DNA of 64,000 bases, from the NCBI GenBank assembly GCA_038659295.1, contig JASNGC010000003.1, forward strand, positions 62,001 to 126,000. Direction: 5' to 3'. The position numbers were made by a program, and so were the translations under genes. Position 1 is the first letter of the stretch, and each line of letters opens with the position of its first letter. The stretch comes from Enterocytospora artemiae (taxonomy: Eukaryota; Microsporidia). Of this stretch, positions 1-64,000 are shown piece after piece. Under the pieces are notes generated by a model that was not told where the DNA came from, ran no database searches, and saw nothing but the letters and a program-made list of their open reading frames with translations.

Positions 1-64
1 TGAGCTTGCGGTTTTTATGTGGAGGATATAAAAATTTCACATTTTTTGCCAGGGAAATTTCCAT
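1..64 (-). CDS. possible 5' end of a gene leaving the window (partial)
   Basis: An ATG at position 64 on the minus strand opens a frame of 21 codons that reaches the window edge without a stop. It is preceded by a TATCC sequence, which resembles the CC-rich start context of other genes here. The peptide begins MEISLAKNVKFLYPPHKN. I do not recognise it. The stretch is too short to be sure that it is coding. Confidence 0.25.
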   Translation of the reverse strand, partial: MEISLAKNVKFLYPPHKNRKL

Positions 65-360
65 GGATAAGAGTAAGAAGCAGTTTGTATAATGATGGAA
101 TTCAAAGATAAATCAATGCTAATATATTGTACAGAGTGGCGGCTTGATATCCAATCTTACTATAGAATCACATAAATAGCCTATCATAAAAGAGAAAGTG
201 ATAATGGTTGCTTGATATACCATTTGACCACTCTATATTCAAATATTATTACTTCATAAGGCTTACTCTTTATTATCAAGTCATATAATTAACCTCTAAA
301 ACATTCTATTGTTTGAGCTTTTACAGTTTGCAAACATTTATTCATCATCACTAACAGTGG

Positions 361-912
361 TTAGTTTGATTGTGAATACTCTTTTTCAATCATGGTGAGT
401 TGGAATAATACCCCAAATATTTCCATATTTTTCATCGTTTTCATTGCGGCCTTAGAGTCTGCTTCTCTTCTGTAGATTAAAAATATCCTATTTTGAAGAT
501 ATTTGATTTTACAGGAACCAAAACGCCTAAAAACATCCAGAAGATACTCTTGAGTATAGGTTCTGGATGTTGATCTAATTTCCTTAAAATAATGCCCCAA
601 GAGATGATTTGAATCTTGTACATCCAATAAATTATGGTTCCTATATTTTTTACGTCGGATAAACATCTTTAACTCCAGAAATATCTTTGGCTCTATTTTA
701 TTTACTGTTAATTTCCGATCAAATAGAGTAGTTTGGTTCAGCTTTAGCATAGAATAGCTTCTATCAGTTTCTGTGCGATAATCTACAAAAGCAACGTTTT
801 TATCGTATTTCAAACCCAAAATAGGAGTAAATTGAATTATTAGTTCGTAAAGACACTCTTTTGTTGTTGCACGTGAAATATTACATATAAAGTTGGAAAA
901 CTTACCACCCAT
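361..912 (-). CDS. HSH49: SF3b4-like splicing factor (SAP49/Hsh49), two RRMs
   Basis: This 183-aa protein has an N-terminal RNA recognition motif with RNP2 FICNIS (about residues 8-13) and RNP1 NVAFVDYR (39-46). The segment from KECLYELI to LTVNKIE follows the SF3b4 pattern LWELFLQ ... FVEF ... IRVNKA. A degenerate second RRM follows at about 95-175 (RRFGSCKI, RIFLIY). SF3b4 is the U2 snRNP SF3b subunit that contacts pre-mRNA upstream of the branch site. The protein is close to the length of yeast Hsh49 and lacks the proline-rich tail of animal SF3b4. No CCC motif lies directly before the ATG. Another two-RRM protein is possible, but the RRM1 spacing favours SF3b4. Confidence 0.6.
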   Translation of the reverse strand: MGGKFSNFICNISRATTKECLYELIIQFTPILGLKYDKNVAFVDYRTETDRSYSMLKLNQTTLFDRKLTVNKIEPKIFLELKMFIRRKKYRNHNLLDVQDSNHLLGHYFKEIRSTSRTYTQEYLLDVFRRFGSCKIKYLQNRIFLIYRREADSKAAMKTMKNMEIFGVLFQLTMIEKEYSQSN

Positions 913-985
913 TGTGGATTCTGAAATATCGAATCCATAAAATATATTGTAGAAAAAACAAAGACTCTGTATGGACGGACAGCAT

Positions 986-1068
986 CTCTACATAGCTCAG
1001 TGGTAGAGCATCTGACTGTAGAAATAGTGGTTATCAGAGGGCCGCTGGTTCGACTCCGGCTGTGGAGA
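986..1068 (+). tRNA. tRNA-Tyr(GUA) with an 11-base intron
   Basis: The cloverleaf folds fully. The acceptor CTCTACA pairs with TGTGGAG (986-992 with 1061-1067, one G-T pair). The D arm has GCTC/GAGC, the anticodon stem is TCTGA/TCAGA (1011-1015 with 1034-1038), and the T arm is GCTGG/CCGGC. The anticodon GTA is at 1018-1020. Between G37 and base 38 there are 11 extra bases (1022-1032), the standard position of a nuclear tRNA intron. A T-run follows at once and would terminate RNA polymerase III. tRNA-Tyr is one of the few tRNAs known to keep an intron in microsporidia. Confidence 0.93.
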
Positions 1069-1103
1069 TCTTTTTAATGAAAATTCTCCTTTTAACAACT
1101 TTT

Positions 1104-1916
1104 TTATTTTTCAAAGAAACTATCTAAAGAGCTTGGGTTGTCCTTTAAATTTAAGTCTTCTATTTTTTCGGTAATTTCCTTTTCAAATTCTTTTACCTTC
1201 ACGTTTAAGTTATAGTATTCCATTTGTCTGATATATTCTACGGCTGCTTCACATGTTAAGAGATAGTATTTGTCTTCGTTTGACCAGTCTTTTGAAACTA
1301 AGCAATCACATGCTACATTTATATTGAAACCATGGGTACAGCTTATATTGCAGCTTCCTCCAAAATCCCTCCTAAAAACCTTCATAAATCTTATATGCAT
1401 GTAGATGTCCTTGACTTTTGATTTTATAAAGCAGTAAACCAGTGCATTCATCAGCTCATCACATGGAGATGCCTTTCCAATTCTTTCATACAAATTACCT
1501 ATGGCTTTCATTAAATAAAATATCTTCACCGAAGGCACATCACTCTTTTCTATTTCTTTAAATTCTTTAATGTGATAATCCCAATTCGAAATTGAAATGC
1601 TGAAAATTTCCAGATGCTCAGGCCTAATCCACTGATAGAGTATAATCTTGTCATTTACGAGTTTGTTCGATGAGTCATTATTTATTTTGAATTTGTTAAA
1701 AACATTGTACATCACAAGCTTTTCGATAAATAGCATCCCAGACTCACATGGGATGTTGTATTTTGTTTTAATAAAGTTATAAAATTCATTGATTGAGGTG
1801 GAATTTCCAGAGATCACATCTATTTGGTTGACAAACGAATCTATTGTTGAATATAAGGATGTATTTTTTAATACAATTAGTGAAATTGTGCATTTGTTCC
1901 TGCAGTTTTGTTTCAT
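1104..1916 (-). CDS. VPS9-domain Rab5-type guanine nucleotide exchange factor
   Basis: This 270-aa protein consists almost entirely of a VPS9 domain. Visible landmarks are FIEKLVMYNVFNKF (63-76), IRPEHLEIF (97-105, matching the family's LTPEHLDI), PCDELMNALVYCFIK (151-165, with the acidic Asp-Glu pair of the catalytic region), HIRFMKVFR (174-182) and YYLLTCEAAVEYI (217-229, the conserved Tyr/Thr helix). VPS9 proteins load GTP onto Rab5/Vps21 on early endosomes. No CUE domain or other targeting domain is present, so membrane recruitment must work differently from yeast Vps9. The C-terminal 40 residues are charged and probably helical. VPS45, at the other end of the window, acts in the same trafficking step. 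Confidence 0.8.
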   Translation of the reverse strand: MKQNCRNKCTISLIVLKNTSLYSTIDSFVNQIDVISGNSTSINEFYNFIKTKYNIPCESGMLFIEKLVMYNVFNKFKINNDSSNKLVNDKIILYQWIRPEHLEIFSISISNWDYHIKEFKEIEKSDVPSVKIFYLMKAIGNLYERIGKASPCDELMNALVYCFIKSKVKDIYMHIRFMKVFRRDFGGSCNISCTHGFNINVACDCLVSKDWSNEDKYYLLTCEAAVEYIRQMEYYNLNVKVKEFEKEITEKIEDLNLKDNPSSLDSFFEK

Positions 1917-1981
1917 AAAAAAGGTGTCTCGCCTGAAGTTATTTTCAAAATATGTGATGTTGTTTCAGATCGAAAAATAGA

Positions 1982-2052
1982 TGCGCCTTACGGGAATTGA
2001 ACCCGTGTCTGCAGGATGGCAACCCACCATTATACCACTAAACCAAAGGCGC
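1982..2052 (-). tRNA. tRNA-Gly(GCC)
   Basis: Read on the minus strand, the gene starts GCGCCTT and ends AAGGCGC plus a discriminator A. The anticodon loop is TTGCCAT, giving anticodon GCC. The T arm has the form ACGGG/CCCGT around TTCAATT. There is no intron. The gene starts 65 bases downstream of the VPS9 gene's start codon and is transcribed in the opposite orientation to the next upstream promoter region. Confidence 0.93.
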
Positions 2053-2294
2053 TCAGAACATTGTTTTTAGATTGTAATAACAGATCTAATCAATGCTAAC
2101 GAGAAGAGATTTCCTACTTGAATACATAGTGCTTTACAGTTTTTATTGCATTAGTAGCATATTCCCTGGGACGTTTATCCGTGTCAAATAGAAATCTACA
2201 AAACTATCCTATAGAAATTTTAACAAACAACTAACTAAAATGCCATTTAGGTTGACTCCAGGATACGAGAAATAATATCTCTAAATTAATCAGT

Positions 2295-3497
2295 TTATTC
2301 CATATTAAATATCAAGTGGTCTGTACACAGTCCTAACAGGTCCGAAATCCAAATATCCTCGGATCCGTCTATGTCATCCAAGAAAAAATTCACATCCCAG
2401 TGTGCGTTATATTCTTTAAGCTTCCTTTCAATAATACTTTCTAATCGGACGGAAATGTTTTGAGACAGGAATGAATAATCAATATGCCATTCATGTTCAA
2501 TTCTCGAGTTAAACTTATAGGCGGTAACACATTTTTGAGAAATTAACCCGAGTCGTTGCAAATTTAATATAGACAACTTAGACCTGTTTAGACCTATTAG
2601 TGAGTAGATGGTTATATCTCCATCACTCACATACTCATTGTTTGCAATCATATTGAAGAGTCTTTTAGTGGCCATATCATTTAGTAGAGAGTTTACCTTG
2701 AAAACCTTCAAGGCCTTAGTTGAGTAATTTACCACATATTCTTTGCCCGATGAAGCACCAACTTTTATGAATCCTCCATTCACGAGATATTTAATATACT
2801 CATCAATATTTTGTTTTTCATTCAATATCATACCTCCGTCCTCAATTAAGATCTTTGTACCATTCAAGTTTTCAATAATCCCATCCCTATTAACATTTGT
2901 TTTCGACTCTCCTCTGTAAAACTTATATTCTGTCCTCAAGATAGACTTATATATATCGCCAGCCGCAATATTGTATTTGTAACAAATAAATTTGTAAATC
3001 TCATCCTCCAGTATTTTTACATCTATAGAATCAAAATTTATTATAATTAGTTTGTTAGACGGTTTTGAAATTTTTCTCGATCGAATGTCATCATTAATCA
3101 ACAAATTGTCTGACAGAAGTGCTTCTATAGCTTTCGACTCTTCAGATTCGTCGATACTGACATGGTACATGTATGTTCCATTGAGCAAAATAGTTTTAAA
3201 AATTTCCAGAACAGACGAGCTGTAGTTTATGGAAACAAAATTGACGTAAATAGGAAAATACAGGCGTCTTTGAATCATCTTCTTATCAATTACATACTTA
3301 ATTTTTTGATCAAATTCAAAATATCTTACAATTCTTCTTTGAATAAGTATGGCTAATCCGTCTCTGATATGGTCAGTTGCTAAGTTTGTTGATGCTTTAA
3401 TCGCAGACAAATCACACATGTTGTTGGTTAATAAAAACTTTCCGATCTCTAAACAAATAGTTCCATAATCCTTTAGGATTTCCTCACAGAGAGACAT
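2295..3497 (-). CDS. RPC82: RNA polymerase III subunit RPC3 (RPC82/POLR3C)
   Basis: The N-terminus of this 400-aa protein matches the first winged helix of RPC82/POLR3C. It has the family's layout of a polymerase-binding helix (CEEILKDYGTICLEIGKFLL, 4-23), then LSAIKASTNLATDHIRDGL and a second helix LAILIQRRIVRYFE. More winged-helix-like segments follow at about 85-130, 160-215 and 225-330. RPC3 belongs to the RPC3-RPC6-RPC7 subcomplex that opens promoters of tRNA and 5S genes. It is shorter than the yeast protein (654 aa), as expected in a reduced genome. A CCC motif (TTCCCTAAAA) lies directly before the ATG. Confidence 0.75.
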   Translation of the reverse strand: MSLCEEILKDYGTICLEIGKFLLTNNMCDLSAIKASTNLATDHIRDGLAILIQRRIVRYFEFDQKIKYVIDKKMIQRRLYFPIYVNFVSINYSSSVLEIFKTILLNGTYMYHVSIDESEESKAIEALLSDNLLINDDIRSRKISKPSNKLIIINFDSIDVKILEDEIYKFICYKYNIAAGDIYKSILRTEYKFYRGESKTNVNRDGIIENLNGTKILIEDGGMILNEKQNIDEYIKYLVNGGFIKVGASSGKEYVVNYSTKALKVFKVNSLLNDMATKRLFNMIANNEYVSDGDITIYSLIGLNRSKLSILNLQRLGLISQKCVTAYKFNSRIEHEWHIDYSFLSQNISVRLESIIERKLKEYNAHWDVNFFLDDIDGSEDIWISDLLGLCTDHLIFNME

Positions 3498-3705
3498 TTT
3501 TAGGGAAAAATTTATTTATAAAGGTAATGAATGATAATTCCTATTGCACAAAATAATCGGCCTCTTTAATTATACATTTTACAGTACACTCTGGCTACAC
3601 ATGCATATGATATGGCCTGGAAGATTTATAATGAACACTTGACATTTTGTATTTCTAAAAAATTATCCAATTTTCAATCAAAATTTTCAAATTTTTTGCG
3701 CCCAT

Positions 3706-4437
3706 ATGGACAATAAAAAAAATGATAGAAAACACGATAGAAGGGCAGACAGAGAAGATGTTTGGATTCCACGCACCAGGCTGGGTAAGCTGGTAAAGAA
3801 TGGGAATATAACCTCAATAGATGAAATTTTTGCAAACTCTCTCAGAATTCAAGAGGCAGAGATAGTGGATCATCTTTTAGGTAAGGCTAATCTTAGAGAA
3901 GAACTGCTTGCAGTAAAATCAGTTCAGAAGCAGTCCAAGGCAGGTCAGAAGACTTCCATGAAAGTTGTTGCCGTTGTTGGAAACTGCAATGGGTATATTG
4001 GAATCGGAACACATTCTGCAAGAGAACTAAGTACATCCATCAGGGGAGCAGTGAATCAGGCTAAGATTAATATTATTCCAATTAGAATGGGCCAGTGGGA
4101 AGGGTTTGGCAACAATAAGCATACCATCGCTACAAAGGCATCGGGTAAGTGTGGCTCAGTTGTTGTAAAGGTTGTACCCGCACCAATTGGTACAGGAATT
4201 GATTTTTCTGACATTCACAGAAAGATTTTTGAGTTGGCTGGGATTCAGGATATTTTTGTCAAATCATTTGGTTGTACAAGAACTACCGAGAATTTGGGAA
4301 AGGCAACAATTGCGGCCCTTGAAAAGTCTAGTAACATGTTTATTCCTGAACAATGGGCAGACTCTGAAAAGAAGATTAATCCACTCATAGAATTTGGTGA
4401 TGTGTTGTTTCAATTGGAAAAGAACCCACTTTTATAA
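3706..4437 (+). CDS. RPS2: 40S ribosomal protein uS5 (S2)
   Basis: This 243-aa protein has the complete eukaryotic uS5 signature: EDVWIPRTRLGKLVK, SIDEIFANSLRIQEAEIVDHLL, the S5 dsRBD-like domain with KVVAVVGNCNGYIGIG, and KASGKCGSVVVKVVPAPIGTGI. The C-terminal domain contains GIQDIFVKSFGCTRTTENL. The protein sits at the mRNA entry region of the small subunit and acts in decoding fidelity. The N-terminus lacks the long Arg-Gly tail of animal S2. The ATG is preceded by GCGCCCAT, a clear CCC start motif, with AAATTTT just upstream. Confidence 0.97.
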   Translation: MDNKKNDRKHDRRADREDVWIPRTRLGKLVKNGNITSIDEIFANSLRIQEAEIVDHLLGKANLREELLAVKSVQKQSKAGQKTSMKVVAVVGNCNGYIGIGTHSARELSTSIRGAVNQAKINIIPIRMGQWEGFGNNKHTIATKASGKCGSVVVKVVPAPIGTGIDFSDIHRKIFELAGIQDIFVKSFGCTRTTENLGKATIAALEKSSNMFIPEQWADSEKKINPLIEFGDVLFQLEKNPLL

Positions 4438-4623
4438 TCCAATAAAGTAGAATTCAGGAAGATTGTTTTGTGTCCCTCATGGAAAATTTTGTATTCTCCT
4501 TGTCCCAATCAGACAATATAACGTTAGCATTTGTTGCCAGTTGATTCAGACTTTATAATTTTAAAGGCAAGATGTTTTTGTAAAATATTTTATAAAATCT
4601 TCCTAGAATTTGTTTGCCCATAG

Positions 4624-7335
4624 ATGATTGATTCCAGTGAAGAGGAAATCATTCATCGTTCGAGGAATAAGAAGCCAAGCATTGAGGAGTACTCATCTGC
4701 GAGTGATGAGGAATACTCGACCGAATTCGATCCTTTTTTTGTTGAGGTATTTGGGACTGGAAAGGAATACAATTATATTTACGATGAAGATAGTATGAAG
4801 GCTAATTCGTTTGATACTTTAGACGAAAATGTAGTTGCTGAGATGGATGAGACCTATGACGAGATGGATTGTTATGAGTATGTAAAAAATAATTCAATTA
4901 CGGGTGAGAAGATAGACAGAGAATTAGTTTCACTTATATTTGAAGGAAAGCCGATTGAATATATAGTATTTCACTGTGAATTTTGCACTATGAAGATGGC
5001 ATATTATATAAAAAGCCTTGTAGATGAGTACTTTGAATATACTTCCTTGCTGAGTAAAAAAAGTGCTTCTGGACTATTCGACAGTATCATTCCTGACTCC
5101 TTACTGTCATTACAAGGATATAAGAGATGTGAAGGAAACATAAACATTGAGGGTATACTGAGTATTGATCAGTTTGTTGCAAATCTAATTTCTCGAGAAA
5201 AAATCAATCAGCCAAGACACGATATTGATTATGAACACATGTCAGAAACAGTATACAAGCAAATAACAAACCAAATCAGTAGAAATTCTGTGTTCATTGA
5301 TCGATCAGTTAAGATATTCGAACGATATATAGTTTTTAATGAATTATATGGTTTGATATATCCTGAAACTGAGGAGTATACAAGACAGATGTTAGAAAAA
5401 TTAGATTTAGCACTGAATGGGAATATGGACAAGGATATCAGAGGGTTAGTAACAGATAACTTGATTAAATTTTTTACTGATTTAGGAAATTCTAGCCAGG
5501 ATGTCTATAGAACCAATATTGTTATAGAAGCATTTAAAAACGTTGATAGGTACTCTATCATTAGATCAGTTGTCGAAAAATTTAATCAGATTGGTATGAT
5601 AGCCTGTAGAAATGGGCTGCAATATTTTTCAGACATGCTGATTAGTTTTCATGGTAGAGCTGGTTCGTATGCAGGAATTTACTTGGATTCAAAATATTCG
5701 AAAGTTATAATAATTAATGAAATGGGGGAGATGATTAATAAGAGGGTGTTCTTACATTCTGAAATTGCAAAAATTAATGAATTTGTGGGTAATATTTCCA
5801 ACGTGGTTTTAACTAGTACGACGGCTAGAGTGAGATATTTTATTCAGGATCTTCACGTATCGGCATTGTATGTTCCACGGCCGCTTCTAGGAGAATTGAG
5901 GTCTCGTGATGAGTTCGCAGAAGCATATGCAGCTGCGTGTATTGTACAGGCTCCCATTCTTTACTTTAGTAAACTTCACTATCAATTATATGATCCAAAG
6001 GGTGCAATTCTTAATGATGGCTCAAGCTTGAATAGCTATCCCCCGAGATTCCATACTGCAGATGGAGTTCTAAAGTCGGCAATTCTCATAGCAGCAGCAA
6101 CAAACAAGCTTGATTGGAAATATACGCTTTCTCACAAGTCAGGATATTGCTTTTTCAACATTTTGAAAATTAATTTAACTGATAAATATTCTGATTTAGA
6201 CCATATTGAGGAACTGAGTGACTTAGAATCTATTTTTGATGAGGCTCAGGTTAACTGCATATACACCTATTTCAGCCTACAGTCTAGTAAAAGAGAACTA
6301 GACAGGACGAGTCTTCATCCTAAAAATTATACAGGAGCAGCCATTCTTTGTAAAACAGCCATTGGTTTGTTTGAAAAGAATGCGGATTTTTCAGGCAACC
6401 ATTTAGAAGATGAGAATATGGTGGTTTCTAAGGTAATGAAGGACTCATCTATTTTAAAAAAATTAGATGTTGCAAACAATCTCCCAGGCTGTATTTCTAC
6501 AAAAAATATTGTAAATATGTTATCTAATTGTACTTTGTATTTTCAAGGAGCACCTGATAAAATGATTTTTGAAGATGTTGTCAAATCTTTGCCAATTTTT
6601 GAACAAACTGGCAAATTAGTTTCTGGGGTGGTAACAAAAACTGGTGCTGGTTTTTATATTGTTGAATGTAACGGGGTTTGTGTATATGTTAAGAAGTTGA
6701 ATGAAGTTGACTTAAATCAGATAGTGGATGTAAAAATACTGTATCCAAACTACTCATTTTTGTCTTATTCTGGGGAAATCATTTTAAAGCCAGTGGCCAG
6801 CCATTCCTTCTTAAAGCACAAATTATTCCAAAACATTAGTGATTCTGAGATGGTTTCTAAAAAAATCACTGTTGCTGTCAGACCAAGTTCAAAACTCAAC
6901 AATTGTATCGTTTCTATTAGAATTTTGGATTCAATTATTGTGTCCTTCAGACTTATTGAAAGCAATGAAGCAAAGGACTTTGGATGTACCTATTCTTTGG
7001 TTGAAAAGGGAGTCTCTGTTTCTTCTTACTCATCTATAGATGACTTTCTAAATACCTTTGTCAAAAATTATTTTAGTATGGTTCGAGATATTTTCAATTT
7101 TAAATACTTTTTTAAATCTTCAGAAAGTGCTACCAAGCATGCAAACGAGACATCACAGTTTATTAAATACGCAGTGATACTTTCTGAAAAGCATCCAGGA
7201 TATCTGGAACTGCTAATTGCTGAGTCTAAGATATTCGTAAAAATTTACAGTGGCTGCTTAATCTATAAAAATAAGAAATATAGTAGTATCGATGAATTCA
7301 TAGCCTTTGCTAAGAGAGAATACCCCAGGCTATAA
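4624..7335 (+). CDS. SPT6: transcription elongation factor and histone chaperone SPT6
   Basis: This 903-aa protein has an acidic N-terminus with Ser/Glu clusters and then DPFFVEVFGTGKEYNYIY, matching the Spt6 entry into its helix-turn-helix core. A YqgF-like fold starts at about residue 347 (YAGIYLDSKYSKVIII). The helix-hairpin-helix/DLD part includes YPPRFHTADGVLKSAILIAA and LHPKNY. An S1 domain starts near 662 (GKLVSGVVTKTGAGFYIVE). The C-terminal tandem SH2 starts near 748 with AVRPSSKLNN, matching the family's VIRPSSKGEDH. The SH2 pair binds the phosphorylated Pol II linker. The protein is much shorter than yeast Spt6 (1451 aa). TTTGCCCATAG precedes the ATG. Confidence 0.88.
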   Translation: MIDSSEEEIIHRSRNKKPSIEEYSSASDEEYSTEFDPFFVEVFGTGKEYNYIYDEDSMKANSFDTLDENVVAEMDETYDEMDCYEYVKNNSITGEKIDRELVSLIFEGKPIEYIVFHCEFCTMKMAYYIKSLVDEYFEYTSLLSKKSASGLFDSIIPDSLLSLQGYKRCEGNINIEGILSIDQFVANLISREKINQPRHDIDYEHMSETVYKQITNQISRNSVFIDRSVKIFERYIVFNELYGLIYPETEEYTRQMLEKLDLALNGNMDKDIRGLVTDNLIKFFTDLGNSSQDVYRTNIVIEAFKNVDRYSIIRSVVEKFNQIGMIACRNGLQYFSDMLISFHGRAGSYAGIYLDSKYSKVIIINEMGEMINKRVFLHSEIAKINEFVGNISNVVLTSTTARVRYFIQDLHVSALYVPRPLLGELRSRDEFAEAYAAACIVQAPILYFSKLHYQLYDPKGAILNDGSSLNSYPPRFHTADGVLKSAILIAAATNKLDWKYTLSHKSGYCFFNILKINLTDKYSDLDHIEELSDLESIFDEAQVNCIYTYFSLQSSKRELDRTSLHPKNYTGAAILCKTAIGLFEKNADFSGNHLEDENMVVSKVMKDSSILKKLDVANNLPGCISTKNIVNMLSNCTLYFQGAPDKMIFEDVVKSLPIFEQTGKLVSGVVTKTGAGFYIVECNGVCVYVKKLNEVDLNQIVDVKILYPNYSFLSYSGEIILKPVASHSFLKHKLFQNISDSEMVSKKITVAVRPSSKLNNCIVSIRILDSIIVSFRLIESNEAKDFGCTYSLVEKGVSVSSYSSIDDFLNTFVKNYFSMVRDIFNFKYFFKSSESATKHANETSQFIKYAVILSEKHPGYLELLIAESKIFVKIYSGCLIYKNKKYSSIDEFIAFAKREYPRL

Positions 7336-7460
7336 ACCTGTTGGATGAATAAATTTATAAAGCTGATTCATTGTCTTAATCTAAGGTGTTGGTTTAGAAT
7401 TGATTTCTGCATCTTCAGGAATAAATCGAAAAAATAGTTTTTGGAATCAATTGATTTATT

Positions 7461-8150
7461 CTAAAATAGTTGATAGGAGTGTATATCTGTTGATTTTTGT
7501 ACATACTTATGGCCATCATCTAAGAATTTACGCATGTCAAATGCATCGTCATTTGGAGAGCTGTAGTACTCTAAAACAGAACGAAATTTGCCATAGCCTA
7601 GTCTTTGATAAAACTTAACGGCTTTTTCGTTACTTGAGCGAACGAACAGCTTCAGTACTGCGGCCTTATAATTTAGAGCATTCTCTTCAAATAAAAGCAT
7701 TAGATTTGTCCCCAAATGCATCATTCTAGAAAATGGTGCTATACTAATGGCTGAAATATGGAGAGCGGGTCTTGAAACTCCCTTAATATGCAAATTGGTG
7801 GTCTTTGGGCGATATTCTACATCCAAAGAATTTACTATGTGGTATTCACTATTATTAATGCTCAAATCAGATTTATCTGACTGATGCTTCAATAAACTCA
7901 TTTCACTCAAATCACACATTTCAACTCTGCCAAAAATGTACCCAACAATGGACATTTTATTTTCTAATAAACTGCTGTAGTTATTGGCTTTTTCAACATT
8001 ATAAGCTGAACGAACTCCGATGAAATTTGTAGAATATTTTTGTAAATAGCCTAGGTAATAATCTAAAGTAAAGTTTTCCGAAGTTTTATCCAAATTCGCC
8101 AAGTCTAAGCAGAAAATATCTTCTGGTAAAAATGGTTCATAAAAAAACAT
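7461..8150 (-). CDS. NAT3: N-alpha-acetyltransferase NatB catalytic subunit (NAA20/Nat3)
   Basis: The N-terminus (FLPEDIFCLDLANLDKTSENF, split by one residue here as FLPEDIFCLDLANLDKTS then ENF) and FTLDYYLGYLQKY follow NAA20. The C-terminus (KLFVRSSNEKAVKFYQRLGY, then SVLEYYSSPNDDAFDMRK) is diagnostic of this family. NatB acetylates nascent N-termini beginning Met-Asp, Met-Glu, Met-Asn or Met-Gln. Two oddities are visible. About 45 extra residues (roughly 80-125) interrupt the GNAT fold after GYIFGRVEMCD. The acetyl-CoA loop, normally Q/R-x-x-G-x-G/A, reads MHLGTN within SRMMHLGTNL (141-150). The gene is convergent with SPT6, with 125 bases between them, and has no CCC motif before its ATG. 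Confidence 0.85.
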   Translation of the reverse strand: MFFYEPFLPEDIFCLDLANLDKTSENFTLDYYLGYLQKYSTNFIGVRSAYNVEKANNYSSLLENKMSIVGYIFGRVEMCDLSEMSLLKHQSDKSDLSINNSEYHIVNSLDVEYRPKTTNLHIKGVSRPALHISAISIAPFSRMMHLGTNLMLLFEENALNYKAAVLKLFVRSSNEKAVKFYQRLGYGKFRSVLEYYSSPNDDAFDMRKFLDDGHKYVQKSTDIHSYQLF

Positions 8151-8525
8151 CGGCTAAAAAACTGTAAAATGTTGAAAGAACACTAACACTATTATTATTC
8201 TGTAAATCAACGGAATACCAAACAATTAGAAATTGACCCAAAACCACAAATGCCTCATTCTAGACTAACTTATAATCCAACAATGGTAAGAATGATAGCT
8301 TATTGACTATAGGAGTAAAATATTAACTGTAAATCCCAATCAGTTTTGTATATAGGAATATTTTCAAAATTAATAGAGTTCATTACTATTTCATACCTAG
8401 ACACATGGTTATAATGATGTTAGAGAGGCATCTAACCCTCAAAGATTGATCAACCTTATTCTGGCAGGCTAATGACTTAATTGCTCAAACCTGAAAGTTA
8501 CAAAAATGATTCAATGCCTATTTAA
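8151..8525. other. gene-free spacer, 375 bases
   Basis: Spacer between the NAA20 start and the PheRS alpha stop. It is AT-rich, and I see no reading frame with a good start context. A weak box C/D-like arrangement (TGATGT near 8415, CTGA near 8491) was considered and rejected. Confidence 0.6.
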
Positions 8526-10013
8526 TTAAAAGAAAACGAATTCACTCCTTTTGACAAAGTCAAGGTCTACTTTGTGGCCTACCAAGTCCCTAATATTATT
8601 TATGCCATATTTAATCATTGTAGGTCTTTCCAAACTCAATCCCCACCCAAGTACTGTTAAATTGTCTGGATATCCCATAGGACCCAGTACTTCTGGTCTA
8701 AAAATTCCGGAATTTCCAATTTCAATCCATTTTTTAAGACCTGGATGAAACCCAAATACCTCCATTGATGGCTCTGTGTATGGATTAAACGCAGGCTTAA
8801 ATTTAATATCGTTGAGACCCAGCTTTGTGAAAAACTTCTTTAAAATCCCCATCAAATGACCAATTCCAAGATCAAATCCTACAATAAGGCCCTCTACTTG
8901 GTGAAACTCAGCCAAGTGAGTGGCATCAACAGTTTCATTTCTAAAAACCTTGTCTATATTGAATAGCTTAATTGGTTTAAATTCTGAGCATGCTAGGTTA
9001 TCCAAATCCTGGAAATTTGTACATTTGTCACCTTTATTAGTATATGATGAGGCCATAGCCTTTAAATACCTAGATGAAATAGCTGTATTATGTGTTCGCA
9101 GAATATTCTTCTTTGCCTCATCAATGCTCCATTTCGAGTTGTATCCAGTAGATCCCATTCCTCCTTTGGAATGTATACACTTTACTCTTTCTAAGTAATC
9201 CATATCAAAGTTGTTTGATGCTTCAGGTCTGGACAAAAAGAAGGTGTCATGTGCATCCCTAGAAGGATGATTCTGCGGCTGAAAAAGTGAATCAAAATTC
9301 CAGAAACTAGACTCTACATACTTATCTGTAGCCATTTCACTAAAACCCAACTCTAAGAAAATATGCTTGAATTCGTCCTTAATTTTCATCAGAGGATGCA
9401 GAGACCCTGAATTGGGATTATTGCCATATGAGTCAAAATTGTAAATCTTAAACTTCTGATCGACAAAATTATTGATCAGATCAACCGTTAGCTCCGCTTC
9501 AAGTCTCTCATGACTATCGAACTTATCTCCCCTTGTAATCACATAAAGATTTGTTTTACAATTTGTCACTAGATTTCTCTTCATAAGAATGTTGAAGGAT
9601 TTGTCCCCTACAATGTTGAAGTTCTTTAACTTTTTAAGCGTTTCAGCAACTTCATCTCTAGGCTCTGAAATATTTCTGAACACCCTGTCCCCTTCTTTCC
9701 TTATCCATTTGTTTTTGAATGCATGCTTCTGGCCAAGTTTATCTACCTCCGAATTAAGATCCTCCAAATTCAATCCATCTTCTGGTATTTTCCTAAATAA
9801 ATTAAATTCATAACTGCCATTCCTGACAATTTCTTCTCCTTCACTAGTTAGTTCCTGAGTAATTTGCTCTTTTATCTCAAAATCAACTTGACCCTTGCTT
9901 TTCAAAGCCATTAGCACACCATGTAGCTGCTTTTTAGGTATAGTTAGATCTGTTGATGAAATTGAATCCTTCTGTCTCAGTAAATTTATTACTTCCTCAG
10001 AATATTCGTACAT
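8526..10013 (-). CDS. FRS2: phenylalanyl-tRNA synthetase alpha subunit, cytosolic
   Basis: This 495-aa class II synthetase subunit shows motif 2 as KLFNIDKVFRNETVDATHL with EFHQVEGLIVG, and motif 3 as EVLGPMGYPDNLTVLGWGLS followed by LERPTMIKYGINNIRDLVGH. The N-terminal third holds the winged-helix tRNA-binding region of eukaryotic alpha subunits. The enzyme charges tRNA-Phe as an alpha2-beta2 tetramer; the beta subunit is not in this window. The length equals that of yeast Frs2 (503 aa). The ATG is preceded by TGGCCCTTAA, a CCC start motif. Confidence 0.96.
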   Translation of the reverse strand: MYEYSEEVINLLRQKDSISSTDLTIPKKQLHGVLMALKSKGQVDFEIKEQITQELTSEGEEIVRNGSYEFNLFRKIPEDGLNLEDLNSEVDKLGQKHAFKNKWIRKEGDRVFRNISEPRDEVAETLKKLKNFNIVGDKSFNILMKRNLVTNCKTNLYVITRGDKFDSHERLEAELTVDLINNFVDQKFKIYNFDSYGNNPNSGSLHPLMKIKDEFKHIFLELGFSEMATDKYVESSFWNFDSLFQPQNHPSRDAHDTFFLSRPEASNNFDMDYLERVKCIHSKGGMGSTGYNSKWSIDEAKKNILRTHNTAISSRYLKAMASSYTNKGDKCTNFQDLDNLACSEFKPIKLFNIDKVFRNETVDATHLAEFHQVEGLIVGFDLGIGHLMGILKKFFTKLGLNDIKFKPAFNPYTEPSMEVFGFHPGLKKWIEIGNSGIFRPEVLGPMGYPDNLTVLGWGLSLERPTMIKYGINNIRDLVGHKVDLDFVKRSEFVFF

Positions 10014-10289
10014 TTAAGGGCCAAAATTTTTAAAAATTATTAGCAGCCCACAAAATTAAAGTGTCTCTGGTCAAAAATACTGTTAGAACATAAGCCTAAG
10101 GTTAGTTTACTAATACCTTGTATTATCAAAATTTTGTTTTCTTAAAAATTGGAGTTTTCCTAACAGTATGAGAGTTTTGGGAAGACATCTTTTAAGCAAC
10201 ATGAGTCTGAGAGAATTGATTAGGTTGCAGATCATTTGCCTTTAATTGTTCGATTTGAATTTTAACAATTTTCTTATTATTTTCCCCTC

Positions 10290-11558
10290 ATGGGGAATAA
10301 CAATGGTAAACCAACAAATCTTTCTGATAGTACTACAATTAATTTGAAAAGAAGGAAGAGGGTGAAGGAATCGAAAAACAAAACCAATCTTCCCTTGATA
10401 ATGCCTACGTTAAAATGCCTACTACGACAGTTAAAGTTGCAGAAAATTAAGACTTTTATGTCACTGGAGGAGGATTTGTTGAATGTTATTGAGGTTAATC
10501 CACAGGAGAAAGATGCCAACAAGAATATGGTCAATGCCTTGCGTGGTAGCCCTCTTGCCGTCGGGACTTTAGAAGAATTTGTGGATGACAATCATGCGAT
10601 TGTGACATCACCGAATGGTTTTGAATATTATTCTTCAATTATGAGCTTTGTTGATAAAGATCTCCTAGAACCTGGATGTACAGTATTGCTTCACAATAAG
10701 AATCATACCGTAGTTGGTGTTTTGGAGGGTGAATCGGATCCATTGGTTTCGGTGATGAAACTAGAAAAAGCCCCGACAGAAACTTATGCAGATATTGGCG
10801 GACTAGAGAGTCAGATCCAAGAAATCAAAGAGAGTGTTGAACTACCCCTCACAAATCCTGAATTGTACTTAGAAATGGGAATAAAGCCTCCCAAAGGAGT
10901 AATTCTGTATGGACTGCCAGGAACAGGAAAAACACTGCTTGCTAAGGCAGTAGCTAACCAGACATCTGCTACATTTCTAAGAATTGTTGGATCAGAGTTG
11001 ATTCAGAAATATTTGGGAGATGGGCCCAAGTTAGTTAGAGAAATATTCAAAGTAGCAGATGCCCATGCACCTTCGATAGTGTTTATTGATGAAATCGATG
11101 CTATTGGTAGGAAGAGATATGATACAGACTCCAGTGGTTCTAAGGAGATTCAAAGGACAATGCTGGAGCTTTTGAACCAATTGGATGGGTTTGATACCAG
11201 GGATGATATCAAGGTGATTATGGCTACAAATAGAATTGAGTCCCTAGATCCCGCCCTCATTCGGCCTGGAAGAATTGACAGAAAGATAGAGTTTGGAATG
11301 CCCGATGCATCTACAAAGAGAAGCATATTTAAAATTCACACTTCAAAGATGATCCTGGATAGATCAGTAGATATTGAAGCATTGATTACATCTAAGGCGG
11401 ATCTAAATGGGTCAGACATTAAGGCAATTTGCACTGAAGCAGGGATGAGTGCATTGAGAGAAAGAAGAAAGTATGTGACCATGGAAGATTTCTCAAAAGC
11501 AAAAGACAAAATATTTTTCTCAAAGCAGACTAATATGCCAACCGGATTCTATTCATAA
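10290..11558 (+). CDS. RPT2: 26S proteasome regulatory ATPase RPT2 (PSMC1)
   Basis: The 422 residues match Rpt2 rather than other Rpt subunits: an MGNNNGK N-terminus suited to N-myristoylation, [36 protein letters not shown], and [20 protein letters not shown]. Walker A is at 208-215, Walker B IVFIDEID is at 263-270, and the arginine-finger region reads [12 protein letters not shown]. The C-terminus ends in Phe-Tyr-Ser, a HbYX-type motif for docking into the 20S alpha ring. Walker A reads GLPGTGKT, with Leu where the family has Pro. The subunit unfolds ubiquitinated substrates at the base of the 19S particle. TTTCCCCTC precedes the ATG. Confidence 0.97.
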
Positions 11559-11893
11559 AATAAAAAAATTCCTGGAAATAGTAAATTTATTCCTTAAATA
11601 TTTTTGCTGGGTTGAAACTTCACTTTTCCTATAAAGTTTCAAAGTTTGGTAAATATATGGCAATATTTATTCTGTCACATCATACATATAATATCAATTA
11701 GCATCATCCATAGGTACAATCCGTATCAAATTGTGATGCAGAGAACAGATTCATTAGCATTATATTGATTGAAAATAGAAGATGGGTAGATGCTCTGGAA
11801 GAGCTTACATTTCAATATAAACTCAAATTATTTCTGCCCCCTTGCAAAATGAGAGGACATACCATAATATGATATACCGTTGACGGTGCAAAA
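11559..11893. other. gene-free spacer, 335 bases
   Basis: Spacer between RPT2 and the tRNA-Val(UAC) gene. An AATAAA-like sequence just after the RPT2 stop could serve for polyadenylation. I see no coding frame or RNA gene. Confidence 0.6.
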
Positions 11894-11966
11894 TGCGTCT
11901 AACCAGGATCGAACTGGCGGCCTTTTGCGTGTAAAGCAAACGTGATAACCACTACACCATAGACAC
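11894..11966 (-). tRNA. tRNA-Val(UAC)
   Basis: On the minus strand the acceptor GTGTCTA pairs with TAGACGC. The A box reads TGGTGTAGTGG. The anticodon stem TTTGC/GCAAA closes the loop TTTACAC, giving anticodon TAC. The T arm has TTCGATC. The discriminator is A. There is no intron. Confidence 0.92.
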
Positions 11967-12359
11967 ATGCCCACTACATAACACACATGTTATATTGCAG
12001 CATGTGACTTTTCATTGCTCATTACAAAAAATAAAAATAATGGTGTATTTGTGTAAATAATAAGTTTGATAATATCAATGTTGCAGGCATACGTAAAAAC
12101 ATTCTGTTCATTATCCTTAATACTTTGATGATTTGTGAGTATGTTAATAGATATTTTGTATATTCATTAACTGATAGAGCACCTTTATACTTTTTTCACT
12201 AGAAATATTTTGTGAATTATCAAATGATACCTATAATAACAAACATTCATATCTTTAAGGGGAATATAACTTGCTATTTACTTTAAACAATATTTATTTT
12301 TCTCTTGTTTGTTGTTTTTCTGAAACACTTCTATAAATTTTCAATGTAATATTAGAGAA
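11967..12359. other. gene-free spacer with TATA-like element, 393 bases
   Basis: Very AT-rich spacer before the 1220-aa secreted protein. TATAAATTTT lies about 30 bases before that ATG. No CCC motif is present near the ATG and no RNA gene is visible. Confidence 0.55.
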
Positions 12360-15300
12360 ATGATTTTGTTCTTTCTGTTAATTTATTCGATTGATAAATC
12401 TGGTTTTATTCAGCTTACAAAAAAGAAACAGGGCGTGCTGTTAGAAAGGCCAAATAGAAGTGAATCCATTGATAGAAAGACAAAAGTAAATACATCAGAA
12501 AAGAGAGGATTATCCAGGATAGAAAATCAAATCAGCAGTAGTAATAATTTCTCTAAGAATAATTCATCAAATCTAGTTGAACCAAGTAATTCTGATAATA
12601 GCACAAAACAGAATAATCTATGCAACTTCGTTGCTCAGTATGAAACGAACAAAAATCTCGATGAAACTCAGAAACAAGCATACAACAAACTGTTAAATAC
12701 TCACTACAGACAAATACTTCTTTGCAAAAACAGCGTGACTCACCCAAAAGTTCAATTGATAAATAATTCATCAGACAACTATATAACAAGCATGAAAAAT
12801 ACTGCACCGGCAGAGATTCAGGAAGATTCTTCAAAAGTGGTTGTGGAACCAATTTCACACTTTCCTATCAAACCAGTCGATATAATGGAACCAAGAATTG
12901 AGAATAAGGTGGTTAATGTTCTCACATCATCCAATAAGACCGCCGACAACTGTACGGAAGGCTCCAGAAGCATGCCTCTTAAAGTTGATGTAAATAATCA
13001 TCAAGCTTCTTTTCAACCATATGTAAGAATAGTTCCAAATCAAATTATTACTCCTTTGGTTCAGACTATACCCGTATTAACAACCACAGTGTATCAAAAT
13101 ATTTTACAACCAACTTACATCAGAAAGGAACCAAAATTCGACTATAGTGATGAAACTATACACATTTGCAGTCATGAACATCCATATAATTGCCCGGAGC
13201 ATACAGCCAGCACAAAAAATGAAGGATTGAGTAATGAAGATATTTCAGAAATTAAGAAAGAAATTCTGAAATTAGTCCCGGAAGGTAATGGAAAACAAAC
13301 TCAAATGAGGAACAAGCAAAAAATCGTAATTGTGGATGATTTAAGGGACGATAAATGCGATGATAGTAATGACTCAGAAATTGATAAAGAGAAGGTAAGA
13401 ACTATCAAAACAATCACTCAACTAGAATCTACAAAAACTATTGTTCGAACAGTGTCAAAAAATGAAGAGACTGCTATTGGAAGTCCTAACCTGATTAATA
13501 ATCAGGGAATTATTAATACAAAACCAGGGCCACAGATTACCTATGGCTATTCTACTCCTCTATCTAGTTCCTTTTTACAGCAGCCAAGTATTAAAGTAAA
13601 GTTAATAGACAACCAGCCAAGAACCATAACAGTAACTATGAAGGAAACTCCTACAACCACAGTAGGTACCGAAACTTTCAATGAGATGCCAAGAACAGTT
13701 TCAATTATGCAGAATCATCAAATGGATATTCCAAGGAATTCAAATGAAAAAATGATTCTAAAGGAGCTAAAGAGACTACAAAAGGATTTGAAATGCAGTT
13801 CTAATGAGGGCTTAAATGAAATTAAAAAAATGTTGCTTGAAATATTAAGATGGAACCAGGTCAAGGGTGATGGACACAGAGAAACTTATTTAGAGGATGC
13901 TTCTGCAGTTGAAGAAAATGGCATAATGGAAGAGGAATATAAAATGGCCTTAGAAAAGGACAATCCGAACAACGATAAAGTGAAACCAGATAAAGCTAAA
14001 ACTAAATTGGCTACAGCTATTTCTATGGGTCAACCATTACCTAATTTAAATAGAACTAATATGTCCCTTGCACATTCCAAATCACTTAGAAAAGCTCGGG
14101 GCACCAGCAAAGGGCAAAGGCTTAATAAAACTAATCCAGCAGATGATCAAGAGTGTAGTCAATTGATTGATAAAGGCAGTAAAATAATGAACACCAGGCA
14201 GAGAAAACATATTTCCAAGGATGTTATAAAAGAAAACAAAGATAACATGAATGTTCCTAAAAATGATGTTTTGAGCAAAAAACAAGCTGGAAGTAATGTT
14301 AGTCCATTTAGAGAAATATTGGACGAAATAGCCAGCTATTCCAGAACAAAAGTAAATTTGTTGAATCAAAATAATTCTAATTTGTTGGGTCAGGATGGCC
14401 AGACGAATGGGAATGTATCAGCCAGTACCGCTGATAAGAAGATTCCTAATACCAGTACTGATACGAGTATCAATACAGATAATATTGAAAACAAATTCCT
14501 TATGGAATTGTTAAGATTCATTAATTCTGATAAACGAACGGAAGAAGATATTCTAAAAATACTCACATTTATCAGACTAATAAAAAACAGGAATAACAGT
14601 ATAACTGCTACAACAAACGAAAGATATAAAGATTATCAGTCTTCTGAGGCCTTGAAGTATGAGACTGTATCTCAAAACTTGAAAGACAAAGATATTACTT
14701 ATTTATCAATAAAGCATGAGCCTTATCATTCCATATCAAGTAATATTATATCGTCAAAAAATCCAGCGATATTAACAAAGACAGATATGTTGGACAATTT
14801 CCCATACATAACAACTATAGTAGTAGACTCTATTTCCTCCTCAACATTTCCTGCCGACAGTATTTCGACTTTTACAGTTAGAAATACAGTAACTGTTACC
14901 ACCACTATTACTCGAATGCCAGATGAAGAGATAGGTTCAAAGGGTAAAAATACAAAGACCATCAGTAAGGACATTACTACAACAAACCCATACACTTTAA
15001 ATATTCCTCCAAGACCCCACTCCATCCCTTCTGAAAAATCAGTCTTAGAGAAAATTAAATCACTTTTGGGAATTGAAGATACAAAAAAATACTCTGAAGA
15101 GGAAATAAAACAGCTGGAAGAAAATATAGAAATAAAGGATAGGGAAATAAGAAAACTAAAGGATATGGCAAAGAAAGATTTGGAAATGGCAGAAAAAAAA
15201 GAAATACAAAAAGAGAAAAATGTTGATATTTTGAAAGACAAATTTAAAAGCATGAGCGAGTCAGAGAACATTCATGAAGCTGCTGAATGCATCAATGTTG

Positions 15301-16022
15301 TTGTGAAGCCAAAAGAAGTAAAGATGAGGTCAAAAGTATCCAATAATGGAGAGAATCAATCAGCAGGTTGGGATAAAAAGGATTACAGATCGGACTCATA
15401 CGAAGAGAAATTTCAAAGATCTAATTTTGGAAAATTAGGGACACTGAAAGAAGAGCCAGAGAGTTCTTTGCAAAGCAAAATAAAAAATCAAATTTCTTTG
15501 GATAAAGATGACACAATTCACATCAACTCTGATTTTTCAAAGATTCCAGTGATTACAATCATTAAGACAATTTACTCAAAAGGAAATGCATCTGGTGTGG
15601 ATGATGAAAGTAGGAACACCAAAACATCAAATACTACCAATTCTGCTAGTCTACCCTCAACAATCCCAAGGCCCAAATCAGTCTTCTATGCCAAAAGCGA
15701 CGATAGAGTAGCAATTTTAAACGGGTCGGAGGCAACCAAAACCATTACAATAAAGCCCAATACAGTAATTAATTGCAAAAAAGATGAATTGGAAAATAGT
15801 ATTTCTAGTGCTTCATCAGATAATGGGGATATAAAAGATACTACGGATGTGGATTTTCCAAAGAAGCCAGAAAAAGCGATTAAGAAACCAACAAAGGAGA
15901 TTAAATCTGCTGAAATTAAACTATCTGATATTTCAGGAGATAAACCCAGAGATATAAAGATATCGATACCATTGGGGCAGTTAAAGGAAGTTATAGATGA
16001 AATAAAGGAAGGAGAGAAATAA
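12360..16022 (+). CDS. predicted secreted low-complexity protein, 1220 aa
   Basis: I do not recognise this protein. It starts MILFFLLIYSI, a short hydrophobic run fit for a signal peptide, and then becomes a long, hydrophilic, Asn/Ser/Thr/Lys-rich chain with no clear globular domain. Visible elements are a Cys/His patch (HICSHEHPYNCPEH, about residues 267-280), several Thr/Val strings such as VRNTVTVTTTITRM, and a charged coiled-coil segment (EEEIKQLEENIEIKDREI region, about 910-960). Similar Thr/Val strings occur in the 23305-26025 product. It has no transmembrane helix after the N-terminus. The start lacks a CCC motif but has a TATAAA-like element upstream. Size and composition would suit a spore structural protein, but nothing in the sequence proves this. 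Confidence 0.75.
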   Translation: MILFFLLIYSIDKSGFIQLTKKKQGVLLERPNRSESIDRKTKVNTSEKRGLSRIENQISSSNNFSKNNSSNLVEPSNSDNSTKQNNLCNFVAQYETNKNLDETQKQAYNKLLNTHYRQILLCKNSVTHPKVQLINNSSDNYITSMKNTAPAEIQEDSSKVVVEPISHFPIKPVDIMEPRIENKVVNVLTSSNKTADNCTEGSRSMPLKVDVNNHQASFQPYVRIVPNQIITPLVQTIPVLTTTVYQNILQPTYIRKEPKFDYSDETIHICSHEHPYNCPEHTASTKNEGLSNEDISEIKKEILKLVPEGNGKQTQMRNKQKIVIVDDLRDDKCDDSNDSEIDKEKVRTIKTITQLESTKTIVRTVSKNEETAIGSPNLINNQGIINTKPGPQITYGYSTPLSSSFLQQPSIKVKLIDNQPRTITVTMKETPTTTVGTETFNEMPRTVSIMQNHQMDIPRNSNEKMILKELKRLQKDLKCSSNEGLNEIKKMLLEILRWNQVKGDGHRETYLEDASAVEENGIMEEEYKMALEKDNPNNDKVKPDKAKTKLATAISMGQPLPNLNRTNMSLAHSKSLRKARGTSKGQRLNKTNPADDQECSQLIDKGSKIMNTRQRKHISKDVIKENKDNMNVPKNDVLSKKQAGSNVSPFREILDEIASYSRTKVNLLNQNNSNLLGQDGQTNGNVSASTADKKIPNTSTDTSINTDNIENKFLMELLRFINSDKRTEEDILKILTFIRLIKNRNNSITATTNERYKDYQSSEALKYETVSQNLKDKDITYLSIKHEPYHSISSNIISSKNPAILTKTDMLDNFPYITTIVVDSISSSTFPADSISTFTVRNTVTVTTTITRMPDEEIGSKGKNTKTISKDITTTNPYTLNIPPRPHSIPSEKSVLEKIKSLLGIEDTKKYSEEEIKQLEENIEIKDREIRKLKDMAKKDLEMAEKKEIQKEKNVDILKDKFKSMSESENIHEAAECINVVVKPKEVKMRSKVSNNGENQSAGWDKKDYRSDSYEEKFQRSNFGKLGTLKEEPESSLQSKIKNQISLDKDDTIHINSDFSKIPVITIIKTIYSKGNASGVDDESRNTKTSNTTNSASLPSTIPRPKSVFYAKSDDRVAILNGSEATKTITIKPNTVINCKKDELENSISSASSDNGDIKDTTDVDFPKKPEKAIKKPTKEIKSAEIKLSDISGDKPRDIKISIPLGQLKEVIDEIKEGEK

Positions 16023-16134
16023 AGATTTTTTGAGTGAATAAATACAATTGAAAACACACAGTTTCCTCAAATGCTATTTACTTGTTAAGTAACAATTACT
16101 TATATTTATTGTTTTTTAAAAAATTTGCCCTCGA

Positions 16135-18177
16135 ATGATGGCAATGAAGAGTGAGTCCATAAGAGTAGATTTATCTCTATTTGATGAAGCAACAAAAAAG
16201 TTTGAAAATTTCAACAATATCGAGATTAACAACGAAAAGGCCTCAACTACAATAAACGATTTGGCAAAGATATACTTTACCATCCACAACATTCTTGCTG
16301 CTAAGGTCGATGGACTATTGGTGGACTTGACCTATAAAATTCATCAGAGCTGCAAAATTCAACTTTTCAATTTTGACAATGATGAAGGCAAGAAGGTATT
16401 CTGGCATTCGTCTGCGCATATTCTGGGAAATGCGTTGGTCAATCTGTACAACTGTAAGCTGGTCAAGGGACCGGCTACCCAGGAAGGATTCTTTTACGAT
16501 ATTGATGTAGATAAGCCAATTACGGAAGCTATGTTTAAGGATATTGAAAAAGAAATGAACAGACTTGTGAGAAAGTCAACAAGATTTGTGAGGGAAATTA
16601 TGAGTAAGGAGGACTTGTTGAGCTATTATAAGGATAATGAATATAAGAAATATTTCATAGAGAAATCGGTTGAGGATGAGGCTACGGTGTACGTAAATAG
16701 ACGTGGTGATAAGATGAAGACTTCGTCAGTCGATGCAAGGATTAATGAAGATGTTGTGAATTCTGTTTCTAACATTTCTTTAGAGCCAGAGTTTCTGGAT
16801 CTATGTAGAGGCCCACACATTAACAATACTAGCATGGTAAAGGCCATTAAAATTGTAAAGTCGAGTAGCTGCTATTTCCTAGACGACTGTAAAAACAACA
16901 GTTTGCAGAGAATTTACGGCATTTCATTTCCATCAAAGGATAGACTAAAAGAATATAATGAGCGTATTATGAGAGCAAAGGAAATGGACCATAGAAAGAT
17001 AGGGAAGGAAATGGATATGTTCTTCTTCCATGAATACTCGCCAGGATCTTGTTTTTGGCTGCCAGCGGGTGCTCATGTTTATAACAAATTGATGGAATTT
17101 TTAAGAAGTGAATATCGAAAAAGAGGATTCCAAGAGGTTATTAGTCCCAATATGTATTCTATTGAGCTATGGAAAGAGTCTGGCCATTATGAAAATTATA
17201 AGGAAAATATTTATATGATTGAAAATGAGGAGTTTGGACTCAAACCAATGAATTGTCCTGGACATTGTGTAATGTTTAAAAACTCGGAACATTCTTTCAA
17301 GGAATTGCCCCTTAGGTTTGCTGATTTTGGAGTATTACATAGAAATGAATGCAGTGGATCGCTTACAGGATTGACCAGGGTTAGAAGATTTCAGCAGGAT
17401 GATGCCCATATATTTTGTATGAGGAATCAAATTGAGTCGGAAATCATCAATTGTCTGGATTTTTTGAATTCAGTGTATAAGCTGTTTGATTTTAAGTATG
17501 ACTTGCTTTTAAGCACTCGACCTGAAAAATTTATGGGGGCTATTGAAGAATGGGATCAGGCTGAAGAATCCTTAAAAAGAGCCATTGTTGATAGTGGTAA
17601 GGCATTTGTTCTGAATGAGGGCGATGGAGCGTTCTATGGTCCCAAAATAGACATTATATTGTATGATGCCCTAAATCGTAAGACCCAATGTGCTACTATC
17701 CAATTGGATTTCCAGCTCCCACAGAGATTCAACCTCAAATTTAAAGCAACAGATGGAACGTATCAGACGCCTGTGATGATTCATAGAGCTATTTGTGGAA
17801 GTATGGAACGTATGATTGCCATTATTGTCGAGAATTATGGTAAAAAGCTTCCATTTTGGTTGTCCCCACGTCAGATTGCTCTCGTATCTATTTATGCGGA
17901 GGACTATGCGGCAAATCTGAAACTAAGACTTTCTGAATTTGAGGTGAAGGTTTATGATGATAAGGGTGACACATTGAGTAAGAAGGTTAGGAAGGCAGAG
18001 GTTGATGGATATCGAATAATCTGTGTGCTTGGAAGAAAAGAGGCTGAAAATGAAGAGGTTAATGTTAGATTAAACTGTGGAGCTACTACTAGCTATAGGG
18101 TTGATGAGTTTGTCAGGATAGTGAGGGAACTTGCTGATAAGAAGATGGAGTTTGAAGAGATTAATGGCAATAAATAA
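16135..18177 (+). CDS. THS1: threonyl-tRNA synthetase, cytosolic
   Basis: This 680-aa class II synthetase begins with a TGS domain (about 10-75). The editing domain follows with HSSAHILGNAL and DLCRGPHI. The catalytic core shows motif 1 near ISPNMYSIELW, the zinc-site segment KPMNCPGHCVMF, motif 2 ADFGVLHRNECSGSLTGL then TRVRRFQQDDAHIFC, and motif 3 ICGSMERMIAIIVENY. The C-terminal anticodon-binding domain starts near PRQIALVSIYAEDY. The protein lacks the eukaryotic N-terminal extension. The first ATG follows TTGCCCTCGA, the CCC motif. A second and a third ATG lie one and three codons later, so the exact start could shift by up to three codons. Confidence 0.97.
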   Translation: MMAMKSESIRVDLSLFDEATKKFENFNNIEINNEKASTTINDLAKIYFTIHNILAAKVDGLLVDLTYKIHQSCKIQLFNFDNDEGKKVFWHSSAHILGNALVNLYNCKLVKGPATQEGFFYDIDVDKPITEAMFKDIEKEMNRLVRKSTRFVREIMSKEDLLSYYKDNEYKKYFIEKSVEDEATVYVNRRGDKMKTSSVDARINEDVVNSVSNISLEPEFLDLCRGPHINNTSMVKAIKIVKSSSCYFLDDCKNNSLQRIYGISFPSKDRLKEYNERIMRAKEMDHRKIGKEMDMFFFHEYSPGSCFWLPAGAHVYNKLMEFLRSEYRKRGFQEVISPNMYSIELWKESGHYENYKENIYMIENEEFGLKPMNCPGHCVMFKNSEHSFKELPLRFADFGVLHRNECSGSLTGLTRVRRFQQDDAHIFCMRNQIESEIINCLDFLNSVYKLFDFKYDLLLSTRPEKFMGAIEEWDQAEESLKRAIVDSGKAFVLNEGDGAFYGPKIDIILYDALNRKTQCATIQLDFQLPQRFNLKFKATDGTYQTPVMIHRAICGSMERMIAIIVENYGKKLPFWLSPRQIALVSIYAEDYAANLKLRLSEFEVKVYDDKGDTLSKKVRKAEVDGYRIICVLGRKEAENEEVNVRLNCGATTSYRVDEFVRIVRELADKKMEFEEINGNK

Positions 18178-18461
18178 TCCTATGTTGGTTCAATTGTATT
18201 TTTGTAAGCAGTATTGCGTTTTCTTAAACATAACAAAATGGGTTGTGCGATAATGTGATCAAAATACTTCTCTTTTTGGCAAGATATGTTATCCTTCAGT
18301 ATTGATGAATGTATAGAAATTTTTTGACAATCCAATGATGACTTATAGGCCAAAACCTCCTATTAAAAATCATAAAATAGGTATGATATCGAATGAAAGA
18401 TACATTTTGTTAGTGGTAAAACTAAATTAATAATTTATAAAGGTATTTTTAAACAAGCAAT

Positions 18462-19565
18462 TTACTTCAGATCTCTTCTATATACCTTTCTAACTTCCTT
18501 ACACGGTTCAGAACATTCCTTGTCTACACAGACACAAACATCGACAATATCATCTTCTCTCAATGGATATGTATTATACAAAATTATCTGATCAAATGAT
18601 TTAAGTTCTGGAATTTTTTTCTGTAAAAATGTTTTAATATCCATAGCCTGTTTTGCGGCAATATCTGCAATTATTTGTTTTATCGAATCAATACCTTTTG
18701 CTTCATCCTTTGGAGAAATAGTTTTGTCGATGAAAAATCCTGAAACGCTCATTCTTGAATTGGAAATTAAATCGGTGAAAGATGAAAACTCCTTACCCTC
18801 GAAATTGCCCGTTTTATCTATCAATTTGCCATCCTTCACATTGAATTCTAATTTTCCCCAAAAGTCGGTATATATATCATTTTCATTTCTGTAAACTGAT
18901 ATTCCCGAAATTGGTGGTAGCTTCTTGGTGATGTCCCCTTGATTATTAACAATATAGGTAAATAATGCCATGGTTGTGGGGATTAACTTGATCTTATCAA
19001 GACTATTGGAATGGTTTGTAGGCTCCATCAAATTACTTTTAGAATTGGATATGTTGTGAGTTACAGAAGACAAAGTGGTTATATTGTATCCTGAGTCACT
19101 ATAGCTTTTTTTTGTGGTCATTTTATGGTCATTTGACTTATAAATATTCCTATCCTTTTTGAAAGCCCTCTTCAAAATTTCTAAGGGTCCCTCAGGCAAG
19201 TTTGGATTAACTGATTTTTTCTTAAAGTTGGGGTAATCAAGATATTGACTCGGAATATCAGGAGTTTCGATTTTTGAATCTAGTTGATGATCTTTATTGT
19301 TTTGTTTTATAAAACGTTGGTCATCTATATAATTTTGCTCATTAAAGTATGTTCCGTCTGGATATGGTTTGATAAAATGGCTCTTGTATTTTATTATTAT
19401 TGGAATTTTAGGTTCAACAATTGATTTTGCTAATTTATGACCAATTTCAGTAACAACCCCTGGTTTTAGGTCATCTTCACCCATATGGTCTGTTCTAAGT
19501 ATTTCAACCATAACCATTTCGTTTTTTGAAAAAATACCAGCCAATAGAACAAAAATTAGTTCCAT
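18462..19565 (-). CDS. predicted secreted protein with VY-GK-DKxGxF domain and Cys-rich tail
   Basis: The 367-aa product starts MELIFVLLAGIF, a good signal peptide. The middle is Lys/Asn/Ser-rich. A compact segment at about 223-258 reads SVYRNENDIYTDFWGKLEF then KDGKLIDKTGNFEGK. The C-terminus (343-359) is CVCVDKECSEPCKEVRK. Both segments have clear counterparts in the much larger product at 23305-26025 (VYKDGDVYKDYSGKI, LSDKSGAFKGQ, and CPCDADGSCVNPCEELR). The two genes are therefore probably paralogues or share exchanged domains. I do not recognise the domain. The start has no CCC motif. The gene lies in the secreted-protein region with two neighbours of similar character. Confidence 0.8.
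   Translation of the reverse strand: MELIFVLLAGIFSKNEMVMVEILRTDHMGEDDLKPGVVTEIGHKLAKSIVEPKIPIIIKYKSHFIKPYPDGTYFNEQNYIDDQRFIKQNNKDHQLDSKIETPDIPSQYLDYPNFKKKSVNPNLPEGPLEILKRAFKKDRNIYKSNDHKMTTKKSYSDSGYNITTLSSVTHNISNSKSNLMEPTNHSNSLDKIKLIPTTMALFTYIVNNQGDITKKLPPISGISVYRNENDIYTDFWGKLEFNVKDGKLIDKTGNFEGKEFSSFTDLISNSRMSVSGFFIDKTISPKDEAKGIDSIKQIIADIAAKQAMDIKTFLQKKIPELKSFDQIILYNTYPLREDDIVDVCVCVDKECSEPCKEVRKVYRRDLK
18792..18899 (-). other. shared domain, copy in the 367-aa protein
   Basis: This DNA encodes the VY-x-D-x-Y-x-D-GK-G-L-x-DK-x-G-x-F segment (residues about 223-258) that recurs at about 24525-24635 in the neighbouring secreted gene. Identical positions include V-Y, D-x-Y-x-D, G-K, G-x-L-x-D-K and G-x-F-x-G. 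Confidence 0.65.
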
Positions 19566-19966
19566 GGTTTGAAATGTTATGTAACCTATTTAAAGTAAAG
19601 GATTACAAATATGAAACATATGAAATACAAAATCTGAAAAAATTAAAAACAAATAACACCTGACAAGACATATGAGTGGTTATTTGCCGGAGACGGCTGG
19701 CTCTATTATTTTATTTATCAAACATACATCAACAATGCTCTTGAAAATATAATATTTGTTTGAAGTTGTAAATCAGGAGCAAATAAGTTATTAAAATAAT
19801 CTAGATATTCATCATCTTAACGTTTATACCCTTACTTTTCTTTAAATGTATAAAAAGCTTTGTAGGTAAAATTCGCAGAGACCTGTTGAAGATAAAGGGA
19901 AGATTTTGTGCAATACTATGGAAAACTGTAGTATATTTTCAAGTATCATTTTTCTAAACTCATTTA
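19566..19966. other. gene-free spacer, 401 bases
   Basis: Spacer between two minus-strand secreted-protein genes. A 26-codon frame near 19672 contains a small GC-rich patch, but it has no start motif and I do not call it. Otherwise AT-rich and featureless. Confidence 0.55.
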
Positions 19967-21607
19967 TTATGATGGGGCAATATAACCACTCAGATTATAA
20001 ACCTGCTTTTTCATCGATTCCTCTTTGGGAAATGTAATTTTAGCTTCCACATACATGCTATTGGCCTTCTCTGAGGACGGATTGGGGATATTTTTAAAAA
20101 CGCTCAAAATATCACCAAATGATGTGGCATCTTTTTGATCCCTAGAACTATCATTGTTTTTTTCAGGTTTTTTAGATTTATCCTCATTCTTTTTCTCTTT
20201 GGCATTCTTATCATCAATCCTGTCTATCTTTTTGGCTGATGTTTCCTTATTCTTATGGTTCCCTTTACTATCCTTCTTTTCAGATGAAGGCATTTGTATT
20301 TTTATAAACGGAAAGTCTTTAGTTGTTTGAACAGTCTTATCTGATTTAGATCTATTGGCTGGTTTCTGTGAACTAACCGTTTTACCACTATTTTTTTCGT
20401 TCATTCTTTTCTCCTCAGCCTTCTTCTTTCGCTCTCTCTCCTCAGCCTTGATCTTTTCCTTTTCTTCATCTGTCTTCGCATCACTCAATTTCTTCTCATA
20501 CTTTTCCTTGGCTTCCTCCTCCTTCTTTTTCTCTTTTTCCTTTAACTCTTTCTCCTCAGCCTTCTTCTTTCGCTCTCTCTCCTCAGCCTTGATCTTTTCC
20601 TTTTCTTCATCTGTCTTCGCATCACTCAATTTCTTCTCATACTTTTCCTTGGCTTCCTCCTCCTTCTTTTTATCTTTTTCCTTTAACTCTTTCTCCTCAG
20701 CCTTCTTCTTTCGCTCTCTCTCCTCAGCCTTGATCTTTTCCTTTTCTTCATCTGTCTTCGCATCACTCAATTTCTTCTCATACTTTTCCTTGGCTTCCTC
20801 CTCCTTTCTTTTTCTTTCTGCTGCAGAATTTGTTTGGAAAGTAGTTTTTGCTTCTGTAGATGTCTTACTTTGTATCGATTTATTCGCCTTGGAATCATCC
20901 GAAGCTACCTGTTTTGTTTGTGTAGAATTATTTTCCATTTGTTTTTTTGCCTTTTCCAATTCCTTCTTTGCCTTCTCGACCTCCTCTTCTTTCTGTTTAA
21001 TTTGCTTCAAATCAAACTCTCTCTTTGCCTTTTCTGCTTTTTCAAATTCTCTTTTCGCCTTTTCCTGTTCAAATTTATTCTCTTTTTTCACATCATCTTT
21101 TTTGACCTCCTTACTGTTTCCAGGAATATTAACTGTGGGTTTGGTCTTGTCGCTTTTGCTCACATCCCCCTTCTTTTCTTCTTTCTTAGTAACAGTAGTA
21201 TATGGTTCTAAGATAGTAACTTTTTTCAGCTTCACCAAGACCTGTGTTTTTTTATCATCAATGATTACTTCAGTCCAGAAAGGTTCTGCTTTGTCTTCTG
21301 TTCCTGGAAATCCAAAAAGATTATTCTTTGAGTCAATCTTCAACTCTGATATGTTTGGAGACGTGACCAATGCTTGTTGGGCCCGAGTATCCCCAGCATT
21401 TGATGAATCTATCGTGTTCTGTGGAATGTTTACATCCTTAGGCTTCTCATTGTTTGCTTTATTGTTTGAGGCTAAAAATGGATCTGCTAACTCGACATTA
21501 TCAATCTGTGGCAGGTTAATTGCTAAAGACGAACTATCCAACTTCTCTGGAACGAATATCTCCGATTTGATCAATGCTGCTAAAGATAAAATGACCGAGT
21601 GGAACAT
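19967..21607 (-). CDS. predicted secreted Lys/Glu-rich repeat protein, 546 aa
   Basis: The protein starts MFHSVILSLAALIKSEIF, a probable signal peptide. An N-terminal non-repetitive part (about 20-150) contains FWTEVIIDDKKTQVLVKLKK. It is followed by about 250 residues of highly charged helix. Within this are three nearly identical 47-residue repeats (EEEAKEKYEKKLSDAKTDEE and onwards), encoded by 141-bp DNA repeats. The C-terminal 50 residues are again non-repetitive (SMYVEAKITFPKEESM). The charged part should form a long single helix or coiled coil. I do not recognise the protein. No CCC motif precedes the ATG; TTTTTATAAACAAATA does. The opposite strand is also open for 421 codons here, which is a by-product of the composition. 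Confidence 0.75.
   Translation of the reverse strand: MFHSVILSLAALIKSEIFVPEKLDSSSLAINLPQIDNVELADPFLASNNKANNEKPKDVNIPQNTIDSSNAGDTRAQQALVTSPNISELKIDSKNNLFGFPGTEDKAEPFWTEVIIDDKKTQVLVKLKKVTILEPYTTVTKKEEKKGDVSKSDKTKPTVNIPGNSKEVKKDDVKKENKFEQEKAKREFEKAEKAKREFDLKQIKQKEEEVEKAKKELEKAKKQMENNSTQTKQVASDDSKANKSIQSKTSTEAKTTFQTNSAAERKRKEEEAKEKYEKKLSDAKTDEEKEKIKAEERERKKKAEEKELKEKDKKKEEEAKEKYEKKLSDAKTDEEKEKIKAEERERKKKAEEKELKEKEKKKEEEAKEKYEKKLSDAKTDEEKEKIKAEERERKKKAEEKRMNEKNSGKTVSSQKPANRSKSDKTVQTTKDFPFIKIQMPSSEKKDSKGNHKNKETSAKKIDRIDDKNAKEKKNEDKSKKPEKNNDSSRDQKDATSFGDILSVFKNIPNPSSEKANSMYVEAKITFPKEESMKKQVYNLSGYIAPS
20411..20811 (-). repeat. three tandem 141-bp repeats inside the Lys/Glu-rich gene
   Basis: CTCCTCAGCCTTCTTCTTTC recurs at 20411, 20552 and 20693, exactly 141 bases apart. 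The unit encodes 47 residues rich in Lys and Glu. Copies are almost identical at DNA level; the third diverges at its last 20-30 bases. Such identity points to recent duplication or ongoing gene conversion. Confidence 0.95.
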
Positions 21608-22141
21608 TATTTGTTTATAAAAAGAAAATAATTAAATATAAAATGAGTTTCAAATGCATAAACAGTTTCATGTTACAAACAATATGATGAGACAATAATT
21701 GGATTGTAGAAATCTACATACAGTTTCCGTGTGTGAATCTTTTTATTTGAAAGAATTGAGCTTCGATATAACCGAATTTTTGTATTTGTCTATACTACAA
21801 TGAACATTGTATCCCTTTAAACACAAATCTGCATTTAATCTACACTTAAAACGACCAAGGCACAGGCTGATATATCCTCTTAATGGTCTTAAAAATATAG
21901 ATTTGTACAGAACTATCGTGTGCTTGTATACTTTTTGAGCATATAAACTCTTTATTGATATACGCTTACATTTATAAAAAATAATTGTCGAATTTGGAAG
22001 ATTAATTTTTAAACATTCTATTTTGATACTTTGATAACAACTACTCTATAATATCAGATATGCTTTACTAATATATTCAATTAATCCATTTGACATTATT
22101 GATAAAAATTGATTTTAGAAAAATCTTTCTGAAATACCCAT
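21608..22141. other. gene-free spacer, 534 bases
   Basis: AT-rich spacer between two divergent genes. It holds a TATAAAC-like element close to the minus-strand gene and a CCC motif directly before the plus-strand gene at 22142. I see no other feature. Confidence 0.55.
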
Positions 22142-22621
22142 ATGAGTAGTTCTACAACTGGGCAATTTTGTGGTGCAGCACTAGACAAAGGATTTACATT
22201 GGCCATGTCGGTCCCGAATATTAAGAATGTCTATGATTCTTGTATATCGGTTCCGTCTGATAAAGCAGATAATGTAACTTGCACGGAGAGTATTTATTCT
22301 GAAATCTGGACGCCTTTTTGTGTCGCGATATGGTATGTTTGTGGTCTCTTTAGCAATTCAGAGACTCAGGCCATTGAGTCATACAGATTTTATGAACTTC
22401 CAGGTTTATTTGTAGGAAATTTCGTGAAATATCTTCGTAGTATGATTACAATATTGGACGGCATTCTGCTCTATCTAGGACATTTTGAGTTTCTGATAAT
22501 TTTTCTTATGTTAGCTGTTACCTTATATAATTTGGGAATACTTGGTAATTTTAAACATATTGTTATGGGTGTATGTTTTTTATTCTACGTAACAGTGGTT
22601 ATTTTGATCCTGTACAATTAA
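22142..22621 (+). CDS. small multi-pass membrane protein of unknown function
   Basis: The 159-aa product is not recognised. Its N-terminal half is polar with five cysteines (10, 34, 47, 60 and 67). The C-terminal half is hydrophobic, with probable membrane segments at about 115-133 (FEFLIIFLMLAVTLYNLGI) and 139-157 (HIVMGVCFLFYVTVVILIL), and weaker ones at about 56-70 and 98-113. There is no signal peptide. The start context AAATACCCAT carries the CCC motif, unlike the secreted genes on both sides. It is probably a genuine housekeeping-type gene. Confidence 0.7.
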   Translation: MSSSTTGQFCGAALDKGFTLAMSVPNIKNVYDSCISVPSDKADNVTCTESIYSEIWTPFCVAIWYVCGLFSNSETQAIESYRFYELPGLFVGNFVKYLRSMITILDGILLYLGHFEFLIIFLMLAVTLYNLGILGNFKHIVMGVCFLFYVTVVILILYN

Positions 22622-23304
22622 CCAGTGATTCTTCTGTGCTTCGCATTAGCAACTATCTACCCATGGCCAAATAATGAAGTTTTATATGCAATAAAGAATT
22701 AGTTAGTTCATGAAGGTTTTGGGGATTTTTGTTATCAAGTCTATTTATGGGGGTATGTATCTGCTTAGAAGCAGTGCATCCTTGTGTTTATGGATTTCAA
22801 TCAATAATTTACCCCGATAACGAGATTGATTAGGAATTCTTTATCTTTAAAAGATAGTGATTTTGGATATTATTTTTGGAAGTGCAGGTAATTTATCAGT
22901 TACATATATGCCATATCAATTATCTGGGCTGAAATATTAGTCGCTATTTTCTAACTAAGCTTTTACACCATATCTTAAACCTAGCTAAGTTCATAGGTAA
23001 TGCAAATCAATCTTCCTAATGGATATAGTCATTAATAATAAATCGATATAATAATTTAAAAATCTATATTCCATCATTTTCAATGTTTTATCAGACCCAC
23101 TTAGACCTTGAAGATAGTTATGTAATGTGGAACAATAACGATTATAATGATAAAGTATTGTAATTTTTAGGATAAGGGCTTTACAAGTATTCATAACAAA
23201 CTAAAGGGTGACTATTATCAAATTGTATATTATACCCTCAAGGTTAGTAATTCAAAAATTTAGCTAATATAGTTTATTAATTATTTTCTGATATGTAAAT
23301 GTGA
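22622..23304. other. long spacer, 683 bases, one doubtful small ORF
   Basis: The spacer is AT-rich. A 67-codon minus-strand frame at 22991-23194 starts 13 bases after a CCC sequence, but it has no recognisable motif and a random-looking composition. A 37-codon plus-strand frame at 22710 has no start motif. I call neither. Confidence 0.5.
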
Positions 23305-26025
23305 TTATACAATTTCACATCTTAACTCTTCACATGGGTTTACACATGATCCATCAGCATCACATGGACAATCAGGTACACACTCAATTCCATTAGCACC
23401 CTCATCCACTATAACTGTTTTATTGATTGTCACAACCTCATCATCTTCACATTTTACAGGTTTCTCTGGAATTTTTTGTATTGTTGCTGGAACATTTTCA
23501 GAATTTTTTTGGTTCTTTGGCTTGTTTTCTTTAAAAATATTAGGTTTCAATTTTAAATCGTCTGGTTTCTTCTTGTCACACTTCTTTTTTGGTTTGTAAG
23601 GTTTTTGAGATGAAATGGTCTCAAATTCGGTAATTGTTCTATCAACAGTCTTTGTAATGGGGTCTTTCTCTATTGTACTGAATATTGTGATTGGCTCCTG
23701 GGAAAGAATTTCAGGAGGAAGTGTTTTAGTTTTTGTGCAAGGAGCCTTTGTAACTGTCTTATAATCTATAACCGTTGATAATGATAATTGTGTAGCTGTT
23801 TTAAAGACTGTTGTGGTGACTGGTGGTTCAGTAATGGTAGTAACATCAGGCTTGATATTTGTTTGGGACAGCTCCTCTCCACAATTTGAATCTTTCCTCG
23901 TCTCCAGATCATCCATCTTCTCTTCACAATCACTAGGTGATATCTCTTCGGCTCGTTCCGGCTCTTCATTACACTTTAAATCATACTTCAACTTTATGGA
24001 CTTGAAAACAATTGGAGGTTGCTCTGACTGATTCTGACTTATGTTCTGCTGCTTGGTATTTTTATGGTTATCTGGTCCATTATATTCATTTGAATTTATA
24101 GGCATTCCTCCAGAGACATTTGAACCACCTGCAGAGCTAGTGGGTGTTGATCCTCCAGAGACATTTGAACCACCTGCAGAGCTAGTGGGTGTTGATCCTC
24201 CAGATACATTTGAACCACCTGCAGAGCTAGTGGGTGTTGATCCTCCAGATACATTTGAACCACCTGCAGAGCTAGTGGGTGTTGATCCTCCAGATACATT
24301 TGAACCACCTGCAGAGCTAGTGGGTGTTGATCCTCCAGAGACATTTGAACCACCTGCAGAGCTAGTGGGTGTTGATCCTCCTATCGATGATGAAGCACTT
24401 GCCAATTTTTCAATATATTGCTTTTGTTGAGAACAAGTTGATTCGTCAACACTCTTGTCTTGAATAAGTCCCGTATCTGTAAGTTTACCTACATTTGGTA
24501 TCTCTGTCTTGGAGCATCCACAATCTTGACCCTTAAATGCACCAGACTTATCTGAAAGAACACCGTTTGTCATCGACATTTTAATTTTTCCACTGTAGTC
24601 TTTGTATACGTCTCCATCCTTATAAACCAAAACATTTTCAATATTCTTACAACTTGGACAAGTTTTAAGAATATTCTCGGCAATTTGACGGTCGATTGTA
24701 ACTGCAGAACTGATTTGTTCTTGCTTTTGTAAAATGTTAATTCCAACACTTGCTGCAATCGCCGATACTGATACTTGATTAATATCTGAGGGCATCGTTA
24801 TAGAACTGATTGAGCCTGTGGAAATGGATGGTGGATTGGAACTTTGTGATATTGAAGCATGTGCTGATGATGTCATAATACTAGAAGACATGGCTGAAGA
24901 CGTACTTAATGAGACACTTTGATTTAGCGTTGATGAAATAGTTGAAGACACACCTGATTGATAAGGTGATGTGGATGAAATTGAGGCATTTACACTCTGG
25001 ATAGCTGCTTGTGTGCCTGATGTGGAAACAGTTGGATCTTTTGTATCTGGTTTAGTGAACCCTACACTACTTGCTTGCTCTTGTAAAGTAGAAGTTCTTG
25101 AAACATCGCCCTTTGAATTAACATTGGAACCTTTGGAAGTAGATGCATTTAGCTCTTTTTCTTTTGAAGATGTTTTGGTTGCATCGATGGATTTATTACC
25201 ACTGTCACCCTTACTAGACTTGATTTCATCCTTCTTTGACTTCTCTTTATCATCTTTTTTAGACCTCGTCTTTTCCACCTTTGCTTCCTGGTCTTGTTTG
25301 GTCTTATCTTCTTTCTTTGATTTATCTTCTTCCTTCTCTTTCTTATTTATCTCTGCTTGCTTGGCCTTTTCTTCCTTCTTTGTCTTTGCTTGCTTAGCCT
25401 TTTCTTCTTTCTTTTCCTTATTTATTTCGGCTTGCTTGGCCCTCTCCTCCTTTTTTGCTTTGGCTTCTGCTTCCTTCTTCGGTTTTTCAGCCTTAGCCTT
25501 TTCTTCCTTCTTTGCTTTTTCCTCTTTTACCTTTTGTTCTCTTTGTGTTTTAGCTTCTTCATTTGCTTTTGTCTTCTCTTCTTTCTTTGCAACTTTAGCC
25601 TGATCCTCAGCTTTATTATCTGATTTTGGAGTTTTGGCTTTAGTATCAGTTTGTGGTGCCCCAGATTTTGGTGCTTTTCCATCTTTTCCTGCTGGTGTAG
25701 TACTACCAGCGGAAGGTGCTTCTGCCAATTTGATCTCTAAATCATTCACCGAGCTGTCAGGTAAATTGTTTGAAGAATTTTCTGATGCTTGGTCTGAATG
25801 CTCGACTAGATTAGTCCTGTTTGAAGTATTAAGAACTTTGGAGAAGTTAAATCCCAAAGATTCGGCTCTTTCATAAATCTGTGTTAATAACTGCTTACTA
25901 TTGTCTATATCCTTAAGAGATATCACAAATGAATTTCCATGTTTTGATTTTGAATCGCACTTTAGTGGAATAAAAAGTAATAAAACCAGGTGAATTACTA
26001 CATCTATCATTGTTTGGAAATGCAT
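23305..26025 (-). CDS. large predicted secreted mosaic protein (about 906 aa)
   Basis: I take the start at the ATG at 26025, because the next residues include IDVVIHLVLLLFIPLKC, a strong signal peptide. A longer frame runs back to 26112, and the ATG at 26010 is an alternative. The order of regions is: signal peptide, short N-terminal part (SFVISLKDID), a Lys/Glu/Ala-rich helix (about 25210-25600), a Ser/Thr-rich linker, the VYKDGDVYKDYSGKI domain shared with the gene at 18462, six GGSTPTSSAGGSNVS repeats, Thr/Val strings (VTTTVFKTATQLSLSTV), and a Cys-rich C-terminus (CVPDCPCDADGSCVNPCEEL). The layout resembles an extracellular structural or adhesive protein. I do not recognise the family. 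There is no CCC motif. Confidence 0.78.
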   Translation of the reverse strand: MHFQTMIDVVIHLVLLLFIPLKCDSKSKHGNSFVISLKDIDNSKQLLTQIYERAESLGFNFSKVLNTSNRTNLVEHSDQASENSSNNLPDSSVNDLEIKLAEAPSAGSTTPAGKDGKAPKSGAPQTDTKAKTPKSDNKAEDQAKVAKKEEKTKANEEAKTQREQKVKEEKAKKEEKAKAEKPKKEAEAKAKKEERAKQAEINKEKKEEKAKQAKTKKEEKAKQAEINKKEKEEDKSKKEDKTKQDQEAKVEKTRSKKDDKEKSKKDEIKSSKGDSGNKSIDATKTSSKEKELNASTSKGSNVNSKGDVSRTSTLQEQASSVGFTKPDTKDPTVSTSGTQAAIQSVNASISSTSPYQSGVSSTISSTLNQSVSLSTSSAMSSSIMTSSAHASISQSSNPPSISTGSISSITMPSDINQVSVSAIAASVGINILQKQEQISSAVTIDRQIAENILKTCPSCKNIENVLVYKDGDVYKDYSGKIKMSMTNGVLSDKSGAFKGQDCGCSKTEIPNVGKLTDTGLIQDKSVDESTCSQQKQYIEKLASASSSIGGSTPTSSAGGSNVSGGSTPTSSAGGSNVSGGSTPTSSAGGSNVSGGSTPTSSAGGSNVSGGSTPTSSAGGSNVSGGSTPTSSAGGSNVSGGMPINSNEYNGPDNHKNTKQQNISQNQSEQPPIVFKSIKLKYDLKCNEEPERAEEISPSDCEEKMDDLETRKDSNCGEELSQTNIKPDVTTITEPPVTTTVFKTATQLSLSTVIDYKTVTKAPCTKTKTLPPEILSQEPITIFSTIEKDPITKTVDRTITEFETISSQKPYKPKKKCDKKKPDDLKLKPNIFKENKPKNQKNSENVPATIQKIPEKPVKCEDDEVVTINKTVIVDEGANGIECVPDCPCDADGSCVNPCEELRCEIV
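24107..24376 (-). repeat. six perfect-length 45-bp tandem repeats (GGSTPTSSAGGSNVS)
   Basis: Six 45-base units run from 24107 to 24376 with no length variation. They differ at one synonymous position only: units 1, 2 and 6 have GAGAC and units 3, 4 and 5 have GATAC. Each unit encodes 15 residues rich in Gly, Ser and Thr. The array is a coding minisatellite, likely to vary in copy number between isolates. It is not a CRISPR array, since it has no spacers. Confidence 0.97.
24525..24635 (-). other. shared domain, copy in the large mosaic protein
   Basis: Encodes VYKDGDVYKDYSGKI followed by MTNGVLSDKSGAFKGQ and a CGC motif. It is the counterpart of the segment at 18792-18899 in the 367-aa secreted protein. 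Confidence 0.65.
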
Positions 26026-26218
26026 TTCTATTTTTAAAATGAACTGCTTACACTTGTGATACATGTTTGAAAAATATTGATCAAGTCTGTTTCTGTAAAT
26101 ATTACAAAACAATATGTGTTTTGGAAGTTAAACAGGTCCAAATATTTATTAACTTTCAGAGAAAAAAATACAGGAGTTATATATACCTTAAAAACTCCTA
26201 ATATAAAGCACCACAAAA

Positions 26219-27022
26219 TTAACGGATGAACTCTTTAAATACATTGTGGATTTCCTCAATAGTCTTAGAAACATCATAAGATTTGGTTATTTCAGTTCCT
26301 ATTATAATTTCATCAGCATCCAAAACCAGCTTTAAATTAGATAATTTTATACCGCCATCGACTCCAATCTTAAGATGCGGATATTTGGATTTGATATACT
26401 TGATTTTATCTGCACACTCCGGAATCATAGACTGCCCACCCATACCTGGATTGACTGTCATTATTAAACAAAATGTTGCCTGGGAGAGAATCCTATCTAG
26501 ACTGTTGTCGACCTTAATATTTGATAAAATTGACATATTTAACTTGGTTGGATCATTTACAGGTACCTGTATCATATCTACCTCGTTTCTATAATTCAAT
26601 ACGTCTTTGATGGTGCTTCTATTCCTAGGGCAAATTTGTATTACATTCAAGCCGTATTCATTTGGTTTAAGAGCTACACCCACCTCTATTGACAGCTTCA
26701 AATTACTTAAATGGCTTTTAACTGAAGAAAACTGATCTGGATCAACAATAATTCTGGAAACCTTTTTAAGATTGATTTGATCCAAAACATCAAGTGGATC
26801 GTGAATCATAAAGTGTATTTCAACAATAAAGTCAAAATTGCTCAGAATTTCATTGATAATCTCTGGTCCAAAACTTATATTCTTTACTCCGTAAGATGTA
26901 TCTATAACATCAATGTGAATGTGGGTGATTAAGTTCTCTCTTAAAATCTGCAAACTCTCATAAAGTCGTAGGAAGTGAATGTTTAGAATACTCACTGAAA
27001 TTGGTTTGGTGGTGTTTATCAT
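26219..27022 (-). CDS. RPE1: ribulose-phosphate 3-epimerase with an internal insertion
   Basis: This 267-aa TIM-barrel enzyme interconverts ribulose-5-phosphate and xylulose-5-phosphate in the pentose phosphate pathway. Catalytic landmarks are present: SILNIHF, HIHIDVID (His36 and Asp38 as metal and acid-base residues), EIHFMIHDP (His70), CLIMTVNPGMGGQS and IGVDGGI. The usual DG-x-F after HIDVM reads DTSYG. Between GVALKPN and the MTV-PG-GGQ loop there are about 35 residues more than in typical epimerases (267 versus about 225-240 aa). The gene sits among secreted-protein genes but is a normal metabolic enzyme. No CCC motif precedes its ATG. Confidence 0.9.
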   Translation of the reverse strand: MINTTKPISVSILNIHFLRLYESLQILRENLITHIHIDVIDTSYGVKNISFGPEIINEILSNFDFIVEIHFMIHDPLDVLDQINLKKVSRIIVDPDQFSSVKSHLSNLKLSIEVGVALKPNEYGLNVIQICPRNRSTIKDVLNYRNEVDMIQVPVNDPTKLNMSILSNIKVDNSLDRILSQATFCLIMTVNPGMGGQSMIPECADKIKYIKSKYPHLKIGVDGGIKLSNLKLVLDADEIIIGTEITKSYDVSKTIEEIHNVFKEFIR

Positions 27023-27165
27023 CTATGACCAATCTCCTAATACTATTGATAACCAGTGTATTAACAAATAACATAGCTTTAGGAATAGCAGACAAGCCAA
27101 TGAACATTTGCCATTATCTACCAATAGGATACAGTTTATTTGATTTATGCGATTGAGTTCCGTAA

Positions 27166-27238
27166 GTCTCCGTAGTGTAGTGGTTATCACGTTAGCTTAA
27201 CACGCTAAAGGTCACGAGTTCGATCCTCGTCGGAAACA
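27166..27238 (+). tRNA. tRNA-Val(AAC)
   Basis: The acceptor GTCTCCG pairs with CGGAAAC except for one C-A mismatch at the third pair. The A box is TAGTGTAGTGG. The anticodon stem TTAGC/GCTAA closes the loop TTAACAC, giving anticodon AAC. The T arm has ACGAG/CTCGT around TTCGATC. A run of T follows after the discriminator A. It is the second valine tRNA in the window. Confidence 0.92.
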
Positions 27239-27533
27239 TTTTTTAATTCAAAAAAACTTGTTTCTATATTATTTTATTTATAGTAATATTACCCATCACT
27301 TGATTTCCAATTATTAATACTATCTCCATTATTATTCTATCAGTTAAACTTTTTGACCAATGCTGCTGTGTACTTTCAGAATTATTGGTAAATCGATATC
27401 GGAAATCTTTGTTATTTTATTTGTTTCTATCGTATTTATACATTATATCAATCCTCCTAATTTTAAGGAGTATACTGCTATTAGTCTATTTTTGATTAAA
27501 AAATGTATATAATTAAATTTTCATTTCTAAATC

Positions 27534-27683
27534 ATGAATTTCTTATTTACTCTTTTGACTGCTGCATTTGCTTCTGCATCGTTTTTCAGTAATTCCGGCA
27601 ATAATACTTCTTCTGATTCAGAAACTTTAAAATCTACGACACCAAATCCAAATCCATCTACTGAATCTTCTGAGAAAGAATGA
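27534..27683 (+). CDS. small predicted secreted protein, 49 aa
   Basis: An ATG at 27534 opens 49 codons ending in TGA. The product starts MNFLFTLLTAAFASASFF, a textbook signal peptide with a likely cleavage after ASA. The mature part of about 33 residues is rich in Ser, Asn, Thr and Pro and acidic at the end. TATATAATTAAATTTTC lies 10-25 bases before the ATG, and AATAAA follows the stop. There is no CCC motif, as in the other secreted genes here. It lies 295 bases after tRNA-Val and 200 bases before another small secreted gene. Confidence 0.6.
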   Translation: MNFLFTLLTAAFASASFFSNSGNNTSSDSETLKSTTPNPNPSTESSEKE

Positions 27684-27883
27684 GACTCAATAAACTATAC
27701 TTAGCAATATATCATTTTACCAACAATAATCTATGTTAAGCCTGTCTGTACCTTTAAAAAACAGTTTATCCGATTAATAATCAGTGATTGGCCTTATTTT
27801 TATGGCCTTTCATCAACACATCCTGAAACAAATCATCTTTGATTGGTAAATAAATTTATAAATTTAATTTTTCAGACATTCTG

Positions 27884-28285
27884 ATGGCCTATTTCTTTTT
27901 TGCTCAGTTAGTGCTTGCGTATGCTCACATAGAAGCTAGCCCATTCCTTCAGATGATTCAATCACACTCTCCATTACAAAATAGTTTAGTTGAAGAAAGG
28001 AATATTTCTGCTCCAGGATCAAAAACTAATAACCCTGGAAGTCCAATAAATAATTACAGCCTCAATAACATGAAGAGAATTCCCAGAGAATATGATAATC
28101 TGATACTGTACCACCCTAGAGACACTGCCTCCAATGACCAAGTGATCAATTCCTTTAACAGCACTAACCATTTATCTTCGAGTTTAATTGACGATTACTC
28201 AGCTCTTCTAAAGCCAAGGATAGAGTTATCAACGAAAACCACTAAGCCCGGGAAGCCTAGAACTTTAGAAAACGGTAGAAATTGA
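27884..28285 (+). CDS. small predicted secreted protein, 133 aa
   Basis: The product starts MAYFFFAQLVLAYAHIEAS, a probable signal peptide. The rest is hydrophilic, rich in Asn, Ser and Pro, with a basic end (TKTTKPGKPRTLENGRN). No cysteine is present and no domain is recognised. TTTATAAATTTAATTTTC precedes the ATG by about 10-30 bases; there is no CCC motif. The gene is in line with the small secreted genes at 27534 and 28640 on the same strand. Confidence 0.65.
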   Translation: MAYFFFAQLVLAYAHIEASPFLQMIQSHSPLQNSLVEERNISAPGSKTNNPGSPINNYSLNNMKRIPREYDNLILYHPRDTASNDQVINSFNSTNHLSSSLIDDYSALLKPRIELSTKTTKPGKPRTLENGRN

Positions 28286-28639
28286 TAGATTCAAGGTTAA
28301 ATGACAATAAATAATTTATGTAACAATTGTTGGCTTGTAATTATTAACCAGTTTTGTTTATGGATAAAACATTTATCAACAATTTTTTGTTTTAGATGAA
28401 TGCATTTCAATAAAACATATCAATATATCAAATAATCTAAAATGTGAATTAAATTGTACCTGAACCTTATAATTATCATTATTTCAATAAGAGTTACTGT
28501 TAAAATTTTGAATATCACCTGCTCACTAAAGTTTGGAATCCGAAACACAACGTTGTTTCATTGTGATACGCAATACCTTAGATGATTGATGAATTTTGTA
28601 ACATAATTTTATATAAAAAAATATCTTCTGCTTTTGATA
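28286..28639. other. gene-free spacer, 354 bases
   Basis: AT-rich spacer between two small secreted-protein genes, with AATAAATAATTT near its start and TTTATATAAAAAAATA about 20-30 bases before the next ATG. No frame or RNA gene is visible. Confidence 0.55.
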
Positions 28640-29014
28640 ATGCTTTTGTCAATATTAGGATTTGCCAACTTTCTTTTAGCCACTGATCAAGAGAGTGAGA
28701 ACAACGACTCTGTCGAACAAAATCAACAACCAGAGATGGCATCCGAAAGCCCGTCTGAGCCATCAGCCGCTACAGAAGACAAGCCAGCTTCCTCTACAAA
28801 TAGGCTTCCAATAGTAAAGTGTAACCAGCATAAATATGTTACCAAGACAAAAACTACCACTACCAAGCAGAATGAATCATCCAAGAAGCCTCCTCAATCA
28901 CATACTCATGAATGTATTAGAGAAAAAGCAGTAACATTGGATGGAAAGCTTCTTTTGAGTCAGGAAGATAAAGCTAATGATGATGTGGCTACTACAGGAG
29001 CAAGTAGTGCTTAA
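28640..29014 (+). CDS. small predicted secreted protein, 124 aa
   Basis: I place the start at the ATG at 28640; the frame is open six bases further back only from a TTG. The product begins MLLSILGFANFLLATDQES, a signal peptide. The mature part is acidic and Ser/Pro-rich and then carries a Cys/His segment (VKCNQHKYVTKTKTTTTK and HTHECIREKAVTLDGK) with two cysteines. The Thr/Lys strings resemble those in the 12360 and 23305 products. No domain is recognised. TATATAAAAAAATA lies upstream, and there is no CCC motif. Confidence 0.65.
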   Translation: MLLSILGFANFLLATDQESENNDSVEQNQQPEMASESPSEPSAATEDKPASSTNRLPIVKCNQHKYVTKTKTTTTKQNESSKKPPQSHTHECIREKAVTLDGKLLLSQEDKANDDVATTGASSA

Positions 29015-29231
29015 ATAAATAATTTATTTGGTCGAATACTTGTATAAAACTCCTTGCCTATTATGTACACAATATTATCCCAGATATATGGAAAATGGCT
29101 GATGATGGAATATATAAGCGAATTTGGTAGTTTAAACGTTTGAATTCACGCATCACCAACAGTAATTCTTAAAGTTGTGTTTAAAAAATGAAAATAACTA
29201 ATTTATAAAATATTTTGTATTTGGTATCCCC

Positions 29232-30341
29232 ATGCATTCTGAAGAAAGATCAGTGTCTGAATTAATTCTAAGCTCCTTCATAAATATGTCTGGGATTTTT
29301 AATTCTGCATCATCCACCGAGAAGGGTAGAAATGGTGGTAATCATGCCAAGAATACTTTGGAAACCCGTATTTCTCCAGTAAGCGCATATACAAGGAATA
29401 CTTCGTCTTTAGAACATGGAGGATTTCCAATAAAGTATGAAACAGATTGTATGTTTAACAGACGAGAGAAAAGATTTTTAGAGAGTGGTAAATTGGAGAT
29501 GAATGAGTCTACGATGGTTGCAAATGGTAGTCAAGAAAAAGTTGATGACTTGAAATATCTTAGTGAGGAAATATGTGTAAATTCAGCAAAAATAGAACCA
29601 ATGGCTAAAGAAAAAGAATCTTCTGATCCACTAGAGGTTACATCGTCTACATATTCACAAGATGATGCCAACAAAGCAACTTTGACAGATAAATTTGATG
29701 AATCAGTTATAGATGATGATTCTGAGTGGTCCCTAGATTGTGACAATATCTGCATCAAAAAATCAGAATATGAGAGTATTCAATCTGAGATATTGAAGAA
29801 AAGTCAAAAATTGAACAAGTTAAAGCAAGAGTACAAAGTCAAAATTAAGAGTCTATTGGTATACAAGGAAGCATATGAGTCGTTTATTAAACCTGCAACT
29901 AATGGGCTATGCCAGGTAGATGAGGCCGATGAATTTAATGATGTTAAAATAGGAGGGTTATCTGTATCGAGTAAGTCTATTGCACCGAGCGAATTATCTA
30001 CAAAGATTATTCATGACAAGTTGTCTATAAACTGTCCAATTGACAAATCAAATCAGACAGAATACCTATCGATGGAATTGGAAAAGTATAAAAGATATCT
30101 GAAGGCTCAAATTTTTGAGGCAGTTTTGGAGAAGAACCACACACAGGAGATTATAAAACAAAATAGGCTAGAGATTGAAATGTTAAAATCAGAAAATTAC
30201 CAGTTAAGACGTGAAAATAAAACAATCAAGTGGGAAATTGAAAAGCACATTCTGGAAAAAACTCAGTTCATTAAAAACAATCAAAAAAGATATGAAGAAA
30301 TCCAGGAATTAGTGGAAATTATAAAATATTTAATAAGTTAA
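29232..30341 (+). CDS. coiled-coil protein of unknown function, 369 aa
   Basis: The N-terminal half is Ser/Glu/Lys-rich and probably disordered. Two helical coiled-coil segments follow: about 180-220 (SEILKKSQKLNKLKQEYKVK) and about 275-365 (LEMLKSENYQLRRENKTIKW region, with Leu/Ile at heptad spacing). There is no signal peptide or membrane helix. I do not recognise the family. The ATG is directly preceded by GTATCCCC, the CCC motif, so this gene belongs to the housekeeping start class, in contrast to its upstream secreted neighbours. Confidence 0.65.
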   Translation: MHSEERSVSELILSSFINMSGIFNSASSTEKGRNGGNHAKNTLETRISPVSAYTRNTSSLEHGGFPIKYETDCMFNRREKRFLESGKLEMNESTMVANGSQEKVDDLKYLSEEICVNSAKIEPMAKEKESSDPLEVTSSTYSQDDANKATLTDKFDESVIDDDSEWSLDCDNICIKKSEYESIQSEILKKSQKLNKLKQEYKVKIKSLLVYKEAYESFIKPATNGLCQVDEADEFNDVKIGGLSVSSKSIAPSELSTKIIHDKLSINCPIDKSNQTEYLSMELEKYKRYLKAQIFEAVLEKNHTQEIIKQNRLEIEMLKSENYQLRRENKTIKWEIEKHILEKTQFIKNNQKRYEEIQELVEIIKYLIS

Positions 30342-30394
30342 TAAATGGACACTGTATTTAATAAACAAAGCTATCCAAATAAAATACATTTTAA

Positions 30395-31249
30395 TCAAAG
30401 ATAATGTTCCGTTGGGAGTGAATTGGGTGAAACAAGATCATTTACCACAGAATCAACATGTCCCGACTCCACGCCACTGTGGGCAGTAGAAATTTCATCG
30501 GTATTACCACTATCACGATGATCTGTGGCATCGTTTTTGAGATCCTCTATAGTATAGCTTTCAATATGGTTACTCTTAAGGTTACTAGTGCCATCTCTTA
30601 TTTCATCACTATTTCGACTCACAACATTACCCTTTTTAATTTGTGTTTTAAGACCAACCTGATACCGAATCCTAGTCAATTCCGGTAGCTCAATAGTAAA
30701 TCCATAAAGATCAATTCCCCCTAAATAGTATTTTCTATAGGCTGGCTTTAAAGAGCCTGCAAACTGTATATTTGTGGAATTAGTTCCATTTCCAAAATTT
30801 CTATCTCCATTTATATACTTGAATATTACATTGCCCTCTGCAAAGGTTGCAGAGTAAAAGTTGCCTAGATTTATTATAGTATCATTCCTAACCATAAGAA
30901 TGTGCTTTGTGGGTCTTAGAATATATTTTGTGCTTTTTTTATTTTTTCCCAAAATTTCGAAATTAATCTCATCAGTCTCAAGGATTTTTGCCATCATTTC
31001 CGTCACTGGTAAATTTTCAACAGTTTTTTGAACACAATTTCGATACACAGACATAGATTCTGAAAACTTTAGTATTTCTGCTGTATCTTCCAGCAAATCT
31101 GCAGAATCAACGAAATACGAGATATATTTAGAATCCCCATTTTCATAAAAAACATTTTTATACGCCTTGTCCTCATAGAATTCAAAGTTACCCAGAGAGG
31201 TTTCTGTTGAGATGATTGCCCATAGGAGTAAATGGGTTAAGCAGAGCAT
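30395..31249 (-). CDS. predicted secreted protein, 284 aa
   Basis: The product starts MLCLTHLLLWAIISTETSLG, a signal peptide. Residues about 22-210 look globular and mixed alpha/beta (FYEDKAYKNVFYENGDSKYI, YILRPTKHILMVRNDTIINL, YYLGGIDLYGFTIELPEL). The C-terminal 75 residues are acidic, His/Ser-rich and disordered. Several N-x-S/T sites are present. I do not recognise the fold. Unlike the low-complexity secreted genes at 12-29 kb, it has a CCC motif (TTGCCCATAA) directly before its ATG. It is convergent with the coiled-coil gene, with 53 bases between stops. Confidence 0.7.
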   Translation of the reverse strand: MLCLTHLLLWAIISTETSLGNFEFYEDKAYKNVFYENGDSKYISYFVDSADLLEDTAEILKFSESMSVYRNCVQKTVENLPVTEMMAKILETDEINFEILGKNKKSTKYILRPTKHILMVRNDTIINLGNFYSATFAEGNVIFKYINGDRNFGNGTNSTNIQFAGSLKPAYRKYYLGGIDLYGFTIELPELTRIRYQVGLKTQIKKGNVVSRNSDEIRDGTSNLKSNHIESYTIEDLKNDATDHRDSGNTDEISTAHSGVESGHVDSVVNDLVSPNSLPTEHYL

Positions 31250-31485
31250 TTATGGGCAAATATACAAACAAAGTGTTTAATTGAAAAAATTAATAAAGTC
31301 TGTTTGTTGACAGAGATAATTGGCCAGTCAAAACTAGTTCTATAAGCTGGACTACCTTCTAGCAACACAATAAACGACTAAAGAAACCCAGAGCCAAAAA
31401 CAAGTATTCAAAGTCAATTGGAAAATCGAGAGAGATCCTACGCCTGACAAAAACCTGTATAATCAGAGGAGATATGTTTATAAGC

Positions 31486-31764
31486 TTAATGATTTATTTT
31501 TTGTCTTAATGGGGCCAGCAACGGGTTTTCTGGATGCCCTGCAGCAGCCCTCTTTCTTTCAATCTTCATATATCTCATTCTACCACACCCAAACTGGCCT
31601 CTCCTCTTTGCTTTAATAGAGCCTGGTGTGCGTCTCTTTGCTTGTGGAAAAGCACATGAAGCACACTGGCGCTTTTGCTTGTGATAGGCCATATTTCCAC
31701 ATCTTGGACAAAGTAAATGGTTCTTCGTGTGGCGCTTACCCATACTTGGCGTTCCCTTTGACAT
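31486..31764 (-). CDS. RPL37: 60S ribosomal protein eL37
   Basis: This 92-aa protein matches eL37 from end to end: MSKGTPSMGKRHTKNHLLCP, the zinc ribbon CPRCGNMAYHKQKRQCASC, and RRGQFGCGRMRYMKIERKR. The four zinc cysteines are intact. It sits near the polypeptide exit region of the large subunit. The ATG is preceded by CACCCTC, the CCC motif. No intron is visible. Confidence 0.97.
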   Translation of the reverse strand: MSKGTPSMGKRHTKNHLLCPRCGNMAYHKQKRQCASCAFPQAKRRTPGSIKAKRRGQFGCGRMRYMKIERKRAAAGHPENPLLAPLRQKINH

Positions 31765-32253
31765 GAGGGTGACTGGAAAAAAATTTACAAAAAATTTGTA
31801 ATTTGAAGAGGAACTGTGTGTAAATGTGAAGATTATAGTATGAGAATCAGTGGAACTCCATTTTGTTGTTTAATAAAACCAGAGCATAATACTAGCTATC
31901 AAGAGGCATTAAATGCAAAGATATGTTTAGGATTGATTGTTAAGAATCAATAACATCACGTATATATCAGGGATTTTCAATAACTGATCCATATAATGAT
32001 AGCACTTTATTTTTCTAATAACAATGCAAACTTAACACTTTTAAATAATGTAATTCAACAAAACAAACTTTCTAGTGAAATCGAATTACTCCGGTAAAGT
32101 TTATTAAAAATTTATATTATTGCATAATTATACATGTTTGTGTAGAAATAATAAAGAGCACTTCACTACAGTTATGTCTATCATCAGTGGTTGCTTTAAA
32201 TTTGTCTTTGATACATTTTTAAGACTTTGAAAAAATTTCTAGAAAATTTTTAC
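31765..32253. other. gene-free spacer, 489 bases
   Basis: AT-rich spacer between eL37 and the short locus at 32283. I see no coding frame or RNA gene in it. Confidence 0.5.
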
Positions 32254-32282
32254 TATAAATAATTTTTTCAAAATTTGCCCCC
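32254..32282 (+). promoter_or_regulatory. strong TATA plus CCCCC start element
   Basis: TATAAAT at 32254-32260, then a T-run, AAAATTTG and CCCCC at 32278-32282 immediately before an ATG. This is the same arrangement as before eIF4G, uS5 and uL22. It predicts a transcript starting here, although only a short, interrupted frame follows. Confidence 0.6.
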
Positions 32283-32459
32283 ATGTCGAGAATACTATTC
32301 AGAATCTTTTGTTTAGCTCGTCATATCTTAATTTGCAAAAAAATTGAGGCTCACGCGGTTGGAATGAAGAAGAAGCACTTATAAATCATGAAACTAGGCT
32401 TTGCCGCTGATGATATGGATTTCTTAAGTTATCTGACCAATCTTTTTAATGGAAATTCT
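32283..32459 (+). pseudogene. short interrupted frame or non-coding transcript
   Basis: From the ATG at 32283 a frame of 33 codons (MSRILFRIFCLARHILICKK onwards) ends in TAA at 32382-32384. The same frame then continues ATC-ATG and runs 23 more codons to a TAG at 32457-32459. The whole would be 57 sense codons broken by one stop. I recognise neither part. The G/T-rich sequence that follows to about 32650 is less AT-rich than normal spacers. The locus could be a microprotein gene, a decayed gene, or a non-coding RNA gene with a microsporidian promoter. The promoter context is the strongest evidence that something is expressed. Confidence 0.35.
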
Positions 32460-32777
32460 TAGTTTTGGTTTTAGTTTATATTGGGTCTTTAAGAAATAGT
32501 TGTTGGGGTGTCTTAGTTTTGAGGCTTTGGAACACACCAGTTAATTGATATTTGTTAATAATCCTTTTGTGTCTCACATGGAGTTATCTGTGTAGGTGGG
32601 CATGCTGTCCTGAGTAGTTTTGTTTGTAATGATTGGTTAGTGTTTTAAAAAGTTTTTGGATATTTTTTAAATTGTAAATTGTGGAATGTAAATACCAAGC
32701 AATTAATGCTTATTGTCTGATCTTAATTGTTTTAATCAACTTTAACGCGTGGCAAGATTGTAACTTCTGTGTGGATT
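32460..32777. other. G/T-rich spacer, 318 bases
   Basis: Sequence downstream of the short locus and before the DOP1 stop codon. It is rich in G and T on the plus strand and less AT-rich than other spacers. It may belong to the transcript that starts at 32283, but I can assign no RNA family. Confidence 0.4.
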
Positions 32778-35700
32778 TTATTTACTCATTTCTCTTAGTA
32801 TGCATTTTTCAGCATCTTCATAATCTCTTTGGCAATGCCTGTTATCGATGAACTGGTCATAATATAAGTCTGTATTTTCTAGATAATATTTAGTAAATTT
32901 TAAGGAGTGAAACCTGAAAAACAGCCTAGAGTTCATATTTGATCTGAAATTAGTCATACAATTACTAGCCACATTAACCTGTAATTTTTTCCTTAAATGG
33001 TTTAATATGTTCTTGAAGTTGAAAACTCTACTTTTCAGGAATTCACTAATATCGATGATGGATATAATAGCATACAGGTTAGTAGTATTTTGTGCCTCTT
33101 CATCGTTGAAAATGGTTTCTAAGCAGCTGTGACAATGGTTAATGATCAAGTTTGGATTGCCACAGCTATTGGTACACCTATTATCACTCGTGCATGTGCC
33201 ACTGATATCTTTATCGAAGCCATCAATGTGTGTATTGACAAGAGTATCTTTGTCTATCTCATTTATACTATCTAGCATGTTTTCTATAATCATTGGATAC
33301 AAATGCCTTATATTTTTATGGCTAGTTTTCAGCAATAATATTCTAACTAATGTATATATAGAATTACGCAACTCTATGTTAGGATTTTTAGAAAGAAGCC
33401 CATGAATAAAAACAATAACGCTAGAACATACAGATGTATTTGAGGCATTATGGTAGCTAGTAATTAAATTATAATTTCCAGTAAGAATTAAGAAGGAGAT
33501 TCTCTTTAGAGCAAATAATCTTGTAGAGTAAGAGTAAAAGAAGGTAGAATCAACAGATGAGATGAAATGACTGATGAAAGAAACAAAATCAATATCTTCT
33601 ATGCCACTAGAATTTGGAAGATCTGGACTAGTATCACCACTAACGATGGCTGCATTGCCATTTACAACAGAGGTGTTGCCATTTATTTGATTGTTTTTAC
33701 TTCCAAAAATTCCCTTGAATATCTTGTATAGTATTAATAACCTGTTATAATCCGGAACAAAGAAGGAATCCTTTTGTAAATATGTTTTGATGAACTCCAT
33801 AAAAGAATTTCTAAGGATTATGCGTGAAGGATATAAAGAAGAATCCAATATAGCGTTGGAGTAAGATGCTTGGATATAGTTGTTAACCAATGTGCCACAA
33901 TCATATTCTCTTACTTGGTCATGTTTCCTATGAGCTGTGTGATCTAGTATGTTTATTTTCTCGATTATCCTTAGTATTTCAATGTCCTCTATTCTACTAA
34001 ATATTATGCCTCTATAATTGTTGATAAAGTTAGGAGTTCTAAGCATTAATGGAAACAAAAAGAAGATTATGCGATTTATACCAGATAACCGGCCAATCCA
34101 ATTGGGGTTGGAATCAGCATTGATTGCACAGTGGCTAGTGTTGTACTTATGCATGTTAACATCTTCTTCTATATTCAACAATATATTATTAATCATGGAT
34201 TTGTCACTTTGTATAGTATTAATGTAAATTAACAATAAAATATCATCCTCAGAAAGGGAGGAATAAGCCAATCTCTCTTTTAAAATACTGAAAGAATAGT
34301 CGATGATGCTTGATACCAAAGAATCTTTCGATGCGGATATTAATATCAGTATATTTAGTATTACCTTGGACGACAATTCTGGTATCAGTTTACTAAACAA
34401 TTCCAAATAGAAAGGACAATTGGGCAGCCAGGTTGAAAAATTATACTTGTTTGTTGTCTCTTTCGCTTGAATGTACTTCACAACTTTTTTTACAAATAAG
34501 TTATTATTATCAATCCATAACTTGTGTGTAAAACCAATGGTATTCTGATTAACATCCCCACGATCTATAATACCTCTTAAAACTGTCCTGTAATAATCCT
34601 TGTAATATTTAAAAGAACCAGTTAAATACTTATAAGAGTAAATAAGGGTGTTCAAAAATAAAAGAGAAGTTGCATCATTAAGATAGATACTACCGACATT
34701 AGCGGTAGTACTTATGTTAATCCTTGCAATTATCCTTTTTATGTATTCCTCTATAAACTCATTCCCCATTATACTGAATATTAAAGGATAATAATTGCCA
34801 TATATTGTTACCACAAAATCAACTTCATCCTTTAGTAAAAATAATGAATATTTAGCCAACTCGGGATCTGGCCATATTCTACAGATCGATTTAATAATAT
34901 TAGTATTGTTGGTAGCAATAGTAATTACTGATAGGATACGTAGGGAAATCAAGGCTATTGACTTATAAGAATCATTCTCAATGCTAATATGGCTATCATT
35001 AGTATTATGCACATTTACTATATCCCTCAATATCTCTGTTATCGCCTCTCTAATCGATTCTTCTCTCTCACAATATTCTAATAACAGATCATTCTGTAAT
35101 AAATCGTGCAGAACATTCAATAAATTCAGATTGGAGAACACGAGCGATGTATATTTGGTAGAGTTATTTTGTTTGCCTAGATTAGCTACTATTGTCTCTA
35201 TTATCCCCATTTCCTTTATTCCCTGTATTAATATAAGATACTCCACAGGATATACTAATCTGCAGAAAAAGAATAGTGAGTGATATTTATTAAGATCAAT
35301 AGATATAGAAAGTAAATTTACCAATGAATCACCAGATATACCTTCATTGGCATTTCTCTTATCTATTGTCTCATCACTATATAGGTCTATTAAATATTCC
35401 TCAATATTATAGTACAAAACGTACTCCATACTACCTGTCTTGCAGTAATCTAACCAAATGGCATCAAACAACCTATAACCATAGGTGCTATTACCAACTA
35501 ATTCCAAATTCTCAACTAAATATTTATAATCATAATGTACTGTTAAATACATCTTTAAGTTGTCTAAATATTCACAATCTGCATTAACCCCATTGCTTTT
35601 AATGTAGTATTCTATAAATTGCAACTTATAGTCAGAATAATCAGTTTTAAAAATACAATTCTTAACATCATCGCCGATATTTCCATCAATCAACTCAAAG

Positions 35701-37610
35701 TATTCCTTGATTAATTCTAGGTCTATTAGTTTACTGTAGTATCCTTCTACTATTGCCTTGGAATAGTTTAAACTGGACTGATCTATAGGTAATGACAGGT
35801 TTTTAATAGAAAATACAATGGCTTTAGTAACAGCCATAGTATTATTGCCATCAATCAATTCCTTGTAGAGTAAATCTATAAAGGTAATCGTATTCCGACT
35901 CAGGCATATTCTAGCCAATTTTAATGTATTGTTGTATAGCTCACCACCATGAAAATCACTTAACAGTAGTATGCCTTTTATAATGTATTCGTGATAGAAT
36001 TCAGGTAATAATAGAGAGATTTTGAAAAAATTGTTTAAATTTTCCTCAATCAAATTAATATCTACTACACTGTTGGTGGTAATGTCCGCAGTACTATTGT
36101 TGTTGCTTCTGACAATACCTGCATCAATATATCCATAAAGCGACTCTTTGATATTATCTTCTTTATCAAACCACTTAAACACCCTCTTATTTAACGATGC
36201 TTCTTTTCTAAGTAGTACTTTTAGAACAACCATCTTTATTTCTTTCACAAACTCGTGATGTATGTTTGATATTCTGCATAGACTTGAAGTGTATTCCAAG
36301 ATGTTTCTAATTATAAAGGAAGAATCAGAGCTTAAGCCAAGTATAAAGGCTGATTTATAAACGGCAGTGGCATAAGCAAGATTGAAAATGGAAACATTGC
36401 TGCTGCATACATTATTGCTGCATTCATCGGCAATTTGCTTCAGCATCTCCCTTATCCTGCTGTGTTTATTCATAAACTGTATTACACTTATCCTTATATT
36501 CGAATATTTAATAAACAGCCTCCATAAAACAATGTAGCACTCCATCGTATCATAGGTATCTACTAAATCACTAAGTAACCTGTAAGACCTATCATAGCTA
36601 TCATTGAGTTCGTTTTCCAACGTGGGTAACAAGCTCAACAATATACCCTCCATCATACAACTAGAATTATAAACGATATTACTACAACTTGTACTGTCGT
36701 TGCTAGCATTCAACTTCTTGAACATTGGTATTATGCAATATTCTATTAAATCAAGATACTCTCCAATCACTAGCATTTTGCAGGAAAGTGAAAATTCGTA
36801 TATTCCAATGGTCAGTAAAGGAAATATATTGCGAATATATTCCAGCCTATCGAATGAAATGGCTGATTTACTTGTGCTAGGAATATTATGGCCGTTCACA
36901 TTTTTGTTAATAGCATCTTTATGGCCCTTTACTGCTATCATTCCTTTACCTATCTTTTCTATTACTTTCATATATAATCTTATAGCTCTAATATGTACTC
37001 CTGCAGGTAGACTATCATCTAGGCACTGATTTAGTCTTTTTACCAAAATAGGTACACAACAAATATATTCTGCTGCGTATTTATTCAAGGTATCCTCTAA
37101 CGAGCCTAATATGGAAATAAAATCAGACCATTCGGATGCCTGTGAAAATGAATGGAGTTTCTTGGAAAATTCTGCCGAAAATGATGTATTAATTGATTTG
37201 GGAAAGTTGCTAATTTCAACAGACAACGGTAATATTTCAGTGGGCTTAATGAGGTCATTATTTGAGAAATTATTAGGCGTAAGTATTATATTGTTTTTGA
37301 TACCACTGGTAATATTGTTTTCCTTTTCACTGTTTTTAATTAAATTTTCCCCACCTATCATACTATTATCAGCCATAATCTCATTGACTACCTGCTGATT
37401 ACTACCTTGTTTACTAACCGTCCCCTTTGTTTCCTCAATGTTTTTCATTGGATTGTGTATTTCGATACCAGACTCAGCCGTAGAGTTATGATCTTCACTT
37501 TGGAGAGCGTTTAGTTTATCAATCTCCTTAGAAAGTTGATTTGTGTCATCCTTATGGTCACTTTTTTCCTTATTCTTCTGTTGTTTCTTTGTTTGTTCAG
37601 AGTCAATCAT
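32778..37610 (-). CDS. DOP1: DOP1/Dopey family protein
   Basis: This 1610-aa protein is the largest gene in the window. After a Ser/Asn/Lys-rich N-terminus of about 145 residues comes the conserved Dopey N-domain: SEWSDFISILGSLEDTL, VPILVKRLNQCLDDSLPAGV then HIRAIRLYMKVIEKIGK, and IRNIFPLLTIGIYEFSLSCK. The rest is leucine-rich and alpha-helical, as in the Dop1 family's long helical-repeat body. Dop1 works with Mon2 and Neo1 at Golgi and endosomal membranes. The length is close to yeast Dop1 (about 1700 aa), unusual retention for a reduced genome. CAGCCC directly precedes the ATG. Confidence 0.85.
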   Translation of the reverse strand: MIDSEQTKKQQKNKEKSDHKDDTNQLSKEIDKLNALQSEDHNSTAESGIEIHNPMKNIEETKGTVSKQGSNQQVVNEIMADNSMIGGENLIKNSEKENNITSGIKNNIILTPNNFSNNDLIKPTEILPLSVEISNFPKSINTSFSAEFSKKLHSFSQASEWSDFISILGSLEDTLNKYAAEYICCVPILVKRLNQCLDDSLPAGVHIRAIRLYMKVIEKIGKGMIAVKGHKDAINKNVNGHNIPSTSKSAISFDRLEYIRNIFPLLTIGIYEFSLSCKMLVIGEYLDLIEYCIIPMFKKLNASNDSTSCSNIVYNSSCMMEGILLSLLPTLENELNDSYDRSYRLLSDLVDTYDTMECYIVLWRLFIKYSNIRISVIQFMNKHSRIREMLKQIADECSNNVCSSNVSIFNLAYATAVYKSAFILGLSSDSSFIIRNILEYTSSLCRISNIHHEFVKEIKMVVLKVLLRKEASLNKRVFKWFDKEDNIKESLYGYIDAGIVRSNNNSTADITTNSVVDINLIEENLNNFFKISLLLPEFYHEYIIKGILLLSDFHGGELYNNTLKLARICLSRNTITFIDLLYKELIDGNNTMAVTKAIVFSIKNLSLPIDQSSLNYSKAIVEGYYSKLIDLELIKEYFELIDGNIGDDVKNCIFKTDYSDYKLQFIEYYIKSNGVNADCEYLDNLKMYLTVHYDYKYLVENLELVGNSTYGYRLFDAIWLDYCKTGSMEYVLYYNIEEYLIDLYSDETIDKRNANEGISGDSLVNLLSISIDLNKYHSLFFFCRLVYPVEYLILIQGIKEMGIIETIVANLGKQNNSTKYTSLVFSNLNLLNVLHDLLQNDLLLEYCEREESIREAITEILRDIVNVHNTNDSHISIENDSYKSIALISLRILSVITIATNNTNIIKSICRIWPDPELAKYSLFLLKDEVDFVVTIYGNYYPLIFSIMGNEFIEEYIKRIIARINISTTANVGSIYLNDATSLLFLNTLIYSYKYLTGSFKYYKDYYRTVLRGIIDRGDVNQNTIGFTHKLWIDNNNLFVKKVVKYIQAKETTNKYNFSTWLPNCPFYLELFSKLIPELSSKVILNILILISASKDSLVSSIIDYSFSILKERLAYSSLSEDDILLLIYINTIQSDKSMINNILLNIEEDVNMHKYNTSHCAINADSNPNWIGRLSGINRIIFFLFPLMLRTPNFINNYRGIIFSRIEDIEILRIIEKINILDHTAHRKHDQVREYDCGTLVNNYIQASYSNAILDSSLYPSRIILRNSFMEFIKTYLQKDSFFVPDYNRLLILYKIFKGIFGSKNNQINGNTSVVNGNAAIVSGDTSPDLPNSSGIEDIDFVSFISHFISSVDSTFFYSYSTRLFALKRISFLILTGNYNLITSYHNASNTSVCSSVIVFIHGLLSKNPNIELRNSIYTLVRILLLKTSHKNIRHLYPMIIENMLDSINEIDKDTLVNTHIDGFDKDISGTCTSDNRCTNSCGNPNLIINHCHSCLETIFNDEEAQNTTNLYAIISIIDISEFLKSRVFNFKNILNHLRKKLQVNVASNCMTNFRSNMNSRLFFRFHSLKFTKYYLENTDLYYDQFIDNRHCQRDYEDAEKCILREMSK

Positions 37611-37924
37611 GGGCTGCCAAATTGAAAGAATACTAGACTAAAAATATTGAGAAAAGAATACTTATATAGTCATCGGCTAGAATAACTACATCTATGTTCT
37701 TATTTAACTCTTGTGGGTATCAAAATTAATTGTGAAAATATTTAAGGTACAGCATTAAAGTGGTAATCAATTCGCTACACAAAAATCCCATCTTATTACG
37801 AAACACCTTTCACACTTAAAAACATGGTAAATTTTTCATTAAGAAGAGAATCTTTGATAGCAACATAAACAATAGTACCCCTTTGCATAGCTTGAAAATT
37901 GAGAAATTAACCCTTAATTATTAG
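37611..37924. other. divergent promoter spacer, 314 bases
   Basis: AT-rich spacer between DOP1 and the divergent type I membrane protein gene. CCC motifs sit at both ends, next to each ATG. No further feature is seen. Confidence 0.55.
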
Positions 37925-38923
37925 ATGGTTTTAGGGAAAATCTTTATCCTTACATATTTATCTATCTGTTACAGTATTACCACACCTCCGATGACTTTAC
38001 GGTCTTTAATTTATCTTGACCTACTAGAAGAAGTCTTGCTTGTTGATCTGGAATACCAGCCGTTATCTGTAACAATTGAAAAGACAGCTGAACCACACAA
38101 GGATTTGTCCAATATGACCATGGTTATTCATACAGAAACACCTATTGCTCTGTTGGATATCCTATTACTAACGCAAAATCAGATTTCCTCGTGTAGCCCA
38201 CAGGACTGTAAAGTAGATAACCCAATCAAATTAAAAGATTTACGAATACTTGAAGAGAAAGATAAAGATTCATGTGTTATTGGAAACACAAGAAGTGTCA
38301 AGGTTGAAAAATCCCGTGAAACTATTGAGCATATTAACAAATCCACCCTAAGTTATTTCACTCCTCAGTTATTACCTGATATTGCCAACCACATGGATTG
38401 CACGCCTAATAAAAATTTGGATTATACAATACAGTGTTATTTGGAGCTCAAATTAAAAGGTATGGAGCTTGAAGGTACTTTGAAGGATAGTTTTGGTGTT
38501 GCAATTTCTAACTCTCCCCTAGAATCAAATAACAAGTTGGTCCTGATTTATTATAAGGATAAAGACAAAAAACTGTACTATACTATGTCAAAAAATACGA
38601 ACTCATCTGAAAATAAAGACGATTTAGACAGGTTTATTTCCTGTATTCAGAAACACCAGCATATTCTTAAAACTCGAATTGCCTCGAAATATGTTAGTAT
38701 TCTGTTGACAGCATACAATAGTGTTGATGATACCATAAAAATCAATAGTTCCACTTCACAAGAAACTATTGCATCATCGCAATACCATATTGATCTGATT
38801 ATCATTTTTATCTTGGGTATATTTCTTTTATTTTTTCCAAAGTATGACCCTTTCTGGCTTGTATTTAGTTACTTTGCAGCTAATACAGAGCCGGCTTCAT
38901 CAATGGATGATACGAATGTTTAA
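37925..38923 (+). CDS. predicted type I membrane protein, 332 aa
   Basis: The product starts MVLGKIFILTYLSICYSIT, a signal peptide. A lumenal or extracellular part of about 265 residues follows, with six cysteines in the middle (CSPQDCK, DSCV, MDC, QCYLEL and SCIQKH regions). A hydrophobic segment at about 290-304 (DLIIIFILGIFLLFF) and FWLVFSYFAA at about 310-319 suggest a membrane anchor and a short acidic tail. I do not recognise the family. AACCCTTAATTATTAG before the ATG carries the CCC motif. Confidence 0.65.
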   Translation: MVLGKIFILTYLSICYSITTPPMTLRSLIYLDLLEEVLLVDLEYQPLSVTIEKTAEPHKDLSNMTMVIHTETPIALLDILLLTQNQISSCSPQDCKVDNPIKLKDLRILEEKDKDSCVIGNTRSVKVEKSRETIEHINKSTLSYFTPQLLPDIANHMDCTPNKNLDYTIQCYLELKLKGMELEGTLKDSFGVAISNSPLESNNKLVLIYYKDKDKKLYYTMSKNTNSSENKDDLDRFISCIQKHQHILKTRIASKYVSILLTAYNSVDDTIKINSSTSQETIASSQYHIDLIIIFILGIFLLFFPKYDPFWLVFSYFAANTEPASSMDDTNV

Positions 38924-39049
38924 GTTGAATAATATTTAATAAAAAGATTACTACCGCAAGCTCAAATATCAATCTGATTTTTCCATTGTCCTCTTACTTG
39001 TAAAATATATTAATTAACTCTGTTATGCAAACAAAGATGTTTATTCAAC

Positions 39050-41233
39050 TTACAATATGGTCTGTTTGGTGCTTTCCTCAACTTCTTTGCTTTCGTTTAA
39101 AATATCATTTTCCAAGGCTTTTCCAAAAGACTCATCCTTTCTAGAAAACATTGATTCATTGTCTTCCAATTTTCCACCACTCTCAGAATTAAGTGGCTCC
39201 TCACCATCATGGTTGTCACCACGTATCTTCGTCTTAATACTCTCCAAAAGCTCCTTTTCGTCATCTTTATTTTCTGACATAGCTTTGGCTTCCTCCTCTA
39301 ACTTTTTAAGCTCCATTTCCTTTTTATATTTTTCCTTGGTAATTTTGTGACGTAGCTCAATCGTCTTGTCCCTAAACTCTCTAATTGTCCTGAAATCATT
39401 GGAATGTTCTTCATACCATTCTTCTGTCTGAGCTAAATCGATGTTGCCAATCTGCTTTGCTTCCGTAAGTGCCTTCTCAAATCCACTTTTCAATGAATTT
39501 CTCAGAGAAGAATTAGTTATTGCATCATTTTCTTTTTTCAAAAGCATAAAGTACTCCTTTTCTAGCTCATTACTTTTACTATATAAAACATCATTAAATG
39601 TTCCGATTCTTGAACTATTGGGACCCTGTTCTAACTCTTGCCACATACTAACTAAATCCTCCTTATGGAGTGCAATAGTTGCAAAATCTTCAAAGCTGAG
39701 GGTTTTAAACTGAAGATAAGACTCAGACTCGGCTATCTTCTTTGCGTGTTTAATGGTTTCAATTCTACTTCTTAGACCCATGTACTTTGCACTAAAATGC
39801 GTTGTCATTTTAACCATACCACCATCTTCTACCTCAATACCATCCATCTTTTCATTTGTTCGTAAGATATCCATCGTGCTTATTTGTGTTAGCTTTACTG
39901 GTATTATTCTTTCCATGAAATTAAAATAATCCGTTATGCAGAATACATTAGTGTTCTGTTCGTTCAACCCAACAATATCTTTAAGCTTCAGTTCTATTTC
40001 GTCCTTTACTCTTCGAAAAATACTCTTTGCATTAAATTTCAAAGAGTGAATGACACCTATCTGCTCACCATTCTTATAGAAATCAATGCCTGCATCTTCA
40101 ATTTCATCAAAATAAGGAATCTGCTTGAGCAGCAGTCTTCGCAACCTGCCTGCATCTGCATAGCATTTGCCTGCATCATATCTAGGCAAAATAGTTATAT
40201 CCTTGTCTGTAATGTAAGAGGCTTCTTCAATAGCACGTTGCAGTGCATTGACCATTTCTTCCTCAACAATACTTTCAATAGAAAAGTCAGAAAACCCTGA
40301 AATTATATTGTGCCCATTGCATACTATTTTGAACCCGGAACTATCCCCTTTTTCTGTCACATTTAGATATGCCAAGGAGGACAAATCCTTGCAATTATCT
40401 TCATTGTTAGGATTGTTGATGTCTTTGTTGCCATCCAACTCTCTCACACTAGAGTCGTCTTTAACCTCCCCAATATCAACAAGCTCATCTCTGTTGACAT
40501 CAGAACCTTTCCTCTCAATAGTATTATCTGGCCCAATTTCTGATCCTTCAGGAGTTCCTGAGGTTTTATCTTCCTGATTTAGTTCAACCGACGATTTTCT
40601 AATGATTTTATATTTAGACAATGTCATGTTTCTTCCTCTAAAAGAATATACATCACACTCGTTAAGAAGTGGATATCTCCGTGCAATAAGTATAGCTGCA
40701 GAGGTAGATTCTGGTATGACAGTAGTATTCAAATTCAAGTTACAGAATATTTCTGCAATGCTTTCATTAGTCTTTTTGTCAAAATAATTTCTCGTGGAAA
40801 CTGTTGTTGGGATTCTTTGATCTGTATCTATTCTCCCAAGTACTGCTTTATAGTAGAAGCTTGCTAATGTTTTCATATCAACCTCCATTCCATGAATAGA
40901 GTATATATTTTTGGAACTGTTGGCCGGATCCTTCCTGTCACTAAATTCGATATTTTTATCTGATTGAGCTTCCTCACGATTAATAATATCATACTCTGAA
41001 GTTTCGAATATTTCATTGAAATCTGTCAAAGAAGTGGGAGAGGATTTTTCAGACAGTTTGTCCAGATATAAATTCCTAATATCGAAGTAGGTTTTTTTAA
41101 CATCCGGCGATTTTGTTCCATTCACCTTGGTAATCCTATAATATGATGTCTTCGAATAATCCACAGAAATATGTGTTGCTATTATATTACTAAGATAAAC
41201 CATTGTGATTCCTAGAAATGAGGTTGTCAACAT
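39050..41233 (-). CDS. LHS1: ER lumenal Hsp70-like protein (LHS1/GRP170 type), divergent
   Basis: I place the start at the ATG at 41233. The frame extends to a GTG at 41308, but the 41233 ATG is directly preceded by ACCCTTC (CCC motif) and begins a signal peptide (MLTTSFLGITMVYLSNIIA). Then comes THISVDYS, where Hsp70 has its first nucleotide-binding strand. PTTVSTRNYFDKKTNESIAE and TTVIPESTSAAILIA match the Hsp70 lines for VPAYFND and INEPTAAAI. The C-terminal half has the helical bundle of Hsp110/GRP170 proteins (IDLAQTEEWYEEHSNDFRTI then REFRDKTIELRHKI). The 727-aa product probably exchanges nucleotide on the ER Hsp70 Kar2/BiP. The ATPase motifs are very degenerate and no HDEL-type tail is present. 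Confidence 0.6.
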   Translation of the reverse strand: MLTTSFLGITMVYLSNIIATHISVDYSKTSYYRITKVNGTKSPDVKKTYFDIRNLYLDKLSEKSSPTSLTDFNEIFETSEYDIINREEAQSDKNIEFSDRKDPANSSKNIYSIHGMEVDMKTLASFYYKAVLGRIDTDQRIPTTVSTRNYFDKKTNESIAEIFCNLNLNTTVIPESTSAAILIARRYPLLNECDVYSFRGRNMTLSKYKIIRKSSVELNQEDKTSGTPEGSEIGPDNTIERKGSDVNRDELVDIGEVKDDSSVRELDGNKDINNPNNEDNCKDLSSLAYLNVTEKGDSSGFKIVCNGHNIISGFSDFSIESIVEEEMVNALQRAIEEASYITDKDITILPRYDAGKCYADAGRLRRLLLKQIPYFDEIEDAGIDFYKNGEQIGVIHSLKFNAKSIFRRVKDEIELKLKDIVGLNEQNTNVFCITDYFNFMERIIPVKLTQISTMDILRTNEKMDGIEVEDGGMVKMTTHFSAKYMGLRSRIETIKHAKKIAESESYLQFKTLSFEDFATIALHKEDLVSMWQELEQGPNSSRIGTFNDVLYSKSNELEKEYFMLLKKENDAITNSSLRNSLKSGFEKALTEAKQIGNIDLAQTEEWYEEHSNDFRTIREFRDKTIELRHKITKEKYKKEMELKKLEEEAKAMSENKDDEKELLESIKTKIRGDNHDGEEPLNSESGGKLEDNESMFSRKDESFGKALENDILNESKEVEESTKQTIL

Positions 41234-41632
41234 GAAGGGTAAAAAACTAAGAAAGCAACAAAAGGACCATCTATATAGACAATCAAAAATAATTGAAAAA
41301 ATTGCCACACTTCAATATGAATTAATTTTCTAATCCATGATTTAAGTTGTATAATTCCAATAGGGGCAAGAATATCGGTGATAAACACTTCTTTGGAGAA
41401 AATTGTTGAGATAAGTATCTTGATTGATAAATCTAGGCCTTGTCATGATGTGTTTCAAAATAACATATTACCCATATAGTTATAATAAATAGTATTATTC
41501 TTGGATGTTCTACATAATTCGAACTTTTCATAGGATTTTAGACTCATATGGGAGTATCATTTGAACCAAGTTTTATTTAGTCCCCTATGCATCAATAGTT
41601 TTCACCATTTTAGAATATTTTGAGAATTTTGC
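41234..41632. other. divergent spacer, 399 bases
   Basis: Spacer between the LHS1-like gene and HisRS. A CCCC sequence lies at about 41582-41585, roughly 50 bases before the HisRS ATG, further away than usual. The GTG-initiated extension of the LHS1 frame lies here and I regard it as non-coding. Confidence 0.5.
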
Positions 41633-43102
41633 ATGGTCCTCATGAAGACATCTGGCAAGTTGAAAAAAATGGACAACTTACGACCTCCCAAAGGCACAGT
41701 GGATTTAGGTCCACAAGAATCAATTATTAAAAACAAAATAATTGACATATGCAAGGATGTGTTTGAAGTACACAATGGATCTCCAATTGAAACCCCAACA
41801 TTTGAACTAAGATGTAACCTGCAGGACAAGTATGGGGAGGACACCAAACTAATATTTAACCTAGAAGACCAGGGAGGAGATATTTGCTCTCTTAGATATG
41901 ACCTGACCGTACCTTTTGCAAGATACTTGAGTAGAAATAAAATTCAAAAAATGAGGAAATATCAAATTGGAAATGTATATAGAAGAGACAATCCATCCAA
42001 AGGTCGACAGCGCGAATTCACACAAGCTGATTTCGACATCAGTGGAGATAATCTGAAAATGGTAGATGAGTCGGAAATAATAAAAATGATTTCGGATATT
42101 TTGGAGAAAATAAGAATTTTTTTCAATCTACCAGAGTTTACAATAAGGGTTAATGATAGGCGAATACTAATGGGATTGCTAGAATATTATAAGATTTCAA
42201 AAGAACTATGGCCATCCCTGTGTAGTACAGTCGACAAGGCTGATAAGCTTACTAAGGTTGAAATTGTAAATGAATTTAATGCAAAGGGACTGAGTGATAC
42301 CCAGACAGAAAATGTGTTGGAGTTTATGAATCAAAAAGGAACAAATGAGGAAATATTAAGATATTTGAAAAGTAAATTAGCCAACGAATCTGCAGATGTT
42401 TCTGTTGAAGATATCAATGATAAACTTCCATCATTACAAATAAGTAATCTTGCATGCTCTAATTCTGTACTGGAGACAGAAATTGAAAGTTCAAAGAAAA
42501 TTCAGGAAGAATTTGAATCGGCTATTTTAGAAATGGAATTGTTACTAGAATATACAAAGATATATGGTATCACAAAGATGCAAATTGATTTGAGCTTGGC
42601 AAGAGGGTTGTCATACTACACAGGAATTATAATTGAAGGTAAATACAACAGTGGTGAGTTTGGATCGATTTGTGGTGGGGGAAGGTATGATAACCTATGT
42701 AGATCAATATCAAATCATTCGGTGCAATGTGTAGGATTTTCCATGGGAATTTCCAGAATTTGTGCCCTCATTCAAACAACAAACATACCAATATTGGGTA
42801 GTTTGAAGGTATTTGTAGGGTCTGGGTTTGGCTTAGTGCTGGAACACCGTATGCGTCTTTTAAACAAACTTTGGCCAAACTATTGTGCAGAAACATTTAC
42901 AGGTAAGAGAGTAAACTTTAAAGATCAAATTGGTTATTCGATTAAAAATGATTTCAAGGTTGGTGTATTTACCGGAGAGAATGAAGAGAAAGAAGGTAAG
43001 CTAAACTTGATTAACTTAAAAACCATGGAAAAGCTGATCATTAGAGAAGACAACATGATTGATGAAATTGACAGAATGATGTTGGATATTAATAAAATCT
43101 AA
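41633..43102 (+). CDS. HTS1: histidyl-tRNA synthetase
   Basis: This 489-aa class II enzyme shows RPPKGTVDLGPQESIIKNKI, motif 1 with IETPTFEL, motif 2 as RKYQIGNVYRRDNPSKGRQR followed by EFTQADFDI, and the His-A motif LARGLSYYTGIIIE. Motif 3 lies around CGGGRYDNLC and VGFSMGISRI. A C-terminal anticodon-binding domain follows. The first ATG is taken; a second one three codons later is equally possible. No WHEP domain is present at the N-terminus, as in fungal enzymes. Confidence 0.96.
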   Translation: MVLMKTSGKLKKMDNLRPPKGTVDLGPQESIIKNKIIDICKDVFEVHNGSPIETPTFELRCNLQDKYGEDTKLIFNLEDQGGDICSLRYDLTVPFARYLSRNKIQKMRKYQIGNVYRRDNPSKGRQREFTQADFDISGDNLKMVDESEIIKMISDILEKIRIFFNLPEFTIRVNDRRILMGLLEYYKISKELWPSLCSTVDKADKLTKVEIVNEFNAKGLSDTQTENVLEFMNQKGTNEEILRYLKSKLANESADVSVEDINDKLPSLQISNLACSNSVLETEIESSKKIQEEFESAILEMELLLEYTKIYGITKMQIDLSLARGLSYYTGIIIEGKYNSGEFGSICGGGRYDNLCRSISNHSVQCVGFSMGISRICALIQTTNIPILGSLKVFVGSGFGLVLEHRMRLLNKLWPNYCAETFTGKRVNFKDQIGYSIKNDFKVGVFTGENEEKEGKLNLINLKTMEKLIIREDNMIDEIDRMMLDINKI

Positions 43103-43183
43103 TTATTTTTAAAAAATATTTAAGAGAAAGTAACTGTTCTATCTTATTACCATAACAATTAACTCTAATTTGATCATCAATAT

Positions 43184-44035
43184 TTAATCCTTTCTCAAAT
43201 CAACAAATTCATGTGTTATCTCCTCTCCATCAAATACGTATAACTCTAAACTGTCACCAGTAAACACATCTCTTTCAGATGCAGAATCAAATGCCTTTTT
43301 AACTAGTTTAACCGCATCATCGAAGGTTATTTCTTGATAACTTTCAAAATTCTTTCCATCTACCCATGAATCCAGCAATGGCTGAATCATAGATGCTGCT
43401 GTTCCATCTACCCTGCAACTTACACGGTCATACGAACCAACACAATCATAGGAATATACTACTGGGGTTTTAATACCATTACACTCCTCAAATCCAGACA
43501 AGCAGCAGTATGACCAGAGTGGAAAAAACCTATGAGAGTATAGAATGTTGTGTAAGAGATGAGCTACGGCTTTTATTCCTATCCTCTCGTGAGATTCATA
43601 TTTTTGGACTTCATACAGTAGTTTGATATATACCTCATATCCATCTGCATGGAAACCAGTTGTTGTAATAAAGAAGTTCCCGATCCTATATATTTTACTC
43701 ATGTTCCTGGAATTTATAGTGTATCCTGAGTTGTGTCGTGTGTCAGCTGCAATAATCAGTTTGTTGTTTATTTTCAATGTAAGTGTAGTTCCACCGTTGT
43801 TTTCATAAAGATCCTCCTCAGAAGCTTCTTTAGTAATCCCTGTTGACGTGTATGTCTGATTTCTTTGTTTCATTAAAATATCTTCCAGGTTGGTGAATGT
43901 GGTGGCTTTGGAAAATACCATTGGCTTTTCCTTAAAAAAGTTCACTTCTGGCTCTGGTTGTTTTAGAACACTTATATCTATTGAGGGAATACCTTCTAAT
44001 TCTCTTCTTTCTCGGAAGTTTTTTATTCCAAACAT
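43184..44035 (-). CDS. PRE7: 20S proteasome subunit beta6 (PRE7/PSMB1)
   Basis: The 283-aa protein matches the non-catalytic beta6 subunit: GGTTLTLKINNKLIIAADTR, ILYSHRFFPLWSYCCLSGFE, VYSYDCVGSYDRVSCRVDGT then AASMIQPLLDSWVDGKNF, and SASERDVFTGDSLELYVFDG. These beta6-specific segments separate it from beta5. The N-terminal extension of about 80 residues before the fold is longer than in yeast (Pre7 is 241 aa). RPT2, from the same machine, is in this window. TTATCCC directly precedes the ATG. Confidence 0.93.
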   Translation of the reverse strand: MFGIKNFRERRELEGIPSIDISVLKQPEPEVNFFKEKPMVFSKATTFTNLEDILMKQRNQTYTSTGITKEASEEDLYENNGGTTLTLKINNKLIIAADTRHNSGYTINSRNMSKIYRIGNFFITTTGFHADGYEVYIKLLYEVQKYESHERIGIKAVAHLLHNILYSHRFFPLWSYCCLSGFEECNGIKTPVVYSYDCVGSYDRVSCRVDGTAASMIQPLLDSWVDGKNFESYQEITFDDAVKLVKKAFDSASERDVFTGDSLELYVFDGEEITHEFVDLRKD

Positions 44036-44256
44036 GGGATAAATATTTGAAAATAGAAATATTAGAAAGTTTGTTGGTTAAAAAATTATGAGGATGGGGA
44101 ACCAAAACATAAACTCAATCGGAAACGTAACTTGTGAAAAGAATTCTAACTTATAATCCTTCTAACAGCCTGACGACTATCTTGTTGTTTTATAAACTAC
44201 TAATTAACAGGCACCTAAAAAGCAAAACTATGTCCACAGCAAATAAAGTAATAAAT

Positions 44257-44781
44257 TTATTCTACTACCTCAACAATATCCCCATCTTCTTGAATGTGTT
44301 CACTCTTCTTTACACAAACAACCTGAATATGACATGGGCTCTTATTAAATGCATTCACTCTACCGTGGGCCCTAAAGCATCTACCGTAAATCTTTGGAGC
44401 CTTATTTACTGAAACCATCTGAACAATGAGCTCATTGGTATCAATATTTTTAAGTATTGCATTATTCTTTATATTCTTAAAAATCTTGATCATAAACTCT
44501 GCACTCTTTTTGGGCCATCTTCCTTTGGTTGCGGGATAAGCTCCAACTTTAAATGCTCTTGCCTGGGGCGTATTCCCACACCCCCTGGCATATCTCCTCA
44601 TTGGAACACATTCCTTCTTTTCTATAACATTTTGCAAATAGTTGAAGCAGTTCTCCACAGTTCTTCCACGAAGCGTAGAGCAGGTTTCCCTGGTATTTTT
44701 AAACGACACCTTTGCATTTGTAATACATGCTTTGACCGTATTTTCTTGGTCTAAAATCAAAGTGTTGTATTGTCTAGGCAT
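44257..44781 (-). CDS. RPL17: 60S ribosomal protein uL22 (L17)
   Basis: The 174-aa protein starting at the ATG at 44781 matches eukaryotic uL22: SFKNTRETCSTLRGR, PMRRYARGCGNTPQARAFKV, TKGRWPKKSAEFMIKIFKNI, and APKIYGRCFRAHGRVNAF. The frame extends upstream to 44838, but the 44781 ATG is directly preceded by GATCCCTCAA and gives the normal N-terminus (MPRQYNT). The protein lines the peptide exit tunnel. Confidence 0.96.
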   Translation of the reverse strand: MPRQYNTLILDQENTVKACITNAKVSFKNTRETCSTLRGRTVENCFNYLQNVIEKKECVPMRRYARGCGNTPQARAFKVGAYPATKGRWPKKSAEFMIKIFKNIKNNAILKNIDTNELIVQMVSVNKAPKIYGRCFRAHGRVNAFNKSPCHIQVVCVKKSEHIQEDGDIVEVVE

Positions 44782-45165
44782 TTGAGGGATCAAAATTTTA
44801 TAAAAAATTTTTGAAAAATATGAAGGAACATTCAACAATTGGGATACAGGTGCATATCAGTTATTTTTCCATATAACCACAATTGGTTGAGACTGATAAA
44901 GAAAGGCAAAAATAGAGTCTAAATCAGTAAGAGAATTTTAACAATATTGGCAACTGGGGGAAATTGAACCAGAACCATATATATGGCATTACCATCTGGT
45001 GTGGGTTTTGTAAACTTATTAAGAGTTGTATTTTCTAAATATTTATTTCTGTTGAGGATCTCACATGGTTCATAACTCAAGAATTTATAGCGGAACTTAC
45101 TTATTCACACCATTACAAGCTATTCAACACAAACAACTTGGTAATATTTGTTGTTTTGTGCCCCA
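44782..45165. other. divergent promoter spacer, 384 bases
   Basis: Spacer between divergent uL22 and APC11. CCC motifs flank both starts. The small upstream extension of the uL22 frame (to 44838) lies here and is considered untranslated. Confidence 0.55.
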
Positions 45166-45435
45166 ATGCCTAAAATTCAAGTAAATAATATTTACATCAA
45201 ATATGCTTGGAAATGGAATATTTCTGAGGACATATGCCTGATTTGCCAGCAAGACTTCAGTTCAACTTGTGCAACATGTAAACATCCTGTTGACTGTGTT
45301 CCTGCCATTGGGCAATGTGACCATGTGTTTCACCTTCATTGTATATCAGAGTGGGTCGAGAAAAACAAGCAATGCCCGATTTGCAGAAAGGATTGGTTGT
45401 CAAAGAAAATACTAAAATATGAAAAACAAATCTGA
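45166..45435 (+). CDS. APC11: anaphase-promoting complex RING subunit APC11
   Basis: The product is 89 aa from the ATG at 45166, which follows GTGCCCCA; the frame extends further only from a TTG. The RING-H2 pattern is complete: CLIC at 24-27, CATC then K-x-P (35-38), QCDHVFHLHC (50-59) and CPICRKDW (70-77). The extra CxxC-K-P insert and W-N/W-K context (YAWKWNISED) fit APC11 better than RBX1. APC11 recruits the ubiquitin-conjugating enzyme to the cell-cycle ubiquitin ligase. The next gene starts 30 bases after the stop. Confidence 0.85.
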   Translation: MPKIQVNNIYIKYAWKWNISEDICLICQQDFSSTCATCKHPVDCVPAIGQCDHVFHLHCISEWVEKNKQCPICRKDWLSKKILKYEKQI

Positions 45436-45465
45436 GAAGTTATTTTAAAATATTTTGGCCCTTCA

Positions 45466-45765
45466 ATGCAAAATAATTCTGAAACTTTATCGGATGAAGT
45501 TAAGGATAGTAATACCGATGGCACTAACACTGGGAATAATTCTTCGAATGACACTTTATCCCGTTCTGCAAAAGTCAACCCAATAAAAAGAATTTTGAAG
45601 AACCAGCGTAGTTCTGCTCAATTTCCAATTGATAAACTATCTAAAAATCAAATTCTTCAAAACCTTGAAGGTATTTTCATTGATACAACACCCATAAAAA
45701 GTGATATTGAGAAGTTGGAAGAAGAGATTAAAATATTTAAGGAATACTTAATAAAGGACATTTGA
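45466..45765 (+). CDS. small protein of unknown function, 99 aa
   Basis: The ATG follows TTTTGGCCCTTCA, a CCC motif, which supports a real gene. The N-terminal 35 residues are Asn/Ser/Asp-rich. Then come a basic patch (KVNPIKRILKNQRSS) and a helical end (IKSDIEKLEEEIKIFKEYLI). It lies just 30 bases after APC11 on the same strand, the tightest same-strand pair in the window. I do not recognise it. Confidence 0.55.
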   Translation: MQNNSETLSDEVKDSNTDGTNTGNNSSNDTLSRSAKVNPIKRILKNQRSSAQFPIDKLSKNQILQNLEGIFIDTTPIKSDIEKLEEEIKIFKEYLIKDI

Positions 45766-46214
45766 TAAAATAAATACGACATCTGTATTTGGCTTATAGC
45801 AAATTGGAGAAACATTTTGTACTAATAGTCGATTCTATTCATTCATTGAGTATTGAAAAATATTTTGATGTTCAATGAAAGAATTTTATTCATAACCCTG
45901 ATAATAATGTGCTATTGACTAGCTATACAGAATTGGCTCATAGAAGATAATTCCAGCTGCAGAATATGTTTAAATAAATCTAATAAGATGCACTATATTA
46001 CAAAGATGGTCGGAAGGGACCTAAACCGTGCTCCTATGAATACGCTTAGATATTTACCATTTTATCGCTGGGTCTTACCATTTGTGCAGTAGATTTGCAA
46101 GGTAATATTTTCTAAAGATGATACATTGGTGTAGGAGACATATACAGGCTTTTCCTGGTCTTTCAATATTCCTTTTTATTGTCTTAATTTGACTATTCAA
46201 AGGGATCCCTTAGA
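45766..46214. other. spacer with a GC-richer island, 449 bases
   Basis: Most of the spacer is AT-rich. About 46004-46090 is noticeably richer in G and C, has no frame, and contains partial inverted repeats (ATGGTCGG with CTTACCAT) and a doubled TTACCATTT. I could not fold it into a tRNA. It may hide a small non-coding RNA. Confidence 0.4.
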
Positions 46215-46640
46215 ATGGCCCATAATATCGAAACAAAGATATTTCACAACAAAATTTTTGTAGAGACAAAGCTCGATAGTTGTGAAAGCAAGAATTTCAC
46301 GGTAAGCTCGTTAAAGTTAGACTCTTTTGATTCATCAGATAGAACAAATTCAAGTGAAGATGTCCTCAATATTGCAGTTCCAAAGTACTCAGTAGTATAC
46401 AAGAACAAGGACTATAAATTGATAAAAAGCAGTAGTTCAATACCGTCAAGTTTTCCTCCTGAGATAATTCTAATAATACTCTGCTGCAAAAAACACTTTT
46501 CTGGAACATCTTTGAAATTGTCGGACAAGCTGACAAACGAAGTCTACGATATAGAGATGCACTACATGGACGATAACCCTAATAAAAAATCAAAAACTAG
46601 CACAGATGAAAACGAGATACAGAGATGCTCCTTACCCTGA
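46215..46640 (+). CDS. small protein of unknown function, 141 aa
   Basis: The ATG follows GATCCCTTAGA, a CCC motif. The N-terminal half is polar and Ser/Asp-rich. A hydrophobic segment (SFPPEIILIILCCKKHF, about 79-95) and a polar, charged tail with KKSKTSTDENE follow. It has no signal peptide. I do not recognise it. It is convergent with the eL40 fusion gene, with 85 bases between the stops. Confidence 0.55.
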   Translation: MAHNIETKIFHNKIFVETKLDSCESKNFTVSSLKLDSFDSSDRTNSSEDVLNIAVPKYSVVYKNKDYKLIKSSSSIPSSFPPEIILIILCCKKHFSGTSLKLSDKLTNEVYDIEMHYMDDNPNKKSKTSTDENEIQRCSLP

Positions 46641-46725
46641 CTCCACTTTAAACAATAAATCAATTATTTAATCCTTTAAGAAGCCACATAGGATCACTCG
46701 AAAACATATAACCCTAAAATTATGT

Positions 46726-47079
46726 TTATTTCTTCTTGATAAAGGTTTTCTTGTCTCTCAAGTTAGTTGTGTGCCCACATGAAGCTTTCCTGCATCTAGT
46801 AGCTTTAACAGCATTTCTAGCATAACACTTTCTGCATATCTTACGCTTTATAGCATCTAGAGCAAGTAATTTATCTGATTCAGTCAAGTTAGCTCCTCCA
46901 CACAACAATGGGAGCGACCTAATTGTATCAAAATTATTACAAAAATCAGAAACTAAGGATGTCTTGTTGTGGACATTATTTATTCTCCTGCCAATTATGC
47001 TCTCAAGTTTTTCAAAACTGTCGTTCTCTGCAATATCTACTGCTCTTATTCCTTGTTCAGTTTGGACAAATAGTTTCAT
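46726..47079 (-). CDS. RPL40: degenerate ubiquitin-eL40 ribosomal protein fusion
   Basis: Residues 63-117 are a complete eL40 ([33 protein letters not shown]) with zinc cysteines at 82, 85, 96 and 101. Residues 1-62 occupy the place of ubiquitin. They begin [20 protein letters not shown], alignable to ubiquitin's first strands (MQIFVKT), and end in LCGG where ubiquitin has LRGG. The middle is diverged, and the moiety is about 14 residues shorter than the 76-aa ubiquitin, so it cannot be functional ubiquitin. The Gly-Gly suggests that it could still be cleaved off to free eL40. TTTACCC directly precedes the ATG. Confidence 0.92.
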
Positions 47080-47600
47080 GGGTAAAATTTTTAAAAAACA
47101 TTTTAGAAGTTGGAATTATCTTTAAGAAGATCCGGGAGATTATTGTACCATAATATATTAGAAAAAGCAATATATAACACCGACTATTTTAATAATGATA
47201 ATAACTAGTCTGTGTATAGTTCACATGAATTGACTAAATTTCTGGTCTGTGTTAATTAAAATCTTATCAGAGAATTAAATCATAGGAAAACATACAATCA
47301 TTTTATTTGGACCTGATGATGTTAAACCATTTAATAATTCAAAGCATCAGCTTGTACAAACCTGATTGAACAGAAAATCAAAATGGATAAATCATTTGTA
47401 TATTCTGATATATAGTTAGATTGTGTTGAACAACCTTCAAGATAAATTTTTGGTTTTTTCTAAATATTTTAAGATGTGATTGTACAGCAGTTATACGTGT
47501 CTGGAACAGCTTTTTCAGTAGGGTGGGCATATTAGATCTTCATTTTATTTCAACTTGAAAATTCCCCTATAAAATTTTGATTAGCCCTTCATCTGTAAGC
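47080..47600. other. divergent spacer, 521 bases
   Basis: AT-rich spacer between the eL40 fusion and the 504-aa orphan. CCCTATAAAATTTTG and AGCCCTTC lie within 40 bases of the next ATG. I see no RNA gene or convincing small frame. Confidence 0.55.
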
Positions 47601-49115
47601 ATGCCGATAGTGACGAGAGACAGTTCAATTCGATCGATATTTCTAGATAAATTTCGTAGGAGCTTCCCACTACACAACTTACCAGTTCAAACTAGGGAAG
47701 TTCATAAGGATGGAATTGTTAACTCATTGATCTTTATGGGATATAAATTATCATCTGAAGAGAAGATAGATGAATCTCTGTCCAAGCGTATCATGATAGG
47801 GTCAGCATGTGAAGCTGATGCCTCAAGAATTTGGAATCGATCACTTGAAATCTTATATTTAAAGGCAATCTCTTTTATTGATAATCTCCACAGGAAATCT
47901 ACATTTCTTGCAAAGACTGCAGAAGATACTCTACTAAGGGAGTTTCAGGCAACAAGAGAAAGATGTAGTGCCAATAGAATGGTTTGTCATCAGGTAGAAC
48001 GAATCACTGTGGGCCTGGTCAATGGAGAAGACGTACATAACAGTAGGAAAGAGCTCCAAAAAATTATAATAACAGGCAAGCAGATATGCAATAACGGCAC
48101 CACTCCTTCAAAGCAAGTTATACTATCCACTGAAGCAAATTTGTCAGACAATAAGCCAATAAAATATCAGGATGCCATTGAATGTAAAAAGCGTATAAAC
48201 ATCAAATCTTCAAGTTTTAATAATAGGGATTTTTCTGATGAACTTGGAGAAGAGAAATATTTACTGGATGAAGGTACTTCTATGAAAAATACAACTCATT
48301 CGAAGGGAAAAAATGTCATGGCTATAAATATTAATATGGTTAATGATGGGAATAGCACTCCAACGTATAATACAGATATTAACAAATTCGAGGATGCCGA
48401 TAAATATGAATTGATTGATGTAATTTGCCGAGAGAAAAATAAGGAATGTGTAGATTATGAAAAATACAAGCTTATGAAAAACATTCCGAAGGGTGATTAC
48501 GATGCATTTGGTATTAAGAGTTTTAAAGGGAATATGTTCTCTGCTATTGATGATGAAATTATGAAATGTGATCAGACTGGAAATATTTCAGAATTCTGTG
48601 AAGTTAGACAGACAAATGTAGACAACTTAATTCCAACAATCAATCTCAACAAAATAGAAGGTAGTAGTACTAGTCAAAGGAACGATTACTTAAATATTAA
48701 TCGAGCTAGCATTAGGAACAACGGAGAAGCCCATTCTGAGGCAACCTGCCTTAACAATATAGAGCATATTATAGAACATAATGGATTTACTATCGAAGAA
48801 TCCCCTATAAATTACATAAGGTCTTTGCAACAAATTTTTTTGCTGAATTCTGCAGTAGTAATTACCAAACTGTGTATGTTCTATAATCTAATGTTTCCAG
48901 AATATGAAATTTCCAAGCTGAATGACGTCTTTCAATGTAACGCCATTTTCTACTCTATAAGATTCTCTTCAGGCTATGAGTTCACGAAAGAGGATGCTAA
49001 AAACGGAAGCTCTAAGCTGATTCTAGAGTACATTGAAGAAAACTGGGAAGATGTGCTTAAAAAGCATAGAAACTTAAGGACTTCCTTGCTAGTCGAACGC
49101 ACCAGTGGTGTATGA
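47601..49115 (+). CDS. protein of unknown function, 504 aa
   Basis: I start at the ATG at 47601; an in-frame TTG at 47577 extends the frame but is an unlikely start. The N-terminal 150 residues look globular and helical (LDKFRRSFPLHNLPVQTREV, SKRIMIGSACEADASRIWNR). A long Asn/Ser/Lys-rich middle follows. The C-terminal 90 residues are again helical (IRSLQQIFLLNSAVVITKLC). There is no signal peptide or membrane segment. I do not recognise it. A CCC motif lies about 15 bases before the ATG. It overlaps nothing and is convergent with the Mei2-like gene. Confidence 0.6.
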   Translation: MPIVTRDSSIRSIFLDKFRRSFPLHNLPVQTREVHKDGIVNSLIFMGYKLSSEEKIDESLSKRIMIGSACEADASRIWNRSLEILYLKAISFIDNLHRKSTFLAKTAEDTLLREFQATRERCSANRMVCHQVERITVGLVNGEDVHNSRKELQKIIITGKQICNNGTTPSKQVILSTEANLSDNKPIKYQDAIECKKRINIKSSSFNNRDFSDELGEEKYLLDEGTSMKNTTHSKGKNVMAININMVNDGNSTPTYNTDINKFEDADKYELIDVICREKNKECVDYEKYKLMKNIPKGDYDAFGIKSFKGNMFSAIDDEIMKCDQTGNISEFCEVRQTNVDNLIPTINLNKIEGSSTSQRNDYLNINRASIRNNGEAHSEATCLNNIEHIIEHNGFTIEESPINYIRSLQQIFLLNSAVVITKLCMFYNLMFPEYEISKLNDVFQCNAIFYSIRFSSGYEFTKEDAKNGSSKLILEYIEENWEDVLKKHRNLRTSLLVERTSGV

Positions 49116-49204
49116 AAATAATAATAAATGTTATATACTGGACATTCATCACTCATTAAAACAAACTTTTTGTGCAATCTAATTGAACTGGCTAAAATAT
49201 TTAT

Positions 49205-50005
49205 TTATCTACTAGAATTCTTAATAATACGTTCTATAATGTCGATATTATTCACAATGTATTCATCAAATGCTGACACAAAGATATTCTTATCTTCAGA
49301 CCACATAGATTTAGGACAAATGAAATCTGCAGAAGGTAGCATATCGGAATTTTGTTCTGTCGATTCAGCTTTGTCCCTAGATATTGGGCTGCTTGACATT
49401 TTTGCCTTCTTAACAACGTGTTCTTGACCAGTCTGCTTCAATACTTCCTTCAGTACTTCATCTGTCTTCTTCAAATACTCATTTCTGACATTCTGCATTA
49501 TATCCCACACATAACGACAACGCAATATTCCCTGGCCAAAAGGGGCACCATCTAACTTGCTGAAAGCTTTACGAGCATCTCTCATATCACAATATTCAAT
49601 AATTTTCTGGGCTGGCTTGCTTAGACGCATTTCTTTAACTGGGCCAAACTGGTTCAAAAACTTTAATATAATGGAGTCCGGGGCGGAGGTCTCAGAAACA
49701 TTTTTAAAGTAAATAATTAATGAACTCTGTTTTGTAGACTCCGAAACCTCCTCGTTTTGCTTTGGAATTTCATACTTTGAAACTGTGTAGAGAAGATTCA
49801 AGTGAGACTTACCATCGAGACTGCCAAAAAATTCAATGGATTTTCGAATGTCGTAAAAAATAATGAATAGGAACTGTGTTTGTGGAACTGTATATGTCTC
49901 AAGAACATCCTCTTTATTTAAAGATGCAACAAAGTCATCAAACTCTTTTTTACTGAGAAAACCAGTGACTAAAACTGTACGTGTGGGTCCCAAAGAACGT
50001 TGCAT
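49205..50005 (-). CDS. Mei2-like protein with two RRMs
   Basis: The 266-aa product has RRM1 at about 8-75 (RTVLVTGFL as RNP2, QFLFIIFYDIRKS as RNP1) and RRM2 at about 92-160 (SSLIIYFKNVS as RNP2, AQKIIEYCDMRDARKAFSKL as RNP1). The FYDIR and Y-x-D-MRDA patterns with this spacing resemble the tandem RRMs of Mei2 and its plant and fungal relatives. The C-terminal Mei2 RRM3 is absent; instead a Ser/Glu/Lys-rich tail follows. The protein likely binds RNA. Other tandem-RRM families remain possible. The ATG is preceded by TTGCCCCTAAA. Confidence 0.5.
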   Translation of the reverse strand: MQRSLGPTRTVLVTGFLSKKEFDDFVASLNKEDVLETYTVPQTQFLFIIFYDIRKSIEFFGSLDGKSHLNLLYTVSKYEIPKQNEEVSESTKQSSLIIYFKNVSETSAPDSIILKFLNQFGPVKEMRLSKPAQKIIEYCDMRDARKAFSKLDGAPFGQGILRCRYVWDIMQNVRNEYLKKTDEVLKEVLKQTGQEHVVKKAKMSSSPISRDKAESTEQNSDMLPSADFICPKSMWSEDKNIFVSAFDEYIVNNIDIIERIIKNSSR

Positions 50006-50351
50006 TTTAGGGGCAATAAAAAAGGATAAAGATCAATGCCATAGTCTAAAGTATTGTAGAAAACAACTTAAAGTAGCAAATCAACTCCAGAATGCTGGAC
50101 TCTGTAGTATTTTCTCACTATCAGAGTCGATGCCCATGAATTCCAAAATTATAAAGCAACAGTGCCATTTTTCAAAAATATCTTAAATATTCACTCCTTC
50201 AACCATCTTTCACTAAAATATAAGTGGAAATCTTAGCCTGGTAATGTAATGTGACCTGTCTAACACCTACCACATTATAGTTTTGTTCGTTACTTATCAA
50301 TAAAATTTGATTGGTTAACGGTTTATTATAAACTAGTTTGAAATCTCTTTG
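50006..50351. other. divergent spacer, 346 bases
   Basis: Spacer before the small membrane protein at 50352. A CCC motif serves the minus-strand gene only. No RNA gene or convincing frame is seen. Confidence 0.5.
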
Positions 50352-50684
50352 ATGATTTGGAAATCCTGTACTAGAAATGGTCTATTAGCTCAAGAGATGC
50401 TTCTTACTAAAAAATCAACAGGATCAGTTGTCAAGAATTTCTTTTTGATAATATATCTTTTATACTATAGATATACTGTAGAATTTGGAATTTCTGTAAT
50501 GACAAATACCGAAGCTGTCATAGTCAACACAATTCTTTGTTCCATTATAGTCTCCGTATTCATTCAAGGATTCAGGGTTGCCTTCGATCTTTTAGTTAAA
50601 CTGTGGACAGCCATAAGCAAGATCTATTTAATTTATCAAAAGTACAATGTGTTGGTTAAAATACTAGAACAACAAACCGAATAA
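50352..50684 (+). CDS. candidate small subunit of serine palmitoyltransferase (ssSPT-like)
   Basis: The 110-aa product starts at the ATG at 50352 (a TTG one codon earlier is ignored). It has two closely spaced hydrophobic segments. Its core YYRYTVEFGISVMTNTEAVI followed by VNTILCSIIVSVFIQGF resembles the small activating subunits of serine palmitoyltransferase (YYNYLLVTALYMLEPWERTV and FNSMLVSIVGMALYTGY). The Y-x-Y, the acidic residue after the first helix, and the V/F-N-x-x-L-x-S-I stretch align. Such subunits sit in the ER and stimulate the first step of sphingolipid synthesis. The similarity is short, so this is a hypothesis. No CCC motif precedes it. Confidence 0.4.
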   Translation: MIWKSCTRNGLLAQEMLLTKKSTGSVVKNFFLIIYLLYYRYTVEFGISVMTNTEAVIVNTILCSIIVSVFIQGFRVAFDLLVKLWTAISKIYLIYQKYNVLVKILEQQTE

Positions 50685-50960
50685 AAATCCTACACGACTT
50701 CGAGCACAGCATAACAGATATCCTTAAGGGGCATAATAAAGAAAGGCATAAGGTGGTATCAAAGTCTCACAAACATAGAAAGGTATTTTGTACCAAGATT
50801 AGTTGTTTAATCTTTCAATTTATCAGGAACTACAAACCATAGAATAGACTTCAAAAGAAATGGACCTAGCAAAATAAATTACTCTGCACTGTATATGTAT
50901 AGCCAACTTTTGTTGAGGGGATTGTTTCAATGTTATTATGTTTCATTTTGTTTATCATAG

Positions 50961-51473
50961 ATGCTTAAAAAATTGCTCTGGAAACAAAACATGGATCAAC
51001 TTCTATCTGTTACAATTATCAATTCTGTATCGATCTGCCTTACTATGCTTCCTACACTTGTTGGAGTAGGGATGGGATTAAACTTGGCTACAGAGGGAAT
51101 TTGTAAATCAATTGACTATGACTTGGATTTAACATTTGCTATAATGCCCATGGCCTTTACATCAGCACCAGCGATATATTCCCTTCTACTGTACTTCTTT
51201 ATGGTAACTAACAATCCAAAAACAGTTATCGGAGCAATAAAATGCCTGGGGGGCTGTGCATTGCAGGGATTTGCATGTGCAAGCTGTGGATATATTATGG
51301 GCGGAATATCAAAAGATGCTGCTGTAGCCAGGGCCAAGCAGAAGAAATTCACTTCAAGCTACTTTCTGCTGTTGATTTTTGGAGAACTGATCGGCTTGTT
51401 ATCACTTGTTCTCGGTATGTTGATCTTATCGACGGCCGAGGAGAAGGTGAAGCGGAATATGATACGAGAATAA
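50961..51473 (+). CDS. VMA3: V-type ATPase proteolipid subunit c (or c')
   Basis: The 170-aa product has four hydrophobic helices. Helix 4 contains YFLLLIFGELIGLLSLVLG with Glu142, the proton-carrying carboxylate of the c ring. The preceding CALQGFACASCGYIMGGISK then DAAVARAKQKKF matches the third helix and loop of subunit c (GFTVGAIGDAAVRATAQQ). The complex acidifies endosomes and vacuoles. The start may be the ATG at 50961 or the one ten codons later at 50991. No CCC motif is close. Subunit c' (VMA11) cannot be excluded. Confidence 0.85.
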   Translation: MLKKLLWKQNMDQLLSVTIINSVSICLTMLPTLVGVGMGLNLATEGICKSIDYDLDLTFAIMPMAFTSAPAIYSLLLYFFMVTNNPKTVIGAIKCLGGCALQGFACASCGYIMGGISKDAAVARAKQKKFTSSYFLLLIFGELIGLLSLVLGMLILSTAEEKVKRNMIRE

Positions 51474-51540
51474 ACAAATATTAAAATTTTAATGATGCAA
51501 ATAATTTAATTGCTTTATGCTTATAACACCATTTCAACAT

Positions 51541-53157
51541 CTATACTTTTCTTTTCTTTTCAATATATAAATCATGTTTCATTCGTCTGTCCAAATGAAG
51601 TATCTTTCCTCGTCCTCTAGGTATTTTAGGACGAGCCCCCCTTGGACCAGCAAACACGAGACGCTTCTTGTTTCTCTGCTTCTTAAATTGATTTTTAAAA
51701 ATCTTTTTATGGACTATGGCTTCCTCTTTTTCGTCTTCTATCATAATATCTTTCATGATTTTATTTGCTCGTCTCATTGCTCTCATTTTTTTCCTGGAAA
51801 GTACCTCTATCTTCTTTTTCTCCAACTTCTCCTCATTCATCTTAATCGGTCTCTTTTCACCAGGTAATGGTTTATCGTCCGAGTCTATCATATATCTATC
51901 TACTGTAGCCTCTTCAAATACATCTTCATTTTCTTTAAGCATCAAAGCACACTTCATTTCAGACTCTGTCATACTCATGTCAGTAGAACAAGAAGATGGT
52001 GCGTCCACTTCATCTTCTGACTCATTTATGATGGGCTGAGCAGTTTCCATGGCTTCCAAATCGAAAATCTTATCATTGAAGAATTCGTGATTTGGAAGGC
52101 TGTGGCCTTTGAAAATCCTGTTATTATCTATCTTGTTGTTGCATTTTAGCTCTTTTAGCTCCTTTTCAATTCTTTCAAGGGCGGTCAACTCTTCCGATGA
52201 TGCCTCCGAGTCAATTGCACTTTCACTATTCACAGGATGGATAGGAACTATCCCCTCTAATTCTGGAATGGTATACTGTCCCCTTTTAAGCCCCTTAATT
52301 ATTTTGTATTTCAACTTCCTAATTTTCCACAAATCACTTTCTGAAAGTAACTTCAGGTCAGAGAACATTTCTCTCAATTCATCGGTGATCAATTCACAAT
52401 CAAAGTCCACAATGATCTTCCCTGAATTTTCCAACACATTTTTTGAGTTTGATTTCATAAATTCACTCAGCTTAACTTGCTTGTAGCTATCATCTACAAT
52501 CTCATCTTCTGAATTCAAAAATAAAAAATCCGACTCAAACTTTTTTGGATCTATGTACTCCGGATCCTTGTAATGTCTGCATACCGCAAATATTTCTGCA
52601 GATTCATTCCTACTGCTGAGGGGCTTCGTCACATCTACACTTTCAAATAGCTCCTCTAAAAACAAAATAATCTTGGAAAAATTTTCTGATCTGAATATCT
52701 TTGTGACAAATGTCCCATTCTTCTTTAAAAACTCTGTGGTGATTTTAATGGAATGCAACACCAAATCATTTTGCACAAAAACATCTCTGCCTTTTGATGC
52801 TCCGAAATTTGGAGCTCCATCATGGACAAAAACATCAACCTCATGGCCGTCAAGTAGTCGAATTAGATTTTTACGACAGTCTTCTGTAGTAATATCACCG
52901 ACAAAAGAAACTGCATCACTCATTGGCTTTATAGGATCTAAGTCAATGCCAATAATTTTTTTCGACGGAGGCATTTCCTGAGCCAGTATCTGCATCCATC
53001 CTCCCGGTGCAGCACAGAGGTCAACAGCTATGTGTGCATCTCCCAAAAAATTAAATTTTCTATTCAACTCAAGCAGCTTGAATGCTGAACGAGCTCTGTA
53101 TCCCTTTTCTTTAGCTAAATTATAATACTTATCTAATCGTTGTTTTCTAACAGCCAT
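51541..53157 (-). CDS. SPB1: SPB1 rRNA 2'-O-methyltransferase (FTSJ3)
   Basis: I start at the ATG at 53157, which follows CCGCCCCAAGGA; the frame extends five codons more only from a TTG. The product begins MAVRKQRLDKYYNLAKEKGY with RARSAFKLLELN. The SAM-binding motif is VDLCAAPGGWMQ (about 45-56). The K-D-K-E tetrad is visible as the Lys of SAFKL, the Asp of VHDGAPN, the Lys of FVTKIF and the Glu of SAEIF. The C-terminal Spb1 domain ends in RPKIPRGRGKILHLDRRMKH. Spb1 methylates a guanosine in the 25S A-loop during 60S assembly. At 538 aa it is shorter than yeast Spb1 (841). Confidence 0.95.
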   Translation of the reverse strand: MAVRKQRLDKYYNLAKEKGYRARSAFKLLELNRKFNFLGDAHIAVDLCAAPGGWMQILAQEMPPSKKIIGIDLDPIKPMSDAVSFVGDITTEDCRKNLIRLLDGHEVDVFVHDGAPNFGASKGRDVFVQNDLVLHSIKITTEFLKKNGTFVTKIFRSENFSKIILFLEELFESVDVTKPLSSRNESAEIFAVCRHYKDPEYIDPKKFESDFLFLNSEDEIVDDSYKQVKLSEFMKSNSKNVLENSGKIIVDFDCELITDELREMFSDLKLLSESDLWKIRKLKYKIIKGLKRGQYTIPELEGIVPIHPVNSESAIDSEASSEELTALERIEKELKELKCNNKIDNNRIFKGHSLPNHEFFNDKIFDLEAMETAQPIINESEDEVDAPSSCSTDMSMTESEMKCALMLKENEDVFEEATVDRYMIDSDDKPLPGEKRPIKMNEEKLEKKKIEVLSRKKMRAMRRANKIMKDIMIEDEKEEAIVHKKIFKNQFKKQRNKKRLVFAGPRGARPKIPRGRGKILHLDRRMKHDLYIEKKRKV

Positions 53158-53439
53158 TCCTTGGGGCGGCAAAAGATTTTTGCAAAATGAAGTAGATCAT
53201 CAATTAACTAGTTGCATCATATATGACACTACTTCTGAGTATAATTTCAACCCAACCATTGAAATCAAGAAGTGGGTGATATTCTGAAATATCATCTGAT
53301 ATTCGTGGCAGAGAGTGATTTTAAAAATCCAATATGACTCTCGAACAATTATTGTACCAATCTTCCAAAGTTCTTTTTCACTCCTCCTTTATTCTTTGAA
53401 ATTTTATAAACTTTAAATATTTCCAGTAACTACCCCAGA

Positions 53440-54450
53440 ATGTCTAGAAATATTAGTAATACGCAGTGTGTAAATCTGAGGGAGTTAAACTCAAGTCAAA
53501 CTGGAGGGAGAAAGGCATCCAGAATAGAACTAAGAATTCTTCGTGATGCCTACAATCTAAATACAACCGAGCCCCCAAACTTAACGGAGAAGTTTGAGCC
53601 GAACGCGAATCTAAAGAGAGTAACTGCCTATTGTACAGCCGATTCGTACGATTTAAAGCAGTTGTACAAGTTTATAAAGGGAAATGAGCTGAGTGATAAG
53701 ACACAAATGTATTTTGGAGAGTGTTTATATGCCTCTCTAAAGATTGATGGAGATCTACACGATGTATATTTTCTAAACTACGGTGTTGTTGTAATGTGGG
53801 GCATTGAGGAAATTGACGAGCAGAAGGTATTAAAGTTGATTCAGAAAACAGAAATTGGCCCATATGACCATCGAGCTGTTGAGATAGAGAACTTCCTCTA
53901 CGGCATTGCTCAGGATTCCCAGATTGTCAACGACAAGATTTTTTTAAAGGATGAAAATGTTTATACCAAGATGGTTCTGAGCATAGCAATTGCACAATCT
54001 GTTAAGCTAGACTATTTTGAAGAGTTGGTTGATGTAACAATTAGTACAGTGAAAGATCTGCCAGATGAAGTTGAAAAAGACGGAAAGGTGGGTAAAACAA
54101 GGCAGGAGCTGCTGAAGATCATTGGTCGGCTTCATAAACTTAGCTTTAACTTGAATCTTGTTTCAAATATTCTCGATGAACCGGATTTTATATGGCATTT
54201 TTCTGCTTTTTCTAGCCTATACGAGACTTGCTTGAGATATCTAGATATCAAGAGCAGAACGGAGCTGCTTAATAAGCGTTGTGAAATCATTCACGGAATT
54301 TTAGAGATCCTCAGCGAAAATATTACAACCCATAATTCTGAGAAGATAGAGCGTACAATGACTCGCATACTGATGGCAAGTCTGGGTTTTGGAATGCTAC
54401 AGTGTTTTCTTTTGGCATTCCTGGTGTATTTAACATTCAAATCAAAGTAA
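53440..54450 (+). CDS. RMD1/RMND1 family (DUF155) protein
   Basis: The 336-aa product follows the DUF155 pattern: RVTAYCTADSYDLKQLYKFI, FLNYGVVVMWGIEE, VEIENFLYG, NDKIFLKDENVYTKMVLSIA then IAQSVKLDYFEELVD, TISTVKDLPDEVEKDGKVGK, and LNKRCEIIHGILEILSENI. A C-terminal membrane segment lies at about 312-334 (MASLGFGMLQCFLLAFLVYL). Yeast relatives (Rmd1, Rmd8, Rmnd1) are associated with meiosis, the cytoplasm or mitochondria; the exact role here is unknown. TACCCCAGA precedes the ATG. Confidence 0.88.
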   Translation: MSRNISNTQCVNLRELNSSQTGGRKASRIELRILRDAYNLNTTEPPNLTEKFEPNANLKRVTAYCTADSYDLKQLYKFIKGNELSDKTQMYFGECLYASLKIDGDLHDVYFLNYGVVVMWGIEEIDEQKVLKLIQKTEIGPYDHRAVEIENFLYGIAQDSQIVNDKIFLKDENVYTKMVLSIAIAQSVKLDYFEELVDVTISTVKDLPDEVEKDGKVGKTRQELLKIIGRLHKLSFNLNLVSNILDEPDFIWHFSAFSSLYETCLRYLDIKSRTELLNKRCEIIHGILEILSENITTHNSEKIERTMTRILMASLGFGMLQCFLLAFLVYLTFKSK

Positions 54451-54641
54451 CTACAAATAAATATTTTTAATTTAATTAATTTACTTATGGAGATCTTCCA
54501 ACGGAAAATGTATTAAATAATAGAATCTCCGGATAACAATACAGAACAACAATATAATTGTAGACAATGACCAGACAAGATGTTCTCAAACAATGTATTT
54601 AATAAAAAAGCTACGAAAACATAAGTAATACCTAATGGTAT

Positions 54642-55577
54642 TTATTCTTTTTTCAATGTAAAATTAAAGAGCCTACCCATTATTACGAAAATTCTGTTAT
54701 GCCACTGAGCCCTTACATTTTCTGCAACATCCAGGGGAACATTTTTCTGATGCAGCGATACCTTAGTATTTTCTCCAGCCTCAGTAAACTTTAATTCCAC
54801 GCTTGAAAACTCCTTCCAATCATTCCATTTAAACTCCATAAGAACAGAATTAACTCCACAATTAGGATCACACTTTGCAGACTTCTGGCTGCAGTTTATT
54901 GTTTCACACTTCTCATTGGATCTATGAATATTTTTAATTATTACATTATCAAATGATACAACTCCATCAGCATAGTCTCCATTTAGAATCCACATCCTAA
55001 TAAATTTCTCCTCCGTTAGAAACTCAATAATATGTTTTACAGAGTCACTTACAAAGAATGAATCATTTACAACGGTCTTGTTGGAAATATTGTTGGGAGA
55101 AATATGCTCTGGCAGGACAGGATCTGAGTATGATTTCTCAATTGTGTTCAACGCCAGCCCCCCGAACTTTAAAAGGGCTTTACACTCCAATTCTTTAATT
55201 TCATTGACAAGCCACTTAGTTTCTGGATTTTCATATGTCTTATTACTGCTGGAATAACCCTCCAAACAGCATAGCTTGCCATTGTTCTGAGTTAATCCCT
55301 TATGCTTATACTTACAAGTCAAGGTGTTAATAATCTGCATTTTTTCCATCCTGACAAATATTTCTGCATTCACATTTAGCACTACAACCTCATGCCCTTT
55401 ATTCTTGAGCAGTTTTTCAACCTCTTCCGTCATCCACAACGAAATATCCTCACTGTGATTATGGTAATGCCTTCTCTTCTTTTCCATGGAATCTGATGCT
55501 GGTGAAGAATTATTGCTATGCTCCACGTGACATCCCTTACTCGTGTCAGTTGTTGTATTACTTTGTTCTGAATCCAT
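54642..55577 (-). CDS. AHA1: HSP90 co-chaperone AHA1
   Basis: After a Ser/Asn-rich start of about 40 residues, an Aha1 N-terminal domain is likely at about 45-150 (SLWMTEEVEKLLKNK, EIFVRMEKMQIINTLTCKYK). The C-terminal AHSA1 domain at about 165-311 shows DSFFVSDSVKHIIEFLTEEK, the V-S-F segment, LMEFKWNDWKEFSSVELKF, and NVPLDVAENVRAQWHNRIF. Aha1 stimulates the ATPase of Hsp90. The length (311 aa) is close to that of yeast Aha1 (350). TTTAACCCTT precedes the ATG. Confidence 0.72.
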   Translation of the reverse strand: MDSEQSNTTTDTSKGCHVEHSNNSSPASDSMEKKRRHYHNHSEDISLWMTEEVEKLLKNKGHEVVVLNVNAEIFVRMEKMQIINTLTCKYKHKGLTQNNGKLCCLEGYSSSNKTYENPETKWLVNEIKELECKALLKFGGLALNTIEKSYSDPVLPEHISPNNISNKTVVNDSFFVSDSVKHIIEFLTEEKFIRMWILNGDYADGVVSFDNVIIKNIHRSNEKCETINCSQKSAKCDPNCGVNSVLMEFKWNDWKEFSSVELKFTEAGENTKVSLHQKNVPLDVAENVRAQWHNRIFVIMGRLFNFTLKKE

Positions 55578-56059
55578 AAGGGTTAAACAATAAAGGAGTT
55601 TATATTATTATTCGGGAGAATGATTAATACATAATAACATAAGTCGAAAGATGTGTGAATAAACAATACAATACTAAAAATATCCATTGATAAAGGTTCA
55701 AATGGGTTAGTCCTTGTCTATGTAAATTAAATATTTTAAATATTGGAAAAATAGATTTTGAATACCAACTTTTATAGCTACAGTTTGATACCTTATGGCT
55801 AGGAAGTTATTATAAAAGATAATTTTTCAACTACAAATTAACACAATTAAAAAATATTCCAAAGTAAACATTATGAAAAAAATTAATCATGGCTCATGGA
55901 AAAATAACGTTAATAATATCCTGAACACTATTTTTTATAGCTCTAACATTTTTACAAAATTTGCATTGAAGTTTTTGTTATAATCATCATGATCCATAGA
56001 AAATTCCTATCTTTTTTGAAATTTTTAGGTTTGACCTGCTGCAGATAATATTCCCAAAG
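55578..56059. other. divergent spacer before eIF4G, 482 bases
   Basis: AT-rich spacer between AHA1 and eIF4G. It contains no convincing frame or RNA gene. A short upstream frame begins at 56060, just after this spacer. Confidence 0.5.
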
Positions 56060-56158
56060 ATGGCAGATGTTTTTAACCATCCATCATTTTATTCTCTTAT
56101 GCAATTTGGTTGTTTGAACCCCCATGAAAATCTCAGAAAACATGTTCTCGAAAAATAA
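56060..56158 (+). other. upstream frame overlapping the eIF4G start
   Basis: An ATG at 56060 directly follows TTCCCAAAG, a CCC motif, and opens 32 codons (MADVFNHPSFYSLMQF onwards). It overlaps the eIF4G ATG at 56124 in another frame and ends at 56158. If transcription starts at this CCC, the frame would hide the eIF4G start from scanning ribosomes. It could also be chance. Confidence 0.3.
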
Positions 56159-58082
56159 TTCAAAAAAAGCAGAGGCTCCAAAGTTTTTGCTTACCAATCC
56201 CGATGGAAGTCCAATTTGCTTTAATACCGATTCTTCGCATGAGTCTGATAGCGACACTAGTGAGGATCTTCAGACATCTTGTGAAACTGTTAAATTTAAT
56301 GATCCTGGAGTCAAATCTCTAAGGAATGAGCTTGAAACTGGCCAGTATGCTCTAGATATCAAATCACACACTATCGAGAAAGAAAACCAATCCAAAGTCA
56401 CAGCCGACCCAAAAATCAAAGCATCAAAAATATCGGCCCAAAATAGTGGAACACCTCTACGAAACGATTTGGAATCTGTTTCTCAAATCAATGCTAAGTC
56501 TCCAAATGCGTCAGAAGAAACAAACTACAATCAACCCATTGAAGATCTAGAAAGCTACATAAACTCTATGATTATACAAGATGATGGTTGCTTTAACTAT
56601 TGGTGTGTTCCTTCTAACAAAAATACACTAAGTGACTTTGACAAAATACTTCTTATAGACTATTTGTGCCAACAATATCCAAAAAAAGTTGTAACTGGTC
56701 TGAAGCAGTCCATTCAGGATATTTTGAACTCTACAGAAAGAACACCTGTGGAATTGAATTTCAAAAAAAAGTCTCCAAAAAAGCCTAGTGAGATGTCAAT
56801 TGAAGATAAGATTAAAGAAGTTACTAGCAAAAAGTATACTCCTTTGGAATGTGTTAAAAGAGATTTAAATAAGGTTACGTTGGATACTGTAGAATTTTTT
56901 GCGACTCAAATATTGAAGACCCGCATAGATACACTGGATGAGATGAGGGAGATAGCTTCATTTATGTTTTATAAGTGTATTGAGGAGCCTACATTCCTAG
57001 AAACCTATTTAAAAGTCATAGACTTTCTCAAAAAGAGTTTCAAATGTGAGGAGGAGAAGAAAATGAATGTTGACCAATCTTGTTTTTTTGGTAGTATTTT
57101 GAAGTTTATGATTAAAAAGATAGAGGAAAGGCATACATGGCATAGAACTAGTCAGGTTGAGAGGCTCAATAAATCAGAGGGACAGTTTGAGGCAGAAAGA
57201 GAAAATCTAGAGCTGAATAGAATTTTAAAGGCAAAGCAGGCAAAGGGTGCAGTACTTCTCTGTGCAAAAATGTATGATAATCTCCTGACGAGCGCTACTC
57301 ACATTATTAGGACTTCAGATTATTTGATGAAGAATAACTACAGTGAAAATGTAGAGTTAATTTGCTTATTTATAGAAAATTGTTCCAAAAAGCTCTATAA
57401 AAACCATCCAGAACATTTTTTAAAGATGTGTAGTTGGGTGAAAAAGAATAATATTTATGGACCGAGAATAGAAATACGTGTGGAGTCTGCATTGAATGAA
57501 TTGCAAAAATTGAAAAAAACTGTTGTCAAGGCCGCAGAGCAGGAGAATATATTTGCTTCAATAATTTCAGAATCAGAGCCGGAGAAGATAGAGATTAATC
57601 AAAATGACAAGATTCTAGATTATATGGACGAGATTCTGGTACAATGTAAGAGCGCCTACGATGAAATGGATTTAAGTGATATTGCAGATTCAGTAAAGAT
57701 ACACTCAAAAGGTTTTGATAACTTCACATTCTATGAAAACTTTTTCATTACCACCATTTCAAGTACAAAAACTGCTAACAAAATGATGACTATGTTTTGT
57801 TTGTTCTTGAAAGATGATTGTATGAACATCTTTGATGTTATTAAGAGTCTCAAATCAAGCATTGGACAGCATTATGGTGATTATCCTAGTTCTCTGTTTA
57901 AATATCCTGAGCTGATCGTTTCGATCCGTGGAGAAAATCTTATTTCGATTGATGAATACAAATATCTAAAAACTCCAGACTTTATGATGAGAGCAAGTGG
58001 TCTCCTTTCTCTCTGGAAGTCAACTAATGACGAACGAATTTCATTGGTAGCAACTCCTGAGGAAATAGAACAGATTAAATGA
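56124..58082 (+). CDS. translation initiation factor eIF4G (MIF4G domain)
   Basis: The 652-aa product has a Ser/Lys-rich N-terminus of about 140 residues, where an eIF4E-binding site would be expected but is not certain. The MIF4G HEAT domain starts near residue 237 (YTPLECVKRDLNKVTLDTVE, LDEMREIASFMFYKCIEEPT) and reaches about 460 (AKGAVLLCAKMYDNLLTSAT, ENVELICLFIENCSKKLYK). Further helices follow to about 640. eIF4G bridges the cap-binding protein, eIF4A and the small subunit. GAACCCCC directly precedes the ATG. CWC22-like or other MIF4G proteins are less likely, since the helix pattern of the first repeats fits eIF4G. Confidence 0.75.
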   Translation: MKISENMFSKNNSKKAEAPKFLLTNPDGSPICFNTDSSHESDSDTSEDLQTSCETVKFNDPGVKSLRNELETGQYALDIKSHTIEKENQSKVTADPKIKASKISAQNSGTPLRNDLESVSQINAKSPNASEETNYNQPIEDLESYINSMIIQDDGCFNYWCVPSNKNTLSDFDKILLIDYLCQQYPKKVVTGLKQSIQDILNSTERTPVELNFKKKSPKKPSEMSIEDKIKEVTSKKYTPLECVKRDLNKVTLDTVEFFATQILKTRIDTLDEMREIASFMFYKCIEEPTFLETYLKVIDFLKKSFKCEEEKKMNVDQSCFFGSILKFMIKKIEERHTWHRTSQVERLNKSEGQFEAERENLELNRILKAKQAKGAVLLCAKMYDNLLTSATHIIRTSDYLMKNNYSENVELICLFIENCSKKLYKNHPEHFLKMCSWVKKNNIYGPRIEIRVESALNELQKLKKTVVKAAEQENIFASIISESEPEKIEINQNDKILDYMDEILVQCKSAYDEMDLSDIADSVKIHSKGFDNFTFYENFFITTISSTKTANKMMTMFCLFLKDDCMNIFDVIKSLKSSIGQHYGDYPSSLFKYPELIVSIRGENLISIDEYKYLKTPDFMMRASGLLSLWKSTNDERISLVATPEEIEQIK

Positions 58083-58307
58083 TTTTAATTTATAAAATAA
58101 ATATACCAATATATTTAATTGAAGAGGTTATTGAAATACCTTCTAATTAGTGTTGCTTGCCTTTGCAGCACGAACACATCGTGTGTTTAGGTTTTAAATT
58201 TATTTTAGATGAGTGCCTGTAGTATCTTTTATAACATAGAATATTATGCTATTTTTTCGTTTTAATCTTTATAATCAGCAGATATCAAGAAATAACCACT
58301 TAATTCC

Positions 58308-58484
58308 CTACGAATCATGCTTTGTAATTTCGACAAGCTTTTTTACTTGTCTTCTAATATTTCTATGTTTTATGAACCTGGGATCAAAAGAATCCAGGTA
58401 ATTCTTTAGCTCAACCATATATTTCAAAACCATAAATAAGTATTGTGTAAATAAAAACAACAAAATTTGAATCAGCTTGTCCAT
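58308..58484 (-). CDS. small single-pass membrane protein, 58 aa
   Basis: The ATG at 58484 opens 58 codons ending in TAG. The product begins MDKLIQILLLFLFTQYLFM, a membrane helix, and continues with a basic tail (YLDSFDPRFIKHRNIRRQ and VKKLVEITKHDS). The helix-then-basic layout suggests a small tail- or signal-anchored protein with the basic part on the cytosolic side. I do not recognise it. No CCC motif lies directly upstream, which lowers confidence. It lies in a 600-base spacer that otherwise holds nothing. Confidence 0.45.
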   Translation of the reverse strand: MDKLIQILLFLFTQYLFMVLKYMVELKNYLDSFDPRFIKHRNIRRQVKKLVEITKHDS

Positions 58485-58681
58485 AACTACTCTGTGAGAA
58501 AGATTTGATTATGAAGTAAAATTCATAGGATAGCCAATCATTAGAGTTCTCATACTTGAAACATTCTATCTACAGAGAGATCAGTCACAAAATTTATCTT
58601 CAAGTGCAGCCCTCTAACCTATCATTCCTAAGCACTAACTATTAAAACAGGCATAGAAATATACTTTTCATTTAATTAATA

Positions 58682-61600
58682 TCACGAAACTATATCGCTA
58701 ATAAGTTTCATTACTTCTTTCTTACACATTCTAACTTGTGTATGGACTTCATCCTGGTGATATTCTGACATATTATAATATTCCATAAAAACCCGTTTCG
58801 ACACTATGGGCAAGCATTCCTTATTCACAGGAGAACTTTCAATGAGATAGTTTTCCAGTGGAATACCACAACTTCCTGGATGGACATTTAAAATTGCATT
58901 TTGCAGAGCATCTATTTGAATATCATCCTGGATTCTTCTAATCTCTATCACAACATTATTCATTGCTATATTGGTAATATCCAATAGATTAGTTGGTGCG
59001 TTGATAGTTGATTTGCTCCCATCTCCCATATTGTTTGTATGTCTGTATGCACCTTCCAACGAGTTTTTCAGCGGATTGAACACTTTTGGGTAGCAATTGA
59101 TTCCCGTGTCAATTCCACAGATTTTTATCAAAACCGTACCGTTATTTGATACTTCGGAGCGGGGATCATAGGTAAATAATTCAACAATTCCATTCTTGGT
59201 GGCTGAAACGAAAACTAAATCACAGTTTTCAAAAGCTGCCAAATCCATTGAACTAGACTTATAGTTGGGAATAGTGTTTTTTTGGCCATGGTTATTTGTT
59301 AACCCTGTTTGATTGCACTGATTACTTCTGCTGTGTTTTAGATCACTTACTATCATCCCCGTAATTTCTCTTAAGTTATTTATGGACTTCGATCTCCCCA
59401 AAAGTACTAACTTCAACGGGTTTTCAGGTCTCAAAAAGTAAAATCCAATTCCATTCAAAACATCTCCAATGGCAATTAGATTTTTAATGGAAAAGATAGA
59501 GCTACTAAAAATTCCAACTTCATTCCTACCCACAGCTGTGAATCCATTGTAAGAGATCTCATAAATCATCAACCGAGTAGAGACACAGGCAGCTATTAGA
59601 ACATTCTCTAGAGTATTACCAGATAACGCATCTACAGATTTAGTGCTCTTTTGTGAAGCTGTAGAGGCACCTATATCATTAACACCATTGATGTGTTCCT
59701 GGGTTATATTATTCTGTTGCTGTTTTTTGTAAATTATTTCCAGACTTGTTACCGAGTTTTTTAATACTTCGGTACAAATCAACTTAACCCTCACGTTTTT
59801 GTATGGGCAGTCTAAATCTGCCACAATGGGGGCAATTGTGTACAGAGACAATTGACCTTTCACTGTTTTATCTTCAGATTCAATATAAGATGTACTTACT
59901 ATGAAGTACTCATCCAGTATGCTCTTGATATCCGTAATTATCTCATTCTGGTTTAATGGTATGCTATGTATAAATTGATACTTGTGACTATAGATGTTTA
60001 TGAAGAATCTCACTGTAGTACCCAACAAGAGCGGGTTTGGATTGTATGTATTTTCAATAAGTTTCTCTGTAACTACAGAAGTTTGGGACGTATCACTACT
60101 TTCAATAGTCCTGTGAACTACTGGTATAAAAGGAACAAATTTGAAAGGAACCTTTTTGTACGCAGTAACAATAATACATTTTGATGTGTAGATAATATGT
60201 CTCGGTGTAATGTTAGTCTCATAGGTAGTATAAAGATGCTTTTTCAACTTGTCTCTATCACGTCCAATTTCATTAGTGGTTGTTTCTCCACCAATGGGAT
60301 ATTTCTGCTCATTAGCTATATCGATTGTTGTATCACGGAGATATATTCCATCATCAAATTCGAAATTTCCTTCCAAGCTGCTCACTGGAATGCTCTTAAA
60401 TATTTGTGGGCCTTCAATATGTCTCTTCAACCTGTAGTTAGGTGCTTTTAGTTTAAGTAAATTTCCGTTGGAAATTAAGAAAACATAGTCATTTTTCTGT
60501 AGAGCATAATCGATATGAATCCATGATTCATGAATGAATATACCAGTCGGTCTAATAAATAGGAAAAAAGGACGCACACTCTTGATATATATAACCTCTG
60601 ACAGTAGAAATAAGTGTTGAATCCCTCTCCTAGACATGCCAACACCCAAATCTTTGCCATTATTTACATCCGAATGAGTATCTTCTTCAAACACACTATC
60701 AAATTGGATGAATTCGTTGATAAATTGTCTCTCCAGAAATTCACCATTTTTCAGATAAATATATAACTGATTGGAGTCACGAAGAATAACATACTGCAAA
60801 CAGTTTATCTTCTTTAAAATGACCTCATTGATAGACCTTTCAGAGATTGAACTGCTAAAAATAATGTGGGAATCACCACTTAGTATTATATTGTCGACCA
60901 ATGGCACTTCTTCCGGTATTTCTTGCCCAAGTTTTTTCTTCTCAAGATCAGCATTTTTTATTTCAATTCTTTGGGGATACTTCGTAAAATCTCCAATGAA
61001 TATTTCCTCATCAAATTGGATATTCAATATATAGGCTGTTTCGTTAACAGTAATAGGATAATTATTATCGCATACGTTTCCATTAAAACTTTTAATAACT
61101 TCTAGACTATCGCAATTATATATCGTTGAAGTTATCCCGTCATACACACAAATTGCTTGAGGCACTTCACAGTATGAGCCAATGGTATACTCTATCCCTT
61201 TGTATACATATTTCGGATTAAGCTCTTGGATCTCAACCCCAGACTTACTGTGCATCTCTGTATGTGGCACATGATTTTTTGAAATCTCAATTTTCTTTAG
61301 AATTTCTAGTTTGAAAAATTTGGACAAAATGACTATCGACTGATCCGTTATGAGGACAGTATCCCCATTCTTTTTAGAAGTCATATCGTTTATTTTACCT
61401 GGATTAAAAAAAGAATGTATCTCCTTAAAATAAATGCCTAAAGAAGTCTCCGAACCAATATCATCGGTAGAAATACTTCTGCCACGAATGGAATCATCTA
61501 CAATATGTGTATGAGGACTTATCTCATGTTTCTTGTAATTTTGAATTTCATATATTTTACTTTCTCCTTTAACCGATACAATACAAACTAGATTGTTAAA

Positions 61601-62692
61601 ACACTTGACCATGCTAGGCACTGCGCTGTTCTGTATAAAGGTACAATCTACCTTTTCAATTTTAGATATGGTCTTGGTAATTGCAATTTCAAAAATATTC
61701 CCATCTCCATTAACAAAAAATATTCCATCAACAGATTTGCAGTAAAACGGCTTGGGATTGGACAGTACAATCCCCACATTTTCATATGAAACATGTACTA
61801 GTTTGACGTCTTCAGCCTTAGTGTGTTCTCCAAGATCAAACACCTGATCAACCTTAATACAATTACCTCTGTCAAGGATGCTATGATGTATATATACACT
61901 ATTACTTTCATTTCTTCTGTGATACATCTCCTTATTAAAATATATGGTGTATGAATGCCTCATATGTTTAATTTCTATAAAGTGTTTGTAAAATATCAAA
62001 ATATATTCCTTTGTACAAAACAATTCCAAATGAGCATCACATACATCAAACTCCTCGATCAGCAATAAATTAGGGGATGACTGAGGAATTGTATTGAATG
62101 TGTGATTATTACCTGTGCTTTGTATATTATCGAACACGCCATTCGCATCAGTCAAACTATTAATATCAATTCCCAGTATTTTACACTTATTCTCGTGTAT
62201 GGATACTACTGTAGGTGTGTAGCTATGGATGAACTGTATTTGCGAAATATTCATGAGATGTTCAAATATATCAATTTTTGATAAATTAAAATACTTCAAT
62301 TTACACCTGTTATAAACCAAACAAGTGGACTTGTAGACAATAACCTTCAAATAAATTTCATGAAGATATCTTAAGGCAATCGTATTAAAGTAGATATCAC
62401 ATTGAACTAGTTTGTCTCCAAAAAGAATTATAAATTTAGTATCAGACTCTAGATTTGGAGCATTGGATGTTATATCTATATTTATGGCATCATCTTTTGA
62501 AGTTTTACAAACATCATCTTCATATTTACAAATATCTCTGATTGGCTCATAAAAATACTTTTCCCTAATTAGATTGAAATTCCTATCAAATATTTTTACT
62601 ATAGAATGATACACCGTCAAGATATATCTGTCGGTTAGAAGAACGTGCTTGATTGGGTTTCCAAGGATGGACTCACTATAGAGAAAACGCAT
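58682..62692 (-). CDS. CFT1: cleavage and polyadenylation factor CFT1 (CPSF160)
   Basis: The 1336-aa product is a chain of beta-propeller strands. The C-terminal CPSF-A domain is clearest: TSKCIIVTAYKKVPFKF, the beta strands NVLIAACVSTRLMIYEI, IFSIKNLIAIGDVLNGIGFY, and the end QIDALQNAILNVHPGSCGIP, matching CPSF160's LQNALTTMLPHHAGLNP. The length equals that of yeast Cft1 (1357 aa). DDB1 and SF3b130 have related architecture, but the final LQNA segment and the length favour CFT1. The protein recognises and processes mRNA 3' ends. CTTGCCCTTCGT precedes the ATG. Confidence 0.75.
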   Translation of the reverse strand: MRFLYSESILGNPIKHVLLTDRYILTVYHSIVKIFDRNFNLIREKYFYEPIRDICKYEDDVCKTSKDDAINIDITSNAPNLESDTKFIILFGDKLVQCDIYFNTIALRYLHEIYLKVIVYKSTCLVYNRCKLKYFNLSKIDIFEHLMNISQIQFIHSYTPTVVSIHENKCKILGIDINSLTDANGVFDNIQSTGNNHTFNTIPQSSPNLLLIEEFDVCDAHLELFCTKEYILIFYKHFIEIKHMRHSYTIYFNKEMYHRRNESNSVYIHHSILDRGNCIKVDQVFDLGEHTKAEDVKLVHVSYENVGIVLSNPKPFYCKSVDGIFFVNGDGNIFEIAITKTISKIEKVDCTFIQNSAVPSMVKCFNNLVCIVSVKGESKIYEIQNYKKHEISPHTHIVDDSIRGRSISTDDIGSETSLGIYFKEIHSFFNPGKINDMTSKKNGDTVLITDQSIVILSKFFKLEILKKIEISKNHVPHTEMHSKSGVEIQELNPKYVYKGIEYTIGSYCEVPQAICVYDGITSTIYNCDSLEVIKSFNGNVCDNNYPITVNETAYILNIQFDEEIFIGDFTKYPQRIEIKNADLEKKKLGQEIPEEVPLVDNIILSGDSHIIFSSSISERSINEVILKKINCLQYVILRDSNQLYIYLKNGEFLERQFINEFIQFDSVFEEDTHSDVNNGKDLGVGMSRRGIQHLFLLSEVIYIKSVRPFFLFIRPTGIFIHESWIHIDYALQKNDYVFLISNGNLLKLKAPNYRLKRHIEGPQIFKSIPVSSLEGNFEFDDGIYLRDTTIDIANEQKYPIGGETTTNEIGRDRDKLKKHLYTTYETNITPRHIIYTSKCIIVTAYKKVPFKFVPFIPVVHRTIESSDTSQTSVVTEKLIENTYNPNPLLLGTTVRFFINIYSHKYQFIHSIPLNQNEIITDIKSILDEYFIVSTSYIESEDKTVKGQLSLYTIAPIVADLDCPYKNVRVKLICTEVLKNSVTSLEIIYKKQQQNNITQEHINGVNDIGASTASQKSTKSVDALSGNTLENVLIAACVSTRLMIYEISYNGFTAVGRNEVGIFSSSIFSIKNLIAIGDVLNGIGFYFLRPENPLKLVLLGRSKSINNLREITGMIVSDLKHSRSNQCNQTGLTNNHGQKNTIPNYKSSSMDLAAFENCDLVFVSATKNGIVELFTYDPRSEVSNNGTVLIKICGIDTGINCYPKVFNPLKNSLEGAYRHTNNMGDGSKSTINAPTNLLDITNIAMNNVVIEIRRIQDDIQIDALQNAILNVHPGSCGIPLENYLIESSPVNKECLPIVSKRVFMEYYNMSEYHQDEVHTQVRMCKKEVMKLISDIVS

Positions 62693-62994
62693 ACGAAGGG
62701 CAAGTAAAAATTAAAAAAGCAAATTTCATACTTTTTAAAAATGGGTAGTTGTGACAAATCTATACCAAAGATTATATGGGGATTGGAAATCATATGTTAA
62801 GAACCAGACTCAACTTCAAATCAATAGCCGTACACAGCATATAAGTAGAATGTGTATGGATAGGTTAAAGACACAAAGAAACTTATTTGTAAAATAGTAT
62901 TACCTTGCTTGTCACAAAATCTAAGTATCATGCCTGCTCCTATTTCGGAGTTGACACTTTTAAATCAACTATTAGTCCTGATGCTCAAGGGGCA
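62693..62994. other. gene-free spacer, 302 bases
   Basis: AT-rich spacer between the CFT1 start and tRNA-Arg. No frame or RNA gene is seen. Confidence 0.55.
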
Positions 62995-63067
62995 GGTCGC
63001 ATAGCTCAATGGTTAGAGTACCGGTCTTCGGAACCGTAGGCTGCGGGTTCGAGTCCCGTTGCGATCG
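62995..63067 (+). tRNA. tRNA-Arg(UCG)
   Basis: The acceptor GGTCGCA pairs with TGCGATC with one G-T pair. The A box is TAGCTCAATGG. The anticodon loop CTTCGGA gives TCG. The T arm is GCGGG/CCCGT around TTCGAGT. The outermost anticodon-stem pair is a C-T mismatch. The discriminator is G. There is no intron. A short T-run (CTTTTCTTTT) follows at about 63080. Confidence 0.92.
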
Positions 63068-63173
63068 GCCATGGGAGTTGCTTTTCTTTTAAGTACTTTT
63101 CACAAGCAACATATTTGTTTTTTGTTTCATCTCATGTTATGTATTATTTGCATTCTGGTGTTTACTATTGAGT

Positions 63174-64000
63174 ATGAGTGATCTACTATTCAAAGAACAG
63201 GTTGACTTTATTCTTTCAAAAGGTTCTGGAATCAAATGCATACTTTTCGATTCTAAAGACTCGAGACAAATAATAAACAATGTTATTCCATATTCTGCGC
63301 TTCTGGACAATGACTATTTCTACTTCGACTATTTATCAAACAAGAAGCGCACGAGACTCAACATTTTCTGCATCGTAATCATTGCAGATTCCAATCTCAA
63401 ACTACTCATCGAAGAGTTAGTAGATCCATTCTACTCTAACTACATCATTTTATTTCGGAATGTAATAGATCCATTTGTCCTTGAGATATTAGCAGGTGCC
63501 GATAGAAATGGTGTGATTCGAGAAATCCATGAAATTAATTTAAGTGTAATCAAAGAGGATGACTATTTGTATAGAGGGAGTATGGAAGATCTATTATCAG
63601 TTTTAAACACTCTTGAAATACAGCCTACAATCCATATTCAAACACCTCCAAAATTTCAAAACAACTCCAAAATTCAGCCAGTTACCGATAAAACTCTTTC
63701 CACCAGTGCCAATTCTATTTTCTTAAAAACTATGGATTTTAAAAAATCTGGAAACCTGCTAATTTTGGATAGGAATTTCGATCTAATTACCCCTCTTCTA
63801 TGTGATTGGTTCTATCAGTCTGCAATTCACCAGATCAATGAATATGATAACTCAATCTGCACTCTACCAAGCAACTCAGCCAAAAAGACTCCAAACCCAA
63901 CTTCTTCTTTTAATTTATCAGATTATTTTTTCAAAACCAACAAATTCGAAAATCTACAGAATGTTGGAGTGAATTTAAAGAGCATTGTAAAAGAATTAGA
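63174..64000 (+). CDS. VPS45: SM-family vesicle fusion protein, probably VPS45 (partial)
   Basis: The frame opens at 63174 and is open to the window edge (275 codons). It begins MSDLLFKEQVDFILSKGSGI, then CILFDSKDS. YSNYIILFRNVIDPFVLEIL with AGADRNGV follows the Vps45 line (a P-x-Y-x-x-Y-x-I-x-F-x-N start, then L-A-x-A-D). NLLILDRNFDLITPLLCDWF and YQSAIHQI is the SM-family core motif. SDYFFKTNKFENLQNVGVNL fits the loop before domain 3. SM proteins clasp syntaxin SNAREs; Vps45 acts at endosomes, where a VPS9-domain exchange factor also works. Other SM proteins (Sly1, Vps33, Sec1) are less likely. Confidence 0.8.
   Translation, partial: MSDLLFKEQVDFILSKGSGIKCILFDSKDSRQIINNVIPYSALLDNDYFYFDYLSNKKRTRLNIFCIVIIADSNLKLLIEELVDPFYSNYIILFRNVIDPFVLEILAGADRNGVIREIHEINLSVIKEDDYLYRGSMEDLLSVLNTLEIQPTIHIQTPPKFQNNSKIQPVTDKTLSTSANSIFLKTMDFKKSGNLLILDRNFDLITPLLCDWFYQSAIHQINEYDNSICTLPSNSAKKTPNPTSSFNLSDYFFKTNKFENLQNVGVNLKSIVKEL

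Follow-up and report, generated by a model that had tools for sequence, protein, structure and literature searches.

The group of secreted-type genes between positions 12,360 and 29,014 of the analysed stretch of Enterocytospora artemiae DNA (64,000 nucleotides, the window) is probably one patch of a dispersed Ste12 regulon, a second promoter class made up of secreted and invasion-apparatus genes. Promoters of this class have no CCC initiator and carry one or two Ste12-type sites, typically ~40-65 nt before the ATG. In the region, an exact TGAAAC/GTTTCA match lies 39-85 nt before the ATG in five of the seven genes, and the CCC signal before the ATG is absent from all seven (Table 1). A common programme of the region genes is supported by this upstream Ste12-type element, which the five share with PTP1, PTP2 and other secreted genes.

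Table 1. Genes of the region and Ste12-type sites upstream of them (window positions)
Feature	Position	Strand	Remarks
Orphan 12360, 1220 aa	12360..16022	+	N-terminus hydrophobic; rich in K/S/N; 10 Cys; pI 8.8; Thr/Val strings
Threonyl-tRNA synthetase	16135..18177	+	core gene with CCC signal
Secreted protein 18462, 367 aa	18462..19565	-	C-terminal ~180 aa conserved; ends in CxC-x4-C-x3-C-x-E-V-R
19967, 546 aa, rich in Lys/Glu	19967..21607	-	~3 repeats of 47 residues; 0 Cys; signal peptide borderline
Two-TM protein, 159 aa	22142..22621	+	CCC signal; outside the group
Secreted protein 23305, 919 aa	23305..26064	-	K/E-rich part and domain common to 18462
Ribulose-phosphate 3-epimerase	26219..27022	-	assigned by Pfam scan
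ORF 27534, 49 aa	27534..27683	+	strong signal-peptide score; neither exact site nor CCC; putative gene
Orphan 27884, 133 aa	27884..28285	+	signal peptide borderline
Low-complexity secreted protein 28640, 124 aa	28640..29014	+	called on low-complexity fraction and signal-peptide score
TGAAAC	12321..12326	+	-39 relative to ATG of 12360; exact match, no CCC
GTTTCA (on the gene's strand)	19612..19617	-	-52 relative to ATG of 18462
TGAAAC	21647..21652	-	-45 relative to ATG of 19967
TGAAAC	21665..21670	-	-63 relative to ATG of 19967; same orientation as site 21647..21652
TGAAAC	27824..27829	+	-60 relative to ATG of 27884
GTTTCA	28555..28560	+	-85 relative to ATG of 28640

The Region and Its Proteins

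The seven ORFs listed in the first-pass annotation, of 49 to 1220 aa, are all present at their coordinates, and the core genes said to be interspersed among them (threonyl-tRNA synthetase, epimerase and a small membrane protein, the two-TM protein) were borne out. Signal peptides had been assigned to all seven; scoring with a von Heijne-type matrix and hydropathy gives four clear cases (18462, 5.0; 23305, 7.8; 27534, 9.0; 28640, 6.1), two borderline ones (27884, 3.1; 19967, 1.6) and a doubtful one in 12360 (-3.5), whose hydrophobic N-terminus has no cleavage site. Positive controls in the same run scored 6.3 (PTP1 candidate) and 9.5 (PTP2), and five housekeeping proteins used as negative controls scored -0.3 to -8.9. 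The true start of 23305 is probably Met14 or Met19. The low-complexity fraction, taken for the six ORFs other than 27534, is 0.63 for 19967, 0.60 for 28640, 0.58 for 23305, 0.30 for 12360, 0.19 for 18462 and 0.00 for 27884. Repeat-rich Lys/Glu helices had been assigned to two members, and 19967 and 23305 have the two richest Lys/Glu stretches among the 173 ORFs of the sample described below; Thr/Val strings, supposed to be common to several members, pass a strict test in 12360 only.

The domain proposed to be common to the two large proteins was recovered between 18462 and 23305 (E 6e-8), and a genome search with either matches only itself and the other; the idea of one co-evolving family that assembles together is not supported, as homology is confined to this single pair. 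In a database rich in microsporidia, 18462 has one outside relative, P0001; for residues 440-570 of 23305, none of 609 candidates proved homologous at E<=10. The AlphaFold model of the 18462 domain is weak overall (mean pLDDT 49). A Pfam scan of 12360, 18462, 19967, 23305, 27884 and 28640 returned no family at cut-off; weak matches in region proteins (Med9, DUF3829-like) fall below it. The secreted proteins of the region are fast-evolving and mostly unrelated to one another, and the secreted and lineage-specific character claimed for the group is supported for most members.

The region had also been considered dense in secreted genes, which is true in part: the sample has somewhat more adjacent signal-peptide ORFs than expected (11 vs 6.3, p 0.023), but the region is not unique, because the same rule gives a higher density for C2:96-108 kb (7 signal-peptide ORFs in ~12 kb vs 5 in the region). 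Clustering of the site-bearing genes in the sample is not significant (5 adjacent vs 3.1 expected, p 0.17).

The Upstream Element

The sample covers 280 kb and its 173 ORFs divide into 34 signal-peptide ORFs and 139 others. In the 100-nt stretches before signal-peptide ORFs, TGAAAC/GTTTCA ranks first of 1,780 6-mers; it occurs before 18/34 of these ORFs and before 17/139 others (p 1.3e-6, Bonferroni 0.0023); with the region left out, the counts are 13/29 vs 17/139 (p 1.6e-4). Among its letter permutations (120, strand-collapsed) it also comes first when scored for sites lying 30-80 nt ahead of signal-peptide ORF starts: 20 of its 233 sites do so, as compared to 1.0% of random positions. Among the region genes 19967 alone has two exact sites; 23305 and 27534 have no exact TGAAAC/GTTTCA site upstream, and 23305 is preceded by AGAAAC at -30 (-69 from Met14). 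The PTP1 candidate has a pair of sites at -52/-41, and PTP2 has one at -54.

The element and the microsporidian CCC signal are nearly exclusive; CCC precedes the ATG of 105/173 sampled ORFs, leaving 68 CCC-less, and the site is found in 1/105 of the former vs 21/68 of the latter (p 5e-9). GGG occurs in 2/24 sampled ORFs of the TGAAAC class, and TATA elements are not class-specific (TATAAA in 5/24 vs 11/105, p 0.18). The link with secretion is not complete: of the 34 signal-peptide ORFs, 12 have CCC but lack a site at -75..-30 and another 10 lack both; ten SP-negative ORFs bear a site in that interval, although PTP2 and several others of these ten look, by eye, secreted or membrane-bound.

Paired sites were counted genome-wide. 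Head-to-head pairs (TGAAACN3-8GTTTCA) number 6 vs 1 in a reversed-pattern control and head-to-tail pairs (GTTTCAN3-8GTTTCA) 15 vs 3; tail-to-tail pairs, which make the best yeast site in vitro, are no more frequent than in the control (3 vs 3). Outside the sample, 15 of the 18 paired loci have an ORF start 30-80 nt downstream (chance 5.7%, p 1.5e-16), the other three (L034, L039, L046) matching none, and CCC is absent from the promoters of all 15 (0/15, p 2e-6). It is very improbable that the region genes have nothing in common, the region being just one more run of rapidly evolving secreted orphans and the motif a product of chance; the weak clustering of signal-peptide ORFs and site-bearing genes and the recurrence of secreted patches such as C2:96-108 kb would suit such a reading, which is already disfavoured by the confirmation of both position and promoter class at paired loci outside the sample.

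A further alternative is that the element is a core promoter of CCC-less genes generally, with secretion a mere correlate and no developmental regulon. Sites do follow the absence of CCC, and there are non-secreted genes with a site, namely the VPS9 gene (1104-1916) and the ORFs of L033, L038, L041 and L045, 4/15 of the ORF-associated paired loci, which have neither signal nor anchor; however, 47/68 CCC-less sampled ORFs have no site, and 9/18 paired loci outside the sample precede a start that passes a strict signal/anchor rule, as compared to 1.0% at random, making this alternative quite unlikely.

Ste12 of the Parasite

The genome encodes Ste12 (PF02200, 183 bits, E 3.6e-54, C2:157750-158073), and a site lies 71 nt upstream of the start inferred for the ste12 gene itself. 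The motif KKQKVF-x-WYS-x-PHD is invariant across 16 aligned rows, hand-chosen as the query and 15 of 120 matches listed, which span Encephalitozoon, Nematocida and the fungus Basidiobolus; by this alignment the DNA-binding domain is strongly conserved. The Ste12 relatives, together with the PTP2 match, support a microsporidian source of the DNA. The AlphaFold model of Ste12 is weak overall (pLDDT 49.7) and a fold search with it returned nothing at E<=0.001; by sequence, no solved relative was found at E<=0.1, with one match at 0.7. Tec1 (PF01285) has no match here, which is uninformative since control genomes gave none either. The yeast Ste12 consensus is given as TGAAACA (PMC7017024), yeast Ste12 is described as binding paired sites, of which head-to-tail pairs are the commonest in vivo (PMC12712937), and STE12 of E. 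cuniculi is listed (PMC2474625).

TGAAAC could be a real promoter element whose reader is a factor other than Ste12. Its likeness to yeast pheromone response elements is by sequence only, Ste12 binding is what we infer, and the lack of enrichment of tail-to-tail pairs would fit another reader; this reading is nevertheless unlikely, given that a Ste12 whose DNA-binding domain is strongly conserved is encoded here and that a ranking made with no 6-mer chosen beforehand put exactly the Ste12 core on top. Under the preferred reading, the conserved fungal Ste12 encoded here would bind the expected sites, probably often as a pair, as the conserved domain and the yeast data suggest; these sites mark, in this genome, a CCC-less promoter class in which secreted and membrane genes are over-represented, PTP1 and PTP2 among them. 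From the presence of these two, the genes would be switched on together, most likely during building of the spore and invasion apparatus, and the secretory pathway may then carry their products to the spore wall, to the polar tube or to the interface with the host.

Comparison with Known Systems

The fungal Ste12/pheromone response element regulon, known from mating and invasive growth in S. cerevisiae, has the same DNA-binding domain and, ahead of its target genes, sites with the TGAAAC core; these are often paired in yeast, and here pairs are enriched genome-wide in two orientations but occur as exact sites before 19967 alone in the region. In contrast to yeast, the genes proposed as targets encode polar-tube and secreted proteins of a parasite, the paired sites lie at a short, nearly fixed distance to the ATG, and enrichment is seen for head-to-head and head-to-tail pairs rather than tail-to-tail. 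The CCC/GGG and AAATTT-like signals of microsporidian promoters (Peyretaillade 2009, PMC2803860) are likewise short, upstream and near the ATG, whereas the TGAAAC class lacks CCC. As reported in the available part of that paper, a CCC or GGG signal precedes 1,591/1,996 E. cuniculi genes, most others being blamed on wrong start calls, and a supplement legend indicates CCC/GGG-type signals for abundant spore proteins; the CCC/TGAAAC dichotomy may therefore hold in some lineages only. The same part of PMC2803860 contains neither 'ste12' nor a word starting with 'gaaac' or 'tttca'.

The polar tube proteins PTP1 and PTP2 resemble the region genes in secretion and in the upstream element, and the role in spore structure or facing the host that was suggested for the region is consistent with this sharing. 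The region was rejected as the PTP1/PTP2 cluster; PTP2, the genome's one PF17022 match, and the PTP1 candidate lie side by side ~520 kb away (C3:607870-609984), and none of the six proteins scanned in the region (all but 27534) matches PF17022. Spore wall proteins of the SWP1/2 type are secreted, carry tandem Gly/Ser repeats and localise to the spore wall; 23305 has six copies of a 15-aa Gly/Ser/Thr repeat, a possible point of comparison, and a C-terminal CxC-x5-C-x3-C motif. According to the pertinent passages of PMC10229552, PTP1 is Pro-rich and acidic and adjoins ptp2, and PTP3 exceeds 1100 aa and is acidic with few or no Cys. The region proteins were rejected as PTP1, their compositions not being Pro-rich and acidic and the candidate lying elsewhere, beside PTP2; 12360 was rejected as PTP3, its length being suitable but its Cys content and pI not. 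The same element is borne by some ORFs elsewhere in the genome (L012 6371 and L035) that look, by eye, like the ricin-B-lectin-like (RBL) secreted family of microsporidia, as described in part of PMC9224602; Pfam gave no confirmation of this label, and identified an RBL domain in none of the six proteins that were scanned in the region.

Significance

To our knowledge, the timing of spore wall and polar tube production in microsporidia is an open question, and no paper joining microsporidia, Ste12 and the polar tube was found in the open-licence literature. A promoter class that is recognised by its sequence and linked to a conserved transcription factor is directly testable in any cultured species; the element also gives a DNA-only route to new spore and secreted proteins, for which homology fails because they evolve too fast. 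On a broader hypothesis, to which we give even chances, microsporidia kept Ste12, the fungal regulator of mating and invasive growth, as a master control over how the invasion apparatus and secretome are built, where it would define a CCC-less promoter class recruiting polar-tube, lineage-specific secreted and lectin-like genes, and possibly ste12 itself. Ste12 is linked to invasion in plant-pathogenic fungi; if the hypothesis is true, this link would reach the most reduced relatives of the fungi.

Signal peptides and composition of the region proteins

All seven region genes, named by their start in the window, are confirmed as open reading frames, and their initial description as secreted, low-complexity proteins holds in part. 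Signal peptides are clear in four and borderline in two, while 12360 has a hydrophobic N-terminus without a cleavage site; of the six proteins measured for low complexity (all but 27534), 19967, 28640 and 23305 show it strongly, 12360 moderately and 18462 little, and 27884 has none. The Lys/Glu-rich stretches of 19967 and 23305 exceed those of all other ORFs in a 280-kb sample of the genome (173 mechanically called ORFs with a minimum length of 100 aa, some of which may not be genes), and the Thr/Val strings attributed to several of the proteins pass a strict test in 12360 only. The 49-aa protein 27534 has a good signal-peptide score; because, among 95 intergenic ORFs between 40 and 99 aa long, 21 also look signal-like under a hydropathy rule, it is considered a candidate gene rather than a firm one. 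The first-pass list lacks one short ORF (43 aa) whose start resembles a signal peptide, and two further orphans of the window have hydrophobic N-termini without a Pfam match.

Kinship and clustering

The domain said to be common to the two large proteins is real: 18462 and 23305 are similar over about 100 residues (E 6e-8) and also have in common a colinear motif at the C-terminus, CxC-x(4-5)-C-x(3)-C-x-E-[VIL]-R. Genome searches with three of the seven, 18462, 23305 and 12360, returned only the pair themselves for the first two and no paralogue for 12360. One relative outside the genome is P0001, a 287-aa metagenome-derived protein with 38% identity to 18462, which carries the shared domain and Cys motif behind a weakly signal-like N-terminus (score 1.9). 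23305 looks like an 18462-like protein that has gained a K/E-rich part together with six repeats of 15 aa and Thr-rich stretches. The seven are thus one homologous pair plus apparently unrelated orphans and not the single family that had been proposed; they are ordinary proteins for microsporidia, being secreted, fast-evolving and lineage-specific.

The clustering that first drew attention to the region is present but modest, and it is not unique; another patch of signal-peptide ORFs occurs at C2:96-108 kb (loci L030 and L012), and its five ORFs in the table lack CCC.

The genome comprises 3.0 Mb in five contigs, the window being C3:62001-126000. It contains PTP2 (PF17022 match, 137 bits) and an adjoining Pro-rich PTP1 candidate of 258 aa. 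The region itself was rejected as the polar tube locus: PTP2 and the PTP1 candidate lie at C3:607870-609984, and the region's proteins fail the tested PTP1, PTP2 and PTP3 features; the underlying Pfam scan took in six of them, all but 27534.

A candidate promoter element upstream of secreted genes

Core genes usually carry the microsporidian CCC signal just 5' of the ATG in the upstream sequences listed, and this signal is absent upstream of all seven region genes. TGAAAC/GTTTCA was first noticed by eye and was therefore ranked among all 6-mers without prior choice; when the 100 nt preceding each of 34 signal-peptide ORFs are compared with those preceding 139 others, it ranks first of 1,780 strand-collapsed 6-mers (18/34 vs 17/139, p 1.3e-6, Bonferroni 0.0023). 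With the region removed, the site still precedes 13 of 29 signal-peptide ORFs vs 17 of 139 others (p 1.6e-4), and of the 120 strand-collapsed permutations of its letters it is the one that ranks first for occurring ahead of signal-peptide ORFs. Site and CCC are nearly exclusive, the site occurring in 1/105 CCC ORFs vs 21/68 CCC-less ones (p 5e-9). At -75 to -30 it is absent from 22 of the 34 signal-peptide ORFs.

Positions of TGAAAC/GTTTCA relative to the start codon
Feature	Position	TGAAAC/GTTTCA
12360	window 12360	-39
18462	window 18462	-52
19967	window 19967	-63, -45
23305	window 23305	no exact site; one-mismatch forms only
27534	window 27534	no exact site; one-mismatch forms only
27884	window 27884	-60
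28640	window 28640	-85
PTP1 candidate	C3:607870-609984 (with PTP2)	-52, -41
PTP2	C3:607870-609984 (with PTP1 candidate)	-54
VPS9-domain gene	window 1104-1916	-51
43-aa ORF	window 27025-27156	
284-aa orphan	window 30395-31249	none
Two further orphans	window 37925-38923, 39050-41233	none within 60 nt upstream
C2 patch ORFs	96739, 98566, 102816, 104508, 106371	one or two sites

The VPS9-domain gene, which lacks CCC, is an exception among core genes; the two further orphans have CCC before the ATG, as does the 284-aa secreted, single-copy orphan adjoining the region.

Paired sites outside the sample

Across the whole genome, paired sites exceed the control head-to-tail (15 vs 3) and head-to-head (6 vs 1), with no excess tail-to-tail (3 vs 3). 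The PTP1 pair and the pair at C2:104456 lie inside the sample and were therefore excluded from the outside test, which used 18 paired loci (two sites at one locus; 5 head-to-head and 13 head-to-tail, tail-to-tail sites not being part of the set). An ORF starts 30-80 nt downstream at 15 of the 18 (random positions 5.7%, p 1.5e-16), none of these 15 promoters having CCC, and nine of the 18 precede a start meeting a strict signal/anchor rule (random 1.0%). Locus L044, at C2:190.6 kb, and locus L047, at C3:808.5 kb and so about 6 kb short of the end of its contig, hold the same anchored-protein gene behind the same paired promoter, which suggests a recent duplication; the 18 loci are therefore not wholly independent.

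The downstream ORF is a Lys/Ser-rich secreted protein at L032 and, at L035, lectin-like by eye without Pfam confirmation; the remainder include further secreted or anchored orphans. The L035 ORF is one of three consecutive lectin-like ORFs (C2, about 480 kb), judged by eye, with TGAAAC/GTTTCA near their starts. Neither signal nor anchor is found in the downstream ORFs of L033, L038, L041 and L045; the L034 pair does not satisfy the 30-80 rule, but single sites lie at -73 and -47 from the histidine phosphatase ORF (PF00328) there, and at L039 and L046 no ORF fits.

Ste12 as the candidate regulator

In yeast, Ste12 has the consensus site TGAAACA (PMC7017024) and binds paired sites cooperatively, head-to-tail being the commonest arrangement in vivo (PMC12712937). 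The genome encodes a Ste12 (PF02200, 183 bits) in a 396-aa ORF; a microsporidian Ste12 is already annotated in E. cuniculi (PMC2474625) and, among the matches listed, in many named microsporidia. For the Ste12 of this genome, the closest match among those listed is P0002, a metagenome-derived fragment (94% identity in an alignment covering 66% of the query), and the closest named proteins listed are from Ecytonucleospora, Nucleospora and Enterospora; as PTP2 is present and Ste12 is nearest to microsporidian proteins, the window is microsporidian. In an alignment of the query with 15 sequences chosen from at least 120 matches (13 named microsporidia, P0002 and Basidiobolus), the segment KKQKVF-x-WYS-x-PHD does not vary across the 16 rows. 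By this alignment, the true start of ste12 (L031) is probably Met22; a TGAAAC would then lie 71 nt before that start, making autoregulation possible. A literature search, in which the relevant papers were covered in part, found none on targets of microsporidian Ste12.

The genome has two promoter classes, one with CCC and one without it that bears the Ste12 core; the latter is enriched in secreted and membrane genes and includes PTP1 and PTP2. Ste12 is proposed to bind these promoters, and the class may be turned on during production of the invasion apparatus; transcripts of ptp1 and ptp2 are reported to increase after 24 h in E. cuniculi (PMC3629993). Against so simple a picture, not all secreted genes belong to the class and some non-secreted genes do, the class shows no significant clustering in the sample, and a CCC or GGG signal is reported at 1,591 of 1,996 E. 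cuniculi genes before start correction and at more afterwards (PMC2803860). The putative Ste12-type promoter common to these genes is statistically well supported in this one genome, and it is on this shared promoter, not on the proteins themselves, that the interest of the region rests.
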